Shown here: in pieces, positions 1 through 64,000 of the stretch | Layout: every line of letters starts with the position of its first letter | Position numbering within the stretch: the first letter of the stretch is position 1 | Notes under the pieces: generated by a model | What the model was told of the DNA's origin: nothing | Databases searched by the model: none | The model's input: only the letters and a program-made list of their open reading frames with translations | Assembly (NCBI RefSeq): GCF_001654455.1 | Contig: NZ_CP015772.1 | Location: forward strand, 4,030,001-4,094,000 | Reading direction: 5' to 3' | From: Niabella ginsenosidivorans | Lineage (GTDB): Bacteria > Bacteroidota > Bacteroidia > Chitinophagales > Chitinophagaceae | DNA length: 64,000 bases | Position numbers and translations under genes: made by a program

Positions 1-26
1 TCTTTATTTGGTTTAACGGTTGCCAT
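1..26 (-). CDS. parB: ParB N-terminus (partial, runs off the window)
   Basis: Reading the minus strand from an ATG at 26..24 gives M-A-T-V-K-P-N-K before the window ends. It lies 85 bp downstream of parA in the same direction, where chromosomal parB is expected. Eight residues do not identify a protein, so the call rests on the neighbouring parA and on the lysine-rich start common in ParB proteins. Confidence 0.55.
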
Positions 27-111
27 ATTTTGCTTAAAGTTTACTGTTGGTTCCGGGCCAGACTGTAACCCCTGAACATTTAATACTGAACGTTCAACCT
101 TTAACAGGTTC

Positions 112-912
112 CTATTCTAAAATTTTGTTTTCGTTAGCAATTTTTGTCATGTCATTTTTCTGGAGGATCTCTTTTGCCAGATTCAGATAATTCAGCGCAC
201 CTTTACTGTTCGCATCATAAAGGATGGCTGGTTTTCCAAAGCTGGGAGCCTCGCTCAGTTTGGAGTTCCTGTGAATGATCGTATCAAAGACCTTATCTTC
301 AAAATGCCGGCGCACTTCGCTCACCACCTGGTTACAAAGGCGCAGGCGGCTGTCGTACATCGTCATCAAAATACCTTCTATGACCAGTTCTGTATTTAAC
401 CGGCTTTGTACGATCTTAATGGTATTCAGCAGTTTTCCCAAACCTTCCAACGCAAAAAATTCGCACTGAACCGGCACCACAACAGAATCGGAGGCGGTTA
501 AAGCATTTACAGTGATTAATCCCAGTGAAGGCGAGCAGTCGATCACAATAAAATCATATTCCTGTTTTACGGCCTCCAGGATGCCCTTCAGCACCGTTTC
601 CCGGTTGGGATAGTTGATCATCTCAATTTCCGCGCCTACCAGGTCAATATGGGAAGGGATCAGATCCAGATTGGGTATTTCACTTTTCAGGATCACTTCT
701 TTAGCCGGCGCCTGGTTGGCCATACAGTCGTAAAGGCTGTGAGTAATGTTCTGCAGATCAAAACCCACCCCTGTTGTGCTGTTGGCCTGCGGATCCGCAT
801 CCACCAGCAGGGTTTTATATTCCAGCACCGCAAAGCTTGCCGCCAGATTGATTGCCGTGGTTGTTTTACCTACCCCTCCCTTCTGATTTGCTACTCCGAT
901 TACTTTTGCCAT
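112..912 (-). CDS. parA: ParA/Soj chromosome-partitioning ATPase
   Basis: This is a 266-residue cytoplasmic ParA-family ATPase that works with ParB bound at parS sites in chromosome segregation. The N-terminus carries the deviant Walker A motif KGGVGKTT (residues about 10-17), followed by [10 protein letters not shown] near residue 37 and the IDCSPSLG segment near residue 124, all diagnostic of the family. There is no N-terminal HTH extension, so it is the short Soj-like type. The next gene in the same direction appears to be parB, giving the usual parAB order. A TACATTTGC promoter motif lies about 60 bp upstream on the minus strand. The length is normal and nothing looks broken. Confidence 0.95.
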
Positions 913-970
913 ATTTCTTATGATTCTATGTCCAAATAGCTTCTAAAACATGAAAAATGCTACATTTAAG

Positions 971-978
971 CAAATGTA
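971..978 (-). promoter_or_regulatory. Bacteroidota -7 promoter element for parA
   Basis: The minus strand reads TACATTTG followed by C, a full match to the Bacteroidota TAnnTTTGY element, about 60 bp before the parA start. No well-spaced -33 TTG was found. Confidence 0.5.
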
Positions 979-1039
979 AAGTATTTGCGATCTTTAATTG
1001 ATACAAAAAGCCATTTCGTTCAATTTATCCACATTTAAT

Positions 1040-1047
1040 TAGCTTTG
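1040..1047 (+). promoter_or_regulatory. Bacteroidota -7 promoter element for the metallophosphoesterase gene
   Basis: TAGCTTTG followed by G matches TAnnTTTG and lies 21 bp before the ATG at 1069. This predicts a very short leader and supports that start codon. Confidence 0.5.
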
Positions 1048-1068
1048 GTCTTATAAACAACCCCGGCT

Positions 1069-2328
1069 ATGCGCAATACTTCCATGTGGTGGATCATGAT
1101 CCTGGTAATGCTAATCATTGATCTTTACATTTTTATAGCTATACGATCCTCCCTGTTCGCCTATGCTTCCAACCGTAACCGCACCCTGTTTTCAATCATT
1201 TACTGGAGCATCACCCTGCTTTCCCTTGGAGTTGTTTTAATAGTGCCCAATCTGCCTGCAACGGAGGCCGGCCGGTTCAGAAGAAGCATACTGTATACTA
1301 TTATATTTGCCCTGTTCCTTGGAAAAATACTGGCAGCTGTATTTTTCCTTTTTGATGATATCCGGCGGCTGGCGCAATGGGTGGGTGGTAAACTGTTTTC
1401 TTCCAATAACGAGGTAGGAGAAGTTTCCGGAGCGGACAGTGAAACTATTTCAAGATCCAATTTTCTTACATGGCTGGGCATTGCTGCCGGGGGCACCATC
1501 TTTTCAAGCCTTATTTACGGGTTAAGCAATAAGTATAATTATAAAATAAAAAGGGTGACCCTTTCCTTTCCCAACCTGCCGGATGCATTTAAGGGGTTCA
1601 GAATGATCCAGATATCTGATATCCACAGCGGAAGCTTTAATAATAAGGCGGCTGTGAACAAAGGGATCGATATGATCTTAAAGGAAAATGCTGATGTGAT
1701 CGTTTTTACAGGCGACCTGGTAAATAATATTGCTACAGAAATGGATGCCTATACAGACATCTTCAGCCGGCTGAAAGCCCCGATGGGAGTATTCTCCACA
1801 TTGGGCAACCACGATTACGGGGATTACCACAACTGGAGAAGTCCGCAGGAAAAAGCGGCCAACCTGGAACAATTAAAGCGCATCCACGGGCAGATTGGCT
1901 GGCGGCTGCTGTTGGACGAGCACCTGCCTTTAGAGAAGAATGGCGCACAGATCGGACTGATTGGCGTACAGAATATCAGCGGGAAAATCCGGTTCCATAG
2001 CTATGGTAATATGGCAAAAGCCATGCAGGGGGCAGAAAAATATCCTTTTAAAATTCTACTAAGCCATGACCCCTCCCATTGGGATGCCGAGGTTAATAAA
2101 AAATATCCCGACGTGGACCTGATGCTCAGTGGCCATACCCATGGCATGCAGTTTGGCGTTGAAATTCCGGGCCTTAAATGGAGCCCCGTACAATATGTAT
2201 ACAAGCAATGGGCCGGGCTTTATGAAAAGGGAAAACAAAAATTGTATGTAAACAGGGGGTACGGGTTCATCGGATATCCCGGAAGGGTGGGCATTCTGCC
2301 GGAAATAACCGTATTTGAATTTAAGTAA
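1069..2328 (+). CDS. Membrane-anchored calcineurin-like metallophosphoesterase
   Basis: The 419-residue protein has hydrophobic N-terminal segments (about residues 5-30, 40-60, 70-95 and 135-150) and then a cytoplasmic or periplasmic phosphoesterase domain. The metal-binding motifs appear in order: QISDIHSG near 180, FTGDLVNN near 213, TLGNHDYGD near 243, LLSHDPSHW near 333 and LSGHTHGMQFG near 354. This arrangement resembles YkuE-like phosphoesterases of the calcineurin superfamily, some of which act on lipid-linked phosphates such as UDP-2,3-diacylglucosamine. The real substrate cannot be told from sequence. It is divergent from parA and probably transcribed alone. Confidence 0.85.
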   Translation: MRNTSMWWIMILVMLIIDLYIFIAIRSSLFAYASNRNRTLFSIIYWSITLLSLGVVLIVPNLPATEAGRFRRSILYTIIFALFLGKILAAVFFLFDDIRRLAQWVGGKLFSSNNEVGEVSGADSETISRSNFLTWLGIAAGGTIFSSLIYGLSNKYNYKIKRVTLSFPNLPDAFKGFRMIQISDIHSGSFNNKAAVNKGIDMILKENADVIVFTGDLVNNIATEMDAYTDIFSRLKAPMGVFSTLGNHDYGDYHNWRSPQEKAANLEQLKRIHGQIGWRLLLDEHLPLEKNGAQIGLIGVQNISGKIRFHSYGNMAKAMQGAEKYPFKILLSHDPSHWDAEVNKKYPDVDLMLSGHTHGMQFGVEIPGLKWSPVQYVYKQWAGLYEKGKQKLYVNRGYGFIGYPGRVGILPEITVFEFK

Positions 2329-2404
2329 CAATTAGCGGTACAAAAGCGTTTTGTATTCAGTTTACAGCTATTTTAGCAGTCTAATTCTCATTTAACCCCT
2401 CGTT

Positions 2405-2995
2405 ATGAACTATTCTAAAAAAATAATACTTGCAGCAACCTTATTCATGTGTTTTTCGGCCGCACAGGCCCAGTTCCATTTGGGTATAAAAGCGGGGGCC
2501 AATCTTACAAAAATTGACGGCAAATCCTTTAGCGATGAATTCCGGTTCAATTACCTTGCGGGCGCCTTTGCCGAACTGGGCGTTGGAAAAAAGTTCAGCA
2601 TCAACCCTGAGTTGCTTTATAGTCAAAGCACCGCTACGGTATCTGATAATTATAATGATGTATCCAATATATTCAGCACGGATCAGCGAAAGGCCAAACT
2701 GAATTATCTATCCATTCCGGTGCTGGCCGATTATAAGCTTATAGGTCCTCTGCACATCCAGGCCGGGCCACAGTTCAGCATTGCTACCAATCAGGATAAG
2801 ACCCTGCTTCAGAACAGCGGGGAGGCCTTCAAGAACGGCGATTTTTCATTTGTAGCCGGCGCCCAGGTAAAGCTGATGAAGTTTCGTGTTTCTGCCCGGT
2901 ATATTGCAGGCATGAACAACATCAACGATATTGATAATCAGGACAAATGGAAGAACCGCGCCATACAGGTAGCCCTGGGCTTTGCTATTTTCTGA
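2405..2995 (+). CDS. PorT-family outer-membrane beta-barrel protein
   Basis: The 196-residue protein starts with a signal peptide (residues 1-22, ending in AQAQ) and continues with the pattern typical of small Bacteroidota barrels: HLGIKAGANLTKI, then alternating hydrophobic strands such as SINPELLYSQS, KLNYLSIPVLADYKL and FSFVAGAQVKL, ending in a strand with a terminal phenylalanine (LGFAIF). It should sit in the outer membrane. The family includes the gliding/secretion protein PorT, but most members have unknown roles. It stands alone between the phosphoesterase and lon genes. Confidence 0.85.
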   Translation: MNYSKKIILAATLFMCFSAAQAQFHLGIKAGANLTKIDGKSFSDEFRFNYLAGAFAELGVGKKFSINPELLYSQSTATVSDNYNDVSNIFSTDQRKAKLNYLSIPVLADYKLIGPLHIQAGPQFSIATNQDKTLLQNSGEAFKNGDFSFVAGAQVKLMKFRVSARYIAGMNNINDIDNQDKWKNRAIQVALGFAIF

Positions 2996-3237
2996 TCGGA
3001 AAAGCAGCATACGGAGAACAGATTTAGGTAAAAGCATAGCTGTTTTTTTATGCTTTGCGGGGCCTGCTGCCTGCTCACAATGCCAGGAATTTGTTCCGGG
3101 GTGACCCGATAAATACCCCAATCCCGACAATCTTACACTATTTTATATTATGGCATTACTATTGTCATACTGGTGTTCTTAAAATCACTTTAAAGACATT
3201 GGAGAAACAGTGTCAGTTTGTCTTATTATAAATTATT

Positions 3238-5637
3238 ATGAAGTTTGACATAGCGTTTAAGCCGGAAGATGAAATGGACTTTATGCCAATAATTCCGCTT
3301 AATGAAAATGAGGGCGATGAGAGTTTAGATCAGGTACCCGATGAAATTGCTCTTTTACCATTGCGTAATACAGTCCTGTTCCCGGGCGTGGTGTTACCGA
3401 TTACTGTTGGAAGGGATAAAAGCATCCTTGCAGTAAATGATGCTTATAAAGGCGATAAATTTATTGGCGTGGTAGCACAGAAAGATGCCAACCTCGAAAA
3501 TCCGGAGGCAAAGGATCTGCAAACCATCGGTACCATAGCGAAAATAATCAAACTGATAAAAATGCCCGATGGCGGAACAACCGTCATCATCCAGGGACGG
3601 AGTAAGTTTTCGATTGAATCCGTTAACTCCGATGAGCCTTATTTTAAAGCCACCATCAAAAAAATAACAGACGCTGATGCGCCGGGCGATGCAGATTTTG
3701 AGGCGCATATTGCCAATATCAAGGATCTTGCCACCAATATCATCCAGCAATCGCCCAATATTCCGTCTGAGGCGTCGATCATCCTTAAGAATATTGAAAA
3801 ACCTTCCTTCCTGATCCATTTTGTAAGCAGCAACCTGAACACCACAATGGAGGAAAAACAGCGTTTGCTGGAGATCAGTGATATCCGTGAACGCGCCACC
3901 AGCCTTATGCAGTTATTGCAAAAGGAATTGCAGTTTGTGGAGCTGAAGAACAAGGTAACCAACAAGACCCGCACAGAGCTTGACAAGCAGCAACGCGAAT
4001 ATTTTTTGCAGCAGCAGCTAAAAAGCATCAAGGAAGAGCTGGGGGGTGACTCCAACAGCCAGGAAATAAAGGAAATGCAGAAAAAGGCAGAAGCCAAGAA
4101 ATGGCCGGAAGCCGCAAAAGAAGCTTTCAGAAAGGATATTGAGAAGCTGGAGCGGATGCATCCCAGCACGCCGGATTATTCCGTGGTATATAATCATGTG
4201 GATTTCCTGCTGGATCTGCCCTGGGAAGAATATACGGAAGACCATTATGATCTGAAAAATGCCCGGAAAACACTGGATCAGGATCATTATGGCATGGCAA
4301 AGATCAAAGAACGCATACTGGAATACCTGGCCGTATTAAAGCTGAAGGGCGATATGAAAAGCCCCATCCTTTGCTTCCTTGGCCCTCCCGGTATAGGGAA
4401 AACCTCTTTAGGCAAAAGTATTGCCAGTGCCCTGGGCCGCAAATATATTCGTTTAAGCCTGGGTGGGGTGCATGATGAGGGAGAGATCCGCGGGCACCGT
4501 AAAACCTATATTGGCGCCATGCCCGGCCGCATCCTGCAATCTTTAAGGAAGGCTAAAAGCAGCAACCCCGTAATCGTGCTGGATGAGATCGACAAGGTGG
4601 GCAACGACTTTCGCGGAGATCCCAGCAGCGCTTTGCTGGAAGTGCTGGATCCGGAACAGAACAATACCTTTTATGATAATTATTTAGAACTGGAATATGA
4701 CCTGAGCAAGGTATTGTTCATAGCTACCGCCAACAATATTCAAACCATACAGCCGGCATTGCGCGACCGCCTGGAGATTATTGACCTGAGCGGTTATGCA
4801 ATTGAGGAAAAGATCGAAATAGCCAAGCGCCACCTGATCCCCAAGCAAAAGGAATTGCATGGGCTGACCAAAAATAACATCCGTTTTTCCGACAAGGTGC
4901 TGTCACAGCTGATTGCCGATTATACCCGTGAAAGCGGTGTGCGGGAGCTGGACAGGCTACTGGCCGGCATTATGCGTAACCAGGCTAAAAGAGTGGCAAT
5001 GGGCGAACTGTTAAAAACGCCACTCACAACCGACGATGTTCAGGAAATTTTAGGAAAGCCCCGGTACAGCAATGACCTGTATAAGACCGTGAACCTGCCC
5101 GGTGTGGCGGTAGGTCTGGCCTGGACCTATGTTGGCGGGGATATCTTATTTATCGAATCCAGCCTTAGCGACGGTAAGGGTGAACTGCATCTTACAGGGA
5201 ACCTGGGCAATGTAATGAAGGAAAGCGCCACTACTGCATTGACCTACCTGAAGTCCAACGCGCAAAAATATAAGATAGACGCTTCCCTGTTTCAGAAAAA
5301 AAATATTCATGTGCATGTGCCTGAAGGAGCCACCCCCAAGGACGGGCCCAGCGCAGGTATTACCATGATGACCTCCATCGCATCAGCGCTTACCGGCAAA
5401 AAAGTAAAGCCTTACCTGGCAATGACCGGGGAAATTACGCTGCGGGGACAGGTACTGCCTGTAGGTGGAATCAAAGAAAAGATCCTTGCTGCCAAAAGAG
5501 CAGGATTAAAAGAAATCATCCTCTGCGCTCAAAATAACAAGGACGTATCTGAAGTGGAACCGGACTTTATTAAGGGACTTAAGTTTCATTATGTAGATAA
5601 AATGGAAGACGTTCTTAAAATTGCAATAGGGCTTTAG
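3238..5637 (+). CDS. lon: ATP-dependent protease La (Lon)
   Basis: Lon is a cytosolic hexameric AAA+ serine protease that degrades misfolded and short-lived regulatory proteins. At 799 residues it is a normal LonA. The N-terminal substrate-binding domain begins with [19 protein letters not shown] (about 36-54). A coiled-coil follows around 230-300. The AAA+ module has Walker [10 protein letters not shown] near 380 and Walker B IVLDEID near 450. The protease domain carries the catalytic dyad, Ser705 in KDGPSAG and Lys748 in GGIKEKIL, with the expected 43-residue spacing. An acidic 30-residue N-terminal extension precedes the domain, as in many Bacteroidota Lon proteins. It is probably monocistronic. 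Confidence 0.97.
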
Positions 5638-6151
5638 CCTGCTCACTTTGTTGTTTAATGCGCATCAGGGGCAGAGCGCTTCAATTAAAAAATTGAACTG
5701 CTTTGAAATTTTTACACGCCGCCCCGATGGTGCTGCCTATAAAATATCCATACCCTTATTACCAGTGAGATTGCCTCTACGAGGCAGCCCGCCCATTGGG
5801 CTGAATGCAGGTAAAGAGTCAGTTCTGAAAAAAAGATGCCGTCTCAAAAACCCTGCACTGCCTCTTTTTATCCTGCAAGGTAACGAAGCGCGAGATCCAA
5901 TACGCGATTCTCAAAACCTTCAAAAACCTTTTGATACACACCGGGCCTGTTTCAGGAGCTTTAGTAATGATTGAAAAGTTGCCCGGGCTCAGCAAAAAAC
6001 AATGTCAGCCGGATGCCACAGTAAGCCTGCCAAACTGTTGACGGAGGCCAACCTCTTGATTGTCTATATTTCGTCAGGTAATGCCTGCCTGTATTTCATA
6101 TTTTTCGGTAAGCCATAAATAATAATGCACAGGAAGCGGCAAAAACAGGTA
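5638..6151. other. Intergenic region without a convincing gene
   Basis: This 514-bp gap holds a short hairpin (TGCCTC-TAC-GAGGCA near 5764-5778) and a decayed-looking segment around 5880-5950. The open frames here lack recognisable protein features. No promoter motif could be assigned to either neighbour. Confidence 0.5.
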
Positions 6152-6859
6152 CTAAAACTTATACCCCACAGAAAGGCCAAACTGCATATTCTTAAGCACT
6201 TCCCCTGTTTTCCTGTTATCTACGTCTGGAGCAATATTTAACAATCCTAACTGACCATTCAACTGCACTGAAAACTTATTGGAGAATTCATACCCGGCCA
6301 GTAGAGTACCTCCCAGATCAAAAGCTTTTCCGTAAGGAAGCGTTTTAAGATCATTAAAATTAAGATAGCTGCTGTCTGTTGACGAGATGTTGTTCTTAAA
6401 TTCAAGATTTCCGGTTTTACTTACGGTCGTATTACCGTCTGTTCCTTTTACTTTCCACCTGCCACTGATACCATAAGCGATGCAGGGCCCTGCGCCCAGC
6501 AAAAGATGGCCATTGCCCAGTTCCGGTTTGTACAAAAACTGAACCGGTAATTCCAGGTAATAGGGGTGCTGGTTCACCGTAATTGAAACGCCACTGTTCA
6601 TTTCTTTATACTGATAGCCCATCGTATTGAACAGCAAGGCCGGCTGCACCGCAAACTCATCACCTACAGGCAAATCAGCCGTTATACCTACATGGAAACC
6701 TGTTAGCAGGTTGGTGGGCATCTTATTCCCGTTTTCATCTTTAACTATAGCATTTGAAAAATTAATTCCGGCCCGCAGGCCAAACTGAACCTGTGAAAAA
6801 ACAGCACAGCTGGTACCGGCCAGCATACATGTAAAAAGCAGTTTTCTGAACATAAGCAT
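6152..6859 (-). CDS. PorT-family outer-membrane beta-barrel protein
   Basis: This is a 235-residue outer-membrane barrel of the same broad family as the gene at 2405, not a close copy. The signal peptide spans about residues 3-22 and ends in VFSQ. The mature protein begins with VQFGLRAGINFSNA, and further strands include FAVQPALLFNTMGYQY, PYYLELPVQFLYKP, HLLLGAGPCIAYGI and the terminal MQFGLSVGYKF with a final aromatic residue. ATGs at residues 1 and 3 are both possible starts; the second gives the cleaner signal peptide. Substrate and role are unknown. Confidence 0.8.
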   Translation of the reverse strand: MLMFRKLLFTCMLAGTSCAVFSQVQFGLRAGINFSNAIVKDENGNKMPTNLLTGFHVGITADLPVGDEFAVQPALLFNTMGYQYKEMNSGVSITVNQHPYYLELPVQFLYKPELGNGHLLLGAGPCIAYGISGRWKVKGTDGNTTVSKTGNLEFKNNISSTDSSYLNFNDLKTLPYGKAFDLGGTLLAGYEFSNKFSVQLNGQLGLLNIAPDVDNRKTGEVLKNMQFGLSVGYKF

Positions 6860-6967
6860 GTGTTTTTAATTAAGGATTGGGTGTACAATTAATAAAAATA
6901 CAGAAATAAATAATATACGAAGACTAAGACTTACAGTGCGTACAAACAGCAGCAATCCGGCATTTTC

Positions 6968-7573
6968 TTATGGTTTTTTCTCTACCCCTGCATAGGCCGC
7001 CATTTCAGTAAGCGCCTTTTCTGTTTTGCTTTTCCAGGCGGCTACGGCTGAGGCAACAACGCCCAGCTTCGTTTCTTTTCTCAGCGCTTTCAAATCATCA
7101 TTAAGCATATTGAACTGCGTATTGTATATCTGCTGGAATGCCTGGGTAGGATCCGCATCCGGCTGTACAGCTGCCAGCTGCCCGCGCAATTTTCTTGCAT
7201 GCAGTTCAAACAGATCAAAATAAACCTGATAATATTGCAATGCCAGCGGTGTTTTAGAGGTCTTCTGTATCCAGGATCCCTTTTTGTCAAACACCGCCTG
7301 AACAAAGAATACGGTTTTTGCGTTTACACTGTCTCTTTGATAGGTTGCAGGCAAAAAACAGTAGATCTCTCCCTTCAGGCCCGGTAACTCCATCGCCTCT
7401 CCTTTAAAATCATTCCAGGTAAGCTTCCGCAAAGAATTCCATTGTACTGTATCGGCCGACATTTGTGCCTGAGCATTTGCAACATGTATCAGGAGTACGG
7501 GCAGCAACAATAATAACCCGGTTTTTAAACGGCCTTTACAGCAGGTCTGTAAGCGTTTTTTGATCATAAGCAT
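6968..7573 (-). CDS. DUF922-like secreted protein with altered putative active site
   Basis: The 201-residue protein has a signal peptide (about residues 15-35) and the block LRKLTWNDFKGE near 48-60, typical of DUF922 proteins, which have been proposed to be zinc-dependent proteases. The region that normally reads H-E-Q-x-H-F-D, followed by an E-L-x-A-R-K-L helix, here reads Y114-Y115-Q-V-Y118-F-D and then ELHARKLR. The helix is kept but the expected metal ligands are not. If the family assignment is right, the protein is unlikely to be catalytic. It lies between a beta-barrel gene and rpe on the same strand, with gaps that allow cotranscription. Confidence 0.6.
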   Translation of the reverse strand: MLMIKKRLQTCCKGRLKTGLLLLLPVLLIHVANAQAQMSADTVQWNSLRKLTWNDFKGEAMELPGLKGEIYCFLPATYQRDSVNAKTVFFVQAVFDKKGSWIQKTSKTPLALQYYQVYFDLFELHARKLRGQLAAVQPDADPTQAFQQIYNTQFNMLNDDLKALRKETKLGVVASAVAAWKSKTEKALTEMAAYAGVEKKP

Positions 7574-7624
7574 TGTTTGTGTTTTGTAAAGTGTTCCTTT
7601 TATTACTCCCTGCGCGAAACGGCA

Positions 7625-8272
7625 TCAGGCATTCTTAAGCGCTTTTATAGCTGCTACCGGGTCTTTGGCGCCAAATACCGTACTGCCAGCTACCAGTGCA
7701 TCTGCGCCGGCCGCTATAATTTCAGAAGCATTGTCAAGCGTAACTCCACCGTCTATATTAATGAGGGCATTGGAGCCTTTTTCCACAATCAGTTTTTTAA
7801 TTTCTTTTATTTTATTAAATGTATTGGGAATAAACTGCTGCCCGCCAAAACCCGGGTTTACGCTCATTACCAAAACAATGTCCACATCCGTAATAATATC
7901 GCTCAGCAGCCAGGCAGGGTTATGCGGATTAATGGCAACGCCTGCTTTTAAACCCATCGCTTTTATCTGGCGGATGTCCTGATGCAGCCTCGGGCAGGTT
8001 TCAATATGAATATTGATATGGTCTGCGCCCGCTTTTTTGAACTGCTCAAAGTACCTTGATGGTTCTTCGATCATCAGGTGCACATCACAGACCCTGGTGG
8101 TTACTTTTTTTACAAACTCGATCACCATGGGGCCAAAGCTGATGTTGGGAACAAACTGACCGTCCATTACATCCAGGTGCAGCCAGTCCGCTTCGCTCCG
8201 GTTCACCATTTCCACTTCTTCCTGCAAGTGAAGAAAATCTGCCGCTAACAATGAAGGTGCAATAATCGCCAT
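7625..8272 (-). CDS. rpe: Ribulose-phosphate 3-epimerase
   Basis: This cytosolic TIM-barrel enzyme interconverts D-ribulose 5-phosphate and D-xylulose 5-phosphate in the pentose phosphate pathway. The N-terminal IAPSLLAADF, LHLDVMDGQFVPNISFG with the catalytic aspartate and metal-binding histidine, VHLMIEEP, VLVMSVNPGFGGQ and INIDGGV (second catalytic Asp) are all present. The start is placed at the ATG at 8272, giving 215 residues, because family members begin two or three residues before IAPSLL. An upstream in-frame ATG at 8293 would add a seven-residue tail the family lacks. Confidence 0.95.
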   Translation of the reverse strand: MAIIAPSLLAADFLHLQEEVEMVNRSEADWLHLDVMDGQFVPNISFGPMVIEFVKKVTTRVCDVHLMIEEPSRYFEQFKKAGADHINIHIETCPRLHQDIRQIKAMGLKAGVAINPHNPAWLLSDIITDVDIVLVMSVNPGFGGQQFIPNTFNKIKEIKKLIVEKGSNALINIDGGVTLDNASEIIAAGADALVAGSTVFGAKDPVAAIKALKNA

Positions 8273-8317
8273 GCTCAAACTACTTTGCCGCAAAGTACGG
8301 CTATTTTTCCCATAAAA

Positions 8318-10792
8318 TCAGCGCCAGCGGTTGTTCATAAGATCCCAGGTGGTCAGGCCTACCTTAAACTGTACAGGGTTCTTAAACTGGTTTGATAAAG
8401 AGCCCACCGTATAAACACCCAGCTTTACTTTCCCGATGCTCAGGAACGGTATCCTTAATACCCGTTCGATGCCTGCATACACTTCTCCGTAACGCAGGCT
8501 CCGTTCCGGCGCTATTAAAAAACCACCACCCACTACTTCCCTCAACCCTATTTTCTTTAACAGCGGTATCTTGTTTAAAATGGCGCCGTTAAACTCATAC
8601 AGGTAATGTGCTTCATAAAACCGCTTAAAAACAGGAAATGTTGAGTCCAGCGACTGGAAAGCATTGGAAGGGTTCATAAAAAAAATGGGGTCCCCGCGGC
8701 GCTGGTACTTATAGTCCACTACGTTTACCATTTTAGTGCTCAGGAAGGCACCCGTTTTGATGCTGTAAGAGGAAACGCCCACCAGGCCCAGTTTCAGAAC
8801 CTGGTCAAAACCCATTTCCAGGTAATCAAAATTCACCTTACTGTTCAATACTCCCGGAACGCCTTTACGCCAGTTAACAAATGCAGTGGGCCATTTGGAG
8901 CTCAGGATTATTTTTTCATTCGGCTCACGGATGTAAGGCTGAAAAGGTGTATAACGCAAAGACAGCTCGCTGTAAAATGCGTTATAGGGTTCAAAAGATT
9001 TTACCTTGTTCTCCCCTTCACCCAAATCTTCCGAAAGGCTGTCTATAAAATTGTAGGTTTTATAATTTGCCAGGCTTCTCCTTAATGAAATACCCGTTTT
9101 AATATTCAGCTGCAGCCCGTTTACCAGTTCCCTGCCCCAGCCGATATTTAAAGAATTATCCAGGTAATAGTTTACTCTTTTCAATTGGTTGATCCATGCA
9201 TCTCCCTGAAAAAAACTGGCAAAATCCCTTACAACTGAAACCGAATAATTGGCTTGCGTAAATGCATTGTATTTATGGTTCAGCTGTAGCCGTCCGTTTA
9301 CATCTTTATTTAAAAAACCATAGTTAACATCAGTGTATATATTCCACGTCTTACGCGTAACAGGGTCCAGCTTGCTATACCTGACGGGCACCATCACCCG
9401 CAGGCCGCCGATTGCAAAGGGGTTGATCATCATTGCCAGTGCGGGAAAACTGATCAGCGTACCTTTTTCATGATTGCTCAGGGGCTGTCCTTTATAAACA
9501 ATTTTGCCAAGGGTGATCTTATTCAGCGCCCGGTCAACAGAATCCAGGTAGGCCTTGCTGTGCGTAACCGTATAAATGCTGTCTTTGTATTTAATAAATT
9601 GTAATTCTTTGGGGGTCAGCGGTTCGGTCCTTGCCTGTTGCCAGAAAGTGCTATCGCGTTTGTACGCAGCTGCCGAAGCTGTGCTCAGCTCATTGCCAAA
9701 ATATTTTTTATCAAACTTTTTGCGCAGTTCATACCCCCTGTAAGTAACCGTGGTAGTGCCGGTCACCTTTCCTTTGCCGGCCCTGGAGTAATACACAAAC
9801 TCCTGCCGCGCCGGCATCCAGGCGCTGTCTGTAAACTCGTATTGCTGGTTCACCTCAAAATAATCATAGTCTGCAAGATGGTATCCGGGCAACGTAAAAT
9901 GCGCTTCATGTATCACCCATAAGCTGTCATCAATGACGATATGGCCGCTAATAGCAGCATTGCTTAATTTACCGGGAATAACGGCTATTGTATATTTTTT
10001 ATGGTTGCCATAAGATTCTGTTTTCAGCGTTTTAAAACGGTAAGCGATCAGTCCGCTATAGCTGATGGGAGAAAGGAACGGTGTAACGGAAACAGCCGGT
10101 ACCTTCATAAGGTTATCATACAGGTTAAAGGACCCGTCCGTTGTTGTTAAATAAAACAACCTGCCAACGTTCCCTCTTTTTACCACACCCAGGCGCTCTT
10201 CTTTAAACCGGCTGTCCGACTCATGATCCAGCTTTACAGACAGCTCGGCCATTGCCATTTGCTTTAGTGCGGAATCTGCAGCGTTTACTGCAACAGGCTT
10301 TGCCCGCTTCTTTTTCTTTCTGAGCGGCGTTGGCAAAGAATCGGTTTGTACGGCCTTTATATACAACAATACTGAATAAGCGCCATGAGCCGCTTCAATG
10401 CGCTCTTTCCTGCGGATCACTTCCCGGATGTATTCCGCAGCGCGGTCTTTGATTTTTGAAGAAACGGTTACGCCGCTCAGCGCCCGGGCCTCTTCCTGTA
10501 AAATAATATTCTGCTGTACAGTTCGTTTATCTACCACAATCTTTACAACCTGCGGCTGGTATCCCACCATGGTAACGGCAAGGTCATAGATTCCCTTGGA
10601 CAATGAAAAGGAATAGCTGCCATCCTCCTTTGTCAGCTGCCCCACGGGCTGCCCCTTTAACTGTACCGTAGCAAATGCCACCGGCTGAAGCCTTGTGTCC
10701 AGCACCTTACCTGACACACTATATTCCTGCGCAGGCAAAGTGTATGTGCCCAGAAGTATTGTTGTTGTAAAGAATAGTCGCAGATTTCTCAT
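8318..10792 (-). CDS. DUF5686 / carboxypeptidase-regulatory-like surface protein
   Basis: The 824-residue protein (start taken at 10792, giving MRNLRLFFTTT and a signal peptide ending near TLPAQ) opens with a carboxypeptidase-regulatory-like beta-sandwich: YSVSGKVLDTRLQPVAFATVQLKG. A long DUF5686 region follows, with a predicted C-terminal outer-membrane barrel of amphipathic strands such as GWGRELVNGLQLNIKTGISLRR and KIGLREVVGGGFLIAP. This architecture is restricted to Bacteroidota, and its function is unknown beyond probable outer-membrane location. An in-frame ATG at 10849 adds 19 residues that spoil the signal peptide, so it was not used. Confidence 0.85.
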   Translation of the reverse strand: MRNLRLFFTTTILLGTYTLPAQEYSVSGKVLDTRLQPVAFATVQLKGQPVGQLTKEDGSYSFSLSKGIYDLAVTMVGYQPQVVKIVVDKRTVQQNIILQEEARALSGVTVSSKIKDRAAEYIREVIRRKERIEAAHGAYSVLLYIKAVQTDSLPTPLRKKKKRAKPVAVNAADSALKQMAMAELSVKLDHESDSRFKEERLGVVKRGNVGRLFYLTTTDGSFNLYDNLMKVPAVSVTPFLSPISYSGLIAYRFKTLKTESYGNHKKYTIAVIPGKLSNAAISGHIVIDDSLWVIHEAHFTLPGYHLADYDYFEVNQQYEFTDSAWMPARQEFVYYSRAGKGKVTGTTTVTYRGYELRKKFDKKYFGNELSTASAAAYKRDSTFWQQARTEPLTPKELQFIKYKDSIYTVTHSKAYLDSVDRALNKITLGKIVYKGQPLSNHEKGTLISFPALAMMINPFAIGGLRVMVPVRYSKLDPVTRKTWNIYTDVNYGFLNKDVNGRLQLNHKYNAFTQANYSVSVVRDFASFFQGDAWINQLKRVNYYLDNSLNIGWGRELVNGLQLNIKTGISLRRSLANYKTYNFIDSLSEDLGEGENKVKSFEPYNAFYSELSLRYTPFQPYIREPNEKIILSSKWPTAFVNWRKGVPGVLNSKVNFDYLEMGFDQVLKLGLVGVSSYSIKTGAFLSTKMVNVVDYKYQRRGDPIFFMNPSNAFQSLDSTFPVFKRFYEAHYLYEFNGAILNKIPLLKKIGLREVVGGGFLIAPERSLRYGEVYAGIERVLRIPFLSIGKVKLGVYTVGSLSNQFKNPVQFKVGLTTWDLMNNRWR

Positions 10793-10930
10793 AAGTATTT
10801 CCGGCTTGATCCCTGCAAAAATGCTCCTGCCGGTTATTAAAGAAATCACAAAGCCCCGGAAATTAAAAAGTATTTAACAAAATACACAGGCTGTGTATAA
10901 AATAAATTAGCAATTTTAACAGGTGTTGTA

Positions 10931-10938
10931 TAAATTTG
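10931..10938 (+). promoter_or_regulatory. Bacteroidota -7 promoter element for phoH
   Basis: TAAATTTG followed by G fits TAnnTTTG. It lies 58 bp before the phoH start, leaving a leader of about 50 nt. Confidence 0.4.
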
Positions 10939-10996
10939 GAATGAGGGGTGCAGCGGATAAATGCAACACCTGATTTTTAATTAAAACAAGAAGGCT

Positions 10997-11998
10997 TTGA
11001 CAGAAACAATCATTAACCTGGAAACCGTAAACCCGATCGACTTCTTCGGGGTAAACAATAACAAGCTCGATCTCCTTAAAAAGAAATTTCCGCTCCTTAA
11101 AATCCTTTCAAGAGGCACGCAGTTAAAGCTGAGTGGCGCTCCTGAGCAAATTGCAGAAGCAAAAGAGAAGATCAACCTGATCGTTTCTTATATTGAGCGC
11201 AACGGGCCGTTAAGCGAAAATTATTTTGACCAGATACTGGGTGGCGATGATGCGGAAACGATCGACCATTTCCAGGAACGCAATCCGAATGAGGTATTGG
11301 TCTTTGGGCCCAACGGCAAATCGGTAAGAGCACGTACCGCCAACCAGAAAAAACTGGTGCAGGAAGCAGAAAAGAATGACATCCTGTTTGCAATAGGCCC
11401 TGCAGGTACCGGTAAAACCTATACTGCTGTGGCGTTAGCCGTAAGGGCTTTGAAAAATAAACAGGTAAAGAAGATCATCCTTACCCGCCCGGCGGTTGAA
11501 GCAGGCGAAAGCCTTGGGTTTTTACCGGGAGATCTGAAAGAAAAAATTGATCCCTACCTGCGGCCGTTATACGACGCGCTGGATGATATGATACCGGCAG
11601 ATAAACTGGGTTATTATATGACCACGCGCACCATTGAGATAGCGCCCCTCGCTTATATGCGCGGGCGTACACTGGACAATGCGTTCATCATCCTGGACGA
11701 GGCACAGAATGCTACTGACCTTCAGCTGAAAATGTTCCTGACCCGCATTGGTGCTAATGCAAAAGCGATCATCACCGGTGACATGACCCAGGTAGACCTG
11801 CCCCGCAATCAGACAAGCGGACTGCAAACTGCGGTGCGTATCCTGCAAAATATTCCGGGAATCAGCCATATTGAGCTGGATGAGGAAGATGTGGTGCGCC
11901 ACCGTTTGGTAAAAGCCATTATTAAAGCCTATCATAAGGAGCATGAGCACCAGGAAGAGCGGAGAGAGCATAGGGAATATTTAAGAAAAGAAAGGTAA
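10997..11998 (+). CDS. phoH: PhoH-like ATPase
   Basis: The 333-residue cytosolic protein has a short N-terminal KH-like segment (residues about 20-70, FPLLKILSRGTQLKLSG) and a PhoH P-loop domain with Walker A GPAGTGKTYTA near 137 and Walker B FIILDEAQN near 231. PhoH-like proteins are RNA-associated ATPases; some carry helicase activity or are linked to RNA decay and phosphate starvation. The start is TTG at 10997 with a purine-rich AAGAAGG just upstream; there is no suitable ATG in frame. A strong hairpin overlaps the stop codon. Confidence 0.93.
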   Translation: MTETIINLETVNPIDFFGVNNNKLDLLKKKFPLLKILSRGTQLKLSGAPEQIAEAKEKINLIVSYIERNGPLSENYFDQILGGDDAETIDHFQERNPNEVLVFGPNGKSVRARTANQKKLVQEAEKNDILFAIGPAGTGKTYTAVALAVRALKNKQVKKIILTRPAVEAGESLGFLPGDLKEKIDPYLRPLYDALDDMIPADKLGYYMTTRTIEIAPLAYMRGRTLDNAFIILDEAQNATDLQLKMFLTRIGANAKAIITGDMTQVDLPRNQTSGLQTAVRILQNIPGISHIELDEEDVVRHRLVKAIIKAYHKEHEHQEERREHREYLRKER

Positions 11999-12046
11999 AA
12001 AATTCCATTTTACCTTTAAAGGGAGGCTTTAGGGCCCCCTTTTTAT
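11991..12046 (+). terminator. Double hairpin terminator after phoH
   Basis: A perfect 10-bp stem (AAAGGTAAAA at 11991-12000 with TTTTACCTTT at 12008-12017) overlaps the phoH stop. It is followed by an imperfect GC-rich stem (AAAGGGAGGC / GGCCCCCTTT) ending in a T-run at about 12040-12046. Confidence 0.6.
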
Positions 12047-12252
12047 TTTGCCGTAAATGACGCGTTATCAAAGCCAGCAGGTACCCCGGCTGCAAAGAAT
12101 ATACAAAACCACACAAATTAAAAAAACAACGGTATTCAATAGTTGTTCTTTAAGGAAAGGAACAACATAAACCGGAACACCAGAAAGTTCCGGAAGCCGT
12201 TTTCAGATACGAAGCAAACATTTTACATTTACGATCTTAAACCTTTTTAAAG

Positions 12253-12771
12253 ATGAAAAAAACGATCCGGCTATTTGCCATTATCTTGTTGCTGACTGCC
12301 GGTTTTGCAAGCTGCCGGCCTCATGAAGACCCCCAATCAGTTCTAAAGGCCTTTTTTGAACACCTTATAAAAAAAGATATTGAGGGCGCTGCTCAACTGG
12401 CTACAAAGAACAGCAGGAGTACCCTGGATATGGTAAAGAAAGGAATGGATCTGGCGGAACAAATAGACCCATCGGCCCAAAAACAAGACCCTGCCGAAGC
12501 GTTTAAAAACGCTGAGTTCAGTGATGCCAGCATTTCCGGCGATACCGCTTTTGTAACCGTTACCAACAAGACCAAAGGAGAGGCGCCCGCAGTATTTACC
12601 ATAGTAAAAGAAGAAGGCAAATGGAAAGTGGATTTTTCAATGAAAACACTTATGAAAATGGGCACCAAAGGCTCCGGGCAGGAAGACGGTGCCAAAAATC
12701 AGCCGCCTTCTATGCTGACCCCGGAACAAATGGAAACGGTACAAAAAGCTGCCGACAGCCTTAAAAAATAA
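12253..12771 (+). CDS. DUF4878-type lipoprotein
   Basis: The 172-residue protein has a lipoprotein signal peptide with lipobox G-F-A-S-C (Cys about 21), so it should be lipid-anchored. The mature part has the SnoaL/NTF2-like layout of DUF4878 proteins: a helix DPQSVLKAFFEHLIKKDIEGAAQLA, then strands DTAFVTVTNK, PAVFTIVKEEGKWKVDFSM. The family has no known enzymatic role. The C-terminus is a low-complexity Gly/Pro/Lys tail. The next gene has a similar fold pattern, suggesting a related pair. Confidence 0.75.
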   Translation: MKKTIRLFAIILLLTAGFASCRPHEDPQSVLKAFFEHLIKKDIEGAAQLATKNSRSTLDMVKKGMDLAEQIDPSAQKQDPAEAFKNAEFSDASISGDTAFVTVTNKTKGEAPAVFTIVKEEGKWKVDFSMKTLMKMGTKGSGQEDGAKNQPPSMLTPEQMETVQKAADSLKK

Positions 12772-12854
12772 CCCCCAATAAGACAGAGAAACTGCAAAAG
12801 CATTAGAAAATGCTAAATAGCGTTTAAGAACATAAAGTTGTTTATCTTGCAGGA

Positions 12855-13286
12855 ATGAAAAGAAGTTATTTCTGTTTTTTGTTCCTGCTTTTTTTATTAC
12901 CTTCCTGTTTACCAGACCGGTCAGATAAAGAGGAAACCAGCGATTCTGATATTGATGCCGCCCGGAACTTTATACAGGCTGCATTAAAAGGCAATTATAA
13001 TGATGCAAAAAAGTTTATGCTGAATGATACGGAAAATGTTGAACGCATGGATGCTGCTTCCCGTATCCAGCGCTCGCCTGATGAAAAGCAGGGGCTCTGG
13101 GATGCCAGCATCAATATTCATGAGCGGAAGCTGCTCAATGACTCAACAAGCATTATCATCTATTCCAATTCCTATTATAAGGATAATAAAGATACCCTGA
13201 AGGTGGTAAAACGTAACGGTAACTGGCTGGTAGACTTCAAGTATCTTTTTAAGCACGACGATTCTTTACCAGCCTCTGGTAAATAG
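12855..13286 (+). CDS. Small DUF4878-like lipoprotein
   Basis: The 143-residue protein has a strongly hydrophobic signal and a lipobox L-L-P-S-C (Cys about 18), followed by a charged linker. The rest repeats the pattern of the preceding gene: helix IDAARNFIQAALKGNYNDAKKFML, then SIIIYSNSYYKDN and a strand TLKVVKRNGNWLVDFKYLF. The two genes are 83 bp apart on the same strand and probably arose by an old duplication. Function unknown. Confidence 0.7.
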   Translation: MKRSYFCFLFLLFLLPSCLPDRSDKEETSDSDIDAARNFIQAALKGNYNDAKKFMLNDTENVERMDAASRIQRSPDEKQGLWDASINIHERKLLNDSTSIIIYSNSYYKDNKDTLKVVKRNGNWLVDFKYLFKHDDSLPASGK

Positions 13287-13371
13287 AAGCAGTTTTAGAC
13301 GCCCGGATTGAAAAACTTATTATTTTTGAGCATATCAGCACAAAAAAGGTTGAATTAAACGAAAAGATAAA

Positions 13372-13923
13372 ATGGCTAATATTACGCATCCCTGGCACGG
13401 CGTTAGTTATGGAGCGGGAGCTCCTGAAGTGGTAAACACCATTATTGAAATACCGGAAGGCTCACGTACCAAATATGAAATTGATAAGGAAACCGGCTTG
13501 CTAAAACTGGACCGTGTTATTTATTCCTCCTTCCACTACCCTGTTAATTACGGTTTTATTCCCCAAACATTAGGGCAGGATCATGATCCGCTGGATATAC
13601 TGGTGCTCTGCTCCCAAACCATCCGCTCTTTTTGCCTGGTAAGGGCCAAAGTCATCGGCAATATGCAGATGATTGACAGTGGTGAGCGTGATGATAAAAT
13701 TATTGCAGTAGCCATTGACGACCCGTCTGTAAATCATTATGAAAACATTGATGAGCTGCCGCATCATTTTCTTTTAGAACTGCGCAATTTCTTTGAACAG
13801 TATAAAGTGCTTGAAAGCAAAAAGGTGGCAATAGACACTTTCCAGGATAAAGAAACCGCGCTTTCCATTATTTCAGAAGCCATCAATTATTACAAGGAAA
13901 AATTAAGCACCCTCATAAAATAA
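13372..13923 (+). CDS. ppa: Inorganic pyrophosphatase (family I)
   Basis: The 183-residue cytosolic enzyme hydrolyses pyrophosphate to phosphate and so pulls biosynthetic reactions forward. Family I features are visible: IIEIPEGSRTKYEID near 25-37, FHYPVNYGFIPQTLGQDHDPLDILVL near 55-80 with the aspartate cluster that binds Mg2+, and KIIAVAIDDP near 120. Length is normal for the bacterial enzyme. A gene for a secreted protein follows 14 bp after the stop. Confidence 0.95.
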   Translation: MANITHPWHGVSYGAGAPEVVNTIIEIPEGSRTKYEIDKETGLLKLDRVIYSSFHYPVNYGFIPQTLGQDHDPLDILVLCSQTIRSFCLVRAKVIGNMQMIDSGERDDKIIAVAIDDPSVNHYENIDELPHHFLLELRNFFEQYKVLESKKVAIDTFQDKETALSIISEAINYYKEKLSTLIK

Positions 13924-13937
13924 TTTCTGTTACAGCA

Positions 13938-14588
13938 ATGAAGCGCGTGCTGTTCATAGCTTTTTCTTTGCTGTTGATGCTGCAGTTGCAGGCACAAAGC
14001 CAGTTCTTTAGAGTAGTAAAGGACTACTTCAGGGTAGACCCTTTTACCGGAAAATTCTCTGATTTTGTAGAAACAGTAAAAACAGATCCCGAATTAACGA
14101 ATATTGAGTTTTCTCCTAAAACAGATACCAGCCTTTTTTCAATAAAAGGAGATTATAAAACATTCAACCCTTTTACTGTAAAAGCCCGGGGAGTACAAAT
14201 GTCCCTGTCTGAAAAGAAAACGCTGGTACGAGAATCACCACAGGCGTTTGACACCATTATGCTGTATATGATCACCGGCTTTTTTGACAGCACCAGGCAA
14301 ACCTACCAGATGGTTCAAAAAGAATATAAAAAAATAAATACCAAAATAAAACGGGACCTTCCGGCACATGGAACCGCATCACTTGTAAAATTATCCGGAC
14401 TAAAAGACGGGCAGATAACAAATCATGCGGTAAGCAGCACTATGGCCTCGCCTATTTCTGTAGCCTGGTACCTGACAGAGGACAATGAGTTGGCCCTGAT
14501 GGTAGTGCTGAGAATGAAATATGAAAACAACAGGGCGTACCCCGGCGGAATGTTGTTTGATTATTTTTACCTCAGACAGGGTGAATAA
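13938..14588 (+). CDS. Secreted protein of unknown function
   Basis: The 216-residue protein has a clear signal peptide (residues 1-20, ending LQLQAQ). The mature sequence contains YFRVDPFTGKFSDFVETVKTDPEL and a C-terminal WYLTEDNELALMVVLRMKYENNRAYPG region that looks like beta-strands. I do not recognise the family. It follows ppa closely and its last 17 bp overlap the end of the convergent NlpC/P60 gene. Confidence 0.65.
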   Translation: MKRVLFIAFSLLLMLQLQAQSQFFRVVKDYFRVDPFTGKFSDFVETVKTDPELTNIEFSPKTDTSLFSIKGDYKTFNPFTVKARGVQMSLSEKKTLVRESPQAFDTIMLYMITGFFDSTRQTYQMVQKEYKKINTKIKRDLPAHGTASLVKLSGLKDGQITNHAVSSTMASPISVAWYLTEDNELALMVVLRMKYENNRAYPGGMLFDYFYLRQGE

Positions 14589-15360
14589 GCTGCGGCATTC
14601 TTTTTATTAATTTCAGCCGGTGCGTGCGCCTGCCGGTATCTGTATGAGTAATCCCCTTTTTATCAATAGGGTCAATGCGTACCTTACCGGAGGAATGGAT
14701 GATGGTATCCGGCCCAAGCAAAATGCCCACATGAACGATCTCTTCTTTATCATCAAAAAAAGCAAGATCGCCTGGTTGCGCATCCCGCAGGTGTTTTACA
14801 ATGGTACCGGATTGAGCCTGCTGCCAGGCATCTCTTTGCAGCGCAATGCCGGCCATTTTAAAAATAGTTTGCGCAAAACCACTGCAATCTACGCCCAGTA
14901 TGGTCTTTCCCCCCCAAAGATAAGGAGCGTTCAGCCACTCCTTTGCATAGCGCTCTATAGCTTTTTTCCGCTCCGTAGGGTCTGTGAACTGCGCAGCCAG
15001 TTTTCCCTTATATGCATAATTCCAGTTACCAACAGTGCCCGCTCCTTTTTCCAGTTCCCACAGGAAAGAGCCCATTGGAATATGCATGGGTAACCCGTTT
15101 ACTTCTATATTGTTCAACAGTGCACCCGCAAGAGCCGGGGTCGTTGCTCTGACCGCTGTTTTGTCAATTTCCTGCAGCATGTGCCAGGTTACCCATCCCT
15201 TATAGCCATCATACAGGCTTTTTATTTTAAACCATTCCCCGCTCTTTACATCAAGAACAGCTACTTTTTCACCAAACAGCAACTGGTTCACCATTTCAAA
15301 CCGGTGATGGGCCTTTTTGCGTACCGGCGCCGCGGGCACTACAACAATTCCATACTTCAT
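14572..15360 (-). CDS. NlpC/P60 (C40) cell-wall peptidase with SH3 domain
   Basis: The 262-residue protein has an N-terminal bacterial SH3-like segment (about residues 15-70, LLFGEKVAVLDVKSGEWFKIKSLYDGYKGWV) and a C-terminal NlpC/P60 domain. The catalytic Cys lies in LGVDCSGFAQTIFKMAG near 158 and the His in EIVHVGILLGPDTIIHS near 210. Relatives cleave the gamma-D-Glu to diaminopimelate link in murein peptides. No signal peptide is seen, which points to a role in peptide recycling or an unusual export route. It is convergent with the preceding gene. Confidence 0.88.
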   Translation of the reverse strand: MKYGIVVVPAAPVRKKAHHRFEMVNQLLFGEKVAVLDVKSGEWFKIKSLYDGYKGWVTWHMLQEIDKTAVRATTPALAGALLNNIEVNGLPMHIPMGSFLWELEKGAGTVGNWNYAYKGKLAAQFTDPTERKKAIERYAKEWLNAPYLWGGKTILGVDCSGFAQTIFKMAGIALQRDAWQQAQSGTIVKHLRDAQPGDLAFFDDKEEIVHVGILLGPDTIIHSSGKVRIDPIDKKGITHTDTGRRTHRLKLIKRMPQLIHPV

Positions 15361-16163
15361 AATAAAAAAATTTATGCAACGTTCTGTAAAGATAGAACTC
15401 TTACCTGCATTCTAAAGCAGAAACAGCCATTGCAGCAGCTCCGGCTTATGGAATCGGTCATCAATACCGTCAATTCACAATGCCATCCTGAGATAATAAT
15501 AAAGGCCTTTGCATTTATGCCTGCCTGCGGTGGCAGGTTGTTAAAGCTTTCATACAGGCAGCTATTTCAATTCTTAATTCTTCCACTTTTTTGCCTGCCC
15601 CAAAAAGTGGAGCAAAAAAAAGGCAGCCGGAAATTGACGCAAGCTATTTCCGGCGGGAATTACCATCGGCTACCTGGCAAATGAGCTATCAATAGTTGCT
15701 TACGCCTGATTTTACCTTTACCCTTTTGTAGGGTTTTTAATACATTAACAACAGAAAAAGGGATATTTAATTTATTGATTATCAGTTAAAAACATTTTAA
15801 AAGTAAAAAACTGCATTTTATTTATTCGTGCCTGCACGCACGCAACTACCCTTTGTGCATATCTTTAGTTAAGCGGTGTAAGGCTTTCTCCTGAGAATGG
15901 GTACTGATAAGCTTTATTAATAACATTATTGCAGGGCCTTTAGAAAACGTTCTGATTATTATGCTTTGTTTTTCTTGTTTTCAATTCAGGAATACAATTG
16001 CAACTACGGCAGTCAACCGGCTTCATGTGCCTCTTTTTACGCAACGAACATTTTTATACAGTGTACCCTCACGAAGGAAGGCATTCGTGGCAGCATATTT
16101 TACAGATTTATGTATACCCCTTGTGGAATCGGCTCATTTCTGCATCTTATAATCAGTTTTAAA
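15361..16163. other. Long intergenic region with inverted repeats
   Basis: About 800 bp lie between the NlpC/P60 gene and the sigma-factor gene. Short open frames at 15961-16187 have no recognisable features. An inverted repeat CCACTTTTT / AAAAAGTGG (15583-15610) sits inside a partly repetitive stretch that also holds CCTGCC...GGCAGG near 15519-15538. From 15700 on the region is AT-rich. Confidence 0.45.
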
Positions 16164-16200
16164 TACCTTTATAAGAGTGAATACTGACCGGCACGCCGAT

Positions 16201-16755
16201 ATGAGTGATCAGCAATTACTGCAACTTTATTTGCAGGAAAAGGACAACTCATGGCTGGGGCCCCTGCTGCAACGCTATACCCTGCTGCTGTTTGGAGTTT
16301 GTATGAAGTATCTTAAGGATGAAACGGAGGCACAGGACGCCGTTCAGCAGATTTTTTTAAAGGTGATTCAGGAGGTGCATAAATATAAAATAGACTATTT
16401 TAAATCCTGGTTGTATACGGTTGCCAAAAATCATTGCCTGTCCGTTTTAAGAGACAAAAAAAGTAAGATCCCCGTTGAACTGAATGAAAATGATCTTAAA
16501 GAGGAGACGGAAGAGGTGGCAGCCGAAAAAGAAGAGGTAAGCCCGGAGCTCTTAAAAGAGGCATTGAATGCATTGAATAGAGAACAGCGCCAATCTGTAA
16601 CTTTGTTTTATCTTGAAAAGAAAAGCTACCAGGAAATAAGCCAGTCGCAGGGATATAGCTTAATGCAGGTAAAGAGCTTTATACAAAACGGCAAAAGAAA
16701 TTTAAAATTACTGATCCGGAAAATGCTTAAAGAGTCAAAGAAAACAAATGGATGA
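16201..16755 (+). CDS. ECF-type RNA polymerase sigma factor
   Basis: The 184-residue protein (from ATG 16201) has sigma region 2 at about 15-75 (LFGVCMKYLKDETEAQDAVQQIFLKV and FKSWLYTVAKNHCLSVLRDKK) and region 4 near 120-175 (LNREQRQSVTLFYLEKKSYQEIS...GYSLMQVKSFIQNGKRNLKLLI). An acidic linker joins them. It should direct RNA polymerase to a small regulon. A GTG at 16177 is also in frame, but a near-consensus TACCTTTA element at 16164-16171 would place transcription start at about 16177, favouring the ATG. It overlaps the following membrane-protein gene by 8 bp. Confidence 0.88.
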   Translation: MSDQQLLQLYLQEKDNSWLGPLLQRYTLLLFGVCMKYLKDETEAQDAVQQIFLKVIQEVHKYKIDYFKSWLYTVAKNHCLSVLRDKKSKIPVELNENDLKEETEEVAAEKEEVSPELLKEALNALNREQRQSVTLFYLEKKSYQEISQSQGYSLMQVKSFIQNGKRNLKLLIRKMLKESKKTNG

Positions 16756-17110
16756 AAATATAAAAGACATATTATCCCATTTGAACAAAAACATCAGCCA
16801 GGAAACATTGTTGAAATACCTGAATGAGCAGCTTGGTAAAGAAGAGCAGCATGAGGTAGAAAAACAATTAATGGAAGACAATTTTGACAATGATGCTGTT
16901 GAAGGCTTGCAGAGCGTTCAAAATCCCGCACGCCTGACCCTGATTGCGGAAGCGCTGAACCGGGATCTTAAAAAAAGGACGCAGAAGAAAAGAGCTGCTA
17001 TCCGCAAAAGGCAACTGCAGCCCCAATGGACGCTTTATTTTTCCATTATTATATTACTGATCCTGCTGGTATTGGTATACCTGTTTTTATACAGACACAT
17101 AAACAACTGA
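16748..17110 (+). CDS. Small single-span membrane protein, possible anti-sigma factor
   Basis: The 120-residue protein has an acidic soluble N-terminal part (ETLLKYLNEQLGKEEQHEVEKQLMED, resembling the zinc-less anti-sigma N-terminus and its leading helix), a basic stretch near 75-90, and one C-terminal transmembrane helix (about residues 95-115). Its start overlaps the sigma-factor gene by 8 bp, so the two are translationally coupled. The position and layout suggest it holds the sigma factor at the membrane, but no periplasmic sensor domain follows. Confidence 0.6.
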   Translation: MDENIKDILSHLNKNISQETLLKYLNEQLGKEEQHEVEKQLMEDNFDNDAVEGLQSVQNPARLTLIAEALNRDLKKRTQKKRAAIRKRQLQPQWTLYFSIIILLILLVLVYLFLYRHINN

Positions 17111-17226
17111 TTCTATTATACTTACACTATTCCATACTCTAACAATGTGCATTACGTGTGCAAAAAACCGCAATATTAAGTTTATATTAATTTTATAAAA
17201 CCAACTGATCCCCAATGGCTATGCTG

Positions 17227-17234
17227 TACCTTTG
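17227..17234 (+). promoter_or_regulatory. Bacteroidota -7 promoter element deciding the downstream start
   Basis: TACCTTTG followed by C is a full TAnnTTTGY match. It overlaps the upstream TTG codon at 17232 that could otherwise start the next gene, so translation must begin at the ATG at 17256, with a leader of about 15 nt. Confidence 0.6.
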
Positions 17235-17255
17235 CAGCAGACTAAATTCATTTTT

Positions 17256-17708
17256 ATGCAATGGAAGACTATTACATCCAGCATCGGTAATACCGCGTTT
17301 GGATTGTGGAATAATGGTCAGAAAATGTTAACCCTTGCTTATAAGCCAAAATCCAACTCGGTTTATCTTGAATCAAAAGACGGAGAAAAAAGGCTGTTCC
17401 ATTATAGAAAGAAAGGTATTTTCAAAAACAAGCTCGTATTACAGAACGAATACGGAGCTGAATTAGGCAAAATCATTAAAGAAGGACGTCAGAAATATAT
17501 TGAAGTAGACGATAAGCGTTTTTATCTCAATTTCAAAAATGCTGATAATAGCGAAGTTGAGATTATTGATGAAGACCAACAGCACCCCATTGTGGTTTGC
17601 TCTGTAGAAGGTGAAAATCCTAACGATAGCACCAATTACAGCCTTTTAATGGTGATGTGCTTCTATCTTTTCCATCCACATAATTACAATAAGAGCATCG
17701 CTGCCTGA
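17256..17708 (+). CDS. Uncharacterised beta-rich protein
   Basis: The 150-residue protein has no signal peptide. It is made of short strands (KMLTLAYKPKSNSVYLES, RLFHYRKKGIFKNKLVLQNEYGAELGKI, KYIEVDDKRFYLNFKN) and ends in a hydrophobic helix (YSLLMVMCFYLFHP). The pattern recalls LURP-one/tubby-like barrels with a C-terminal membrane tether, but this is a loose impression. The start is set by the promoter element at 17227. Function unknown. Confidence 0.6.
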   Translation: MQWKTITSSIGNTAFGLWNNGQKMLTLAYKPKSNSVYLESKDGEKRLFHYRKKGIFKNKLVLQNEYGAELGKIIKEGRQKYIEVDDKRFYLNFKNADNSEVEIIDEDQQHPIVVCSVEGENPNDSTNYSLLMVMCFYLFHPHNYNKSIAA

Positions 17709-17713
17709 TCCGT

Positions 17714-19093
17714 TTACAGCTGCCCGTAAATGTTTGCGGAGAACTGTTCTAAAGAGGGGTCTCTTGCGCCCATGAGCAATAATGCCGTGCCCGGCCGTAA
17801 ATGGCCCCTGGCTTCCTGCAGGAAGTTATTCCGGTCTGCAACAAAATAAGCGTTTTTACCCAGGGCCTTTAGTTCGTTTATAAGATCTCCGGCAGAAATA
17901 TCTTTTGTGGTGGTACCGCCGGCATAAAAGATCTCGCTCATCCAGATCTCATCCTGTGGCCGTAACGCATTTGCAATTTCACTTACAAATTCCCTACGTA
18001 AAAATTTGGTGGGGGTATAGCCATGCGGCTGAAACCAGGCCACCACTTTTGAGGATACAGGCTGGCAGGAGCGTATAGCCGCAGCGCATTTTACCGGGTT
18101 ATGCGCAAAATCATCAATGACCCAGATCCCGTTCTTTTCCCCCAGGATCTGGCTGCGCCGGTAAATGCCTTCATAATTTTCTAAAGCAGCAGCCGCTTCT
18201 TCTAAAGAAACACCAGCCAAAGCCGCCGCCGCAGTTGCAGCCACCGCATTTTCCATATTATGACGCCCGAGAATATGGATCTTAAACGGCTGCCCGTTCA
18301 CATTAAAAGAAATTACAAACCCTTCCTGGCTGAAACCGGTAGCCTGGAAACCGGCACCTGGGCAGCTTCCATCCACACAAAAATCGTTGCTGCTGTTTAC
18401 AGACAGTTTCCGGGAGTGCTCATTGGATTGGTTCACACAAAAGCGCCTGCTGTTATTCTTAAAAATTTCAAACAGGCTCATTAATGCTTCCAGCTCTTTA
18501 TGATCTTTTTCTATATTCAACAGCAGGCCTATTTCCGGGCGGTATTGCACAATAGAACCATCGCTTTCATCTGCTTCAATAATTAACCAGTCGCCGTGGC
18601 CCACAAAGGCATTCCCGATTTCTCCCTTCTTTATCAGGCTCACCAGGCCGGCGCCACTGATTACGGAAGGCTGTTTACCGGCGTATTGCAGCACATCAAA
18701 CAACATTCCTGTAGTAGTGCTCTTGCCGCTGGTGCCTCCCACGGCAATGGTCTTTTTGCTGGCCGCTATCAGGGCCAACAGCTCAGACCGCCGGATAACA
18801 GGTATATTCAGCTCTTTTGCTTTCTTTATTTCAACAACCGTATCTTCAATGGCCGTAGATGCAACCACCAGGTCTGTACCGGCATGTATGCCTTCCCCGT
18901 TCTGCAAAAAACAGCGGATGCCTGCTGCTTCCAGCTTTGTTTTGATATCCCCTGCCTTTCCCTCATTAAAGAAGCGGTCGCTGCCGGATACCTGCATGCC
19001 TGTGCCCTGTAAATATTGGGCAATGGCGCTCATGCCCGCCCCTGCCACTCCTATAAAAAACGGCTGTTTTATTTTTTGCAGATCTATGCTCAT
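17714..19093 (-). CDS. Mur ligase family protein (MurC/Mpl type)
   Basis: The 459-residue enzyme has the three-domain Mur ligase layout. The N-terminal Rossmann part reads FFIGVAGAGMSAIAQYLQGTGMQVSGSD, close to the MurC/Mpl UDP-MurNAc-binding domain. The central ATPase has the P-loop VGGTSGKSTTTG near 118, IIEADESDGS near 170 and a His-containing ILGRHNMENAVAATAAA near 277. The C-terminal domain includes VIDDFAHNPVKCAAAI near 330. It probably joins L-Ala or a murein tripeptide to UDP-MurNAc, as MurC or Mpl does. Gene context does not decide between them, since it lies outside a dcw cluster, which favours Mpl. Confidence 0.85.
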   Translation of the reverse strand: MSIDLQKIKQPFFIGVAGAGMSAIAQYLQGTGMQVSGSDRFFNEGKAGDIKTKLEAAGIRCFLQNGEGIHAGTDLVVASTAIEDTVVEIKKAKELNIPVIRRSELLALIAASKKTIAVGGTSGKSTTTGMLFDVLQYAGKQPSVISGAGLVSLIKKGEIGNAFVGHGDWLIIEADESDGSIVQYRPEIGLLLNIEKDHKELEALMSLFEIFKNNSRRFCVNQSNEHSRKLSVNSSNDFCVDGSCPGAGFQATGFSQEGFVISFNVNGQPFKIHILGRHNMENAVAATAAAALAGVSLEEAAAALENYEGIYRRSQILGEKNGIWVIDDFAHNPVKCAAAIRSCQPVSSKVVAWFQPHGYTPTKFLRREFVSEIANALRPQDEIWMSEIFYAGGTTTKDISAGDLINELKALGKNAYFVADRNNFLQEARGHLRPGTALLLMGARDPSLEQFSANIYGQL

Positions 19094-19109
19094 TGAGTTT
19101 ATTTAATCA

Positions 19110-19138
19110 TTGCAAATGTCGGCAAAGGATTAAATTTG
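19110..19138 (+). promoter_or_regulatory. Complete Bacteroidota promoter
   Basis: TTG at 19110-19112, an 18-bp spacer and TAAATTTG at 19131-19138 followed by C match the TTG / TAnnTTTGY arrangement. The ATG of the downstream gene is 13 bp further on, so its leader is very short. Confidence 0.65.
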
Positions 19139-19151
19139 CCAAAACAGATTT

Positions 19152-19751
19152 ATGAAACAATTGCTGGTATTATGGATGGCATTATCGATTACGGCTATTG
19201 CCTCTTCGCAGTCCGGTAATTGCAGGATCAATTTTCCGGATGCGCCTCAAAAAAGGCCGGGCTACGTAGCGCTGGATACATTTCTCAATCAGTTTCAGCT
19301 GGCATTCATGCTTGAGCACCAGAACGCCACGATAGACAAGGTATATACTGCCCGTATCCTTGGTATACGAAACGGTAAATGGCAGCGGCTGCTGGTTACC
19401 GGCACTTATCACCCGGGCAGGAAGAAATATGAGGTAACCGGCGCCTATACGGATGCGGATCAGGAATGGGCTAACAACCAGTTTACCGCATTATGTGCAG
19501 AAGGTGCATTTAATTTAAACCCTCAGGTACTTAATCAGAACCCTGTGATCAAAGTAAAAGATACTACTATAATACAAAATGCGGTTACAGATGAAGGTAC
19601 GGATTATATTACCATTTGCCAGCAGGGAAAACGAAAAGTGTTTTCCATAAGCGGGCTGAATGTGCTTCTTGAATTTTTCAATAAATATGATATTGAAAAT
19701 AAAAGCCTTTTGCAGTTCAGGGAAATAAAGGCTTTTATAGAAGCCCAATAA
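19152..19751 (+). CDS. Secreted protein of unknown function
   Basis: The 199-residue protein has a signal peptide (residues 1-20, ending ASSQ) and a mostly beta-stranded mature part: ARILGIRNGKWQRLLVTGTYHPGRKKYEVTGAYTD and KDTTIIQNAVTDEGTDYITICQQGKRKVFSI. A single cysteine pair could form near the N-terminus. I do not recognise a family. A well-formed promoter precedes it. Confidence 0.65.
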   Translation: MKQLLVLWMALSITAIASSQSGNCRINFPDAPQKRPGYVALDTFLNQFQLAFMLEHQNATIDKVYTARILGIRNGKWQRLLVTGTYHPGRKKYEVTGAYTDADQEWANNQFTALCAEGAFNLNPQVLNQNPVIKVKDTTIIQNAVTDEGTDYITICQQGKRKVFSISGLNVLLEFFNKYDIENKSLLQFREIKAFIEAQ

Positions 19752-20056
19752 CTATTGTCCTTTACAGGCCCGTAACATACGGCCATAGCTTACAGAAAAT
19801 GACAAGTGATTTTGATACGCGGAATTTTCATTTTCTTTTTGTTGAACTTGGTTAAGCTTTCAAAATAAACCCTGGTAATCTCAGAAACAGGCAACCAGGG
19901 GGTTGGTCTTCTTTAAGCTATTAATGACAAATTCTTAGAATACCAATAAACAATAATAACGGGATTACCGAAGGGCGGGCTTGCAACCGGATCCTGTTTC
20001 GCCAGGCTGTTCATGACAGGTGTCTTATTGTATTGAAAGCCAATAATATACAAGAT

Positions 20057-20153
20057 CGTCGTCTCGACCGAGTTCGAAGAACGAGCGGAGAGATCTCTGT
20101 AACAGATGAGATTCCTCTGCGCACCTGCTGAAAGCGGGTTTGGTCGGATGACG
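20057..20153 (-). repeat. REP-like palindromic repeat
   Basis: The segment is bounded by CGTCGTCTCGACC on the left and the inverted GGTCGGATGACG on the right, enclosing GAGATCTCTGTAACAG and GAGATTCCTC. The same building blocks (CGTCAn, CTCGAC/CCGAG, GGAATCTC) recur at several other intergenic sites in this window. Confidence 0.6.
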
Positions 20154-20167
20154 ATTAAAAAAAACTT

Positions 20168-20210
20168 GTCATCCGAATGAACTTAAATGCAACGCTTTTA
20201 TTATTGCCTG
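20168..20210 (+). repeat. 43-bp dispersed repeat, copy 1
   Basis: It runs from GTCATCC through ACGCTTTTATTATTG and matches 26398-26440 with a few mismatches. Both copies follow a REP-like repeat directly, so they may be one composite unit. Confidence 0.55.
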
Positions 20211-20397
20211 TTAATAACAAGTGTTGGAAATTGTTGGAATTGAATCTACATAAGAAACATCATTCCGGCCGGATGGAGCGGAGCGGAATGGAACTACCTG
20301 GATTGGCAAAAGGTGGTATAAAAAGCCTTTGCAAAATATAAACAGGGTCAGAAGTAAGGAAGAAACCATACAACTCTTAAACAGCACCTGAAAAACG

Positions 20398-20656
20398 ATG
20401 AAAAATAATTCAAAAGACATTCCACATTACAGCCTGAAAAATTTCAGAAAAATACACCAGCAAGAAAAAGTTGCTTCCTCTTTCGGTTATAATAATCTGA
20501 ACATTGAAAACAGGGTGAAAGGCTTTGAAGTTGATTCAAGTGAAGGGTTGATTCGTTCCGTCGGACCTTTGAAATCGGAGTTTTGCAGGATAAGCATCAC
20601 CGTAACCGGTTTGCTTGATATGCAAATTGGGCTTACAAACAACGTTTTACTATTTC
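20398..20656 (+). pseudogene. Remnant of an AraC-family regulator N-terminus
   Basis: An open frame from 20398 reads like the start of an AraC-type regulator (IPHYSLKNFRKIHQQE ... VGPLKSEFCRISITVTG, then LDMQIGL), after which the family pattern stops and the frame ends within 16 unrelated codons. No HTH part follows in this or another frame. The promoter of the intact AraC gene lies inside its tail. It looks like a truncated relic of a neighbouring or replaced regulator. Confidence 0.5.
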
Positions 20657-20664
20657 TAACTTTG
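20657..20664 (+). promoter_or_regulatory. Bacteroidota -7 promoter element for the AraC gene
   Basis: TAACTTTG followed by C matches TAnnTTTGY. It lies 14 bp before the ATG at 20679 and inside the end of the regulator remnant. Confidence 0.55.
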
Positions 20665-20678
20665 CGGATGTTTAGACA

Positions 20679-21524
20679 ATGAAAAGAAAGAAAATTCCTG
20701 TACATATTGATGAGCTGGGAAAAACAGGTGTATCTGTTGAGTTTGTAAATACAGACCAGGCAGAAACGTATCTGCTCAAAGCCCACAGGGACGACCACTA
20801 TATTTTTTTACTGCAACAAAAAGGGAGCATACAGGTAATGCTCGATTTTAATTCAATCACATTAAAAGATGCCTGCGTATTCTTTATAAAACCGGGTCAG
20901 GTACATTATTATTCACGACGGAAAATAGTTGGCTGGTTTTTAGCAGTAAGTCCGGCTATTATTGAAAAAGATCTGCGAAATTATCTGGACAAACTGACTT
21001 CTCAATTCCTTTTTTTGAAAGAAACCCGTAAGCTCACAACTATTTTAAAGTTAGTAGATAAAACAGCTCAATCACCCAAACCAGACAATTTTGAGCTGAA
21101 AGAACTTCAATCTTATGCAAACGCATTTATTGCTATTGTTTGCAGTTCATTCAGTAGCAGCCAGGAAAGAAGTATTAGTCCGCAGAGCAGGTTAAGCCAG
21201 ATCACAACTGCATTTCAGCAGTTTTTAAAAAAGCATTTCCGCACACTTAAAAAACCTGCGGATTATGCCAACCTCTTATGCATTTCAACTTCATATCTAA
21301 ACGAAACATTAATAAAAACCACAGGCTTTTCTACAAGTTACTGGATACAGCAGGAATTATTTCTGGAAGCCAAAAGGTTATTACACCATACCGAACTTAC
21401 TGCAAAGGAAATAGCGTTTGAGCTTGGCTTTGAAGACCACACCTACTTTACACGACTATTTAAAAAAGTAAACGGGATTACACCAATGAATTTCAGAAAG
21501 GCATACCGCGATTTGTCCAATTAA
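20679..21524 (+). CDS. AraC-family transcriptional regulator
   Basis: The 281-residue DNA-binding protein has an N-terminal cupin-like sensor (about residues 15-90, with DDHYIFLLQQKGSIQVMLDFNSI and FFIKPGQVHYYSR) and a C-terminal double-HTH AraC domain (about 180-275). The second helix region reads KEIAFELGFEDHTYFTRLFKKVNGITPMNFR, matching the family signature. It most likely controls the MFS transporter gene 60 bp downstream or the SDR gene beyond. Its own promoter is nearly leaderless. Confidence 0.9.
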   Translation: MKRKKIPVHIDELGKTGVSVEFVNTDQAETYLLKAHRDDHYIFLLQQKGSIQVMLDFNSITLKDACVFFIKPGQVHYYSRRKIVGWFLAVSPAIIEKDLRNYLDKLTSQFLFLKETRKLTTILKLVDKTAQSPKPDNFELKELQSYANAFIAIVCSSFSSSQERSISPQSRLSQITTAFQQFLKKHFRTLKKPADYANLLCISTSYLNETLIKTTGFSTSYWIQQELFLEAKRLLHHTELTAKEIAFELGFEDHTYFTRLFKKVNGITPMNFRKAYRDLSN

Positions 21525-21584
21525 TACAATCATTCCTCTATTTTATAAAATTGCCACTGTTGTTGCTTTGCATAAATTTTATTT

Positions 21585-22775
21585 ATGGAACAAACAACAA
21601 CAAATTCAGTATCGTTTTCAAAAATTATGCTTCCGTTATGCGTAATGGTTTTTTGCAGTTATATGACCATTGGTATTTCGTTAGGCATACTACCCGGTTT
21701 TTTACACAATGTTTTGCATTGCAACAATCTCATTGTAGGTATGATTATCGGTATGCAATCACTTGCAACATTATTTACGCGTAAAAGAGCAGGGCATATT
21801 GCCGACACCAAGGGCGTCAGACCAAGTGTGCTATATGGTACAATAGCTGTTATTATAGCCTCAGTAGCGTACATAGCCGCAGTTCTACTGTCATCATCTT
21901 TTGTGGCAAGCCTTTTGCTGATCAGCATCGCAAGGATTTTATTAGGCGCAGCAGAAAGTTTGCAAATAACAGGTGCCTTGTCATGGGGTATCGGGCGTTC
22001 AGGGCAACAGCACTCCGGAAAAGTGATGTCGTGGAACGGTATTGCAATGTATGGCGGATTGGCAGCAGGGGTGCCAGTTGGAATTTTATTGCAGCAGTAC
22101 TTTGGAACATTGATTGCTTTTGCAGGCATTATCATTTTGTCAGTTATTGGTTGGTCAGCGATTTCAAAATTGCAAACGCCAAAACTCCATAAAACAGAGC
22201 AGCAAAGAAGTTCGTTTGGCAATGTTGTGTTGCAAATAACCCAATATGGTTTGGGGCTTTCATTTTCAGCAATTGCATTTGGTTGCTTATCTTCGTTCAT
22301 TACTTTATTCTTTCAGGAAAAAGGCTGGGCAAACGCTTCATTGGCCATTACATTATTTGGCGTTAGCTATATTGGGGTGCGGCTTTTCTTTTCATCATAC
22401 ACTGACAAATATGGCGGTAATAAAGTAGCAGCCATTTCATTATTGGTACAGTTGACAGGGCAATTATTGTTATGGTATGCGACAATTCCTGCAATGGCAT
22501 TCCTAGGAGCAGTTTTAACAGGCATTGGCTTTTCATTGATTTTTCCGGCGTTTGGCGTAGAAGCTGTAAAAAGCACTACACCACAAATGCGTGGCACGGC
22601 ATTGGGAGCCTATACAGCTTTCTTTGACGTTGCATTAGCAATTACTTCGCCAATAGCAGGCATTGTTGCTAATTCATCCGGTTATCAAAATGTATTTGCA
22701 TTAGGAGCATTGGGGGCAATTGTTTCAATCGTTATTGCTGTTTTCAGTATAAAGCGGGCAAAAATGAGCCTTTAA
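21585..22775 (+). CDS. MFS transporter, 12 transmembrane segments
   Basis: The 396-residue inner-membrane protein has about twelve hydrophobic helices, with the MFS loop motif between helices 2 and 3 seen as RKRAGHIADTKGVRP near 69-83 (G-x-x-x-D-x-x-G-x-R-P). A second-half repeat of the motif is SYTDKYGGNK near 270. It resembles YhhS/SetA-like drug or sugar effluxers of the MFS. It follows an AraC regulator and precedes a broken oxidoreductase gene, so the three may have been one detoxification or efflux unit. Substrate unknown. Confidence 0.88.
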   Translation: MEQTTTNSVSFSKIMLPLCVMVFCSYMTIGISLGILPGFLHNVLHCNNLIVGMIIGMQSLATLFTRKRAGHIADTKGVRPSVLYGTIAVIIASVAYIAAVLLSSSFVASLLLISIARILLGAAESLQITGALSWGIGRSGQQHSGKVMSWNGIAMYGGLAAGVPVGILLQQYFGTLIAFAGIIILSVIGWSAISKLQTPKLHKTEQQRSSFGNVVLQITQYGLGLSFSAIAFGCLSSFITLFFQEKGWANASLAITLFGVSYIGVRLFFSSYTDKYGGNKVAAISLLVQLTGQLLLWYATIPAMAFLGAVLTGIGFSLIFPAFGVEAVKSTTPQMRGTALGAYTAFFDVALAITSPIAGIVANSSGYQNVFALGALGAIVSIVIAVFSIKRAKMSL

Positions 22776-22950
22776 CAACAAAAGCCTGTGCCAACAGCTG
22801 TTTGGCGTTATGGCGGGTTCAAAGCAATCACCAGCGGAACGCCTTTTAAATTTTGCAGCAGGAATAATTCAGCCTATAAAACACATAATGCTGTCAATAA
22901 ATCAGCCTGTTAAATGGTCAATTTTGTATCAAACATTTAAAAGCAGCTTT

Positions 22951-23651
22951 ATGGCATTACAAAACAAAAAGATCATTGTAACCGGCGGTTCATCAGGAAT
23001 AGGCCTGGCTACTGCCCAAATGCTGAAAAAGGCAGGCACGCTGGTAACTGTTACAGGGCGGAATAAAGAAAAGCTGAACAAAGCAAAAACGGCAGGGTTA
23101 TCCACTGCACAAATGGACAGCAGTAATACAAAAGCATTGGAAACGTTTTTCGCATCGCAGGGTACTATTGCCCACCTTATTGCTGTTAGCGGTGCAAAAA
23201 GGCAAGGGTCATTTTAATGAGCTTTCATTGGAAAATCTTCAGGCAGGATTTGAAGAAAAATTCCGGGCACAGCTTTACACGTTGAAAGCCGTGTTTCCCT
23301 ACTTAAACCTAAAGGAAGTATACCGCTGATAACGGCAATATCCGCCACAGCAAAATTTACGGGAACATCAGGGCTTGCCGCAATAAACAGAGCATTGGAA
23401 ATTATGGTTCCTATTTGGCAAAAGAGTATAAACCCTTGCGTATAAACGTTGTTTCTCCGGGAGTTATAGATACGAGTTGGCGGGATTCTTTACCCGCTGA
23501 AGTTAAAAAAGAGACTGTTGACAGCTATACTTCCCAAATAGCTGCCGGGCGTATTGGTGAGCCCGATGATATAGCGCATACCATCCAGCTCTTAACAGAA
23601 AATGAGTATATGACAGGTAAGGTAATTACCTGCGATGGTAGGCTTGCATAA
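22951..23651 (+). pseudogene. Short-chain dehydrogenase/reductase, three frameshifts
   Basis: The reading frame begins at ATG 22951 with IIVTGGSSGIGLATAQMLKKAG, the SDR nucleotide-binding motif T-G-x-x-x-G-I-G. Frame is lost near 23200 after GAKR, continues in another frame as GHFNELSLENLQAGFEEKF, is lost again near 23310-23325 (next frame GSIPLITAISATAKFTGTSG) and a third time near 23410, ending with LAKEYKPLRINVVSPGVIDTS. All parts of one protein of about 233 residues are present in order. It belongs to the divergent SDR subgroup without a clear YxxxK. The gene must be inactive unless the shifts are sequencing errors. Confidence 0.82.
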
Positions 23652-23768
23652 AGAACCGGATTATAGCGGATAAGCATTTACACACCAGAAGGGGCAGAGC
23701 AGGTTTCAGATCAAATATCCAATAAAGACCGGTACATTGCAGCACTTTTCCGGTACAACTGAAACGGT

Positions 23769-24287
23769 TCAGCGCTTCTTATAAAACCACATCATCCGGC
23801 CATAGTCCCATTTATGCTGCAGGGCATAAATTGTTCTTGCTATACGCTGTGCCTTTGTTGCATCTGTCTTTGCCGCATCCACCCATTTGCTGAAATAGTT
23901 TTGGTGGGAGGGCACTAAAGACCTGAAATAAGCAAGCGCTTCTTCTTCCTCCTGCAAGCATTCCATCAGCTCCCTGTTCAGCTCATATTTCTTTGCATCC
24001 GGTTGTAAAACCACCTCCACCATTGCTCCTTCTTTTTTATGGATGCCTTTCCGCATGGCAGCATTTACAGGCAAAATAAAGCTCCCATCCCCCATGGGCA
24101 ATAAAAAAACACCGGCTATTTTGTGCTCATCAATCCGCCCCTTTACCCGGAACATTTTCTTATTACCGGGCAGCAGTTGTTGCGTCAGGTCTGCCGGGAT
24201 CTCAATATAAGTCCACCCGGTTTTTTCACCGTGGCGATCAAATTTTTGCAACCGGGTTTTTAATATAACAGATACTTCCTTTTTCAT
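23769..24287 (-). CDS. DUF1905 / YdeI-OmpD-associated family protein
   Basis: The 172-residue protein has an N-terminal DUF1905 barrel (about 5-95, including GEKTGWTYIEIPADLTQQLLP and VKGRIDEHKIAGVFLLPMGDGSFILPVN) and a C-terminal helical YdeI/OmpD-associated part (RELMECLQEEEEALAYFRSLVPSHQNYFSKWVDAAKTDATKAQRI). The C-terminal domain has been tied to bacteriocin protection in E. coli, but the molecular role is unclear. A shorter relative lies at 55074. Confidence 0.8.
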   Translation of the reverse strand: MKKEVSVILKTRLQKFDRHGEKTGWTYIEIPADLTQQLLPGNKKMFRVKGRIDEHKIAGVFLLPMGDGSFILPVNAAMRKGIHKKEGAMVEVVLQPDAKKYELNRELMECLQEEEEALAYFRSLVPSHQNYFSKWVDAAKTDATKAQRIARTIYALQHKWDYGRMMWFYKKR

Positions 24288-24408
24288 TACCGGCTGTTTA
24301 TCTTTTTGCTTCTTAAATCAGGATGCCCAAACTACATAATAAAGTTCAGGGATCTGATCCAAAAAATCATTTCTTTGCATAAAATTTTTCCGGATAAAAA
24401 TCGGACAT

Positions 24409-25998
24409 ATGCAACAAACCATCACCCTCCGCGTTCCACCGGAGGAGGCAGAGAACGCTTCTATTATCCATCAATACATTTCCAGCGCAATAAATATAGC
24501 ATTGGGAGCAGTAAAGGGTTATACTGTGCTAAAGAGCTCTATTGATGCCAGGGGAAAGAAGCCGCTGATCCAATTATCATTACTGGCTTATATTAACGAA
24601 CCACCTCAAAAAAGAGCGGTTCCTGAAATCATTTATAAGGATGTACACAGGGCTCCCCGAAGCGTAATCATTATTGGTGCAGGCCCTGCTGGGCTTTTTG
24701 CGGCCCTGCAATTATTGCAGCAGGGCATCAAACCCATCATTCTTGAACGGGGTAAAGCGGTCCGGGAACGCCGGCGCGACCTGGCGGCCATTAACAAGCT
24801 GGGCATTATGAACCCGGAAAGCAATTATTGCTTTGGTGAAGGCGGCGCGGGAACTTACAGCGATGGTAAGTTATATACGCGCAGTAATAAGCGGGGCAAT
24901 GTTAACAGCATCCTCAATACTTTTGTGCGCTTTGGAGCTGATGAAAAGATTCTGTACCAGGCGCACCCGCATATTGGTACCAACAAATTGCCCCAGATCA
25001 TTACCGCCATGCGAGAGCAGATTGTGGCAAGCGGTGGCGAAGTGCATTTTAATAAAAAGGTAACGGATCTTATTATTGAAAACGACCGCATCAAAGCAAT
25101 AAAAACAGCGGATGGTGACGCATTCACGGCCGGAGCGGTCATTCTTGCTACCGGCCATTCGGCACGTGATATTTTTCATTTATTGCACCATAAAAAAATA
25201 CGGATCGAGGCCAAGCCTTTTGCATTGGGAGTGCGGGCAGAACATCCGCAGGCGTTGATCGATCAATCGCAATACAAATGCCCCGCCCGCGGGCAATGGC
25301 TGCCCCCAGCTTCTTACAGCCTGGTGGAGCAGGTAAATACTCATGGTGTATTTTCCTTTTGCATGTGCCCCGGTGGCATTATTGCACCTGCCGCAACCGA
25401 TGAAAATGAAATTGTGGTAAACGGATGGTCTCCCTCCAAACGCAATAACCCGCATGCCAATTCCGGCATCGTGGTGCAGGTAACCGAAAAAGATGTACGG
25501 GCAATACCGGCATTAAAAAAAGATTACGGCAGCAAAATGAACAGTCCGTTGTTCATGCTGCATTTTCAGCAATGGGTAGAGCAGGCAGCCTTTAAAGCCG
25601 GTGGCGGAAAACTGGTAGCCCCCGCACAGCGCATGGTTGATTTTTGTACCAGCAGGATCTCTGAAACCCTGCCGGGCTGTTCTTACCTGCCGGGCATCCA
25701 TAGCGCTCCTTTATGGGAAGTGCTGCCCCCGTTTGTAACAAAAGCCCTGCAAAAAGCCTTCCCGCTTTTTGGACAAAAAATAAAAGGGTATTATTCCAAC
25801 GATGCGGTAATTGTTGCAACGGAGTCCCGTACTTCATCGCCGGTGCGCATTCCCAGAGACAGCAACAGCCTGCTGCACCCCCAGATAAAAAATTTGTACC
25901 CCTGCGGGGAAGGCGCGGGCTATGCAGGCGGTATTGTAAGCGCTGCCATGGACGGGGAGCGGGTTGCTGCAGCGGTCTGTGCGGCGTTTAAGGGTTAA
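24409..25998 (+). CDS. FAD-dependent dehydrogenase (COG2509 type)
   Basis: The 529-residue flavoprotein has a small N-terminal ferredoxin-like domain (residues 1-80, LRVPPEEAENASIIHQYIS), then the FAD-binding Rossmann motif VIIIGAGPAGLFAALQLL near 85-102, an ERGKAVRERRRDL segment near 110, and GEGGAGTYSDGKLYTR near 143. The distal FAD motif is PCGEGAGYAGGIVSAAMDG near 500. This arrangement is that of COG2509 proteins, uncharacterised FAD-dependent dehydrogenases. It is read alone, divergent from the DUF1905 gene. Confidence 0.9.
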   Translation: MQQTITLRVPPEEAENASIIHQYISSAINIALGAVKGYTVLKSSIDARGKKPLIQLSLLAYINEPPQKRAVPEIIYKDVHRAPRSVIIIGAGPAGLFAALQLLQQGIKPIILERGKAVRERRRDLAAINKLGIMNPESNYCFGEGGAGTYSDGKLYTRSNKRGNVNSILNTFVRFGADEKILYQAHPHIGTNKLPQIITAMREQIVASGGEVHFNKKVTDLIIENDRIKAIKTADGDAFTAGAVILATGHSARDIFHLLHHKKIRIEAKPFALGVRAEHPQALIDQSQYKCPARGQWLPPASYSLVEQVNTHGVFSFCMCPGGIIAPAATDENEIVVNGWSPSKRNNPHANSGIVVQVTEKDVRAIPALKKDYGSKMNSPLFMLHFQQWVEQAAFKAGGGKLVAPAQRMVDFCTSRISETLPGCSYLPGIHSAPLWEVLPPFVTKALQKAFPLFGQKIKGYYSNDAVIVATESRTSSPVRIPRDSNSLLHPQIKNLYPCGEGAGYAGGIVSAAMDGERVAAAVCAAFKG

Positions 25999-26286
25999 TT
26001 GTTTATTTTCCGGGAATGGCCAAGGATGTCCGAAAAGTAATGCCACCCCGGGCTTTTTATAGGGGCCTAATCAATGAGTCGATGACAAACACGCTTGCGA
26101 TCACCCTGCCCCGAATGTTTGGGGTATTTCAGGGTCCAGGTCAGCGATAAATAGATGCCGAAACAATTCCGAACTATCGGAACGGCATGACAAAAAGAAA
26201 GATTAATTTTCAAAACAATAACACAGCTGTCATTGGCACCCCAATAACGGAGCGATTAAGTTCTTTAAAATGACAGGTTCTTGCAA

Positions 26287-26384
26287 GCGTTACCCCGAGT
26301 GGAGCGCAGCGATTCCGAAGGTTCGGAACAAGGGGTCTCTGACTCTGTAGAGATCCCCGGCTTTTCCCGCTATCGCGGGATGAC
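26287..26384 (+). repeat. REP-like palindromic repeat
   Basis: It begins GCGTTACCCCGAGTGGAGCG and ends CCCGCTATCGCGGGATGAC. Inside are the paired GGGGTCTCTGACT / GTAGAGATCCCC arms and the CCCGC-TATC-GCGGG hairpin. It shares its parts with the other REP-like sites. Confidence 0.6.
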
Positions 26385-26397
26385 AATTTTTTCAATC

Positions 26398-26440
26398 GTC
26401 ATCCCAATAAACTTAAATACAACGCTTTTATTATTGTCTC
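26398..26440 (+). repeat. 43-bp dispersed repeat, copy 2
   Basis: Starts at GTCATCCCAATAAACTTAAA and ends in TTATTATTGTCTC. It matches 20168-20210 and, like it, follows a REP-like repeat. Confidence 0.55.
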
Positions 26441-26524
26441 ACCATGACATAGAAAAACACCGTCATCCTCCCCATGGCAATCGGGATCGAAACTGAGCAC
26501 TGGCGTCTCAATACTGAATACTCC

Positions 26525-27514
26525 CTAATCCCTCGTCCTGAAATTATTGCTGATCAGCAATCCTTTTTCAATCAGCTTTCCTTTCCGATAGGTTTTTTGT
26601 TCTTTCCTGAAATCCTTACGCTGATATGGAGCATCCAACAGACTGTTCAGGTCTGGCTTGCCCGCATCTACCCAGGCGGTATACCAGAAATCAGCAAGAT
26701 CATTGGCAGAGCGGATCACCTGCTCGTTTACAGAGCCTTTCAGCGCTTTATTATAAGCTACTGCAAACTCCTTTGAATAAAACCGGCGGTTCTTTCCCCA
26801 GCGGTATTCCCAACGGTATTTCTTTGCGGTATCCGGAAAATTTTTTGATACTTCCTTTTCCATTGCAAACAGTTCTGGCACTAACGCGTGCGTTTGTTTC
26901 AGTATGCTCCAGATAGCTTCCCGGGGTGATTGCAGGTATTTCGCCTTATAGCGGCTTTTAATACTAAAATCCGTTAATGCCACCTCCGGCACGGTTGTTT
27001 CCCAAAGGTCATGAACACCGTGCTGCCCGGTAAGCTGTCCGTCATAGTTGAGCGAAGTGTGCAGCGGCACATGCGCATCGCCAATATAATGACCCAGGTC
27101 TGTTGCATAAAAAATAATACTGTCCTTGTCTTTCCTGCGCATGGCATCCGTTAGCTTTTTTTGTGTTTCCACAACCACAAAAGGAAGCGTACCATATTTT
27201 TTTAATGTATCCGCAGTATACTTTGTCACGGCATCCTCCCATTGATGAGGAATACTGTCTGCTGCATCATTGCCATAATATTCAAAATCCAGGAAATGCT
27301 TATTCCCTTCTGTGGGGTCAATATTGCGGCGCTGATCCGGCCGCGGAGCATTATATACCAGGCTATCCATATTCGTATAGAAAAAAGCCTGCATTTTCTT
27401 TGGCAGGGCATAAACGGCAAGCTGGTTTACGGTACGGTGAATTAAAAACCCCCAGCTGCTCATTCCAACCAGCAGCGCACCTAAAATGATAAACAATAAA
27501 TTCTTTTTCTTCAT
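26525..27514 (-). CDS. Zinc-dependent phospholipase C / S1-P1 nuclease-like protein
   Basis: The 329-residue protein (start at 27514, MKKKNLLF) has a signal peptide or anchor up to about residue 22, and then mature WGFLIHRTVNQLAVYALP, in which the Trp at the mature N-terminus and His help bind zinc in this superfamily. The second cluster, YATDLGHYIGDAHVPLHTSLNYDGQLTGQHGVHDLWE near 155-190, gives the further His/Asp/Glu ligands. The family includes phospholipase C and S1/P1 nucleases; the substrate here is uncertain. It likely acts in the periplasm or outside the cell. Confidence 0.82.
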   Translation of the reverse strand: MKKKNLLFIILGALLVGMSSWGFLIHRTVNQLAVYALPKKMQAFFYTNMDSLVYNAPRPDQRRNIDPTEGNKHFLDFEYYGNDAADSIPHQWEDAVTKYTADTLKKYGTLPFVVVETQKKLTDAMRRKDKDSIIFYATDLGHYIGDAHVPLHTSLNYDGQLTGQHGVHDLWETTVPEVALTDFSIKSRYKAKYLQSPREAIWSILKQTHALVPELFAMEKEVSKNFPDTAKKYRWEYRWGKNRRFYSKEFAVAYNKALKGSVNEQVIRSANDLADFWYTAWVDAGKPDLNSLLDAPYQRKDFRKEQKTYRKGKLIEKGLLISNNFRTRD

Positions 27515-27649
27515 AGCATCTGAATAATGCGGCAAAGGTGCGGTAATTTTTTCAAAGCAGGATGCCGCTTACCCATTATTCATCCCCCACATTAATAAAT
27601 TAAAGCCGGTAATAACGTGTTTGTTATATTTACATAATAAATAGTTAAT

Positions 27650-28585
27650 ATGGATTTACTGCAGGTTGCACATCTTAAAAAATATTTTGCCACGCAGAAA
27701 GCGGTTGATGACATCAGCCTGACGATTGAGCAGGGCCAGATATTTGGGTTGCTGGGCCCAAACGGAGCCGGAAAAACCACCCTGATCCGTATGATTACCG
27801 GTATCTTTTACCCGGATTCCGGAACCATTACGCTGGACGGAAAAGCTTTTGATCCTGTAAATGACATCAGCAAGATCGGCTATATGCCTGAAGAGCGCGG
27901 GTTGTACAAAAAAATGAAAATAGGAGAACAGGCTTTATACCTTGCCCGTTTAAAAGGCTTAAGCAAACAGGAGGCCATTGAAAGCCTGAAAACCTGGTTT
28001 GCCAGATTTGAGATGGACTCCTGGTGGAATAAAAAGGTGGAGGACCTCTCAAAAGGAATGCAGCAGAAACTACAGTTTGTTACCACCGTTTTACACCGGC
28101 CCCGGCTGATTATACTGGATGAGCCTTTCAGCGGCCTGGACCCGGTAAACAGCAACCTGATCAAAGATGAGATCTTTAACCTTGCAAAAAACGGCGCTAC
28201 CATTATTTTCAGCACACACCGAATGGAGCAGGTTGAAGAAATCTGCGATCATATTGTGCTGGTAAATAAGGGGCAGAAAATACTGGATGGAACCGTTCAG
28301 GGCGTAAAGCAGGAGTTTAAAGAGCACCTGTATAAAATTACGTTTGCAGCCCCGGTGGCAGCTCTTGAACCAAACGGGCTGTTTTCTGTAAAGCAGGCCA
28401 GCGCAAATACACTGATCATTCAGAAAAATGCGGAAGTAAGCAACAACCAGATATTGTCATTTCTTTTAAGCAACGGTTTGCAAATAGATTCTTTTAATGA
28501 AATACTGCCAACGCTGAATGATATTTTCATACGTAAAGTAGAAGGTACCCCGCTGGCACGCAGATTTCAATCCATTAATGACTAA
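27650..28585 (+). CDS. ABC transporter ATP-binding protein
   Basis: The 311-residue ATPase has Walker A GPNGAGKTT near 36-44, the signature LSKGMQQKLQF near 136, Walker B RLIILDEPFSGLDP near 155 and the H-loop FSTHRMEQ near 190. The C-terminal 80 residues form the DUF4162 tail typical of NatA-like exporter ATPases. It is followed 15 bp later by its permease gene, so the two form an export operon similar to sodium/drug exporters NatAB. Confidence 0.93.
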   Translation: MDLLQVAHLKKYFATQKAVDDISLTIEQGQIFGLLGPNGAGKTTLIRMITGIFYPDSGTITLDGKAFDPVNDISKIGYMPEERGLYKKMKIGEQALYLARLKGLSKQEAIESLKTWFARFEMDSWWNKKVEDLSKGMQQKLQFVTTVLHRPRLIILDEPFSGLDPVNSNLIKDEIFNLAKNGATIIFSTHRMEQVEEICDHIVLVNKGQKILDGTVQGVKQEFKEHLYKITFAAPVAALEPNGLFSVKQASANTLIIQKNAEVSNNQILSFLLSNGLQIDSFNEILPTLNDIFIRKVEGTPLARRFQSIND

Positions 28586-28600
28586 GCCCAACCGATAATT

Positions 28601-29878
28601 ATGAATAAGGTCTTATTAATTATACAACGCGAATATTTAAGCAGGGTCCGCAAAAAAAGCTTTATTATTACAACACTGCTTTTTCCCCTGCTTTACCTGG
28701 GTTTCATTTTTGGCACTTCCTATATCAGTACCAAAACCGGCACAAAGTTAAAAATTGCCATAGTAGACTCCTCCGGAAGCTTTACGCAGCAGCGTATTGA
28801 TAAAGTAAATAAGGACTATCCCAACAGTACCTTAACACTGGTAAAAGAAAACCCGGCGGATCTTGGCAAAACATTTGAATCCAAAGGCTATGATGGTTAT
28901 GTGGTCATACCGGCCAACACCCTGGTTACAAAAGCGCCGGACAATCTCGTGGTAAAGTCAAAAAAAACGCTGGGCACTGTTTCAGACGTTCAGGTAAAGC
29001 TAAACGCAGTATGGAATGAAATAAAATATGAGCAGCTGGGCATTGACACCAGCAAACAGCACTTGCTCAATGAAAGCACGCTGAACATAAAAACGGAAAA
29101 TATGGAAGACCAGACCACAGATGGTGCAGTGGCATACGGCATAGGCTTTGTGGCAGGTTTTTTAATCTATTTTATGTTGCTGATCTACGGGTCGCAGGTT
29201 ATGATGGGGGTAATGGAAGAAAAGACCGGCCGCATTGCAGAGATTATGGTTTCATCAGTAAAACCGTTCCAGCTGATGATCGGGAAAATTATTGGTATTG
29301 CCTGTGTATCCATTACCCAGTTTATTTTATGGATCGTTTTTGTGCTCTTTATTTACAATCTTACCAAAGCCGGCGTTTCGGGAATGGACAATAATTCATT
29401 CTCACAGGCTATTGGCTCCATACAGGGCATGTTTGCCAGTGTTAACCTACCGTTGATCCTTTCCCTGTTCATTTTCTATTTTTTAGGGGGGTTCTTCTTT
29501 TATGCTTCTATTTATGCAGCTGTAGGCTGTGCGGTAAACGAGGATATGCGGGAAGCACAATCCCTGGGTTTTCCTATAACCATCATTATTATGTTTGCCT
29601 TTTTTATCATGATGGCTGCGGCCAAAGACCCCGGCAGCCCCTTAGCGGTCTGGGGAAGCATTATACCTTTTACAGCTCCGCTGGTTATGATGGGCAGGGT
29701 TTCCTATGGTATTCCGGGCACTGTACCTTACTGGCAGTTGGCGCTGAGCATGGTCTTGCTTATTGTTTCTTTTTTACTGGTAACCTGGTTTGCCGGCAAG
29801 ATCTACCGCACAGGTATTTTAATGTATGGTAAAAAACCCACCTGGAAAGAAATGTTTAAATGGGCCTTACGGAAATGA
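28601..29878 (+). CDS. ABC-2 type transporter permease (NatB-like)
   Basis: The 425-residue inner-membrane protein has one N-terminal helix (about 20-40), a large extracytoplasmic domain (about 45-180) and five or six C-terminal helices, including IGFVAGFLIYFMLLIYGSQVMMGVMEEKTGRIAEIM, the ABC-2 coupling region. This is the NatB layout. It pairs with the ATPase gene just upstream. The substrate is unknown. Confidence 0.9.
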   Translation: MNKVLLIIQREYLSRVRKKSFIITTLLFPLLYLGFIFGTSYISTKTGTKLKIAIVDSSGSFTQQRIDKVNKDYPNSTLTLVKENPADLGKTFESKGYDGYVVIPANTLVTKAPDNLVVKSKKTLGTVSDVQVKLNAVWNEIKYEQLGIDTSKQHLLNESTLNIKTENMEDQTTDGAVAYGIGFVAGFLIYFMLLIYGSQVMMGVMEEKTGRIAEIMVSSVKPFQLMIGKIIGIACVSITQFILWIVFVLFIYNLTKAGVSGMDNNSFSQAIGSIQGMFASVNLPLILSLFIFYFLGGFFFYASIYAAVGCAVNEDMREAQSLGFPITIIIMFAFFIMMAAAKDPGSPLAVWGSIIPFTAPLVMMGRVSYGIPGTVPYWQLALSMVLLIVSFLLVTWFAGKIYRTGILMYGKKPTWKEMFKWALRK

Positions 29879-30012
29879 TCCCTTTGATGGTAAGCAAAGA
29901 AAATGCGGTTAAAACCATTGCTGCAGGTACATCAGGTAGCTTTGAAGATTCCTGTTTTTTGATAGTTAAACATATTCTTATACCATTTACATTAAAAGAA
30001 CACTGTCAGCCT

Positions 30013-30044
30013 GCTTGACGAAGGGTGATTAGGCTTCGTCAAGC
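30013..30044. terminator. Strong hairpin between transporter and hydrolase genes
   Basis: A perfect 11-bp stem, GCTTGACGAAG / CTTCGTCAAGC, encloses a 10-nt loop. Outside it GTCAG (30005) and CTGAC (30046) also pair. No T-run follows, so it may be a mRNA-end stabiliser or REP-like element instead of a true terminator. Confidence 0.45.
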
Positions 30045-30095
30045 TCCTGACATACCTTCACTTGGTGCAATTTAAATCTAAATGGTATTATTTTC

Positions 30096-30103
30096 TAAAT
30101 TTG
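30096..30103 (+). promoter_or_regulatory. Bacteroidota -7 promoter element for the SGNH hydrolase gene
   Basis: TAAATTTG followed by T matches TAnnTTTGY and lies 26 bp before the ATG at 30130, ruling out the in-frame ATG at 30082 as the start. Confidence 0.55.
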
Positions 30104-30129
30104 TAAATAGCTACAAAACATTTTACTTT

Positions 30130-30822
30130 ATGAAAAGTGTTCTATTAATCACCTGCACTATTTTGTTTACGATGGGCAGCCTCAATGCGCAGGACAAAAA
30201 CGCTGACTGGGCCAATTTCGGCAGGTTTGATTCAGCCAACCAGGCCGTAAAGCAATTACCGGCAGGCGACCGGCAGGTGGTGTTCATGGGCAATTCCATT
30301 ACGGAGGGATGGTACCGCCAGGATAAAGATTTTTTTACCGGTAACAAATACATTAACCGGGGCATCAGCGGCCAGACCACTTCACAAATGCTGATCCGCT
30401 TCCGCAGGGATGTTATAGAGCTGGGCCCCAAAGTGGTGGTTATCCTTGCCGGTACCAACGATATTGCAGGCAATACCGGGTTTATATCCCTGGAAAATAT
30501 ATTGGGCAACCTTATTTCTATGTGCGAGCTGGCCAAAGCCCACCACATCAGCCCTGTCCTCTGCTCTGTACTTCCGGCATTTGATTATCCCTGGAGCCCG
30601 GGGAAACAGCCCAATATAAAGATCCCGCAATTAAATGGCCTTATAAAGGAGTATGCTTTAAAGAACCATATTGCCTATGTAGATTATTTTTCTGCAATGA
30701 CGGATGGCAATAACGGGCTGCCCAAACGGCTTTCCGGCGATGGGGTGCACCCCAATGCGGACGGCAATAAAATAATGGAGCAAACATTGAAACCGGTAAT
30801 AGATCAGATCCTGAAGAAATAG
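30130..30822 (+). CDS. Secreted SGNH/GDSL-family hydrolase
   Basis: The 230-residue protein (start at 30130) has a signal peptide ending near MGSLNAQ. The SGNH blocks are visible: VVFMGNSITEGW (block I, with Ser), RGISGQTTSQML (block II Gly), VVILAGTNDIAGN (block III Asn) and DGVHPNADGNKIME (block V, Asp-x-x-His). These enzymes cleave acyl esters, often on carbohydrates or lysophospholipids. It likely works in the periplasm. No operon partner is seen. Confidence 0.92.
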   Translation: MKSVLLITCTILFTMGSLNAQDKNADWANFGRFDSANQAVKQLPAGDRQVVFMGNSITEGWYRQDKDFFTGNKYINRGISGQTTSQMLIRFRRDVIELGPKVVVILAGTNDIAGNTGFISLENILGNLISMCELAKAHHISPVLCSVLPAFDYPWSPGKQPNIKIPQLNGLIKEYALKNHIAYVDYFSAMTDGNNGLPKRLSGDGVHPNADGNKIMEQTLKPVIDQILKK

Positions 30823-30922
30823 ATTGCTGCCACGGGTTTGTTTATCCCGGTTGTTTTTGCCGTTGCCCGCCGTTTTATGGATGCTTACCGATAGGGATTT
30901 CCTTTTGTGGACTGCTATTTAG

Positions 30923-30930
30923 TAGCTTTG
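30923..30930 (+). promoter_or_regulatory. Bacteroidota -7 promoter element for the DUF2752 gene
   Basis: TAGCTTTG followed by T fits TAnnTTTGY and ends 5 bp before the ATG at 30936, so the mRNA would be almost leaderless. A TTG at 30905 is 15 bp upstream. Confidence 0.45.
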
Positions 30931-30935
30931 TTTTA

Positions 30936-31265
30936 ATGAAATTAAAAGGGTTCATAACAAAATACGGCGAGGCGCTGACCTGGACAGGTGCATTGATCGT
31001 TTTGTTTTTTATGAATGCTGATGACAGCGGCTTTTCCCTGTGCCCCCTGAAGGCACTGGGCATTACCTGGTGCCCCGGCTGCGGCATCGGGCATTCGATC
31101 CACTATACATTGCACTTGAATTTCCGGGCCGCCTGGCACGCGCATATTTTAGGAATACCGGCCACCGCCGTGCTCATTTACCAGGTCATAAAAACATTAC
31201 CTTTTACTAATAAAAACAATAACTATGGACCAGCAAACGATCTTAAATATAATACCGGACATTGA
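30936..31265 (+). CDS. DUF2752 membrane protein
   Basis: The 109-residue protein has two or three hydrophobic helices and the DUF2752 core CPLKALGITWCPGCGIGHS near 39-57, with three cysteines that may bind metal or form disulphides. The family has unknown function. Its 3' end overlaps the TM2 gene by 41 bp in another frame; the pair is common in this phylum and suggests a joint role. Confidence 0.85.
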   Translation: MKLKGFITKYGEALTWTGALIVLFFMNADDSGFSLCPLKALGITWCPGCGIGHSIHYTLHLNFRAAWHAHILGIPATAVLIYQVIKTLPFTNKNNNYGPANDLKYNTGH

Positions 31266-31602
31266 GTATGATGAATTGGTGCTTGTTTTAAACATTACCA
31301 GAGATATGAATGAGCAGCAGCAGCAACAGTTCCTGTTCAGCTACCGGCATAAGCGCAAAAGCCGTAATGAAATGTTACTATTGACGCTTTTAGGCTTTGT
31401 AGGCGTGGCAGGCGTTCAGCGCTTTGTAATGGGGGATATTGCCCTGGGCATTATCTATTTCCTTACTGGCGGCCTTTGCCTTGTAGGCACCATTATTGAT
31501 CTTATTAAGATCAACTCCCTTACCATGAGCTATAACCAGCGGCAGGCTTACGAAACCGCTTCGCTGATCTCCGCTGCCTACCAGAACCCGCAGCGTTTTT
31601 AA
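31225..31602 (+). CDS. TM2-domain membrane protein
   Basis: The 125-residue protein has a soluble N-terminal part and a TM2 domain (about residues 50-110) with two helices joined by a short turn: LLLTLLGFVGVAGVQRFVMGDIALGIIYFLTGGLCLVGTIIDLI. The DRF-like turn after the first helix is present as V-Q-R-F. The start overlaps the end of the DUF2752 gene, so the two are probably translated together. Its stop abuts the convergent TonB-receptor gene. Confidence 0.88.
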   Translation: MDQQTILNIIPDIEYDELVLVLNITRDMNEQQQQQFLFSYRHKRKSRNEMLLLTLLGFVGVAGVQRFVMGDIALGIIYFLTGGLCLVGTIIDLIKINSLTMSYNQRQAYETASLISAAYQNPQRF

Positions 31603-33636
31603 CTATTGCCATTCAAATGCGGCGCCTATAAAATAATTTCTTTTGGGTGCCGCGTTGTAATAACGCCCGGCAGCCGCATTAATATCATTTCCCAGGCTGT
31701 ACGTTTCATTCAGCAAATTATCTGCTCCCGCATATACATTCAGGGCCGTTTTACCCAGCTTTTTCCGGTATCCCAGCTTTGCCAGCAATAAGTGATACGC
31801 ATTTTGCTTTGCAGTATTGGCATCATTCATAAACTGGGCGGCCGCCCCGTAATAATCCGCATCCGCATACAGGCCGGGTTTCAGCGCCAGTGTTAACCGG
31901 CAGTTTAGGGCGCTTTGCGGCACGCCGGGCAACCGGTGCTCAGAATAGTCGGCCTCATCGCTTATAAAAGAGCCGTAATGAAAATTATTATAGGTATATC
32001 CGGCTGACAGATTTACATAGTCCATAATCGCACTGCCTGTCAGCCAACAAAAATAGGCACCAAACAATTCAACCCCTTTTTGCCGGGTAGCGCCGGCATT
32101 GGTAAAATAGTCTGCACCGGAGCTATCCCTGCGCTGCACCAGGGCGTTGTTTATATTAAAATAAAAACCGGTTGCCTCAAACTGAAGGCTTGAATGATTG
32201 AACGGAAAAGTTTTCCTTGCCGTCAGCTCATAATTCCAGCCGCGTTCGGCTTTCAGGTCCTTATTAATAATAGTGGTAGACGGAAGGATCTCTGCCACTG
32301 TGGGCGGCGAAAACCCGCGGGATACTGTAGCCAGCAGCTCAACAGCTTTGAATCGTTTTAAAACAGTGAACCTTGGGGCCACTTCATTGTGATACCGGAA
32401 TAGCTGTTCTGTAACGGGGTAATCATTTACCCTTGTAAACACCAGCCGGCTGCCGTTAACGCTTGCCCCGGCAGTAAACACCCAATTATTTTTTATAGAA
32501 AAGATCCCCTGGGTAAACAGGCTGTAAGTGCTGATGTTTACATCATCATCCGTGCGTAACGTATCCGGCCGGCCGGCTTTATTATCCGCAACCCTTATAG
32601 TGGAGTAACCCTGCTGCCCTTCTGTGCCGGTGCTCCATTGCAGTGCGCTGTTATTCCAGCTCTTGTTATAGGTAAACACCGTCCTGCCTCCAAAATGTGG
32701 CTCACTGCGCTTTTCAAAATTCCTTATTGCGCTGTTCTGCACCTGGACATAGGTTGCGTACAGCGTGGTAGCATTGCTCCAGTTATCATTGAACCGCTGT
32801 TTGTGGGTAACCCCTGCTGTTATATTCTTTTGCCAGATGGCAGCATTCACATCCACGGCAGAAGGAAAGCCTCCGGCCCGGGGGCGGGCCTCCCGGGGAT
32901 CGTCTTCAAACTCTTTCAGCGTTAAGGCACCCGGAGTCTGGTAGTACAGATCTGAAAAAAGCAGCGCTATGGTCAGCTCCTGGCGCTTCCATTTCACATT
33001 TGTGCTCCAGCTAACGTTATTGCGCCGCATGGCCGTTTGCTCCCTGTAGCCATCAGATTCGTTGTGCGCATAGGTCATCGTGCTGGCAAAACCATCTTTC
33101 TTCCAGGTGCCGTCTGCAAGGATCGTATGGGTGTTATAACTGCCACCGGCATACTCAACATGGATACCTGCTTTTGCATCTGAAGGAGGATCAATAAGCA
33201 CCAATCCCCCCGTACCCGCGCCATACATGCTGGAGGCCGGACCTTTAAAAACGGTAATGCTGCTAAAATTATTATAGGCCAGCTGGTTGAAATAGGTATT
33301 ACCACCCGGGTCCGTAAGGGGTATGCCTCCCCAGTAAACTTTTACATTACGCACACCAAAGGGGGAGCGAAGAGAGCTGCCCCTGATATTGATACGGTAA
33401 CTGCCGGGCGACCGTTCTTCCATGCGCACACCGGGAAGGGTATTGAATGCATTTACAAGAGAATTTTTATTGCCTAAAGGCGCATCGTCCAGTTTACGGA
33501 CAATGGCCGTAGCAAGATGCTCACCCTGGCCAAAGGCCTGAACCGTTACCTCCTCAATGGTCTTAACAGAATCAACATCCTGACCGGCTACGGATATAGT
33601 ATAAACAATCAGCAAAAAAAGCAACAGGTATCTCAC
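31603..33636 (-). CDS. TonB-dependent outer-membrane receptor
   Basis: The 677-residue protein has a signal peptide (about residues 1-18), then a plug domain starting VDSVKTIEEVTVQAFGQGE, with NAFNTLPGVRMEERSPGSYRINIRGSSLRSPFGVRNVKVYWGG and ITVFKGPASSMYGAGTGGLVLI. The remaining two thirds form a 22-strand barrel ending in NYFIGAAFEWQ. It lacks the N-terminal carboxypeptidase-like domain of SusC proteins, so it resembles siderophore, cobalamin or metal receptors. There is no SusD partner. The ligand is unknown. Confidence 0.93.
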   Translation of the reverse strand: MRYLLLFLLIVYTISVAGQDVDSVKTIEEVTVQAFGQGEHLATAIVRKLDDAPLGNKNSLVNAFNTLPGVRMEERSPGSYRINIRGSSLRSPFGVRNVKVYWGGIPLTDPGGNTYFNQLAYNNFSSITVFKGPASSMYGAGTGGLVLIDPPSDAKAGIHVEYAGGSYNTHTILADGTWKKDGFASTMTYAHNESDGYREQTAMRRNNVSWSTNVKWKRQELTIALLFSDLYYQTPGALTLKEFEDDPREARPRAGGFPSAVDVNAAIWQKNITAGVTHKQRFNDNWSNATTLYATYVQVQNSAIRNFEKRSEPHFGGRTVFTYNKSWNNSALQWSTGTEGQQGYSTIRVADNKAGRPDTLRTDDDVNISTYSLFTQGIFSIKNNWVFTAGASVNGSRLVFTRVNDYPVTEQLFRYHNEVAPRFTVLKRFKAVELLATVSRGFSPPTVAEILPSTTIINKDLKAERGWNYELTARKTFPFNHSSLQFEATGFYFNINNALVQRRDSSGADYFTNAGATRQKGVELFGAYFCWLTGSAIMDYVNLSAGYTYNNFHYGSFISDEADYSEHRLPGVPQSALNCRLTLALKPGLYADADYYGAAAQFMNDANTAKQNAYHLLLAKLGYRKKLGKTALNVYAGADNLLNETYSLGNDINAAAGRYYNAAPKRNYFIGAAFEWQ

Positions 33637-33761
33637 ACCTTAAAAATGCAACTTTTTCGCTCAAACAAAAAATAATACCTGTCCGGCTTTAAAAAATCCC
33701 CGTCACCTTGAGCAAACTATTGGTGGCCCAAATCAATGAGGCGATGACATGTAATAACTTT

Positions 33762-33932
33762 GAAGAAGCAGGCTACAGCAGTGTAGCAGTAATAAACTTA
33801 GTGTCTTAGTACCTGACCCTGAGCATTGCTTCAAAGAATGGTCCATCAATGTTTGGTAATACTGTATCAGGCAGTATTCCCGTTTGGCAGCTTGCCTTTT
33901 TGAGAACCTCTTTGGGCTGTAGCCTGCTTTTT
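33762..33932 (+). ncRNA. Predicted bridge RNA of IS110 copy C
   Basis: A closing stem pairs AGCAGGCTACAGC (33767-33779) with GCTGTAGCCTGCT (33916-33928), the latter followed by a T-run, enclosing about 135 nt with two internal loops. Compared with copies A and B, the stem differs by a compensatory C-G for T-A pair. The loops carry CCCTGAG (33817-33823), close to the insertion-junction CCTTGAG, and TTTGGCAG (33883-33890), close to the element's right end ATTGGCAG. Size and position agree with IS110-type bridge RNAs. This is a prediction from sequence only. Confidence 0.7.
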
Positions 33933-33953
33933 ATTAACTCTTAAAAAGTTGTT

Positions 33954-35267
33954 ATGTCAAAGGTAATTGAGTTTGAGCAACAAAATCCAGATGCAGCAGC
34001 CATAGATATCGGCTCCAAAAAGATTTTCGTTTCCACTGACGGGGTTACGGTAAAAAGCTATGATACATTTACGACTGGCTATCGGCAATGCATTGAAGCG
34101 CTCCTGCAACAGAAAATAAAACGGGTTTGTATGGAAGCAACGGGTATTTACTGGATAGCCTTACACCAGATGCTGGAGGAAGCAGGCATGGAAGTCTGCC
34201 TTGTAAATCCTAAAGAAGTAAAACAGGTAAAGGGTAGAAAAACCGATGTAAAAGATGCGTGCTGGATGCAAAAAATGTTTAGTGCAGGCCTGGTACGGCA
34301 AAGCTATATACCCTCAGGAAAGTTAAAGGAGTTGCGCATGATGATCCGGGAGCGGGAAGATCTTATTAGTATGGGAAGTACCTATGTAAATAAGATGCAA
34401 AAAGCATTGGAGTTAATGAATATAAAACTCACAGAAGTGATTTGTCAGATAAATGGGACAAGCGGGATCCGGATGATCGAAGCCATCTTAAACGGAGAAC
34501 GCAATAAAGAAAAGCTGCTGTCTCTGTGTCACGTAAGCATCCGTGAAAAGAAAGCACAGCAGGTAATCAATGCGCTGGAAGGCCATTATAATGAAAGCTG
34601 GTTGTTTCTATTAGAACAAAGCTTAAATCTTTGGAAGGTTCATCAGCAACAACTGTTGCTTATTGATAAACATATCGAAGGCTTGTTGTGTAATCTTGAG
34701 CATGGCAAACAGTTCATTACAAGTGAACACAAAGCCAAGCCAATACGGCATCACAAGCCCATGATAACCGGCCTGCATCAGAAATTACTAAATATTTATG
34801 GTGCAGATGCCAATTGTATTCCTGGTATCACCGATTATACACTGCTGAAATTGTTGGGAGAAGTGGGAGCAGACATGAGCCGATTCCCAACGGCAAAACA
34901 TTTTGTAAGTTGGTGTGGCCTTTGTCCGGGCCATAACCAAAGTGGTTTAAAAAGCAGAAAATCGAAAATGAACAATCATTCTAATGCCGGTCAGACCTTC
35001 CGGGAAATAGCCCAGGCATTACTCAATAGTAAGTATGTGGCAATAGGAGCTTTTATCAGAAAACTTAAGAGCAGAAAGAATGCACGAATAGCGATCAAAG
35101 CAGGTGCCAGAAAAATAGCGGAAGCCTTTTATAACCTGCTAACAAAGGGAACGCAATACGTGGAACAGGGTATTGCAAAATATGAACAGCAATTAAAACA
35201 GCGTGAACAAAACTATTTACAAAAACTGGCTTTAAAACACGGATTAAAGATCATTGAAATACAATGA
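33954..35267 (+). CDS. IS110-family transposase
   Basis: The 437-residue recombinase has an N-terminal RuvC-like DEDD domain (AIDIGSKKIFVS near 16, RVCMEATGIYWIAL near 58, and DVKDACWMQKMF near 99) and a C-terminal transposase_20 domain with IPGITDYTLLKLLGE and SWCGLCPGHNQSG. It is clearly homologous along its length to the two identical transposases at 50373 and 55721 but has many substitutions. IS110 enzymes excise and insert the element without staggered-cut duplications, guided by an element-encoded RNA. The gene is intact. Confidence 0.95.
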   Translation: MSKVIEFEQQNPDAAAIDIGSKKIFVSTDGVTVKSYDTFTTGYRQCIEALLQQKIKRVCMEATGIYWIALHQMLEEAGMEVCLVNPKEVKQVKGRKTDVKDACWMQKMFSAGLVRQSYIPSGKLKELRMMIREREDLISMGSTYVNKMQKALELMNIKLTEVICQINGTSGIRMIEAILNGERNKEKLLSLCHVSIREKKAQQVINALEGHYNESWLFLLEQSLNLWKVHQQQLLLIDKHIEGLLCNLEHGKQFITSEHKAKPIRHHKPMITGLHQKLLNIYGADANCIPGITDYTLLKLLGEVGADMSRFPTAKHFVSWCGLCPGHNQSGLKSRKSKMNNHSNAGQTFREIAQALLNSKYVAIGAFIRKLKSRKNARIAIKAGARKIAEAFYNLLTKGTQYVEQGIAKYEQQLKQREQNYLQKLALKHGLKIIEIQ

Positions 35268-35318
35268 ATTAAATAATATGTCATTGGCAGTTTTTTATTT
35301 GCAGTGCAAAAACAATGT

Positions 35319-35388
35319 CGTCACCTTGAGCGAATGCCGCTATCGCGGAAGTAGCCGAAAGGTCTCCTGAATTGAGGAGATGTCTCCC
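35319..35388 (+). repeat. REP-like palindromic repeat
   Basis: Starts CGTCACCTTGAGCG and contains CCGCTATCGCGG and the GGTCTCCTGAATTGAGGAGA hairpin. It abuts the transporter fragment and lies 29 bp after IS110 copy C. Confidence 0.6.
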
Positions 35389-35613
35389 TGCGGGAACACT
35401 GATCGGCGGCCCGCCGGGAGACCGGTTTGGCAGGAAATACATCATCTGGCTGTCCATCCTGGGCGCAGCGCCCTTTACATTACTGCTGCCTTATGCCAAC
35501 CTGTTGTGGACAGGGGTGCTTTCTGTGCTCATCGGCGTTATCATTTCCTCCGCGTTCTCTGCCATACTGGTATATGCAACGGAGCTGGTGCCGGGCAAAG
35601 TAAGTGGAAATTG
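35389..35613 (+). pseudogene. Internal fragment of an MFS (fosmidomycin-resistance-like) transporter
   Basis: The frame reads TLIGGPPGDRFGRKYIIWLS, then LLPYANLLWTGVLSVLIGVIISSAFSAILVYATELVPGKV. This holds the MFS motif G-D-R-F-G-R-K and two or three helices and resembles the middle of Fsr-type transporters. Both ends are missing: the REP-like repeat precedes it and the larger interspersed repeat begins at 35606. No other part of the gene is found nearby. Confidence 0.7.
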
Positions 35614-35857
35614 ATATTACGCCGCGCTGCGGCTTTGTGATCATTTTTCGATGGATCTATAAATATACCGGTGCGCTGCACCTTTTACTATGCGTTATGT
35701 AAAAACCCAGCTGCTCGGAAGCCAGATATCCGTAGCAGCAAACAGCCACAGCCGTAAAAAGGCGCGTAGCGCCCCAATATTAAAACTATCGTTGAGCAGG
35801 TGCTGCCAATGACCGGAAGGAATGCTGCTGCCAAAACTGAAAACCGGATACCTGTTG
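35606..35857 (-). repeat. Large interspersed repeat, copy R1
   Basis: Read on the minus strand it runs from AACAGGTATCCGG through TTTTCAGTTTTGGCAGCAGC to GGTGCAGCGCACC and GCCGCAGCGCGGC. It has the same order as R3 at 59633-59872 and its first half matches R2 at 35981-36137. Short palindromes of five-base arms with three-base centres (GGCGC-GTA-GCGCC, GGTGC-GCT-GCACC) recur inside it. The open frames within it appear to be by-products of the repeat. Confidence 0.75.
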
Positions 35858-35905
35858 TTAGCAGAACCGCAGGCCACGGTTGGTGTCTGTCTGCCCGGTA
35901 GCAGG

Positions 35906-35955
35906 TCCGCACAAATCACTTATAATTGTGGATGTTTTAACAAAAATGATAGCTG
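35906..35955 (+). repeat. TCCGCACAAA dispersed repeat, copy 1
   Basis: TCCGCACAAATCACTTATAA then TTGTGGATGTTTTAACAAAAATGA parallels 57397-57440 with mismatches. The left part of the palindrome GTTTGTG is lost here. Confidence 0.4.
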
Positions 35956-35980
35956 CTTACTTTTACCAGGCGCTACCTAA

Positions 35981-36137
35981 AAGCCCGGCTGCAGAGCAGC
36001 CAGATATCCGTAGCAGCAAACAGCCACAGCCGCAAAAAGGCGCGTAGCGCCGCAATATTAAAACTATCGTTGAGCAGGTGCTGCCAATGACCGGAAGGAA
36101 TGCTGCTGCCAAAACTGAAAACCGGATGCCCGTTATT
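35981..36137 (-). repeat. Large interspersed repeat, copy R2 (partial)
   Basis: Nearly identical to the first half of R1 from CCAGATATCCGTAGCAGC to AAAACTGAAAACCGGAT. The part that should follow, with GGTGCAGCGCACC, is missing, so this copy is truncated. Confidence 0.75.
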
Positions 36138-36240
36138 ACCAAAGCGGTTGCGGTGAAATAGCTCCTCCGCTGCTTTTGGGCAAAACTTCAGCCGGATCCG
36201 GTTATCAGCATGACGTGCGGGCAGTACCTGTGTATTTGCT

Positions 36241-36771
36241 TTATTCATCCAGCTTTTTCTCATAAGCCCGGCGGGCGCTGCCGCGGAAGTACACTTCCCC
36301 GCAATAGGTATACCTCAGCTTTTCAAAAACCCGCAACATGCCGGTATTATCAAAATTGGTATCTGCTTTAATGCTGAAAATGCCTTGTTGCCGGCACAGG
36401 TCTTCCACCGCCGTCATCACCCGGGTGCCTAATCCTTTTATTGCCTTTTCCCGGCTTACCGCCAGCCGGTGTATGACCGCATAAGGCCGCTCCGTAAGCC
36501 ATTTACCTTCCAGGGCTTCATAAGCGGGCTCCCCGTCAAAAATGAGGGCGATGCAGGCCACTATATTCCCTGTTTCATCTGCACAAACAAAGCTATACCC
36601 CTTTTCAATATCCCTGGCAATTACGGTGGGGTTGGGGTACCCATCCTGCCATTGATCACTACCCTCCTGTTTTCTTTTTTCAATGGCCTGCTGCAATAGC
36701 TGCCACACATGGTTTGCATCCGCGGTTGTTGCCTTGCGCAGGGTCAGCTCTTTATCTGGTACTGTTGTCAT
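36241..36771 (-). CDS. GNAT-family N-acetyltransferase
   Basis: The 176-residue cytosolic enzyme has the GNAT fold: LTLRKATTADANHVWQLL (strand 1 and helix 1), IVACIALIFDGEP, AVIHRLAVSREKAIKGLGTRVMTAVEDLC with the acetyl-CoA-binding loop in a modified R/Q-x-x-G-x-G/A form (K-A-I-K-G-L-G-T), and IKADTNFDNTGMLRVFEKLRYTYCGE. The substrate is unknown. A repeat-rich stretch follows it. Confidence 0.88.
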   Translation of the reverse strand: MTTVPDKELTLRKATTADANHVWQLLQQAIEKRKQEGSDQWQDGYPNPTVIARDIEKGYSFVCADETGNIVACIALIFDGEPAYEALEGKWLTERPYAVIHRLAVSREKAIKGLGTRVMTAVEDLCRQQGIFSIKADTNFDNTGMLRVFEKLRYTYCGEVYFRGSARRAYEKKLDE

Positions 36772-36863
36772 AAATGTTGTCTGTTACAACTGCAATGCTC
36801 GTAAAAAAACAGGAAAAATAATAAAAGTAATAACAGGCATATTGTTGCTTTGGGGTAAGGGCG

Positions 36864-37433
36864 CTACTGCAGCTCCACTCCTTTTAGCACCGCAACACGG
36901 TAAATGGTGTAAATAAGTTTATTTACAGATATGGCAAAGGCCGGCAAATCCTTGCCGGGCAGCTCGTCTGCCACGGATTCATTACTTATAGCATTTACCG
37001 TAAATGCGGCAATCAGCAGCTTCCATTTACGCAGCGGTGCATCCGCAAAAAATTGTTGCAGGTACAACTGCGGCTGCCGGTACTCTGCCGCAGTAAGCGG
37101 CATGGGCAGTTCCTTTACCCCTGGTAATGTGTGGCACTGCTTCTTTGTACTGTTATTACCTTTTTTATACAGCAACCAGGCCACTTCTACCAGCATCTCC
37201 AGCTCCCGGCCATAGTCAAGGGCCTGGGCTGGGCTGCCCTCCTTCCAGGCATAAGTATTGGTTAGAGCCGCAGTGCAGAACTTTTCCAGGAAAAGCGCCT
37301 GCTCCTGCGGTGGCGAAAAATCAAACAGATCCGGCAGCACGGTAAGCGGGTCTATGGCAGCGGGGTGGCGCCGGTACTTCAGCGCCAGCGCGTTTAAAAA
37401 GCAATACGCGTGGTGTTTGGGTGTTTTTGACAT
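36864..37433 (-). CDS. Uncharacterised helical protein
   Basis: The 189-residue protein has no signal peptide or membrane helix and looks mostly helical: DPLTVLPDLFDFSPPQEQALFLEKFCTAALTN, GRELEMLVEVAWLLYKKG, RKWKLLIAAFTVNAISNES, and SVNKLIYTIYRVAVLKG. I do not recognise a family. It is the first from the left in a set of three minus-strand genes (36864, 37570, 38226) without matches, separated by repeats. Confidence 0.6.
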   Translation of the reverse strand: MSKTPKHHAYCFLNALALKYRRHPAAIDPLTVLPDLFDFSPPQEQALFLEKFCTAALTNTYAWKEGSPAQALDYGRELEMLVEVAWLLYKKGNNSTKKQCHTLPGVKELPMPLTAAEYRQPQLYLQQFFADAPLRKWKLLIAAFTVNAISNESVADELPGKDLPAFAISVNKLIYTIYRVAVLKGVELQ

Positions 37434-37467
37434 GGATATTGTTTTTTAAGTACAAATATGTTTTAAT

Positions 37468-37549
37468 CGTCATGTTGAGCGCAGTGTAACGCAGCCGAAG
37501 CGTCTCTGTAATCATGAGGCCCTTCCGCTCCGCTTCGCTGCGGTGACGG
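37468..37549. repeat. REP-like palindromic repeat
   Basis: Starts CGTCATGTTGAGCGCAG, contains CGAAGCGTCTCTG and ends CCGCTTCGCTGCGGTGACGG. It separates two of the three uncharacterised genes. Confidence 0.6.
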
Positions 37550-37569
37550 AAAGAATACCTGTTATTGCC

Positions 37570-38004
37570 TCAGCCCGCCGGGCGCCGGGGTTTCTGAAAC
37601 CACTTTTTAAACCAGGAGCGCTGGTGTTTTTCCCGCCACAGCACATAGGCATCAATCATATCATCATCATGACGGGGAAATAACAGGCCCACGGCATCCA
37701 TTTCTTTAAATACCTGGCGGATCTGCTCCTCCGTATAGTATTGCTGGCCATAGCCATGGGCAATAAAGTATTCCATAAGATGCTGCCGGGCGGCCTCCCG
37801 GCTTTGCCGGTTAGCGCTTTCACAGCCCAGGTTGCTCATAAAATCCAGCAACAGGGTTTCCGGTGTTACTTCCATCAGCCGGCACAGCAGCAAGAACGGG
37901 TTGGGAAGTATAAAATGAAACTGCGCCAACCGCTTATAGGGACCGGCCTGCCATTTCATATCCGGTGCGGGATCGGTTTTGGTGGTGGGTTTTGTTTTTT
38001 TCAT
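37570..38004 (-). CDS. Uncharacterised small protein
   Basis: The 144-residue protein has a lysine/threonine-rich start, then YKRLAQFHFILPNPFLLLCRLMEVTPETLLLDFMSNLGCESANRQSREAARQHLMEYFIAHGYG, predicted helical, and a basic Trp/Lys/Pro-rich tail. There is no signal peptide. No family is recognised. The basic tail could bind nucleic acid, but this is a guess. Confidence 0.6.
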   Translation of the reverse strand: MKKTKPTTKTDPAPDMKWQAGPYKRLAQFHFILPNPFLLLCRLMEVTPETLLLDFMSNLGCESANRQSREAARQHLMEYFIAHGYGQQYYTEEQIRQVFKEMDAVGLLFPRHDDDMIDAYVLWREKHQRSWFKKWFQKPRRPAG

Positions 38005-38052
38005 GAGATTATTTTTTAAACGGGGTGTTATCTTCAGTTAAAGCATAGCTAT

Positions 38053-38113
38053 CCGGTAATTACCGGGACAGTGGGGACGGGTGCGACCTTCCGTGGTTCG
38101 GCAAGCCCACTGT
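38053..38113. repeat. Palindromes upstream of the uncharacterised gene
   Basis: CCGGTAATTACCGG (38053-38066) is a perfect 14-bp palindrome. Next to it ACAGTGGG (38068-38075) pairs with CCCACTGT (38106-38113). They lie about 50 bp upstream of the gene at 37570, on its 5' side. Confidence 0.4.
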
Positions 38114-38145
38114 GACAAATTAATAGTATTATAAAAAAACATATT

Positions 38146-38216
38146 GTCATGCTGAGCCTGTCCGACCGGAACGGGCGGGCCTGACGAAGCCTGCCCGTTC
38201 CGTTCAGGCGGGCATG
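38146..38216. repeat. REP-like repeat with strong hairpin
   Basis: CGGAACGGGC (38167-38176) and GCCCGTTCCG (38193-38202) form a perfect 10-bp stem. The flanks GTCATGCTGAGCCTG and CAGGCGGGCATGA belong to the same REP-like family. Confidence 0.6.
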
Positions 38217-38225
38217 ATTCTATTA

Positions 38226-38714
38226 TTACGGCGGCATAGCCCCGGGGAAGGCGGTAACAATGGTGCCCGCGGCATCCGTAATTACGGTAATAGAGCTCAC
38301 AGGCAGGCCGCGGCTGTTATACCCAATGGTAATGCCCGCATCATATACGTGGCAGCGGTTGCCGGCATGGGCCTGTCCGCCGGGTGCTGCGGGTTGCCGG
38401 CAGGCATCCCTTATACAGGCCACAATTTGCGGTATGGGCAGGGTAAACTTGCTGGCCAGCGAAGCTTGTGCGCCCACCGGCGGGTGGCATGGCGGTTTGT
38501 AATAATGGCGTTCCAGTATATGGGCCAGCGCCTTTACGCTCAGGTACCCGCTTTTGCGCAGCAGCTTTTTACGGTGCTTTACGGGCAGCTGGTAAATCAA
38601 CCCTTCCTGCAATTGTTGCAGCCAGCTTTGGATGTCTGCCAGCAAAAAGAGCAGGAGCAGCCATTCCTCCTCGTTAAAAATGGTGTTCTGTACAGGTGTA
38701 GTAACGGCGTTCAT
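38226..38714 (-). CDS. Uncharacterised protein with possible toxin-like C-terminus
   Basis: The 162-residue protein starts at 38714 (MNAVTTPVQNTIF). The helical N-terminal half, FNEEEWLLLLFLLADIQSWLQQLQEGL and KHRKKLLRKSGYLSVKALAHILERHYYKPP, is followed by a beta-rich end, CHVYDAGITIGYNSRGLPVS and TVITDAAGTIVTAFPG. The last strand pair and the phrase V-x-T-D-x-x-G-x-I-V-T-A-F-P-G recall C-termini of some secreted nuclease toxins, but I cannot confirm this. An upstream ATG at 38831 would add residues coded by the inverted repeat and was rejected. Confidence 0.55.
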   Translation of the reverse strand: MNAVTTPVQNTIFNEEEWLLLLFLLADIQSWLQQLQEGLIYQLPVKHRKKLLRKSGYLSVKALAHILERHYYKPPCHPPVGAQASLASKFTLPIPQIVACIRDACRQPAAPGGQAHAGNRCHVYDAGITIGYNSRGLPVSSITVITDAAGTIVTAFPGAMPP

Positions 38715-38784
38715 AACGGTGGTTTTAGCAAAATTTCGGAAACCGGCCACCCAACGCATAAAGAAGCGCGGGTTGGTCCTTACC

Positions 38785-38894
38785 GGCTTTGAAGGGCTAC
38801 GACACCCCCGACTCCAAATAAGAACGCCCACGCTATATGGTGAGCGTTTACCTTATTTTTCCGGAGTCGTTGAAAGGTCGTAGTTTTCAAAACC
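38785..38894. repeat. 110-bp imperfect inverted repeat of nested stems
   Basis: Nested arms pair in order from outside: TTTGAA/TTCAAA, CTACGAC/GTCGTAG (38797, 38877), CGACTCC/GGAGTCG (38809, 38863), AAATAAG/CTTATTT (38816, 38852), AACGC/GCGTT (38823, 38844) and CAC/GTG around a GCTATATG loop, with short bulges. It lies between two oppositely directed transcription units. It could be a structured RNA, a MITE, or a relic of a mobile-element end. Confidence 0.65.
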
Positions 38895-39059
38895 AGATCA
38901 ATAAAGCAAACACTTATGTGCTCGCAAAATAACTTAAAGCTTATGTATCATCAAAAAGCATAAAATTTATTTGATTTCATAGTCCAAATATAAACAAAAA
39001 TGTATTTAAAATCACAAAAATTAAAAATTTGTGCATGATTTTTTTTTCTGGAATGTTAA

Positions 39060-39099
39060 GTGCCTGCTTTTTTGTTAGTTAGTAATGTAAATACTGCCC
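39060..39099 (+). repeat. Duplicated 40-bp leader, copy 1
   Basis: The 40 bp before the first XRE gene match the 40 bp before the third (39534-39573) with two mismatches, including CTTTTTTGTTA and AATGTAAATACTGCCC directly ahead of ATGGCC. The second XRE gene lacks it. Confidence 0.7.
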
Positions 39100-39318
39100 A
39101 TGGCCATGCAAAAAAAACGCTATAACCGGATAAAAATAGTGCTGTTAGAAAATGAAAAGTCAAATATATGGCTTGCTGAAGAATTGAGCGTAAGCAGGAC
39201 GACTGTTTCTAAATGGTGCACTAACGACAACCAACCTACGGTTGAAACATTATTTAAAATTGCGGAGGTGCTGGGGGTGAATGTGTGTGAGCTATTGGTG
39301 ACGGGGAAGAAAAATTAA
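39100..39318 (+). CDS. Small XRE-family HTH regulator 1
   Basis: The 72-residue protein is a single Cro/CI-type HTH domain: NRIKIVLLENEKSNIWLAEE, LSVSRTTVSKWCTNDNQP and TVETLFKIAEVLGVNVCELL. It begins in a duplicated leader. Such regulators often accompany restriction-modification systems, and the hsd operon lies just beyond on the opposite strand, so control of that operon is likely but unproven. The next paralogue starts 2 bp after its stop. Confidence 0.88.
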   Translation: MAMQKKRYNRIKIVLLENEKSNIWLAEELSVSRTTVSKWCTNDNQPTVETLFKIAEVLGVNVCELLVTGKKN

Positions 39319-39320
39319 TT

Positions 39321-39533
39321 ATGGCAGAAAAACGAATACTTAACCGGATCAAAAGCGTACTGGCTGATAAGGATAAAACGAATTTGTGGCTTGCCGAACA
39401 ATTGGGAAAAAATAAAAATACTATCTCAAAATGGTGCACCAACGATCAGCAGCCTACGCTGGAAACCTTGTTTGATATTGCTGCACTTTTGAAAGTGGAT
39501 GTACGTGAGCTATTGGTAAGTACGAAAAAATAA
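39321..39533 (+). CDS. Small XRE-family HTH regulator 2
   Basis: The 70-residue paralogue reads NRIKSVLADKDKTNLWLAEQ, LGKNKNTISKWCTNDQQP and TLETLFDIAALLKVDVRELL. It differs from its neighbours mainly in the recognition helix (KNKNTISK against SRTTVSK), so it may bind another operator. It has no leader of its own and is probably translated with gene 1. Confidence 0.85.
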   Translation: MAEKRILNRIKSVLADKDKTNLWLAEQLGKNKNTISKWCTNDQQPTLETLFDIAALLKVDVRELLVSTKK

Positions 39534-39573
39534 GTGCCAGCTTTTTTGTTAATTAGTAATGTAAATACTGCCC
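39534..39573 (+). repeat. Duplicated 40-bp leader, copy 2
   Basis: This matches 39060-39099 at 38 of 40 positions and directly precedes the ATG of the third XRE gene, indicating that leader and gene were copied as one unit of about 474 bp. Confidence 0.7.
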
Positions 39574-39789
39574 ATGGCCACACAAAAGAGACGTTTCAAC
39601 CGAATAAAGATTGTCCTTATTGAAAAGGAAAAATCAAACATCTGGCTTGCAGAACAGGTAGGTGTTAGTAAAGCTGCTGTTTCTAAATGGTGCACCAATG
39701 ATAATCAGCCTACAGTTGAAACCTTATTTAAGATTGCAGAAGTACTGGATGTGGAGGTTTGTGAGTTGCTGGTGACGGGGAAGAAATGA
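39574..39789 (+). CDS. Small XRE-family HTH regulator 3
   Basis: The 71-residue protein is closest to regulator 1 (NRIKIVLIEKEKSNIWLAEQ, VGVSKAAVSKWCTNDNQP, TVETLFKIAEVLDVEVCELL). Together with the shared leader this points to a duplication of gene 1 after gene 2 was in place. The recognition helix changed from SRTTVSK to SKAAVSK. Confidence 0.88.
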   Translation: MATQKRRFNRIKIVLIEKEKSNIWLAEQVGVSKAAVSKWCTNDNQPTVETLFKIAEVLDVEVCELLVTGKK

Positions 39790-39864
39790 TCCCATTGAAT
39801 GAAGCACTATTGTAAAGCGATTAGTTTTTAAATGAGGGTATGCAGATGAATGCCGGTATTTTCG

Positions 39865-40020
39865 TTAAGCAACATTTATTTTAAGCAGCCAGCACAAAGT
39901 TAGCAGCGCTAAAAGGAACACCATAACCAATACTAAGATGGTAATACTTTTCCTTGTTGGGTTGTTGGCTTCCAACTTAATTCCCCAAAAACTGATTTTT
40001 ATATTTTCTTCTTTTGCCAT
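39865..40020 (-). CDS. Small single-span membrane protein
   Basis: The 51-residue protein (start at 40020, MAKEENIKISFWGIKLEAN) has a cytosolic head and one membrane helix, ITILVLVMVFLLALLTLCWLL. A full -7 promoter match lies 6 bp upstream of the start, which supports a real, almost leaderless gene; the longer frame from 40062 would begin upstream of this promoter. Function unknown. It sits between the XRE cluster and hsdM. Confidence 0.55.
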   Translation of the reverse strand: MAKEENIKISFWGIKLEANNPTRKSITILVLVMVFLLALLTLCWLLKINVA

Positions 40021-40025
40021 TAAGG

Positions 40026-40033
40026 CAAAGGTA
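40026..40033 (-). promoter_or_regulatory. Bacteroidota -7 promoter element for the small membrane protein
   Basis: The minus strand reads TACCTTTG followed by C, a full TAnnTTTGY match, just upstream of the ATG at 40020. Confidence 0.5.
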
Positions 40034-40113
40034 ATTTGCCTTATTCGTCTAAAAAATAGCAAGAAGTGACTATAGCTGTTTATCGAGCCATGAAATTATC
40101 TTTCGATTTGAAG

Positions 40114-41747
40114 TTAAATAGGAGGTAGGCCCAGTTCTTTCAAAAATTCATTATGCTTATCCGTACTGCTTTTGATACGTTCATTAATGGCTGCTAATTT
40201 TATATTTACGGCTTTCAGATCAATTTGCACTTCATCAACGGAGGTGCTCACATATCTTGAGATGTTCAAATTGTAAGCATTCTTTTCAATTTCTTCCATT
40301 GAAACCCTCCGGGCGTATCTTTCAATATGGTCCGGCCGGAACTGATAGGTTTCTACAATGTTGTTGATATGCTCCGGTTCTAAAGAGTTTTGCCGTTTCC
40401 CAGGCTTATATTGTTCCGACGCATTGATGAATAAAACATCATCTTGCTTTTTGCATTTTTTCAACACCAAAATACAAACGGGAATACCTGTAGAGTAAAA
40501 CAGGTTAGAAGGCAACCCGATAACCGTATCAATATGATTATCTTTTAGCAATTTGGTGCGGATACGTTCTTCTGCACCACCACGGAATAAAACGCCGTGC
40601 GGCAGTATGATGGCCATTGTTCCATCATCTTTTAAAAAATGAAACCCGTGTAGCAAAAAGGAAAAATCAGCAGCTGATTTTGGCGCTAAGCCATAACTTT
40701 TGAAACGAAAATCTTCGGCCAAAGTATCATTGGGTTCCCAACGCAGGCTAAAAGGAGGATTGGCAACAATGGCGTCAAATTCCGTTTTTTTTGCAGGATT
40801 CATTTCATTGAGCAGCTCCCATTGATTCAACAAGGTGTCTCCGTGGAATATCTCAAACTCAGTATCCTTCATGCCGTGCAACAGCATATTCATCCGTGCA
40901 AGGTTATACGTAGTGATGTTTTTTTCCTGCCCGTAAAGTTTACCGATAGTACCGCTCTCTTCTTTTAATTTGGTTCTTACATTCAGCAGCAAAGACCCCG
41001 AACCACAGGCAAAATCCAGCACTTTATCCAGTTTCGATTTAGGGCCTGTTGTAGGATCCTGGGAGTCTAAAATAACAATCCGGGAAAGAATGGTTGAAAT
41101 TTGCTGCGGCGTATAAAATTCTCCGGCCTTTTTGCCGGAGCCTGCTGCAAATTTTCCAATCAAATATTCATAGGCATCGCCAAGCGTATCGGTATCTGTA
41201 GAAAAATCGGCAATGCCTGTAGCTATTTTAGTGATTATCTTACAAAGTGTATCATTCTTATCTTCATACGTTTTACCAAGTTTTTCAGAGTTCAGGTTGA
41301 TTTCAGAAAATAAGCCTCTAAAAGAACTTTCGAACGATTCGTTTTCTATATGACGAAAACCTTTGTCCAGCGTTTTTAATAAATCTGGGTGTTGTGTACG
41401 AGCCAGTTCTGTAATATTGCTCCACAAGTATTTTGGTTGAATAACATAATGCACCTTTTTGCGCATTTGCCCTTCAAACTCCTCAATATCTTCCTTATTA
41501 TTCCTGTACCAAAGTTGCAGGGGGGCGGAACAATAAAATCTGCCCTCTTTTCCTTGGACGGGCTCTTAGGATAATCCTTTCCCAATTCTTTTTTTGCCGC
41601 TTCCTCGTAATTAAAGGACAGGTACCGAAGGAATAGAAACGAAAGCATATAATCACGGAAGTCATCCGCATTCATGGCTCCTCTTAAATCATTGGCTATG
41701 TCCCAAAGTGTATCACCTAACTTTTTATATTGTTCTTTTTGTGTCAT
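40114..41747 (-). pseudogene. hsdM: Type I restriction-modification DNA methyltransferase (HsdM), frameshifted
   Basis: The N-terminal part (41747 to about 41520) reads KEQYKKLGDTLWDIANDLRG and ends in KRADFIVPPPC before going out of frame. The rest, in another frame, continues PLQLWYRNNKEDIEEFEG and then the intact methylase: AdoMet motif DFACGSGS and catalytic NPPF, located 151-158 and 236-239 counting from the methionine at 41466. The two frames join if the run of six G at 41520-41525 (C on the coding strand) had seven. It is the last gene of the hsd operon and overlaps the anticodon-nuclease gene by 4 bp. It is inactive, phase-variable or mis-sequenced. Confidence 0.85.
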
Positions 41748-42946
41748 GCTGATGCTGTTTCTGCTGGGGTTTCTTCGTTAAATATCTGGGGGAAATAAAA
41801 TTCATACTTTCCCAGAAAACCATTTAAAATCCGTTTAAAAAGTGCTTTATTATCATCACCCATTTCTACCGGGTCAAATATGGAATATTTTCCATGGCTA
41901 AATAGTTGTAATGCCCGTTCAAAAAGTACTTCGTCTTCCAGGCCGTTAATACATTTATCAATTTTATCGTAGCCAAAAAAGGTGGCCGTTTTTTCTAAAA
42001 TACTTCTCAAAGAATTAAAGTGATACGTATAAATTGTATCTGATTCCGCTACTTTCTTTAGTTCGCTTAATGTAGCAATATGATGAAAAAAGGGGGTATC
42101 ATTAGTATCTTGCAAAGCATACCCTTCGGCCCCTCTATTATGCAGAAAGTAACGTTTGTTTTTTACCTTTCTGCCAAATTCATTGTAGAGCACATTGAAA
42201 AACAGGCTATGATGTGTTGAAATTACCGTTTTAATATCGTTGCCCTCTGCCGTCAGCAGGTTACATAAATCGCAGGCCACAGCAATGGCATTGTTTTCAT
42301 CCAAAGAGGATATGGGATCATCTATATAAATATATTTTACCCAACTATAGGCAGGATCTTTGTCGATGGCTAACTGGCAAATAGCCAGGAAAAAACACCA
42401 GATAAACAGCGTTTCCTCGCCCCTGGATATTTTAATATTTTCTACCGTTTGCTCCTGGCCATCAACAATGATGCTTCTGGAAAAAGCCACTGTAGATGCA
42501 TTATAATCAATATCAAATTTTAAATCCACATAGTTATTGAAAAAGGATTCAATTTTTGCATCTAAATCCAGCTCATGCAGTCCTCTAAAAAATTTAGAAT
42601 CTGAGTTTAACTGGATAAACCGGGTGGTATTATTTTCCAAATCATTATTCCAGGAAAACAAGTCTTCGGTAAAGGCATTAAAGTATAATGTGTCGGAGAC
42701 CATTTCGGTAGTGCCCAATACCGCCCCATCTTTATCGGAAATAAGCGCACCGCTGCCATCTGAAATTAGTGTTATATTTTCCTTTTTGCCCAATTCCTTA
42801 AACTCCATAGAAAGCCTGGTTTTTCCCGCACCATTATGTGCAAAGAACAACACCAAATCTTTTAATGGTCGATGGTCTCCCGTTAAATCCTTCCGGAAAT
42901 GCTGAGCTACTTCAGCCAGGGTTGCAAAATGGGTTATGGTATTCAT
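41744..42946 (-). CDS. prrC: PrrC-like anticodon nuclease
   Basis: The 400-residue protein matches E. coli PrrC (396 residues) in size, layout and location. The ABC-like ATPase has Walker A NGAGKT (residues 38-43), the signature KISRGEE (172-178), Walker B YIYIDDP (205-211) and a histidine switch VISTHH (241-246). The C-terminal part carries R314, E318 and H351, matching in spacing the PrrC catalytic triad Arg320, Glu324 and His356. PrrC cuts a tRNA anticodon loop when phage disarm the linked type I restriction enzyme. It lies between hsdS (3-bp gap) and hsdM (4-bp overlap). RloC is an alternative but is far longer because of a zinc-hook coiled coil. Confidence 0.82.
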   Translation of the reverse strand: MNTITHFATLAEVAQHFRKDLTGDHRPLKDLVLFFAHNGAGKTRLSMEFKELGKKENITLISDGSGALISDKDGAVLGTTEMVSDTLYFNAFTEDLFSWNNDLENNTTRFIQLNSDSKFFRGLHELDLDAKIESFFNNYVDLKFDIDYNASTVAFSRSIIVDGQEQTVENIKISRGEETLFIWCFFLAICQLAIDKDPAYSWVKYIYIDDPISSLDENNAIAVACDLCNLLTAEGNDIKTVISTHHSLFFNVLYNEFGRKVKNKRYFLHNRGAEGYALQDTNDTPFFHHIATLSELKKVAESDTIYTYHFNSLRSILEKTATFFGYDKIDKCINGLEDEVLFERALQLFSHGKYSIFDPVEMGDDNKALFKRILNGFLGKYEFYFPQIFNEETPAETASA

Positions 42947-42949
42947 ACA

Positions 42950-44176
42950 CTAATCATTCATTTTTGGAAACAAACCCTGCATTAATCCTTTTTTGTGCAA
43001 CTTCAATTGTTCTATTTTCTCTGCCTGTGCAGTAATGAGCTCATCTAATGCGGAAAGACAAGAAGCAATTTTTTGTTGCTCTTTTATAGATGGATATACA
43101 ATTGGCATTTTGGCAAGAGAACCAGCATTGACGTTTTTCTGTCCCCCCCCAATCTTTGTAGAATTAAAAAATACCTGACCAGTTTCAGAATTTATATAAT
43201 AGCATAGGAAAGTTGAATTTATGATTTCTGACTTAGGCCGAGTAATTAGTGTTGTGAAACTTTGAGAACCTTCATGTTTTTCAGGAACGACACATGTCGT
43301 ACCTGGGTATCCTGTTCTTGCAGTTAATAAATCACCAGCCTTCAGCCTTTTATTTTTATGTTCCTTTTCATAATCCCTATCAATAAAAATGATATCCTTG
43401 TCATCAAGATATCCTTCTTTTATATTCTGATTTCTAAATAAAATAATTCCGGACTTTCTATAAGCATGTGTAGCAGCACTTGCGATACCAACCATAATTT
43501 TGCTGGAAATATTTTCCAAAACTGTTTCCTCCCATTGTCCATCTTTCTCAAACTCCTTAAATCGATACTTCGGCGCTTTCTCGCCTCCCTGTGGAAAAAG
43601 ATTTTGCATCAATCCTTTTTTGTGGTCTTTAAGCAACTCCAACTTTTGGCTATGAGCTATAATCACTTCATCTAAAGACGAAAGACAGGAAGCAATTTTT
43701 TGTTGTTCGGTTATTGAAGGAAATGAAAGCTTTAATTTTTGATACTCAGAAATATAATAACGCTTGTGCTCTTTCGCATTAAACTTAATTTGAGAAATAA
43801 GTTCGTATATAAATCTTAAATCATCTTTGTTTTTGGGTCTTAATATTTTAATTGCAGACGACTTGACTTTAAAAGGAAAGTCAACAAATTTGCTATCAAC
43901 AGTAAAATCATCAAAAATTATTGCTGGTAAATTCTTATAAATGTCAAAATCTTCATTCGTATAACCTAAAATGAAACTCTTGTTCGCTGTTAATACAGGG
44001 ATTCCTTCGCTATGATAATTCGTGTCAGATACAATATAATTGTCTGGTCTTTCATACTCTAAAACATCTTCCAATATTTTTTCTTGCCATTTCCCTTCAT
44101 TCACAAACTCAGGAAAACGCAATTCAGGTATTAACCCTTCGGCTTTGCTCCGGATAAATTTTTTATTCTTGCTCAT
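42950..44176 (-). CDS. hsdS: Type I restriction-modification specificity subunit (HsdS)
   Basis: The 408-residue protein has two target-recognition domains (about residues 15-165 and 215-375), each followed by a conserved helix ending in L-K-x-H-K-K-G-L-M-Q-x-L-F-P, the spacer repeats of HsdS. Each domain ends in the I-x-E-Q-Q-K-I-A-S-C-L-S motif. The two domains differ, so it should read a bipartite DNA target and join HsdM and HsdR to it. The start is taken at 44176; the ATG at 44194 lies inside the DUF1016 gene. It overlaps that gene by 14 bp. Confidence 0.92.
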   Translation of the reverse strand: MSKNKKFIRSKAEGLIPELRFPEFVNEGKWQEKILEDVLEYERPDNYIVSDTNYHSEGIPVLTANKSFILGYTNEDFDIYKNLPAIIFDDFTVDSKFVDFPFKVKSSAIKILRPKNKDDLRFIYELISQIKFNAKEHKRYYISEYQKLKLSFPSITEQQKIASCLSSLDEVIIAHSQKLELLKDHKKGLMQNLFPQGGEKAPKYRFKEFEKDGQWEETVLENISSKIMVGIASAATHAYRKSGIILFRNQNIKEGYLDDKDIIFIDRDYEKEHKNKRLKAGDLLTARTGYPGTTCVVPEKHEGSQSFTTLITRPKSEIINSTFLCYYINSETGQVFFNSTKIGGGQKNVNAGSLAKMPIVYPSIKEQQKIASCLSALDELITAQAEKIEQLKLHKKGLMQGLFPKMND

Positions 44177-45200
44177 TGTCTCCCTCTGTTGCATTTATTT
44201 CGTTCAATACCAAGGTTTGCAGTTCCTCTTTGGGCAATAACAATTGGTATTCGGCCACGCCAATGGGTTTATTAATATCCTGCAGGGCTATCTCTACATC
44301 TAAATGATCTTTATCGGCGCAGAGGATAATGCCAACGGACGGGTTTTCATTTTCGCCTTTTTCCAATTTATCCAATAAAGAAAGATAGAGGTTCATTTTT
44401 CCTACATATTCTGCTTTAAAGCTGCCAATTTTCAATTCAATGGCCACCAACGACTGTAACCCCCTGTGGAAGAAAAGCATATCTACAAAGTATTCTTTGC
44501 CGTTATATTCCAGCCGGTATTGATTGCCGATAAATGAAAAACCTTTGCCTAATTCCAGCACAAAGGATTTAATTTTTTCTACCAATCGTTTTTCTAACTC
44601 CAATTCTTTAATGTGTTCGGTTATTCCTAAGAAACCAAGATTGTAAGCGTCTTTAAAGACTTCGTTGGCATAATCGGCATCAATGCCGGGAAGCGTTTCT
44701 CTAAAATTGTGCGACTTGATTTGCTTTTGGAAGTTGGCATAACTGTCCATTTTTATGGCGTTGAGCAATATGTCCCTGCTCCAACCTTTGGTTACGGCTT
44801 CATTGGCGTAATATGCAACGGCCTCAAGCGACTGCACTTTGTTGATTAGCAGCAGATTATGCCCCCATGGTAAAACTGCTACGGCCTGTAGCAGTTTTTG
44901 ATCTGCCAGATAGTAACGCTCATAAAACAGTTTCATATTCCACAAGTTGCGTGGCGATAAGCCCATATCAGGAAATTCATTTTTGAGGTCAACGGATAGT
45001 TGTTTTACAACACCACTGCCGTAGCCTTCTTCTAACTGTTTTTCAAAAAGTAATTTTCCTAAATTCCAATACACGGAGTTTGCGGTACTATTTACCTGCT
45101 TTGCAATCAGCGTTCGGGCAACACGGATTTCTGCGACAGCTTGCCGCAGTATTTCACTGTAATCTGAATCATTTATATTGATTTGAGGCTTATTACCCAT
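44163..45200 (-). CDS. DUF1016 (YhcG-like) PDDEXK nuclease-fold protein
   Basis: The 345-residue protein has an N-terminal DUF1016 helical domain (VAEIRVARTLIAKQVNSTANSVYWNLGKLL) and LSVDLKNEFPDMGLSPRNLWNMK, followed by a C-terminal nuclease-like fold: YNGKEYFVDMLFFHRGLQSLVAIELKIGSFKAEYVGKM, which has the D...E-x-K pattern. YhcG-like proteins are common in type I restriction operons and elsewhere; their substrate is not known. Here the gene lies between hsdR (11-bp gap) and hsdS (overlap), so it is made with the system. Confidence 0.88.
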   Translation of the reverse strand: MGNKPQININDSDYSEILRQAVAEIRVARTLIAKQVNSTANSVYWNLGKLLFEKQLEEGYGSGVVKQLSVDLKNEFPDMGLSPRNLWNMKLFYERYYLADQKLLQAVAVLPWGHNLLLINKVQSLEAVAYYANEAVTKGWSRDILLNAIKMDSYANFQKQIKSHNFRETLPGIDADYANEVFKDAYNLGFLGITEHIKELELEKRLVEKIKSFVLELGKGFSFIGNQYRLEYNGKEYFVDMLFFHRGLQSLVAIELKIGSFKAEYVGKMNLYLSLLDKLEKGENENPSVGIILCADKDHLDVEIALQDINKPIGVAEYQLLLPKEELQTLVLNEINATEGDNEQE

Positions 45201-45211
45201 TTCTTTATTTA

Positions 45212-48200
45212 TTATTCATAAGCCGCTAACCCACTTATCTCTCTGCCCTGGGCTAATTTTTTTAATTGGGGTACCAGGTCTTCCATCAATGCCAGTTCTT
45301 TTATCCTGCGTTCTTTCCAGCTCAATTCCAAAGGTTCTAACAGGTCGGTGAGTTTTTCACCGTCAAAAATCATCCGGCTCATTATTTTTTCTACAAAGCT
45401 TTTCAGGGCTGCCGTTTGCAAACCGTTTTTGTGCGCAATGGCAGCCAGCTCTTTGTTGTATTTGTCGTCTTTAAAAGCATTGAACATTGCTTTTAGTTCA
45501 TCTGCACTATACCCTTTTGTCCAATCCAGGCCATTAATGAACTCCGTTAAATCTTCCTGCTCGTCCATCAGGTTCGCATCGGAACTAATTAAACGGATCA
45601 CCTGCGCTTTCGTCATTTGCTGCTTAGCCGGCTTCTTCTGCGTATTGTCGGCTATCAGGTTCATAATGTAATCGTAATCAATTATGGCTGAAGCAAAAAG
45701 TACAAACTCAAAATCCAGCTGCTGCACTTCCGCCGGTGCCTGTTCGCCTTCCTGTTGTTGAATTTGCTGCAGCTGCTTCGCCGTTTCCAGGTAAGAGCTT
45801 CTAAAGGAACGCAGCATTGCCTCGGGCAATATAGCTTCTATTTTAGCCTGCTGCTCCTCATCCAGATCCGTATATTGATCCAGCTGGGTTTTCAAACGCT
45901 GTACTTCTTTAAAGCGTTTGATAAAGTGAATGCGGGCAGTATCACCCTTCAGGTTATAAACAGCTTCCGGCTCACAAAGCAAATTACTGTCTTGCATAAA
46001 TAAGTCCAATGCTGCCACCGCTTTTTCAAACTTTTCAATTACCACAGGCGCCGGATCCACCATCCAAATTTCCCGGGCCTTACCGGGATCTTCGCCGGAG
46101 AACATGGTAATAGCTCCATCCACCGCATCTTTTTGATGTCGGAAATCCAGGATGTTACCATAGGGCTTGGTGTCATTCAGTACACGATTAGTGCGGGAAA
46201 AAGCCTGTATTAACCCATGATGCTTCAGGTTTTTATCTACATACAGCGTATTCAGGTATTTGGAATCAAAACCAGTAAGCAGCATATCCACCACAATTAA
46301 AATATCAATCTTATTTTTATGTGGATAGTCGGTATTGCTGTATTGATGGTCCTTGATGCGTTTTTGCACGTCCTGGTAATATAAATCAAATTCATTGATG
46401 GAGTGGTTGGTGCCATACTGCTTGTTGTATTCAGCAATAATGCTCTTTAACGCTTCTTTTTTCTCATCAGGATTTTGTTTATTATCTTCCTTTTCCTGTT
46501 CCAGGTCCTCCTGCAACTGCTTTATATCGGCGGCATTTTTACCATCCTTATCCAGTGCCTGAACGGGTGGCGAGAATACACAGGCTATATTGAGTGGAGC
46601 ATACTCCTTGTTTTCCTGCTGCTTCTTTTTTTGAACCTCCTTAAAGAGTTTATAATATTCAATGGCATTATTGATAGAAGCGGTTGCCAGAATTGCATTG
46701 AACTTGCGGAAATTGGTGGCGGCATTGTGTTTATCAATAACGGCCTCAACCACGGCCTGCTGCGTAATAGCCTCACCGGATTTTGCATTCACTTTACCTT
46801 CTCCCTTAAAGTAATCAACATGAAAACGCAATACATTCCTGTCATCTATTGCATGCGTAATGGTATATGCGTGTAACAGTTTTTCAAAAACATCTTGAGT
46901 GGTTTTATAAAAACCAGATTCGCCCTCCCTTTGCGTATAAATAGCGTTATCATCAAAGATCGGTGTACCGGTAAAACCAAAAAGCTGTGCGTTAGGAAAA
47001 AACTCCTTAATAGCATCATGGTTATCGCCAAACTGGGAACGATGGCATTCGTCAAAAATGAAAACGATCCGGCTATCCTTCAAAGGTTCCAACCGCTCCT
47101 TATAGGTTTCTTTGCCTTCTTTTTCTTTTTTCTTGTTGCGTTTGCTGTTTTCATCTAATGCCAAACCCAATTTTTGAATGGTGGTAACAATCACTTTATC
47201 GGCATAGTCGGTAGATAGCAGGCGCCTTACCAATGTTTCTGTATTGGTATTTTCCTCTACACTGCCTTCCTGGAACCGGTTAAACTCTTCACGGGTTTGC
47301 CGGTCGAGGTCTTTACGATCTACTACGAACAAACACTTTTCAATATCAGGATTGTCTTTTAAAAGTGTTGAAGCTTTGAATGAGGTTAATGTTTTACCAC
47401 TTCCCGTTGTATGCCAGATATAGCCATTGCCACGGTTTTGGTGAATGCAATCTACAATAGCTTTAACTGCGTAAATTTGGTAGGGACGCATTACCAGCAG
47501 CCGTTGCTCGCTTTCTACCAACACCATATACTTGCTGATCATTTCGCCCAAAGTGCATTTAGATAAAAATTTATCAGCAAATGAATCCAGATGAGAGATT
47601 TTATTGTTTTTCTCATCCGCCAATTTGTACACCGGTAAAAATTGCTCATCTGCATTAAAACTGAAATGCTGGTTTTTATTATTAGCGAAATAGTAGGTAT
47701 TGGTTTGATTACTTACAATAAACAACTGCATAAAGCAGAGGAGTGAATTGGTATAACCATTGCCTGGGTCATTTTTGTAGCTCACAATCTGCTGCATTGC
47801 TTTACGCGGGCTTATGTCTAAACCCTTTACTTCTATTTGAACAACAGGAATACCGTTAATCAAAATAATTACATCATACCGGTGGTTGCTGTTCTCCGTA
47901 TTAACGCGCAATTGGTTGATAACCTCAAACTCATTCTTACACCAGTCCTTAATATTTACCAGCGTATAATACAGGGGTGTGCCGTCCTCCCGTTGGAAAT
48001 AATTACGTTCCCGTAATAATTTAGAAGCAGCGAAGACATCCGGATTTATAATTTCATCTCGCAAACGAGCAAACTCAGCATTTGTAAGCCGTACCCGATT
48101 GAGCGATTCAAATTTTTCACGAAAATTAATTTCCAGGGCATTACGATCCCGGATGTCTCCACGATAGGTGTACTTTAAATCTGTTAGCTTTTTAATTAAA

Positions 48201-48262
48201 TCTTCTTCTATTTGTTGCTCTTTTACCATAGAAAACACTGTTACAAAATCCTTGGAGGGCAA
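45212..48262 (-). CDS. hsdR: Type I restriction enzyme motor/nuclease subunit (HsdR)
   Basis: The 1016-residue subunit moves along DNA and cuts it when HsdM/HsdS meet an unmodified target. The N-terminal nuclease has D130 in RYDVIILING and E144-V-K146 in VVQIEVKG. The SF2 helicase core has Walker A TGSGKT near 286, DECHRSQFGD near 395 and LFGFTGTP near 423. The C-terminal region contacts the other subunits. It opens the operon hsdR, DUF1016, hsdS, prrC, hsdM. An ATG at 48229 (MVKEQQIEEDL) is a reasonable alternative start. Confidence 0.95.
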   Translation of the reverse strand: MPSKDFVTVFSMVKEQQIEEDLIKKLTDLKYTYRGDIRDRNALEINFREKFESLNRVRLTNAEFARLRDEIINPDVFAASKLLRERNYFQREDGTPLYYTLVNIKDWCKNEFEVINQLRVNTENSNHRYDVIILINGIPVVQIEVKGLDISPRKAMQQIVSYKNDPGNGYTNSLLCFMQLFIVSNQTNTYYFANNKNQHFSFNADEQFLPVYKLADEKNNKISHLDSFADKFLSKCTLGEMISKYMVLVESEQRLLVMRPYQIYAVKAIVDCIHQNRGNGYIWHTTGSGKTLTSFKASTLLKDNPDIEKCLFVVDRKDLDRQTREEFNRFQEGSVEENTNTETLVRRLLSTDYADKVIVTTIQKLGLALDENSKRNKKKEKEGKETYKERLEPLKDSRIVFIFDECHRSQFGDNHDAIKEFFPNAQLFGFTGTPIFDDNAIYTQREGESGFYKTTQDVFEKLLHAYTITHAIDDRNVLRFHVDYFKGEGKVNAKSGEAITQQAVVEAVIDKHNAATNFRKFNAILATASINNAIEYYKLFKEVQKKKQQENKEYAPLNIACVFSPPVQALDKDGKNAADIKQLQEDLEQEKEDNKQNPDEKKEALKSIIAEYNKQYGTNHSINEFDLYYQDVQKRIKDHQYSNTDYPHKNKIDILIVVDMLLTGFDSKYLNTLYVDKNLKHHGLIQAFSRTNRVLNDTKPYGNILDFRHQKDAVDGAITMFSGEDPGKAREIWMVDPAPVVIEKFEKAVAALDLFMQDSNLLCEPEAVYNLKGDTARIHFIKRFKEVQRLKTQLDQYTDLDEEQQAKIEAILPEAMLRSFRSSYLETAKQLQQIQQQEGEQAPAEVQQLDFEFVLFASAIIDYDYIMNLIADNTQKKPAKQQMTKAQVIRLISSDANLMDEQEDLTEFINGLDWTKGYSADELKAMFNAFKDDKYNKELAAIAHKNGLQTAALKSFVEKIMSRMIFDGEKLTDLLEPLELSWKERRIKELALMEDLVPQLKKLAQGREISGLAAYE

Positions 48263-48660
48263 TTATAAACAATAATGCTATAAAACTACTGAATATTTAG
48301 CCATCATAAAAATAGTATGCTAAGCGCTAATAAACCAATCCTATATTGAGGCGCTTCAGCATGCGCATCAAGACCGATGCTATAAGCACTGAGCCGGGCA
48401 ATGCCCCCCATCCCCGCTTTTAACAACACCTTACCAGCAATAATTAGTTATTTATAGTAGCTTTAAAAACCAGCCGGTTGTTGAATAAAGCGCCCTGATG
48501 GCCACTATTGAACCTGTAAAATACAGGCAATAAAGAGCCTGCCCTCAAGCCTTTAAACAGCCCGGGCCCTGAAACCAGTTTTAAAACCTTTAAAAACAAT
48601 CAAAGCAATGACCACTGCAATACCCCTTTACCAGCATACCCGGCAACAACTATTGTAAAA
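48263..48660. other. Intergenic region upstream of hsdR and the XRE gene
   Basis: This part of a 558-bp divergent gap has no open frame with protein features. It should hold the hsdR promoter. No TAnnTTTG match was found on the minus strand. The rest of the gap carries the operator repeats described next. Confidence 0.4.
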
Positions 48661-48780
48661 AATGTGTGAACAAAAAAATGGTGAACAGCGCGTTTGTTTA
48701 CAAAAATTTTGTTCACAAAATGTGAACGGCTTCTGTGTGAATTTTAAAAAAGTTTACATCCTTGTTGTTTACACATGTAT
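48661..48780 (+). promoter_or_regulatory. Cluster of TGTGAAC/GTTTACA operator-like repeats
   Basis: GTTCACA-AAA-TGTGAAC (48711-48727) is a perfect 7-bp inverted repeat. Around it are TGTGAAC at 48665, GGTGAAC at 48680, TGTTTACA near 48694 and 48768, and TGTGTGAA near 48735. The cluster lies 40-160 bp before an XRE-type gene and in the gap shared with hsdR, so an autoregulatory operator is likely. Confidence 0.55.
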
Positions 48781-48820
48781 AAAAAATAAATTGGAAAACT
48801 GCTTTTAACCTATAAGAAAT

Positions 48821-49354
48821 ATGAAAACGATCAGGACCCAATTGCAACTGACCCAGCGTGAGCTGGCGGCCCTGCTGGGCATATCTGCCAGCATTATTTG
48901 TATGTATGAAAAGGGGCAACGCAACCTGCCGGCCAAAGCCCTGAAGCTGGCACAACTGCAGTTACAGCTGCAGCAAACACCGCTGCAAAAGACGGCAAAA
49001 CTGCATGCCCGCCAGCAGGCGCACCTGCTAAAGGTGGAAAAAGTGCTGAACGCACATGCCCGCAAGGCGGCAGCGGATGCGCTGTGCATTAGTTTATTGC
49101 TTAGCAAAATGCAGGAGCGCTATAACCTGCTGTGCCGGAAACTGGCTTTTATACAGGAGCTGATGCAGGAGGCTACGCCTGCCACGCGGCAAATGAGCCT
49201 GCTGCAAAACATGGAGCTGGATGTGCAGGCGGCTATGGACCACTGCGGCCCTGCGCGCCAGCAGGTGGCCGCATATAAGCTGGCTACCTTAAAGGCCCGG
49301 CAGCAGGCTGCTTTGCAAACGCAGTATTTTGTAAAGCAAACCCTGCGGGGATGA
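48821..49354 (+). CDS. XRE-family HTH protein with long helical tail
   Basis: The 177-residue protein starts with a Cro/CI-type HTH (residues 1-40, LQLTQRELAALLGISASIICMYEKGQRNLP) and continues as an alanine/glutamine/leucine-rich, probably coiled-coil helix to its end. It carries no enzymatic motif. The tail may make dimers. An operator-like repeat cluster lies just upstream. It is divergent from hsdR and could regulate it. Confidence 0.82.
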   Translation: MKTIRTQLQLTQRELAALLGISASIICMYEKGQRNLPAKALKLAQLQLQLQQTPLQKTAKLHARQQAHLLKVEKVLNAHARKAAADALCISLLLSKMQERYNLLCRKLAFIQELMQEATPATRQMSLLQNMELDVQAAMDHCGPARQQVAAYKLATLKARQQAALQTQYFVKQTLRG

Positions 49355-49368
49355 AAAACAGGATCATG

Positions 49369-49432
49369 CCCGCCGAACGGGCCCGAAGTTTCGGGAGGGC
49401 AGGCTTCATCAGCAGTTCGACAAGCTGTTAAT
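49369..49432. repeat. Palindromic fragment after the XRE gene
   Basis: GCCCGCCGAACGGGC (49369-49383), then CCGAAGTTTCGGGAGGGCAG, and CAGTTCGACAAGCTG are short hairpins that could end transcription of the XRE gene. They resemble parts of the REP-like family. Confidence 0.4.
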
Positions 49433-49475
49433 AACAGGTGATGCAGGTTGTTGAAAATGAATCCCATAAAAGGAA

Positions 49476-49575
49476 CGTCATTCTGACCGAATGGAACGCA
49501 GGGAATGAGCGGAGGAATCTCCTCAATTTGGGAGACCTTTCGGCTACGCTTCGCTTCGCTCCTTTAGGTGACGGC
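49476..49575. repeat. REP-like palindromic repeat
   Basis: Begins CGTCATTCTGACCGAATGG, contains GGAGGAATCTCCTCAATTTG and GGAGACCTTTCGGCTACGC, and ends GGTGACGGC. It has the same parts as the other REP-like sites. Confidence 0.6.
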
Positions 49576-49723
49576 AAAAAATAATTTGTCACGATTATTA
49601 ATGCCTCACCATGACAAAGCAATACACTGTTAAATAATAGTAAATACAACGCCTGCCTGTTGCAGCACAGAAGCGGGATTACGAGGTTTGGGGTATTATT
49701 TAACCTTGTAAAACTTAAAGAAA

Positions 49724-50146
49724 ATGCCTAACTATTCTGTAGACCAACTGACCACAGTTGCGGACTGCGATGCGGTGCTGAGCATTGCCACCAAAGAACA
49801 AAAAGACCTGGAATGGAAAAAGCTTTCCATTGAACGGCAAAAGGAAATGTACTCCGAAAATGCCGTGGAAATTACCACGGAGCTGGCGGCCAAAGAAGCG
49901 GAACTAACGGCGCTGGACGCCGTAATTGCCGGCCTGCCGGAGGGCGACCTGAAGGAGGAGAACATTAAAAAAAGAAAGCGCACGGAGTACAGCATTTTTT
50001 TGCTGACCGACCGTAAGGCGAATTACGGCGCCGTGGCCCTGCTGGACAAAGAGTACGACCTGCAACAGGTGCTGCGCCAGCTGGAGGAAACGGCTGTTTT
50101 TATTGCGGAAGTGGAAGCCCGCAAGGCGGCCGTTCCGCAACAGTGA
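49724..50146 (+). CDS. Small coiled-coil protein of unknown function
   Basis: The 140-residue protein is rich in Glu, Lys and Ala and looks like two long helices (AVLSIATKEQKDLEWKKLSIERQKEMYSENAVEITTELAAKEAELTAL and DKEYDLQQVLRQLEETAVFIAEVEARK) that could form a hairpin coiled coil. It has no signal peptide or membrane helix. No family is recognised. It stands alone between two REP-like repeats. Confidence 0.6.
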   Translation: MPNYSVDQLTTVADCDAVLSIATKEQKDLEWKKLSIERQKEMYSENAVEITTELAAKEAELTALDAVIAGLPEGDLKEENIKKRKRTEYSIFLLTDRKANYGAVALLDKEYDLQQVLRQLEETAVFIAEVEARKAAVPQQ

Positions 50147-50203
50147 GCGGTTCTGTAAAACCTGTTTTGAAGCCGCAGCGCATTAAACGGAACCTTTCTT
50201 TTA

Positions 50204-50345
50204 CCCTCGTCATTCCGACTGCTTCTTTCCCTCGTCATTCCGAGCGCAGCCGAGAACAATTTCACCGAAGGTAAATCTCTGACTTATAAAGAGACCGCTC
50301 CCTGTCTACCGGACAGGCCGGCGCTCTCCCGCTCCTGGCGGGATC
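50204..50345. repeat. Tandem REP-like repeats beside IS110 copy A
   Basis: CTCGTCATTCCGACTGC (50204) and CTCGTCATTCCGAGCGC (50230) are two repeat starts. They are followed by AAATCTCTGACTTATAAAGA and a palindromic GCTCTCCCGC / GCGGGATC end. IS110 copy A begins at 50346. Confidence 0.6.
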
Positions 50346-50372
50346 GGTGCCAATGACAAGATATGTAATGCA

Positions 50373-51683
50373 CTATATTTCAACTAATTTCAAGTTGTGT
50401 TTTGTAGCCAGTTTCAATAAATACTGTTGCTCGCGTTGCTTTAATTGCTGTTCATATTTAGCAGCTCCTTGTTCTAAATAAGCTGTCCCTTTAGTCAGTA
50501 AGTTATAAAATGCAATAGCAATTTTTCTGGCTCCTGCTTTTATTGCAATTGCGGGACCTTTCCTGGTGCGTATTCTGCGTATAAATGTTCCAATGGCTAT
50601 AGGTTTGCTATTGAGCAGCGATTGTGCGATCTCCCTGAATATCTGGCCCACTCTGGAACTGTTTTTCATTTTTGCTTTCCTGCTGCGGCTGCCGCTTTGG
50701 TTATGACCAGGGGAAAGCCCGCACCAGCTTACATAATGCTTTTCCGTAGGAAATCTACTCAGATCGGTACCTGTTTCTCCCAGCAGCTTCAACATAGAAT
50801 AGTTGGTTACTCCCGGCAGACAGCCCGCATCTACACCGTATATATTGAGCAATTTTTGATTTAAATCCTTAATCATTGGCTTATGATGGCGTACGGGCTT
50901 CTCCTTATGTACCGGCGCTACAAATGAACTACCTTGCTCCAGAAAAGAAAGCAACACTTCCATACGCTGATCTACTATGAGTATTTGCTGCTCATGAATT
51001 TTCCAAAGCTTGAGGTTCTGTTCCAACAAGAACAGCCAGCTTTCATTGTAGTTGCCTTCTAAGGCCATCAATACCTCGTCTGCCTTTTTATCTTTTATAC
51101 TTTTGTGACACAGGCTTAATAATACCTTTCCGTCCCTTTCCCCTCTAAGGATCGCCTCTATCATACGGATACCACTGACACCAGTAATCTGAGAAATAAC
51201 CTCCGTCAATTTGATGTTCATCAACTCTAATGCCTTCTGCATTTTATTTACATAACTGCTGCCCATACTGATAATATCTTCCCGCTCCCGCATTAGCATC
51301 CGGAGTTCTTTCAATCTACCGGCCGGTATATAGCTTTGCCGTACCAATCCTGCACTAAACATTTTCTGCATCCAACAGGCATCCGCAACATCTGTCTTCC
51401 GACCTTTTACCTGCTTTACCTCTTTGGGATTTACCAGGCATACACAGAAACCGGCTTGCTCCAGCAGCTCATGCAGCGCAATCCAGTAGACGCCTGTAGC
51501 CTCCATACATACAGTTTTCACCTGCTGGCTCCTAAGATCTTCAATACACTTACGATAGCTAAACGTAAAAGTATCGTAACTTTTAACCGTAATCCCATCA
51601 CAGGAAACGAAGATTCTCTTTGAGCCGATATCAATAGCGGCTGCACACGCATTGTGTTGTTCAAAACTGACTAAATTTGACAT
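50373..51683 (-). CDS. IS110-family transposase (copy A)
   Basis: The 436-residue recombinase has the DEDD residues D18 (AIDIGSKR), E61 (CMEATGVYW), D98 and D101 (TDVADACWMQ), and a C-terminal domain with LPGVTNYSMLKLLGE and SWCGLSPGHNQSG. IS110 enzymes form Holliday-like intermediates and leave no target duplication. It should act with the RNA coded just upstream. Intact and identical to the copy at 55721. Confidence 0.96.
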   Translation of the reverse strand: MSNLVSFEQHNACAAAIDIGSKRIFVSCDGITVKSYDTFTFSYRKCIEDLRSQQVKTVCMEATGVYWIALHELLEQAGFCVCLVNPKEVKQVKGRKTDVADACWMQKMFSAGLVRQSYIPAGRLKELRMLMREREDIISMGSSYVNKMQKALELMNIKLTEVISQITGVSGIRMIEAILRGERDGKVLLSLCHKSIKDKKADEVLMALEGNYNESWLFLLEQNLKLWKIHEQQILIVDQRMEVLLSFLEQGSSFVAPVHKEKPVRHHKPMIKDLNQKLLNIYGVDAGCLPGVTNYSMLKLLGETGTDLSRFPTEKHYVSWCGLSPGHNQSGSRSRKAKMKNSSRVGQIFREIAQSLLNSKPIAIGTFIRRIRTRKGPAIAIKAGARKIAIAFYNLLTKGTAYLEQGAAKYEQQLKQREQQYLLKLATKHNLKLVEI

Positions 51684-51706
51684 AACTACTTTTTTAAGTA
51701 TTAATT

Positions 51707-51880
51707 AAAAAAAGCAGGTTACAGCTCAAAGAGGTTCAATAAAAAAGCAATGTGCCAAACGGGAATGCTGCTGCAAACAGTATCACCAAACATTAATGCA
51801 CCATTCTTTGAAGCAAGTGTCGACAGGAGGTACAAAACACTAATCGATACGACGGCTACGCTGCTGTAACCTGCTTCTTT
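51707..51880 (-). ncRNA. Predicted bridge RNA of IS110 copy A
   Basis: On the minus strand AGCAGGTTACAGC (51875-51863) pairs with GCTGTAACCTGCT (51725-51713), perfect over 13 bp and extendable by an A-U tract; a T-run follows. Between them one loop holds CGTCGTATCGA (51854-51844) and TGTCGAC (51825-51819), the second TTTGGCAC (51759-51752). The first loop resembles the insertion-site sequence CGTCATCTCGAC. The second resembles the element's right end ATTGGCAC. Identification as a bridge RNA is by position, size and these matches. Confidence 0.72.
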
Positions 51881-51936
51881 CAAAGATACCACTTGTCATT
51901 ACTCATTAATTTTGATCCCTAATTAACAAGTCGAGA

Positions 51937-51998
51937 TGACGAATGGGGAGTACGGCTCCGCTACGGTCGAGGTGACGAACAAAGAGTGGTCGGGGTGA
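51937..51998 (-). repeat. REP-like sequences flanking IS110 copy A
   Basis: TGACGAATGG, GGTCGAGGTGACGAAC (51967) and GGTCGGGGTGACGAAC (51985) are three partial REP units in a row, all on the minus strand. The IS end sits in the first of them. Confidence 0.6.
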
Positions 51999-52066
51999 CG
52001 AACAAAAGCCGTTTGGGATAATGAATGGAAATGAAGGAGCGCTGCCCGGTTTGTATGCACAGGCCA

Positions 52067-54460
52067 TTATTCCATTCTTAAACTCTTTACGGGGTTGGCC
52101 ACTGATGCCTTTATTGCCTGGTAGCCCACGGTAAGCCATGCAATCACTTCGGCAATTAAAATGGTTAATAAAAACAGCCCCATGCCCAAATGGACCCGGT
52201 ATGCAAAATTTTGCAGCCACCGGTGCATTAAGTAATAGGCTATTGGGCTGGCAATTAAAAATGCGATGCCGATGAGCAGCGTAAATTCTTTTGAGAACAG
52301 ATAAAGGATGCTGCCTGCGGATGCGCCCAATACCTTACGGATGCCTACTTCTTTGGTACGCTGCACGGCCATAAAGGAAACAAAGCCATACAGGCCCAGG
52401 CAGGAAATAAATATGGCAATGCCCGCAAATATTTTGAACAATTGGGAGAGCTGGTGCTCCTGCCTGTAAAAGCCGGCAATCTTCTCATCCAGGAACTGGT
52501 ATTCGTAAATAAAATCGGGGTAGGTCTTGTTCCAAAGCCGTTCTATTGCCGCCAGTGTTTGCTTCATCTGTTGCGGTTGTATTTTTATATTGAACAGCCG
52601 GAAGAACATGCTGTTTGAACTAAGCACTATTGGTTTCATTTCCTCCTTCAGCGAATAGCCGTTAAAATCTTTTACCACCCCCACAACCGGGGCATTTATT
52701 TTTCCATCCCAAAAACTTATTTTTTTACCAATGATGCCTTCGGGATTTGTAAACCCTAATTTTTTTGCCATCATTTCATTGACCACAAACCCGTTTACGG
52801 TATCGGCGGGGTTATAGGGTCTGCCCGCGATGAACGCAATATTATAGGTTGTAAAATAATTGGCATCGGCCCATTTCAAGTCGGCTTTGAACCCTGCTTT
52901 TTTTGCGGCGTTATCGAATATGAAATCATCGTCCCAACCTGCCTGATCCATAGGGCTGAACCCGCTGAGACTCAGATCTTTTATCCCGGTCTGTTGCTGC
53001 AGTTGCATTTTTAATGCATCCAACTTAGAGCGGGCCGTGTCATTAGCTGTCGGCACTGTAATGATGGCCTCTTTGTCAAAACCCACATCCGCATTTTGAA
53101 AAAAATTCATCTGGTGCACCACCACTAATGTGCCAATGATCAAAATTTGTGCAATGGCAAACTGAAAAACAACCAGCGCCTTCCTCATAGAAAAACCACC
53201 CGCCGTTTTGCCGGTAAATTTATTTTTAAGAACGGCAATGGGATTAAAGCCCGACAAAACAATGGCGGGATAAAAGCCGGATAATAAGGTAACACCCATA
53301 ATGAGGCTGCATAAAAAGACCATTAAAGAATAACCGAACTGTATCTTTACGGATGTTTGTAACAAATGGTTCAGCAACGGCAATGCAATAAAGGCTACCC
53401 CTACAGCTATAATAACAGAAGCCAGCGTAATGAGGAAGGTTTCACTTAAGAACTGGATGATCAGCTGCATTTTGCTGCTGCCCAAAACTTTTCGGATGCC
53501 TACTTCTTTTGAACGGTTTACGGCCTGTGCCGTAGCCAGGTTGATAAAGTTAATGCAGGCAATAATTAACAGGAACAAACTTATTAAGCTTAACGCGGTG
53601 ATTAGTTCTTTACTGAAGGTTTTGCCGCTAAAAGTTCCAAACGCGCGCTCATAGTGTATATTGTGTAACGGTTGTAATATATAACCCTGGTTTGCATATT
53701 CGGCCGGCGTGTACTTTTTCACTAAAGCCTTGAGATCGCTTTCCAGCTGCTCTGCCGGCATGTTTTCGGGAAGCACCACGAAGGTGTTCAAAGATCCGTC
53801 CTGGGCGATCCAGTCCTTTGAAATATCTTCCTGTACCGAGGATTTAAAAGAAAACACTACCTGCAGCGGAAAGTCGGTATTGACTGGTGTATTTTGCAGG
53901 ATACCGGTTACCTTGAAAATATTGTCATTATACTTAATCAGGTTACCGATGGCGGTATGCCAGTTTCCAAAATATTTTTCTGCGATCTGCCGTGTCAGCA
54001 CAACGGTATTGATTTCCGCTAAAGCTGTTTTTGGATCGCCCGCCAGGAAGGGAAAATTGAATATGCTGAAGAATTCGGGTTCGGCGTAAAACACCTGTTC
54101 TTTAAATTTTTTTTGTGGTGTATGGGCTTTATCATTTATTATGGTGATCTGCTGATCGTTCCGCGCATAGATGCGGGCAACCTGTTCCAGCTGCGGATAA
54201 TCTGCCCGCAGTGCTTCTGCTACGGGAAGGGCACTCCCCTGCGAATAACTCATTCCCTCCGGTGTTTTGTTTGCGGCTACTACCCTGTAAATGCGTTCTT
54301 TGTTTTTATGAAAATTATCAAACCCGGTTTCATATTGAATTAATAAGAACACAAGCAGGCAGGCGGCAATGCCTACGGCTAACCCAACGGTATTAATAGC
54401 CATATAAGTTTTATGACTGCGTAAATTTTGCCATGCGGTTTTTAAGTAGCTTTTTAACAT
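52067..54460 (-). CDS. FtsX/MacB-type ABC transporter permease
   Basis: The 797-residue inner-membrane protein has the duplicated MacB arrangement of many Bacteroidota: an N-terminal helix (about 20-42), a periplasmic MacB core (about 45-280), three helices (about 285-400, with RSKEVGIRKVLGSSKMQLIIQFLSE), a further helix and second periplasmic domain, and three final helices with RTKEVGIRKVLGASAGSIL. Such proteins work with a separate ATPase in mechanotransmission or lipoprotein/antimicrobial export. No ATPase gene is adjacent. Confidence 0.9.
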   Translation of the reverse strand: MLKSYLKTAWQNLRSHKTYMAINTVGLAVGIAACLLVFLLIQYETGFDNFHKNKERIYRVVAANKTPEGMSYSQGSALPVAEALRADYPQLEQVARIYARNDQQITIINDKAHTPQKKFKEQVFYAEPEFFSIFNFPFLAGDPKTALAEINTVVLTRQIAEKYFGNWHTAIGNLIKYNDNIFKVTGILQNTPVNTDFPLQVVFSFKSSVQEDISKDWIAQDGSLNTFVVLPENMPAEQLESDLKALVKKYTPAEYANQGYILQPLHNIHYERAFGTFSGKTFSKELITALSLISLFLLIIACINFINLATAQAVNRSKEVGIRKVLGSSKMQLIIQFLSETFLITLASVIIAVGVAFIALPLLNHLLQTSVKIQFGYSLMVFLCSLIMGVTLLSGFYPAIVLSGFNPIAVLKNKFTGKTAGGFSMRKALVVFQFAIAQILIIGTLVVVHQMNFFQNADVGFDKEAIITVPTANDTARSKLDALKMQLQQQTGIKDLSLSGFSPMDQAGWDDDFIFDNAAKKAGFKADLKWADANYFTTYNIAFIAGRPYNPADTVNGFVVNEMMAKKLGFTNPEGIIGKKISFWDGKINAPVVGVVKDFNGYSLKEEMKPIVLSSNSMFFRLFNIKIQPQQMKQTLAAIERLWNKTYPDFIYEYQFLDEKIAGFYRQEHQLSQLFKIFAGIAIFISCLGLYGFVSFMAVQRTKEVGIRKVLGASAGSILYLFSKEFTLLIGIAFLIASPIAYYLMHRWLQNFAYRVHLGMGLFLLTILIAEVIAWLTVGYQAIKASVANPVKSLRME

Positions 54461-55073
54461 AACGGGCGTGCTGTTAAGAGTTGAGCAAGAACAATTATGC
54501 TTAAAGGTTTCAATAAAAATGCCATTTTTTTATTCATCTGAAAAGCAATGGAATGCAAATATGCAGAAAGTAAAAATGTACGCTTTTGATACAGTGGTTG
54601 TTCATTTACAAGACAAGGCCGTTGCTTATAATGAACCGGGATCATTCTGATCTCGCTTCCGGTCAGTGCAGAAAGACCGGCGTAGCCATAGTTTGTATCC
54701 GCACAAACCACTTAAGACAGTAGTAATACGGAAGTGACATTAACCAGACCGAAAAGTACCCCGAAGACGCAATACTTTTTTGTTGGTCTGTAATGAATTT
54801 CACATATGTATTATATCCCGCTGTTCCGAACCTTCGGAACGCAGACTTCTGTTATTGGCGGAAGCGCTGATGGGCGGTTGCCGGTGCTGTTCCCCGCCTC
54901 GCCGGCAGGCAGGTGTGATTGCTGTAGGGAGTATCCAGTGACCTCTTTCTTTTGGCCCTTGCGTATAATTAAGCTGCGGTAGTTGCCGCAAAACACCTGT
55001 TTATTGCTGCGAATGAATATTTACAAAATCAATTTATTGCCGCATTTTTGTAATAAGAATAAAACTTACTAAA
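54461..55073. other. Intergenic region
   Basis: This 613-bp gap has no supported gene. It holds one copy of the GTTTGTGTCCGCACAAAC-type repeat and a GC-rich stretch near 54850-54920 with short palindromes (GCCTCGCCGGCAGGCAGG). Confidence 0.4.
54691..54708. repeat. GTTTGTATCCGCACAAAC dispersed repeat, copy 2
   Basis: Imperfect palindrome matching 57389-57406 in 17 of 18 positions. The following bases do not continue the match as far as in copy 3. Confidence 0.4.
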
Positions 55074-55538
55074 ATGGCCCCTCATCAAAAATTAAAATTC
55101 AGCACTACATTGCTGCAATCCGGTAAAACAGCCACGGGTATAAAAATTCCGGATCAGCTTATTGAAAAACTAAATGCAGGTAAAAAACCAGCCGTTAAAG
55201 TTACCATCAATGGGTTTACTTACCGGAGCACCGTGGCGGTAATGGGTGGCGCCTTTATGGTGGGAGTAAGCGCAGAGAACCGTGCAGGTGCCAAAGTAAA
55301 CGGAGGTGATCTGATTGATGTGGCAATTGAGCTGGATACGGAACCCCGTGAAGTGGAAATACCGGTTGAGTTTAAAAAAGCACTGGACAAAAATGCAAAA
55401 GCAAAAAAAGTATTTGAAACATTGTCCAACAGCAGGAAAAAGGCACTTACATTGCCTGTTGCTAATGCAAAAGCCGCGGAAACCAAACAAAGAAATATTA
55501 CCAAAGCGATCGACGTTTTAACGGGAGCCGGTAAATAA
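55074..55538 (+). CDS. DUF1905 / YdeI-like protein
   Basis: The 154-residue protein has an N-terminal DUF1905 barrel (KLKFSTTLLQSGKTATGIKIPDQLIEKL, and TINGFTYRSTVAVMGGAFMVGVSAENR) and a short YdeI-like helical end (PVEFKKALDKNAKAKKVFETLSNSRKKAL). It has the same architecture as the gene at 23769 but a shorter C-terminal domain. Function unclear; some relatives protect against bacteriocins. It lies between two repeat-rich regions. Confidence 0.8.
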   Translation: MAPHQKLKFSTTLLQSGKTATGIKIPDQLIEKLNAGKKPAVKVTINGFTYRSTVAVMGGAFMVGVSAENRAGAKVNGGDLIDVAIELDTEPREVEIPVEFKKALDKNAKAKKVFETLSNSRKKALTLPVANAKAAETKQRNITKAIDVLTGAGK

Positions 55539-55561
55539 GGTTACAAACATACAAGGAAGGA

Positions 55562-55693
55562 AATGAAGCCGGATCCGATAGCTATCGGATCCGACCAAAG
55601 TGAAACGAAGTGCCTGCCGGCCGGTAGGCGGGGAGGAATCTCAATTACCGCGTGGAGACGGCTCCGCTTCGGTCGGAGTGACGAACAAAAATT
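55562..55693. repeat. REP-like repeats beside IS110 copy B
   Basis: GGATCCGATAGCTATCGGATCC (a perfect palindrome near 55570-55591), GGGGAGGAATCTCAATTACC and CGGTCGGAGTGACGAAC (55668-55685) are parts of the REP-like family. IS110 copy B follows directly. Confidence 0.6.
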
Positions 55694-55720
55694 GGTGCCA
55701 ATGACAAGATATGTAATGCA

Positions 55721-57031
55721 CTATATTTCAACTAATTTCAAGTTGTGTTTTGTAGCCAGTTTCAATAAATACTGTTGCTCGCGTTGCTTTAATTGCTGTT
55801 CATATTTAGCAGCTCCTTGTTCTAAATAAGCTGTCCCTTTAGTCAGTAAGTTATAAAATGCAATAGCAATTTTTCTGGCTCCTGCTTTTATTGCAATTGC
55901 GGGACCTTTCCTGGTGCGTATTCTGCGTATAAATGTTCCAATGGCTATAGGTTTGCTATTGAGCAGCGATTGTGCGATCTCCCTGAATATCTGGCCCACT
56001 CTGGAACTGTTTTTCATTTTTGCTTTCCTGCTGCGGCTGCCGCTTTGGTTATGACCAGGGGAAAGCCCGCACCAGCTTACATAATGCTTTTCCGTAGGAA
56101 ATCTACTCAGATCGGTACCTGTTTCTCCCAGCAGCTTCAACATAGAATAGTTGGTTACTCCCGGCAGACAGCCCGCATCTACACCGTATATATTGAGCAA
56201 TTTTTGATTTAAATCCTTAATCATTGGCTTATGATGGCGTACGGGCTTCTCCTTATGTACCGGCGCTACAAATGAACTACCTTGCTCCAGAAAAGAAAGC
56301 AACACTTCCATACGCTGATCTACTATGAGTATTTGCTGCTCATGAATTTTCCAAAGCTTGAGGTTCTGTTCCAACAAGAACAGCCAGCTTTCATTGTAGT
56401 TGCCTTCTAAGGCCATCAATACCTCGTCTGCCTTTTTATCTTTTATACTTTTGTGACACAGGCTTAATAATACCTTTCCGTCCCTTTCCCCTCTAAGGAT
56501 CGCCTCTATCATACGGATACCACTGACACCAGTAATCTGAGAAATAACCTCCGTCAATTTGATGTTCATCAACTCTAATGCCTTCTGCATTTTATTTACA
56601 TAACTGCTGCCCATACTGATAATATCTTCCCGCTCCCGCATTAGCATCCGGAGTTCTTTCAATCTACCGGCCGGTATATAGCTTTGCCGTACCAATCCTG
56701 CACTAAACATTTTCTGCATCCAACAGGCATCCGCAACATCTGTCTTCCGACCTTTTACCTGCTTTACCTCTTTGGGATTTACCAGGCATACACAGAAACC
56801 GGCTTGCTCCAGCAGCTCATGCAGCGCAATCCAGTAGACGCCTGTAGCCTCCATACATACAGTTTTCACCTGCTGGCTCCTAAGATCTTCAATACACTTA
56901 CGATAGCTAAACGTAAAAGTATCGTAACTTTTAACCGTAATCCCATCACAGGAAACGAAGATTCTCTTTGAGCCGATATCAATAGCGGCTGCACACGCAT
57001 TGTGTTGTTCAAAACTGACTAAATTTGACAT
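55721..57031 (-). CDS. IS110-family transposase (copy B)
   Basis: The 436-residue protein is the same in every residue as that of copy A, with DEDD residues D18, E61, D98 and D101 present. The gene is intact. Confidence 0.96.
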   Translation of the reverse strand: MSNLVSFEQHNACAAAIDIGSKRIFVSCDGITVKSYDTFTFSYRKCIEDLRSQQVKTVCMEATGVYWIALHELLEQAGFCVCLVNPKEVKQVKGRKTDVADACWMQKMFSAGLVRQSYIPAGRLKELRMLMREREDIISMGSSYVNKMQKALELMNIKLTEVISQITGVSGIRMIEAILRGERDGKVLLSLCHKSIKDKKADEVLMALEGNYNESWLFLLEQNLKLWKIHEQQILIVDQRMEVLLSFLEQGSSFVAPVHKEKPVRHHKPMIKDLNQKLLNIYGVDAGCLPGVTNYSMLKLLGETGTDLSRFPTEKHYVSWCGLSPGHNQSGSRSRKAKMKNSSRVGQIFREIAQSLLNSKPIAIGTFIRRIRTRKGPAIAIKAGARKIAIAFYNLLTKGTAYLEQGAAKYEQQLKQREQQYLLKLATKHNLKLVEI

Positions 57032-57054
57032 AACTACTTTTTTAAGTATTAATT

Positions 57055-57228
57055 AAAAAAAGCAGGTTACAGCTCAAAGAGGTTCAATAAAAAAGCAATG
57101 TGCCAAACGGGAATGCTGCTGCAAACAGTATCACCAAACATTAATGCACCATTCTTTGAAGCAAGTGTCGACAGGAGGTACAAAACACTAATCGATACGA
57201 CGGCTACGCTGCTGTAACCTGCTTCTTT
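57055..57228 (-). ncRNA. Predicted bridge RNA of IS110 copy B
   Basis: Identical to the RNA region of copy A: closing arms at 57223-57211 and 57073-57061, loop segments CGTCGTATCGA and TGTCGAC, and the TTTGGCAC donor-like segment. The insertion-site sequence next to this copy reads TGTCGTCTCGAC. Confidence 0.72.
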
Positions 57229-57388
57229 CAAAGATACCACTTGTCATTACTCATTAATTTTGATCCCTAATTAACAAGTCGAGACGACAAATGAGAAAGC
57301 ACCGTCATTGCGACCAGACAGCACAATCACAACAGAAAGGCCCACCTTCGGACGTTTTAAAATAAAAAAGCGGGCCTTCACTGCCGTG

Positions 57389-57440
57389 GTTTGTGTCCGC
57401 ACAAACTATCCAGAGCTGTGGGCATCTTAATAAAAATGAA
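57389..57440. repeat. GTTTGTGTCCGCACAAAC dispersed repeat, copy 3
   Basis: A hairpin GTTTGTG-TCCG-CACAAAC would form. It continues with CTGTGGGCATCTTAATAAAA, parallel to the copy at 35906. Confidence 0.45.
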
Positions 57441-57483
57441 ACCGGTGCGATATTAGTAGCTGTTTTCAAGTCCCAAACAAAAG

Positions 57484-57506
57484 CGGGCCCTTTAAAAAAG
57501 CCCGCC
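57484..57506 (-). terminator. Terminator of the nuclease gene
   Basis: On the minus strand GCGGGC pairs with GCCCGC over an 11-nt loop and is followed by TTTTGTTTG. It lies 31 bp after the stop of the nuclease gene. Confidence 0.6.
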
Positions 57507-57536
57507 TGATTTATAGAAAGCACAGCCGTGTTAAAG

Positions 57537-58913
57537 TTACCCGGGGTCTTTTTGTGTTTCAACAGCATTTTGCACATCGGTGCTCAGCCTGGAAAGCAGG
57601 TTGTACCCGGTTGCGGTTTCAATATCCCGCACCGTGGTAATGTATTGCTTCCAGTCGGAGCTTACCGTGCTGGTGTTGGGCGTGTTTACGGCCAGCACCC
57701 TGGTATTGGCAGTTACCCTTGAAAGGTCATCATTCCCGTTATCCAGGAACACCACCACCTTCCATACATTGGTGGGCACTGTAATGTGACCATTGTCTAT
57801 AGTGCCGGCATTGCCATAGCTGCCCATGATCACATAGGCTTCCTTACCCGCTGCCACCTGGGTACGGATGTATTGCTCCAGGTTGTTCCAGGTTTGCTGG
57901 TTGTTTTGCGGCGTTTGCGGGATCATATTGGTCATTAAAAACGTTGCAGAGTTAGCTTCCTCACTGCTGGTACGGTCTGCACTGGGGCAGTTATGCCCGC
58001 GGTCGTAACCGGAGCCCATATAAGAGCTGGATTGTACTTTATACCAGCCGTTGTACAGGCCTGCCCAGGCGGCAAAATTATCCTGCCGGTCTGCCACACC
58101 GGTCGTATTGGTATTATCCAGGTGCCAGGCTACCCAGTTGGGCGTAGCCCTGGAGCTGGAGTAGGATTCGATGTAATAATACTGATTAATGAGGTAATTA
58201 TCGGCCAGGGTCAGCACCGAATCTGCATTGGAGGGATTGCCAAACAGCAGGTTGGAATTATCGCCTGTAGCCGGTGGTGCATCCGGCCCCGGTGTTACAT
58301 ACCGACCGGCTGCGGGCACGGTAGTATCTCCGCCACCGCCCGGAAGCGTATCCGTCGGATCTCTGAAGCCGGGGTTATTGGAAGCCCCGGAAAAAATAAT
58401 ATTATCAATATTAACACGGGTGGTACCGGTTTTTATGATACGCACCTGCACCGGCTGGGTGCCGGTAATCAAAAAACTATCCAGCTGAAAAGTTTTGCTG
58501 CTTACTGTAACCGGGTTGCCTACGTTGGTAAAGGTTTGCCCATCCGCACTGGTTTGAAAGTTCCAGGTAGAAGGGCCATCGTTTCCATAAGTAGCTGAAA
58601 GCACATATACTTTCTGTAGGCCGGTAATTTTGAAATTGGTGGTAATGCTTCCGTTCCGTAACCGTACAGACCAGGTACTGTCCCTGGTATCGGCAGCCGT
58701 GTTGCCAATAAGGGCATCATTAAAGGACCAGGAACCTGTCCGCAGTTCCACATCCGCAAGCGCATAGGCAGCTTTACGGCCTGATTCAAAACTTTCAATA
58801 ACAGTGTAGCTGCTGTCCTTATCCGTTGGGGGCACATCTATAGGCGGGTATTTGGTACAGCTGTAGGCGGCTACCAGCAGGAGCAGCGCCAGGAGATAAT
58901 TTATTTGTTTCAT
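57537..58913 (-). CDS. Secreted DNA/RNA non-specific endonuclease (NUC1 family), lipoprotein
   Basis: The 458-residue protein has a lipoprotein signal (lipobox A-A-Y-S-C, Cys 19). An N-terminal beta-sandwich (about 35-175) follows, then a Gly/Pro-rich linker near 185-215, then the NUC1 nuclease domain. The catalytic motif is D304-R-G-H307 in YDRGHNCPSADR; the metal-binding Asn and helix follow in MTNMIPQTPQNNQQTWNNLEQYIR. Such enzymes degrade any nucleic acid in the surroundings. The inhibitor gene nuiA lies 15 bp upstream on the same strand. Confidence 0.92.
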   Translation of the reverse strand: MKQINYLLALLLLVAAYSCTKYPPIDVPPTDKDSSYTVIESFESGRKAAYALADVELRTGSWSFNDALIGNTAADTRDSTWSVRLRNGSITTNFKITGLQKVYVLSATYGNDGPSTWNFQTSADGQTFTNVGNPVTVSSKTFQLDSFLITGTQPVQVRIIKTGTTRVNIDNIIFSGASNNPGFRDPTDTLPGGGGDTTVPAAGRYVTPGPDAPPATGDNSNLLFGNPSNADSVLTLADNYLINQYYYIESYSSSRATPNWVAWHLDNTNTTGVADRQDNFAAWAGLYNGWYKVQSSSYMGSGYDRGHNCPSADRTSSEEANSATFLMTNMIPQTPQNNQQTWNNLEQYIRTQVAAGKEAYVIMGSYGNAGTIDNGHITVPTNVWKVVVFLDNGNDDLSRVTANTRVLAVNTPNTSTVSSDWKQYITTVRDIETATGYNLLSRLSTDVQNAVETQKDPG

Positions 58914-58928
58914 AATAAAGGAGGGGTT

Positions 58929-59330
58929 TTATGATTCTATGGAGGTTGTTTTTACACCTGCAACCGTCTGGTCCGGCAATGTGCCCAGGATGTAAACGGG
59001 CACCTGTACGCCGGCTTCTATCCGGTACACCTGCAGGCTTGTAAGTTGTGTAGTTAAAAATGCAAAAAGGGCTTTTATTTTTTGCAGGTTGGCGGCAATG
59101 GGCGCATCACCAGGGTCTGCGCCGCGCTCAATTTTGGCAAGGAACTGTTGCGCATCAATGGTTTTTACCTGTGCTGCCTGCGCACCGGAACGCGCTGCAA
59201 TAGCAGCGGGCAGGGCAGCGCCCTTCAGTACCCCCAGGTTTTGGGGCTCAAACGGGTATTCTGATTCACTTATAAAAAGAACACCTTGTGTATGCTCCTG
59301 CAATCGGGCTAAAAAATCAGCTGTATTCAT
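58929..59330 (-). CDS. nuiA: NuiA-family nuclease inhibitor
   Basis: The 133-residue cytosolic protein has the NuiA features: a short N-terminal helix and a start of the fold with GVLFISESEYPFEPQNLG, and an AANLQKIKALFAFLTTQLTSLQVYRIEAG strand/helix region ending in VPVYILGTLPDQTVAGVKTTS. In Anabaena NuiA blocks the secreted nuclease NucA by reaching its active site with the C-terminus. It is read first in a two-gene unit with a NUC1 nuclease, so it probably protects the cell before export. Confidence 0.85.
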   Translation of the reverse strand: MNTADFLARLQEHTQGVLFISESEYPFEPQNLGVLKGAALPAAIAARSGAQAAQVKTIDAQQFLAKIERGADPGDAPIAANLQKIKALFAFLTTQLTSLQVYRIEAGVQVPVYILGTLPDQTVAGVKTTSIES

Positions 59331-60131
59331 AGGGCTAAAGTAAGCAAATAGCCGCCCTCAGGTACATGTTAACAGAAATATAATAGGAGAACGATTACTG
59401 CTGCAACAACCTGCCAAACAGACCGGCGAATGATAATAGCCCGACAACAATTTTATTAAAACGGGTAGCAAATGGTTTGTGCCATAGCCGTTAACTTAGC
59501 ATAAAGGGCACGTTCCTGCGGGTTGCCTCAGGGGCAATTTTTTTCCTCATATCTTTGATTTTTGTTTTTTAGAGCCATCAGTATGCTAAAACCCCGGTCC
59601 TTTTATACATGAAACAAAAAACCGCTTCCATGAACAGGCATCAGATTTTCAGCCCCGTCAGCAGCATTTTCTCCGGTCATTGGTGGCACCTTCTCCACCA
59701 CATTTTTAATATTTCGGTGCGCTGCACCTTTTGAGGATGTGGTTGTTTGCTGCTACGACTATCTGGCTGCTCTGCAGCGATGTGTATGGTAACCGGTGCA
59801 GCGCACCGGGAATGTATATAGCATCCATCGAAAACCATCACAGAGCCGCAGCGCGGCGTAATATCAATTTCCGTTGTTCCGGATTATCCGCCGGTATTCT
59901 GTTGCTGCCAGTTTTTGAAGAAAATCTCTGTCTTCACACGATAGCCTTTATACAAGCGGCCGGCAAATTTGATGAGCGCTTCCTCTACCCCTTAAATTTG
60001 ACGGCTATGGTGCAGATACAAACCAAAGCAATGTAGATGGGCATCGTTATTGCTGCATCACCAGCCAAAGCGCTGTTTACAATAACACGGATTGGTGCAT
60101 TTGTGATATTGAAGGAGCCGGGCTGCTCCCG
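59331..60131. other. Intergenic region with large repeat
   Basis: The 801-bp gap upstream of nuiA holds the third large interspersed repeat. The rest has no recognisable protein or motif; the open frame 59731-60036 is mostly repeat sequence. Confidence 0.45.
59633..59872 (+). repeat. Large interspersed repeat, copy R3
   Basis: It matches R1 on the opposite strand along its whole length with many substitutions, from AACAGGCATCAGATTTTCAG through CGGTGCGCTGCACCTTTTG to GCCGCAGCGCGGC and ATATCAATTTCC. Shared order and ends define a unit of about 240-250 bp. Confidence 0.7.
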
Positions 60132-60770
60132 CTAAATAATGCCCTGCTTTGCCGCTGCTGCAATCAGCTCCGCCACATTCTTAACCTGTAATTTCTGCAG
60201 CAGGTTTTTACGATGATTCTCTACCGTAAACTTGCTCAGGTATAGTGTTTTGGCTATTTGCGGTGTGGTGCTTCCGGTAGCGATCATTTGCAGAATTTCT
60301 TTTTCCCGCGCTGTAAGGGAAACGGGCTGTGGAGCGGATGTTTGCGGCTCTGTAACGGAAAGGATCCTGTGTACTTCCCCGCTAAAGGCAAGCCGGCCGG
60401 CCAGCGCATCATGCATACAATGAATAATTTCCTCCGCCGCGGCGCTTTTCAATATATAACCGCTGGCGCCGTTCTGAAGCATTTTAAGAATAGCGCCCCG
60501 CTCATTATAATTACTAAACGCCAGCACGATGGTTTGGGGGGCAAGAGCTTTTATTTCCCGGCACAGCTCCATACCATTACCATCCGGCAGGGCTACATCC
60601 AGCAAAACAATATTTACAAACTGCTGTTGTAAAAACTGCAAAAGACCTCCGGCAGTTGCAAAGCTGCCGGCCACCGCAAAACTCTTTTCTTTGTTTAGCA
60701 GTTTTACCAGCCCTTCCAGTACAACAGGATGGTCATCTACTATAGCAATGGTTTGTTTAGCTGCTGACAT
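60132..60770 (-). CDS. NarL/LuxR-family response regulator
   Basis: The 212-residue protein has a receiver domain (acidic pocket DD12-13, phosphorylated D58 in IVLLDVALPDGNG) and a C-terminal LuxR-type HTH (about 148-205, LTAREKEILQMIATGSTTPQIAKTLYLSKFTVENHRKNLL). It is read just after, and overlaps by 14 bp, the sensor kinase gene, which should phosphorylate it. The target genes are unknown. Confidence 0.95.
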   Translation of the reverse strand: MSAAKQTIAIVDDHPVVLEGLVKLLNKEKSFAVAGSFATAGGLLQFLQQQFVNIVLLDVALPDGNGMELCREIKALAPQTIVLAFSNYNERGAILKMLQNGASGYILKSAAAEEIIHCMHDALAGRLAFSGEVHRILSVTEPQTSAPQPVSLTAREKEILQMIATGSTTPQIAKTLYLSKFTVENHRKNLLQKLQVKNVAELIAAAAKQGII

Positions 60771-62706
60771 CTAACTGAATATTTATTGAGGTGCCTGATC
60801 CGCCCGGCAGGTTCATTACATCAATACTGCCGTTTAAATACGCTACGCGGGTCTGTATATTCTTCCAGCCAATGCCGCCGGTATTTTCCGGCAGCGGATG
60901 GGTAAAGCCTTTACCATCATCTTCAATAGTGATCAGCAAGGTAGTTGCCTGCTGAACGCACTGGAGCAAAACATGGCGCGCGCCCGCATGTTTTATTGCA
61001 TTGGTGAGCAACTCCTGTACAATGCGGTACACGGTTACCTGCTTTTGCGGGGGAATAGCAGGCTGAATATTGGCACAATGGCATTGAATACTGAGGTCCG
61101 GAGTTTGTAACAACAGGCAGAGGTCTTTGAGCGACGTTTCCAGCCCCAGTTTCAGCAGCATTTCCGGCATCATATTGCGCGATATTTGCCGCAGCTCCTG
61201 TATGGAGCTGCCAAGCTGATCCGTTGCTTTCATTAACGCCGTTTTTACCGCTGTTGCCGGCTGCTCATCTGCTACAGCCGCCAGGTTGATCTTTACGCCG
61301 GAAAGCATGCTTCCAAGACCATCGTGCAGGTCCCGTGCAATGCGGGAGCGCTCCTCTTCCTGTGCTGTCACCATAGCCTGGGCAATTTTTATTGCTTCTT
61401 TTTGAGCCAGCGTTCTTTTAGTGTTGCGGTAAAATAAATATCCCAGCACAAGGGTAATAAATAAAAAGGCGGTACTAAGCCCCAGCATGGCATTCCACAA
61501 CCTGCTGTTCCTGGCATCCAGCGTGGCTTTGATGTTGGCGGCGTTTAGTGCTGTGATCTTTTTTTGATTTTCCGCATTTCTGAATTTTACTTCGAGGGCG
61601 CTCACCTTAGCCTCCAGGTTGCTTTTAGCAAGACTGTCACTCAACGCACTGTATTTTCGCAGCCACAAATAAGCATTGCCGGAATCTTTTAATTGCGCAT
61701 AGGTTAAGGCCAGGGCATTGTAAATTAAAATCCGGTTGGCAAATATATCTACAAACGGTTTGCTCCTGGTAAGCTGCAAGCCTACATCTGTTGCTTTTTT
61801 AAATTCATTTTTATTATAAAGGGCATAAAATTTTTGTAATAATAACCGTTGCCCCGGATACACCCTTTTCAATTTCCCGGCCAGCAGGATGCCTTTGTTT
61901 GCCGCAGCCAGGGAACTGTCAAACTGCTCCGCCACGGTCAGTTGCATGCTCCTGCCTGCGTAATAATCCAGCCATGCCGGATCATCCGGGTAAGGCTGTA
62001 ACAGGTTGTACATTTTTTGAAGCAGCTGCTCCGCCGGCTTTGGCTCCAGGGATAGGGAGTAACTTTCAGACAGTGTATGGTAGGCCGATGCAAGGCAGGG
62101 AAAGGAGTTGCCGGTTTTTTCCAGTAAAGTAATTGCCTGCTTTAAATATTCTATGGCCTTTGGAAAATTCTGCAGGTTTTTAAAGGCAATGCCTACATCT
62201 GTATAAAGCTTGCCCAGGTATAAACTGTCGCCGGCGCGCTGCGCCAGGGGGATGGCATTATTTAATAAGGTATTCAGGTAAGTTTCCGGATCATCCTTAT
62301 TAAGATGAAACAATTTGGCGTATTCCCGCCAGCATTTTGACCGGTAAGCTAATGATTCGTTGGAGGTATCCGCTTCCAGCTTTTTTTCGGTTGTATAAAA
62401 CAGCTGTATGGCAGCGTCTGGCAGGCGGTTACTGATCTCCCGCGCCTTATAGTAGCCGGCAACCGTATGCACAAAAGGGTCATTGCTGCTTAGCTTTTCT
62501 CCCAACTTCAGGTATTTGCCCGCTTTTACACTGTCGGCATCCAGCCATTTATCAAACAGGTAAAAGCAGGCCATGGCCTTTGCTTCAGGCTTACCAGGGG
62601 CATTAATAATATGCTCCAGGCTGTCTGTATAGCGCTGGCCATAAAACTCCTGCGTAAAGCTACACAGGGGTATCAGGCCCATCAATAAGCCAAGTAGCGT
62701 TTTCAT
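60757..62706 (-). CDS. TPR-containing sensor histidine kinase (HisKA_3)
   Basis: The 649-residue protein has a signal peptide (about residues 1-18), a periplasmic TPR-like region (about 30-370) with repeats such as GDSLYLGKLYTDVGIAFKNLQNFPKAIEYLKQAI, a coiled coil, one membrane helix (AMLGLSTAFLFITLVLGYLFYR) and a cytosolic kinase. The phospho-acceptor is H461 in ARDLHDGLGSM, the N-box Asn is N569 in ELLTNAIKHA, and the ATP lid has EDDGKGF and GGIGWKNIQTR. It pairs with the regulator gene that follows. The signal sensed is unknown. Confidence 0.94.
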   Translation of the reverse strand: MKTLLGLLMGLIPLCSFTQEFYGQRYTDSLEHIINAPGKPEAKAMACFYLFDKWLDADSVKAGKYLKLGEKLSSNDPFVHTVAGYYKAREISNRLPDAAIQLFYTTEKKLEADTSNESLAYRSKCWREYAKLFHLNKDDPETYLNTLLNNAIPLAQRAGDSLYLGKLYTDVGIAFKNLQNFPKAIEYLKQAITLLEKTGNSFPCLASAYHTLSESYSLSLEPKPAEQLLQKMYNLLQPYPDDPAWLDYYAGRSMQLTVAEQFDSSLAAANKGILLAGKLKRVYPGQRLLLQKFYALYNKNEFKKATDVGLQLTRSKPFVDIFANRILIYNALALTYAQLKDSGNAYLWLRKYSALSDSLAKSNLEAKVSALEVKFRNAENQKKITALNAANIKATLDARNSRLWNAMLGLSTAFLFITLVLGYLFYRNTKRTLAQKEAIKIAQAMVTAQEEERSRIARDLHDGLGSMLSGVKINLAAVADEQPATAVKTALMKATDQLGSSIQELRQISRNMMPEMLLKLGLETSLKDLCLLLQTPDLSIQCHCANIQPAIPPQKQVTVYRIVQELLTNAIKHAGARHVLLQCVQQATTLLITIEDDGKGFTHPLPENTGGIGWKNIQTRVAYLNGSIDVMNLPGGSGTSINIQLDVSS

Positions 62707-62801
62707 TTATGATTACAAGATCAGTAATAAACGTAAAGTAAGAAAACTATTTTTAAAAATAGCTGAAAACAGCTATACCCAAAAATGACCGTTTACAGCC
62801 A

Positions 62802-62832
62802 TTGCAGGGGTTCTGCACTGTAATTAGTTTTG
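62802..62832 (+). promoter_or_regulatory. Complete Bacteroidota promoter for the lipoprotein gene
   Basis: TTG at 62802-62804, a 20-bp spacer and TAGTTTTG at 62825-62832 followed by T match the TTG / TAnnTTTGY pattern. The leader to the ATG at 62901 would be about 60 nt. Confidence 0.6.
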
Positions 62833-62900
62833 TGAACTGATTATTAGAACCCCATCAGGTATTGATCAATTCTTATGAAACTTAAAAAAATAAATACAAT

Positions 62901-63359
62901 ATGAAAAAAACATCGTTCTTACTGGCTGTTGCAACCTCCGGTATCCTGTTATTTAACAGCTGCTCAAAAAATAAGGATACCACCCCGGCCAACAAACATG
63001 TTAAGGCCACCATTACCCTTACCAGCGAGTTTAAAAAAGCAGAAGGTGATTATTTTAGTGTAACAATTAGCGGTAATGACCAAAATGCCCATTTTACAGA
63101 CTGGAATGTAAATGGTGTAAAGAAAACAGGCGTTTCAGTTGAAGTTGGAACAGACGATTTTAATGGCGGGAAAACGATTGTTTTAGAATCACTAAGCGAT
63201 GTGTTTTCCGGGGGTATAGAATTTGGCGGATTTGAAAATGCAAATACTCCATTCACTGTTAGCTGGAAAATTGAAGTGGGTAATACCGTAAAGGATGAAG
63301 GATCTGAAAAAATAGTTAAAAACCAGGACCCTGTATTTTCTAAAGCAGTAAGCTTTTAG
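62901..63359 (+). CDS. Small lipoprotein of unknown function
   Basis: The 152-residue protein has a lipoprotein signal with lipobox L-F-N-S-C (Cys about 21). The mature part is beta-rich: HVKATITLTSEFKKAEGDYFSVTISGN, VEVGTDDFNGGKTIVLESLSDV and PFTVSWKIEVGNTVKDEGSEKI. No family is recognised. It is divergent from the two-component system and could be under its control. It probably shares a transcript with the next gene. Confidence 0.7.
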   Translation: MKKTSFLLAVATSGILLFNSCSKNKDTTPANKHVKATITLTSEFKKAEGDYFSVTISGNDQNAHFTDWNVNGVKKTGVSVEVGTDDFNGGKTIVLESLSDVFSGGIEFGGFENANTPFTVSWKIEVGNTVKDEGSEKIVKNQDPVFSKAVSF

Positions 63360-63426
63360 CGCAAAAAAAGGGGTGCGCCGGGTTCAATTATAAGATCTGT
63401 GCACAACAATTTAAATATAAAAACAA

Positions 63427-63798
63427 ATGAAAAAGCTGCTCTTCCTTATTCCCGTATTTTTATTTTTTACACTGCCTGCTATAAAAGCCAGTGCTGCAAC
63501 CGGTAAGGACCCTATTGTTATTGAAGTGTTGACCAACTATACCGCTGCCGATGCTGCCTTACAGGCAGCAAAGGACGCTTTGTTAAAGCAAAAATTTATT
63601 GCCACCAGCAGCATCCAGAAAACCGGGTTTACCGCCACCCGCACCACAAATGCCAGGGCTGATTATTATGTAGCAGATGTAACGGTAAAAGAAGAAAAAG
63701 GGAAAACAAAGATCACCATCTCTTTTGTAAAGGTAGGAACCGGCTTATTGAAACTGCAAAAAGTAGCAGATGCCGTTAAAGCCGATCTGGGAAAATAA
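63427..63798 (+). CDS. Small secreted protein of unknown function
   Basis: The 123-residue protein has a signal peptide (residues 1-24, ending KASA). The mature part, AADAALQAAKDALLKQKFIATSSIQKTGFTATRT and YYVADVTVKEEKGKTKITISFVKVGTGLLKLQKVADAVKADLG, has an alternating strand and helix pattern. I do not recognise it. It follows the lipoprotein gene by 67 bp. Confidence 0.65.
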   Translation: MKKLLFLIPVFLFFTLPAIKASAATGKDPIVIEVLTNYTAADAALQAAKDALLKQKFIATSSIQKTGFTATRTTNARADYYVADVTVKEEKGKTKITISFVKVGTGLLKLQKVADAVKADLGK

Positions 63799-63862
63799 AA
63801 CAGGCATTATAGTGGTTAAACTATCGTAATCTTTTCTAAAAAGAATTACGATCCTGACCCTT

Positions 63863-64000
63863 ATGCTGCTGTATAGCAACTCTGGTGTATATGCACAACA
63901 ACAGTTTTTTGACAGCAGTCAGCAGAATAATATTTATGTTCAGCTGAAAAGAGGCCCGCACAGGATAGCCCTTGTTCCGGTAGAAACATATACCCGGCGT
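63863..64000 (+). CDS. Secreted protein, N-terminal part (runs off the window)
   Basis: An open frame from ATG 63863 continues to the window's end (46 codons). It starts MLLYSNSGVYAQQQFFDSSQ, the tail of a signal peptide followed by a mature part with NNIYVQLKRGPHRIALVPVETYTRR. The ATG lies within the apparent hydrophobic segment and the frame upstream (KRITILTLMLLY) looks like the real signal peptide, closed off by a TAA with no standard start between. It may use a rare start or carry an indel. Confidence 0.5.
   Translation, partial: MLLYSNSGVYAQQQFFDSSQQNNIYVQLKRGPHRIALVPVETYTRR

What the first reader, a model, noticed from the sequence alone, without database searches (positions are those of the whole stretch)
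33706..57284. Compensatory base change in the closing stem of predicted IS110 bridge RNAs
In copies A and B the arms are AGCAGGTTACAGC and GCTGTAACCTGCT; in copy C they are AGCAGGCTACAGC and GCTGTAGCCTGCT. The one differing pair went from T-A to C-G on both sides, though the arms lie about 135 nt apart. Both types have a T-run right after the 3' arm and sit between the element's left end and the transposase start. This is direct evidence for a conserved RNA of about 170 nt, as in IS110-type bridge RNAs. Its description in a Bacteroidota element with this shape may be new.
Basis: partly seen in the sequence, partly recalled or inferred. Interest (0 to 1): 0.82.

Follow-up and report, generated by a model that had tools for sequence, protein, structure and literature searches.

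The report
Mirrored guide RNA of IS110 jumping genes
Three jumping-gene copies in this bacterial genome carry a conserved guide RNA that appears to pair with both the insertion site and the element's own ends, but with its two target guides in the opposite order to the best-studied relative, which would make it a new variant of RNA-guided DNA insertion.

Summary
Relatives turn it into strong evidence: on a sequence-only alignment of 16 RNAs, 113 cells change on both sides of a pair, 38.5 expected. On 90 RNAs with a phylogenetic null, the 18 best covarying pairs all lie in five helices: closing stem, target hairpin, donor hairpin.

Guides appear by covariation. The 3' target guide reads as left target plus core (172 of 250 identities, 87.5 expected). 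The 5' target guide pairs with the right target's top strand. The 3' donor guide reads as the right end. The 5' donor strand repeats a left-end segment about 20 nt inside the core, on an unexpected strand.

So this is a bridge RNA by sequence evidence, with target-guide order opposite to IS621 (control) and like that reported for IS1111, although it lies upstream of the recombinase gene. New variant of a known kind; no transcript was measured.

The parts
33713..35290 (+). IS110-type element C, 1578 bp with one AG core; left target GTCACCTTG-AG, right end GTCATTGGC-AG
   Evidence: Junctions compared over copies in the same genome
50347..51929 (-). IS110-type element A, 1583 bp with one AC core
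   Evidence: Junctions compared over 6 copies
55695..57277 (-). IS110-type element B, same type as A, AC core
33954..35267 (+). recombinase of C, 437 aa: RuvC-like DEDD domain plus Transposase_20 domain
   Evidence: Pfam PF01548, PF02371; NCBIfam IS110 RNA-guided transposase 205.6 bits
50373..51683 (-). recombinase of A, 436 aa
55721..57031 (-). recombinase of B, 436 aa
   Evidence: ORF of the same length and relative position; DNA printed
33762..33931 (+). bridge RNA region of C
   Evidence: covariance model R1, 137.3 bits (C is one of the model's sequences)
51710..51880 (-). bridge RNA region of A
   Evidence: R1, 132.5 bits (A is one of the model's sequences)
57058..57228 (-). bridge RNA region of B
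   Evidence: R1, 132.5 bits
33767..33779 (+). closing stem P1, 5' arm, C
33916..33928 (+). closing stem P1, 3' arm, C
51863..51875 (-). closing stem P1, 5' arm, A
51713..51725 (-). closing stem P1, 3' arm, A
57211..57223 (-). closing stem P1, 5' arm, B
57061..57073 (-). closing stem P1, 3' arm, B
33789..33798 (+). C guide 1, 5' side of target loop (pairs top strand of right target in the family; C's own right flanks match poorly)
   Evidence: family test
33816..33823 (+). C guide 2, 3' side of target loop, ACCCTGAG: left target plus AG core
51843..51853 (-). A guide 1, 5' side of target loop
   Evidence: family test
51819..51826 (-). A guide 2, CTGTCGAC: left target plus AC core
33883..33890 (+). 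C guide 4, 3' side of donor loop, TTTGGCAG: right end plus AG core
51752..51759 (-). A guide 4, TTTGGCAC: right end plus AC core
33845..33851 (+). C donor-loop 5' strand, ATCAATG
33732..33738 (+). C left-end segment X, ATCAATG, same strand as the RNA, 20 nt after the core
51791..51797 (-). A donor-loop 5' strand, ATTAATG
51904..51910 (-). A left-end segment X, ATTAATG, 20 nt after the core
33755..33762 (+). TAACTTTG, Bacteroidota-type -7 promoter box in front of the RNA of C (consensus recalled)
   Evidence: 13 of 55 relatives against 0.87 expected
51881..51888 (-). TATCTTTG, the same box in A

Best explanation
The element's left end encodes a bridge RNA of about 170 nt, probably read from a promoter just upstream, that folds into a long closing stem holding a target-binding hairpin and a donor-binding hairpin. 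[quoted passage not shown] The recombinase (DEDD plus serine) would then exchange strands at the two-base core (AG for C, AC for A/B). Shown by sequence: the structure and three guide-DNA correspondences. Inferred: transcription, binding to the recombinase, catalysis.
For: Structure. Guide 2 against left target, 172/250 identities at one register only, 52-75 at the four neighbouring registers, 0 of 5000 permutations reach it, n = 50; the last core letter also covaries (50 of 50 against 46.1). Guide 1 against right-target top strand: 190 against 148.9 +/- 8.5, 0 of 4000, n = 65; opposite orientation at most z 1.8. Guide 4 against right end: 266 against 228.4 +/- 4.8, 0 of 4000, n = 55. A has AC in target, right end and both 3' guides, C has AG. 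Uninterrupted C target present exactly twice in the genome. IS621, read by eye in the same way, gives the published order. Promoter box in front of the RNA in 13 of 55.
Against: No transcript data. C's own guide 1 shares little more than the core dinucleotide with most of its right flanks (by eye), so right-target pairing must be weak or dispensable there. The right end does not always show the guide's core: AG in 43 of 52, AC in 4 (one of them A, whose guide has AC), AA in 4, TG in 1. Permutations do not keep relatedness of elements. For guide 1, neighbouring registers also score (z 3.1 to 4.1) and 22 registers were tried. 15 of 97 sources gave no RNA match. Rfam has no match up to E 1.
Confidence: 0.87

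Rival explanations
1. The stem is a cis-acting leader or attenuator of the recombinase mRNA, without guide function.
For: It lies directly upstream of the recombinase start and in A, B and C ends in a T-run.
Against: Loop segments covary with insertion-site DNA that is not part of the element; T-run in only 10 of 55 relatives.
Confidence: 0.05
2. The arms are an inverted-repeat DNA site bound by protein, not an RNA stem.
For: Two-sided changes also arise in palindromic binding sites (general knowledge; the pair change itself is).
Against: Arms lie about 136 nt apart, four further nested helices covary, including G-U type changes; a separate subterminal inverted repeat exists that could serve as protein site.
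Confidence: 0.03
3. It is a bridge RNA with IS621 geometry, and the reversed guide order comes from wrong boundaries or strand assignment.
For: Boundaries of most relatives were inferred from a REP-like consensus, not from empty sites.
Against: Junctions of C and A rest on several copies and, for C, an exact empty site; only one register gives signal for guide 2; the IS621 control reads correctly.
Confidence: 0.05

Closest known systems
IS621 bridge RNA (IS110 group; PMC11208160, PMC11208158)
   Same: RNA in the left end upstream of the recombinase, similar length (177 nt there, about 170 here); target hairpin then donor hairpin, each with two guide strands; two-base core; REP targets; DEDD plus serine recombinase
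   Different: [quoted passage not shown] here a closing stem encloses both hairpins and the 3' target guide does that. IS621 donor guides flank the core; here the 5' donor strand matches DNA about 20 nt inside the left end. Recombinase 326 aa against 436-437 aa
IS1111 seekRNA (ISEc11, ISPa11, ISKpn4; PMC11187229)
   Same: top-strand complement precedes bottom-strand match; subterminal inverted repeats present
   Different: seekRNA downstream of the gene, recombinase 330-350 aa, inverted repeats usually 11-13 bp; here RNA upstream, 437 aa, best inverted match 4-11 bp (43 of 50 at least 6), the left one well inside the end
ISEc21 (IS110 group; PMC11187229)
   Same: RNA upstream of the gene
   Different: guide order opposite to the present elements; recombinase 358 aa

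Membership tests
IS110 superfamily | RuvC-like DEDD domain (PF01548) plus C-terminal domain with serine (PF02371) | tested here: met
   three of the four DEDD positions and the SG motif align with IS621 (the first D lies before the aligned stretch); D18, E61, D98, D101, S330 invariant in the 5 aligned proteins
IS110 group | long non-coding end with the RNA upstream of the gene | tested here: met
IS110 group | no or only 2-3 bp subterminal inverted repeat | tested here: not met
   longest exact inverted match mean 7.26 bp against 5.79 permuted (z 9.6, 0 of 4000) and 5.07 letter-shuffled, n = 50
IS1111 group | RNA downstream of the gene | tested here: not met
IS1111 group | top-strand complement 5' of bottom-strand match in the RNA | tested here: met
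   order in IS1111 taken from PMC11187229
Bridge RNA | target loop with two strands complementary to opposite strands of the target | tested here: met
Bridge RNA | donor loop with two strands complementary to the circle junction at the core | tested here: inconclusive
   3' strand met; 5' strand matches a subterminal left-end segment on the unexpected strand, no convincing match at the core
Bridge RNA | transcribed and bound by the recombinase | not testable with these tools
   needs small-RNA sequencing and binding assay
IS621-type bridge RNA | 5' target guide pairs with bottom strand of left target | tested here: not met
   control

The most novel reading that the evidence does not exclude
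This is a third architecture of bridge RNA, mirror-handed to IS621: a closing stem, right-target guide first and left-target guide second although the RNA is upstream, and a donor loop that grips one end at the core and the other end about 20 nt inside, beside a subterminal inverted repeat, pairing with the bottom strand at both ends. It would imply a donor complex organised differently from IS621, shared by elements from Bacteroidota to Verrucomicrobiota, Cyanobacteria and Betaproteobacteria, and able to move mini-elements that carry only the two ends.
Probability: 0.5. Interest if true: 0.8.

Novelty: new variant of a known kind. Interest (0 to 1): 0.68.

Why it matters
Bridge RNAs are the basis of a new class of programmable recombinases, and the solved structures found here are of the IS621 and ISCro4 type. 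A common branch in which the target guides are swapped and one donor guide is displaced would show that handedness is not fixed by where the RNA lies, would give ready-made natural reprogramming pairs, and would make the link between the IS110 and IS1111 groups testable. Most guides can now be read from sequence for this branch.

Tried and rejected
A pseudoknot between CTTTGAAG in front of the closing stem and CTTCAAAG inside the RNA was suspected in C by eye; it was not tested, and most of its 5' part lies outside the RNA alignments. Donor 5' strand against the core-flanking left end: no convincing register (best z 2.6 among 32), which led to the search of the whole left end. Handshake-type pairing: first base after the core in the donor loop against the first right-target base, z 3.7 among 40 combinations; the counterpart in the target loop z 1.4; suggestive only. 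Viral contigs gave 35 loci, mostly distant partial hits. Rfam nothing. No structure prediction was run.

Choices that could bias: left targets were picked by a REP consensus (GTCATNNNGAG, score at least 7, 30-75 nt from the RNA), blind to three of the five guide letters compared; of the other two, letter 1 faces the fixed A (5 of 50 identical, untestable) and letter 2 faces the consensus T, which varies because one or two consensus mismatches are allowed. 114 rows gave 63 clean and 50 non-redundant. One of the 50 (one L068 copy) has as left flank the right end of a neighbouring element. Further matches (L052, L056, L063, L072, L082, L097, L100) were seen by eye and not counted. Right targets: 15 of 65 were typed by hand, five loci were left out. 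The right-end pattern was written after seeing right ends; permutation controls for the shared letters. In one search register 1 also scored (z 3.1). In one search the 9-letter-window variant of the reverse-complement control had z 2.1. IS1111 order is taken from the paper, not re-derived.

Papers: PMC11208160 outline, sections 5, 6, 12, 13, 20, 43 and passages, figures not held; PMC11187229 sections 6, 9, 12 and passages; PMC11208158 passages; PMC9769881 passages; all others search listings. That the mirrored order or mini-elements of this branch are not described is said only for these searches and texts; Fig. 6d and Extended Data Fig. 10c of PMC11208160 may show such structures, and of the 8 papers listed only one was looked into.
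Full report
Observation. C differs from A/B at one pair, on both sides. A and B are the same RNA, so this is one comparison.

What the elements are. The three ORFs downstream are recombinases of 436-437 aa (ORFs); those of C and A match the RuvC-like DEDD domain and the Transposase_20 domain and NCBIfam's IS110 RNA-guided transposase, and C's aligns with the IS621 and ISCro4 proteins in the PDB. The genome holds 11 copies of the RNA, 5 of C type and 6 of A type. Copies compared at both junctions place the ends: A type, CGTCAT..CG-AC | TTGTTAATTAGG ... GTCATTGGC-AC | CGAA in the clearest copies; C type, CGTCATCCCG-AG | TAAACTATTGG ... GTCATTGGC-AG | CGCAGCC in the clearest copies. The targets are REP-like repeats, and the joined C target occurs twice uninterrupted and once more with one mismatch. 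For the A type the degenerate consensus gave two places, each with one mismatch.

The RNA. Relatives came from genome contigs (80 loci kept of 424) and from protein searches of 294, 396, 395 and 395 genomes, partly the same ones. On a MAFFT alignment of 16 RNAs the structure has five helices; 89.6% of cells pair (70.8% shuffled, 35-47% slid), 25 of 34 pairs change on both sides, 113 cells change on both sides against 38.5 +/- 5.4; further pair types 54 against 48.2, reached by 13 of 500 shuffles. A covariance model from these finds the RNA in 82 of 97 sources at E up to 0.1 (86 matches; the 16 training RNAs among them), including Verrucomicrobiota, Cyanobacteria and Betaproteobacteria by record title. 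Then a sequence-only alignment of 90 RNAs was tested in the manner of R-scape, which was not at hand: substitutions inferred by parsimony on a FastTree tree were re-placed at random, 60 times. The 18 best pairs exceed every simulation. 14 of them are pairs of the structure; the other four extend or shift its helices by one to three columns, and one of these (columns 10-162) is canonical in only 61% of sequences and G-G in C. Helices: closing stem; outer and inner stems of the target hairpin; outer and inner stems of the donor hairpin. From rank 23 on, non-pairing columns appear, as expected of noise.

Target guides. The 3' strand of the target loop has five variable letters followed mostly by GAG (GAC in A; CAG, AAG, GAA elsewhere). 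In 50 non-redundant elements these five equal the five letters before the last three of the left target in 172 of 250 cells; permuted 87.5 +/- 7.1; shifted by one or two 52-75. Letters 2-5 carry the signal; letter 1 faces a constant A and cannot be tested. Differences of wobble type (G for A, T for C) occur. [quoted passage not shown] neighbouring registers are also raised (z up to 4.1), probably because the loop length varies; the opposite orientation reaches z 1.8 at most. C's own guide 1 is a poor match to its right flanks. Close relatives with different guides have matching different left targets, for example L056/L057, L060/L067, L065/L070, L087/L088; for L056 the left flank was read by eye.

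Control. In IS621, taken from two E. coli records, the strand equal to the left target (ATCGGGCCT for ATCAGGCCT) lies on the 5' side of the loop and GTAG, complementary to core plus right target, on the 3' side (read by eye), as published (PMC11208160). The present elements have the opposite order. Siddiquee et al. state that the top-strand complement comes first in IS1111 and second in the IS110 member ISEc21 (PMC11187229). So the order here is that of IS1111, while the RNA is upstream as in IS110.

Donor. The 3' strand of the donor loop equals the right end: 266 against 228.4 +/- 4.8, 0 of 4000, n = 55. The second core base at the right end is not strict: AG in 43 of 52, AC 4, AA 4, TG 1. 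The 5' strand does not convincingly match the left end at the core in either orientation. Instead it repeats a segment in the left end: longest exact same-strand match 6.17 against 4.76 permuted, z 13.0, 0 of 3000, n = 77; reverse complement z 0.6, or 2.1 with a 9-letter window. With 74 elements and more controls: same strand z 12.8, reverse complement 0.2, flank further out 0.2, start of the coding region 2.5; 28 of 74 have an exact match of 7 or more, 46 do not. Of 46 elements with a located left end, 20 have such a match, and it starts 18-26 nt after the core in 19 and at 32 in one; at 20 in A and C. In 26 of the 28 a TGAC or TGAA, the start of the inverted repeat shared with the right end, lies within 7 letters of its end (repeat: z 9.6, n = 50). 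As the sequence is the same as the RNA, the RNA could pair only with the bottom strand there. Why, I do not know; it does not fit IS621.

Expression. TAnnTTTG, the Bacteroidota -7 box (consensus recalled), stands within -25..+5 of the RNA in 13 of 55 relatives, shuffled 0.87 +/- 0.96, largest 7; 42 lack an exact box there. A T-run after the stem is present in 10 of 55.

Mini-elements. Four copies of 336-338 bp and one of 205 bp share the first 36 nt of the left end of C-type copy L010 with one or two substitutions, and at least 11 nt of its right end; all five have a REP-like left target, four a REP-like right flank. They have no recombinase (longest stop-free stretch 74 codons); the RNA model does not hit them. 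In one, L022, the right core is AC. They look mobilised in trans.

Verdict. The gain is the guide map and its mirrored order. A figure in PMC11208160 that I could not see may already show such a member; in the texts read and searched I found no statement of it.

Noticed in passing
L019, L021, L022, L024 (336-338 bp) and L020 (205 bp), own genome outside the window: Non-autonomous mini-elements with the ends of C, no recombinase and no bridge RNA, inserted at REP-like targets.
   Followed up: partly
L013, reverse complement of its first 420 bases (G000:C1:5406500-5408800): Two head-to-tail units of about 58 bp, each ending in GTCATTGGCAC like the right end of A-type elements.
   Followed up: no
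L173 query 79-151 in genome G629: 56 of 64 matches in this genome are short solo copies of the sequence around the left end of a related element; may be the REP-like target or further mini-elements.
   Followed up: no
window 35682-36141 and 39057-39786: Direct repeats of 182 bp (91%, spacing 278) and 256 bp (79%, spacing 474) downstream of element C.
   Followed up: no
window 33713 and 35291-35301: The window copy of C differs from the other C copies at the first left-end base and has a right flank that is not REP-like, perhaps a rearranged or decayed junction.
   Followed up: no
right ends of L047, L068, L069, L071, L073, L074, L097, L100: The core letters at the right end differ from the AG of the usual core, as if the second base came from the target side of a mismatched core.
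   Followed up: partly
window 51710-51888 and left ends of relatives: The likely RNA promoter box lies inside the left end, whereas in IS621 the promoter is formed across the circle junction.
   Followed up: partly

Follow-up and report, generated by a model that had tools for sequence, protein, structure and literature searches.

The window, the whole 64,000-nucleotide stretch of Niabella ginsenosidivorans DNA analysed here, contains a type I restriction operon on the minus strand that carries a gene for a PrrC-type protein, a kind of defence enzyme that protects DNA restriction by cutting tRNA. The features of the operon are as follows.

45212..48262, minus strand: hsdR, 1016 aa, EcoR124-type (PADLOC REase_I, E 0; EcoR124_C, E 1e-62); translation more likely begins at the ATG at 48229
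44163..45200, minus strand: DUF1016/YhcG accessory gene, PD-(D/E)XK-type, 345 aa, lying between hsdR and hsdS
42950..44194, minus strand: hsdS, 414 aa, intact, with two target-recognition domains (Pfam Methylase_S in two stretches; PADLOC Specificity_I)
41744..42946, minus strand: prrC, 400 aa, ATG start, read from 42946 to 41744; Rad50/SMC-like ABC ATPase (residues ~5–290) and predicted C-terminal helical nuclease domain (~288–380)
42005..42007, minus strand: codon of R314, predicted catalytic, equivalent to R320 of E. coli PrrC (alignment, invariant in 90 proteins)
41993..41995, minus strand: codon of E318, predicted catalytic, equivalent to E324 (alignment, invariant in 90 proteins)
41915–41917, minus strand: codon of R344, the Arg of a HEPN-type R-x6-H motif with H351
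41894..41896, minus strand: codon of H351, predicted catalytic, equivalent to H356 (alignment, His in 82/82)
41376..41747, minus strand: hsdM 5' fragment, 123 aa, of which approximately the first 74 are read in frame (Pfam HsdM_N, residues 10–81)
41520..41525, minus strand: C6 run where hsdM goes out of frame (sequence and alignment)
40114..41466, minus strand: hsdM 3' fragment, 450 aa if counted from its first ATG, with a complete methylase domain (Pfam N6_Mtase, E 1e-104)

Profile matches from Pfam, NCBIfam and PADLOC confirm the order hsdR, DUF1016/YhcG, hsdS, prrC, hsdM, in agreement with an earlier note that had placed prrC within a type I restriction operon, between hsdS and hsdM. The coordinates likewise reproduce the spacing given there, with a gap of 3 bp from the end of hsdS to prrC and a 4-bp overlap of prrC with the start of hsdM at 41747. 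The linkage of an hsdR containing an EcoR124_C domain with hsdS and hsdM identifies the operon as type I, EcoR124-like and IC-type. The accessory gene matches the Pfam profiles YhcG_C (E 9e-57) and DUF1016_N (E 2e-37) and the PADLOC profile PDC-S02, and the hsdM 3' fragment matches NCBIfam TIGR00497 hsdM (E 6e-106).

The 400-residue protein is a bona fide PrrC-family member by every sequence test run, and an ordinary representative of the family. The PADLOC PrrC profile PDLC02360 matches residues 6–388 with E = 2e-131, while the next PADLOC family reaches 4e-16; E. coli PrrC from the plasmid locus used as a yardstick (L113) scores 1.5e-147 against the same profile. Pfam recognizes the AAA_13 part alone (E 5e-17), and no NCBIfam model was found to match the protein. 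It aligns with E. coli PrrC column by column, over nearly the whole length, with 31% identity (pairwise E = 3e-51), and its length and continuous ATPase domain fit the published range for PrrC of 341–416 aa with no coiled-coil/zinc-hook insert (PMC2610378). The ATPase motifs that the earlier note had reported are all present: Walker A (N38-G-A-G-K-T43), the ABC signature (K172-I-S-R-G-E-E178), the Walker B/D-loop (Y207-I-D-D-P-I-S-S-L-D216) and the switch His, H245. In an alignment of 82–90 PrrC proteins, the residues of Walker A, the signature and the Walker B/D-loop are invariant or nearly so. With regard to the PrrC box, a further nearly invariant block, Y88 to D102, was seen between Walker A and the signature. 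Compared with the Chitinophaga sp. operon L005, prrC has a dN/dS of ~0.03 and is under strong purifying selection. Phage records gave no match, and a sequence search of the PDB recovered no relative of PrrC whose structure has been solved.

The proposed catalytic triad R314/E318/H351 is similarly upheld. It has the arrangement R314-X3-E318-X32-H351, with spacings of 4 and 33, and shares alignment columns with R320/E324/H356 of the 396-aa L113 protein, which lie at the published positions with spacings of 4 and 32 and are the catalytic residues of E. coli PrrC (PMC2610378). The triad is invariant in 90/90 PrrC proteins, comprising that of the window and those of the other loci. Because of this invariance, the profile score and the identity to the E. 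coli protein over nearly its whole extent, a chance resemblance to PrrC is dismissed. R344 and H351 form an R-x6-H motif in which the Arg is found in 80/82 proteins, the His in 82/82 and the spacing of 6 in 82/82; R-x4-6-H is a motif of the HEPN superfamily, to which the PrrC/RloC branch belongs (PMC3710099).

The tRNA target is less certain than the family assignment because identity to E. coli PrrC lies in the range of 31–34%. A PrrC that acts on an RNA other than tRNA-Lys is thus a serious possibility, if not the one that we favor; it is encouraged by this divergence, by a D287-region segment that is two residues shorter in the window protein, and by the different substrate preference of the related RloC (PMC2610378). 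Against it, D283 aligns with D287 of E. coli PrrC, the residue in contact with the tRNA-Lys wobble base (PMC3014915), and is Asp in 67/82 and Glu in 11/82 proteins, while H289, the equivalent of H295, is kept in 82/82.

The position of prrC was compared across 83 PrrC-bearing loci, 80 from a scan of a genome collection with one genome per species and three from plasmid records. PrrC lies in restriction-modification (R-M) operons in all loci surveyed. The earlier note had singled out the gene order as a departure from the classical E. coli locus, but R-S-PrrC-M turns out to be the commonest arrangement, found in 68/83 loci, and most of the remaining loci show the same order interrupted by a contig end or lacking an S match. 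The arrangement M-S-PrrC-R also occurs inside the bacterial family of the window: hsdR follows prrC in L085–L087, and in L095/L109 hsdM precedes and hsdR follows it. DUF1016 lies between R and S in ~10 loci, and elsewhere the R-S and S-M slots carry RhuM, ORF6N, Bro-N, DUF1828/1829 or TrlF genes. In Campylobacter, ORFs inserted at precisely this pair of positions are on record (PMC5183652), and RhuM neighbors of PrrC/RloC have been described (PMC3710099). In view of the survey counts and both precedents, the order is not new. In two loci, L072 and L079, a DUF1016/YhcG gene lies between prrC and hsdM. The operon has a GC content of 36–41%, versus about 44–45%, and PrrC is present in 1/17 genomes of the genus. 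As judged from sequence, prrC very probably encodes a PrrC-family anticodon nuclease and is cargo of the hsdS–hsdM slot in an operon obtained by horizontal transfer.

The histories of PrrC and its R-M partners differ. PrrC proteins were grouped by identity to the window protein into classes A (≥62%), B (44–58%) and C (~30%), and quick trees of PrrC and HsdM were built from the same 81 loci, which had been sampled through PrrC. Each class forms one clade in the PrrC tree (2 changes), whereas the HsdM tree requires 18 class changes, compared with 26 for shuffled labels; its starred branches force at least 12–13 changes when each of the two large classes is considered by itself. When restricted to the 68 loci with a long HsdR, the class changes number 1 for PrrC, 13 for HsdM and 14 for HsdR. 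The HsdR and HsdM trees have 25/65 splits in common, and PrrC shares 9–10 with either; the correlation of identity to the window is 0.81 for HsdM with HsdR, versus 0.43 for HsdM with PrrC. The C-terminus of hsdS tracks the R-M backbone rather than the PrrC class. The clearest swap is found in L093, a locus of the same family, where HsdM and HsdR are 88% and 83% identical to those of the window and PrrC is 29% identical. The hsdS–hsdM slot is empty in two relatives, L131 and L135, and in L134 it holds a gene that reads as RhuM-like from its sequence. These comparisons point to PrrC as an exchangeable effector cassette, acquired and replaced by different R-M backbones, an interpretation that is better supported than that of an hsdM on/off switch. 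A prior report of prrC as such a cassette was not found in the literature. Docking of PrrC on Hsd is suggested to be permissive, since divergent PrrC lineages appear to have been swapped repeatedly in one R-M backbone. Near-identical R-M backbones with divergent PrrC classes in the same hsdS–hsdM slot are seen among the loci L005 to L094 and L125 to L139.

A one-base frameshift at the C6 run splits hsdM into two open reading frames, while prrC, hsdS and hsdR are intact. In 16/16 relatives aligned at this site hsdM is in frame, and the C run was found in none of them. The hsdM open frames of contig-complete relatives from the same family and order span 538–557 aa, against 483 in the window. Among the other surveyed loci, a change of hsdM frame is seen just in the plasmid locus L003 and in the overlapping pair L097/L110. 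The former, on the Prosthecochloris plasmid pPAES01 (L003 11122–12734), is a second natural case of an intact prrC beside a frameshifted hsdM. Relative to L005, the dN/dS of hsdM is 0.014 before the C6 site and 0.025 after it, and a further lesion was not found. Because both halves are so strongly conserved, the event may be recent, an assembly error or a switch.

Since PrrC as a backup when phage block restriction, as predicted by the earlier note, needs a working HsdM, this role is in doubt here, and the coupling of PrrC to restriction may be broken in this strain. The genome holds two further type I systems, but a rescue by either is unlikely, as their HsdM proteins share just 38% and 31% identity with that of the window. 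The frameshift might nevertheless be unreal, through an assembly error at the C run, or harmless, through recoding, in which case the PrrC–R-M system would work as in E. coli. We consider this plausible but on balance not the better explanation. The lesion falls within a homopolymer, the most frequent site of errors, and the low dN/dS of both halves, the lack of a second lesion and the intact companion genes all accord with a functional hsdM; a recent real mutation is, however, equally compatible with the low dN/dS. The assembly is not error-ridden, as 66/67 TonB-receptor matches both exceed the family cut-off and have no internal stop, nearly all of them in long open frames. This control, in which no general frameshift noise was seen among TonB receptors, makes general assembly error an unlikely cause of the split. 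As for recoding, the C6 run is by inspection not a classic -1 slippery heptamer.

That the C run is a contingency tract, whose shifts of hsdM in and out of frame would switch modification, restriction and PrrC masking together, is improbable. The change is of a single base in a homopolymer, the gene is otherwise perfectly kept and adjoins a self-toxic gene, and other bacteria are known to have phase-variable type I systems (PMC10790761); C6 is nonetheless short for such tracts, and the run is missing from all the aligned relatives. Slightly more doubtful still is the full on/off switch, in which out-of-frame cells would lose modification and unmask or destabilize PrrC. If true, a phase-variable R-M system would also set the state of the tRNA-cutting guard.

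Three tandem XRE-type HTH genes (39100–39318, 39321–39533 and 39574–39789) are on the opposite strand and point toward the hsdM 3' end; a 256-nt duplication with 79% identity comprises units 1 and 3 and their leader. In 14 relatives the gene immediately upstream of hsdR, in the same orientation, is a homologous HTH gene (identity up to 89%). Because the HTH genes of the window instead lie beyond hsdM, the operon appears from this arrangement to be flipped relative to its HTH regulator. An invertible operon was considered in view of this position, yet convincing bordering inverted repeats were not found, and no switch is claimed. IS110-family transposase genes flank the operon region (33954–35267 and 50373–51683), and the latter copy belongs to a family with several copies of 99–100% identity in the genome.

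An AlphaFold2 model of the window PrrC was built from 73 sequences with a mean pLDDT of 82.8. Residues 5–290 adopt a Rad50/SMC-like head, for which Rad50 gives the best Z of 12.8 (rmsd 3.4–6.0, 204–222 residues aligned). R314 and E318 lie one turn apart on the same helix (residues 307–324), and H351 is located at the end of helix 339–350; as far as these helix positions show, the refuting outcome named by the earlier note, triad residues set far apart, did not arise. The C-terminal domain, modeled alone (pLDDT 78.8), is a helical bundle that matches the HEPN structure 8yuf with a Z of 5.8 (rmsd 4.1, 101 residues aligned), although unrelated four-helix bundles score similarly; the same holds for the other HEPN matches, 2hsb (Z 5.0) and 1wol (Z 4.9), with unrelated bundles at like Z. 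Foldseek ranks SMC/Rad50 heads and the retron Eco8 and Ec78 ATPases first, and PADLOC also returns weak PDC-S06 and LmuB matches, but another identity, whether as an AAA/ABC ATPase that is not a nuclease or as an effector of the RloC, PtuA or retron type, is very unlikely, as the PrrC profile leads by more than 100 orders of magnitude, the nuclease triad is invariant among the PrrC proteins, and 400 aa leaves no space for the coiled-coil/zinc hook of RloC (658–897 aa).

By analogy with E. coli, an ABC-ATPase dimer docked on the Hsd complex would keep the HEPN-type nuclease at the C-terminus latent. Once a phage product, such as an anti-restriction peptide, blocked the Hsd enzyme, GTP hydrolysis together with dTTP would release the nuclease, which would then cut a tRNA anticodon loop, probably that of tRNA-Lys, and stop translation. 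In E. coli, the Hsd complex keeps PrrC latent, whereas the free protein is active, though very labile (PMC3014915). HsdM, the docking partner, is probably damaged in this strain, with the coupling weakened or lost, and PrrC is probably kept in check by a low level of expression or by instability of the protein itself, not by an intact Hsd complex. A strain with an intact prrC next to a broken hsdM constitutes a natural test of whether PrrC silence requires an intact methylase. The textbook defence-of-the-defence enzyme is now extended to a Chitinophagaceae genome, in an hsdR-hsdS-prrC-hsdM layout that is common in the sampled set; the hsdM lesion and the cassette behavior add interest beyond that of an ordinary PrrC member.

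A comparison with E. coli PrrC of the EcoprrI (prrABCD) locus, represented by L113, reveals a similar length (400 versus 396 aa), the same ATPase motifs and R/E/H triad, an equivalent of D287, and a type I operon in which prrC immediately follows hsdS. The two differ in gene order, R-(DUF1016)-S-PrrC-M versus M-S-PrrC-R (hsdM-hsdS-prrC-hsdR), in sequence, at the 31% identity given above, and in the frameshifted hsdM of the window. RloC has an ABC ATPase and the same catalytic triad as PrrC (PMC2610378), but measures 658–897 aa, contains a CXXC zinc-hook coiled-coil insert and is rarely linked to R-M systems; RloC identity is rejected for the window protein, which at 400 aa lacks the insert. 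The Campylobacter jejuni hsd loci with rlo/mlo ORFs share the plan hsdR-(ORF)-hsdS-(ORF)-hsdM (Miller et al. 2005, as cited in PMC5183652); by that description, PrrC would occupy the 'mlo' slot and DUF1016 the 'rlo' slot, with different cargo genes. Also close are the Bacteroidota operons of Chitinophaga sp. (L005), Flavobacterium sp. (L006) and Chryseobacterium shigense (L012), which share the R-S-PrrC-M order and whose PrrC proteins are 78–85% identical to that of the window; in L012 a DUF1016 gene fills the corresponding slot as well. Compared with these, the window PrrC has 17–19 extra residues, mostly at ~60–84, where a stretch of variable sequence separates Walker A from the conserved block that follows. 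Their hsdM genes are in frame, in contrast to that of the window. The PrrC-type protein is of a known kind in its usual place, but the adjoining methylase gene, which would be expected to contribute to its silencing, is frameshifted in this genome.
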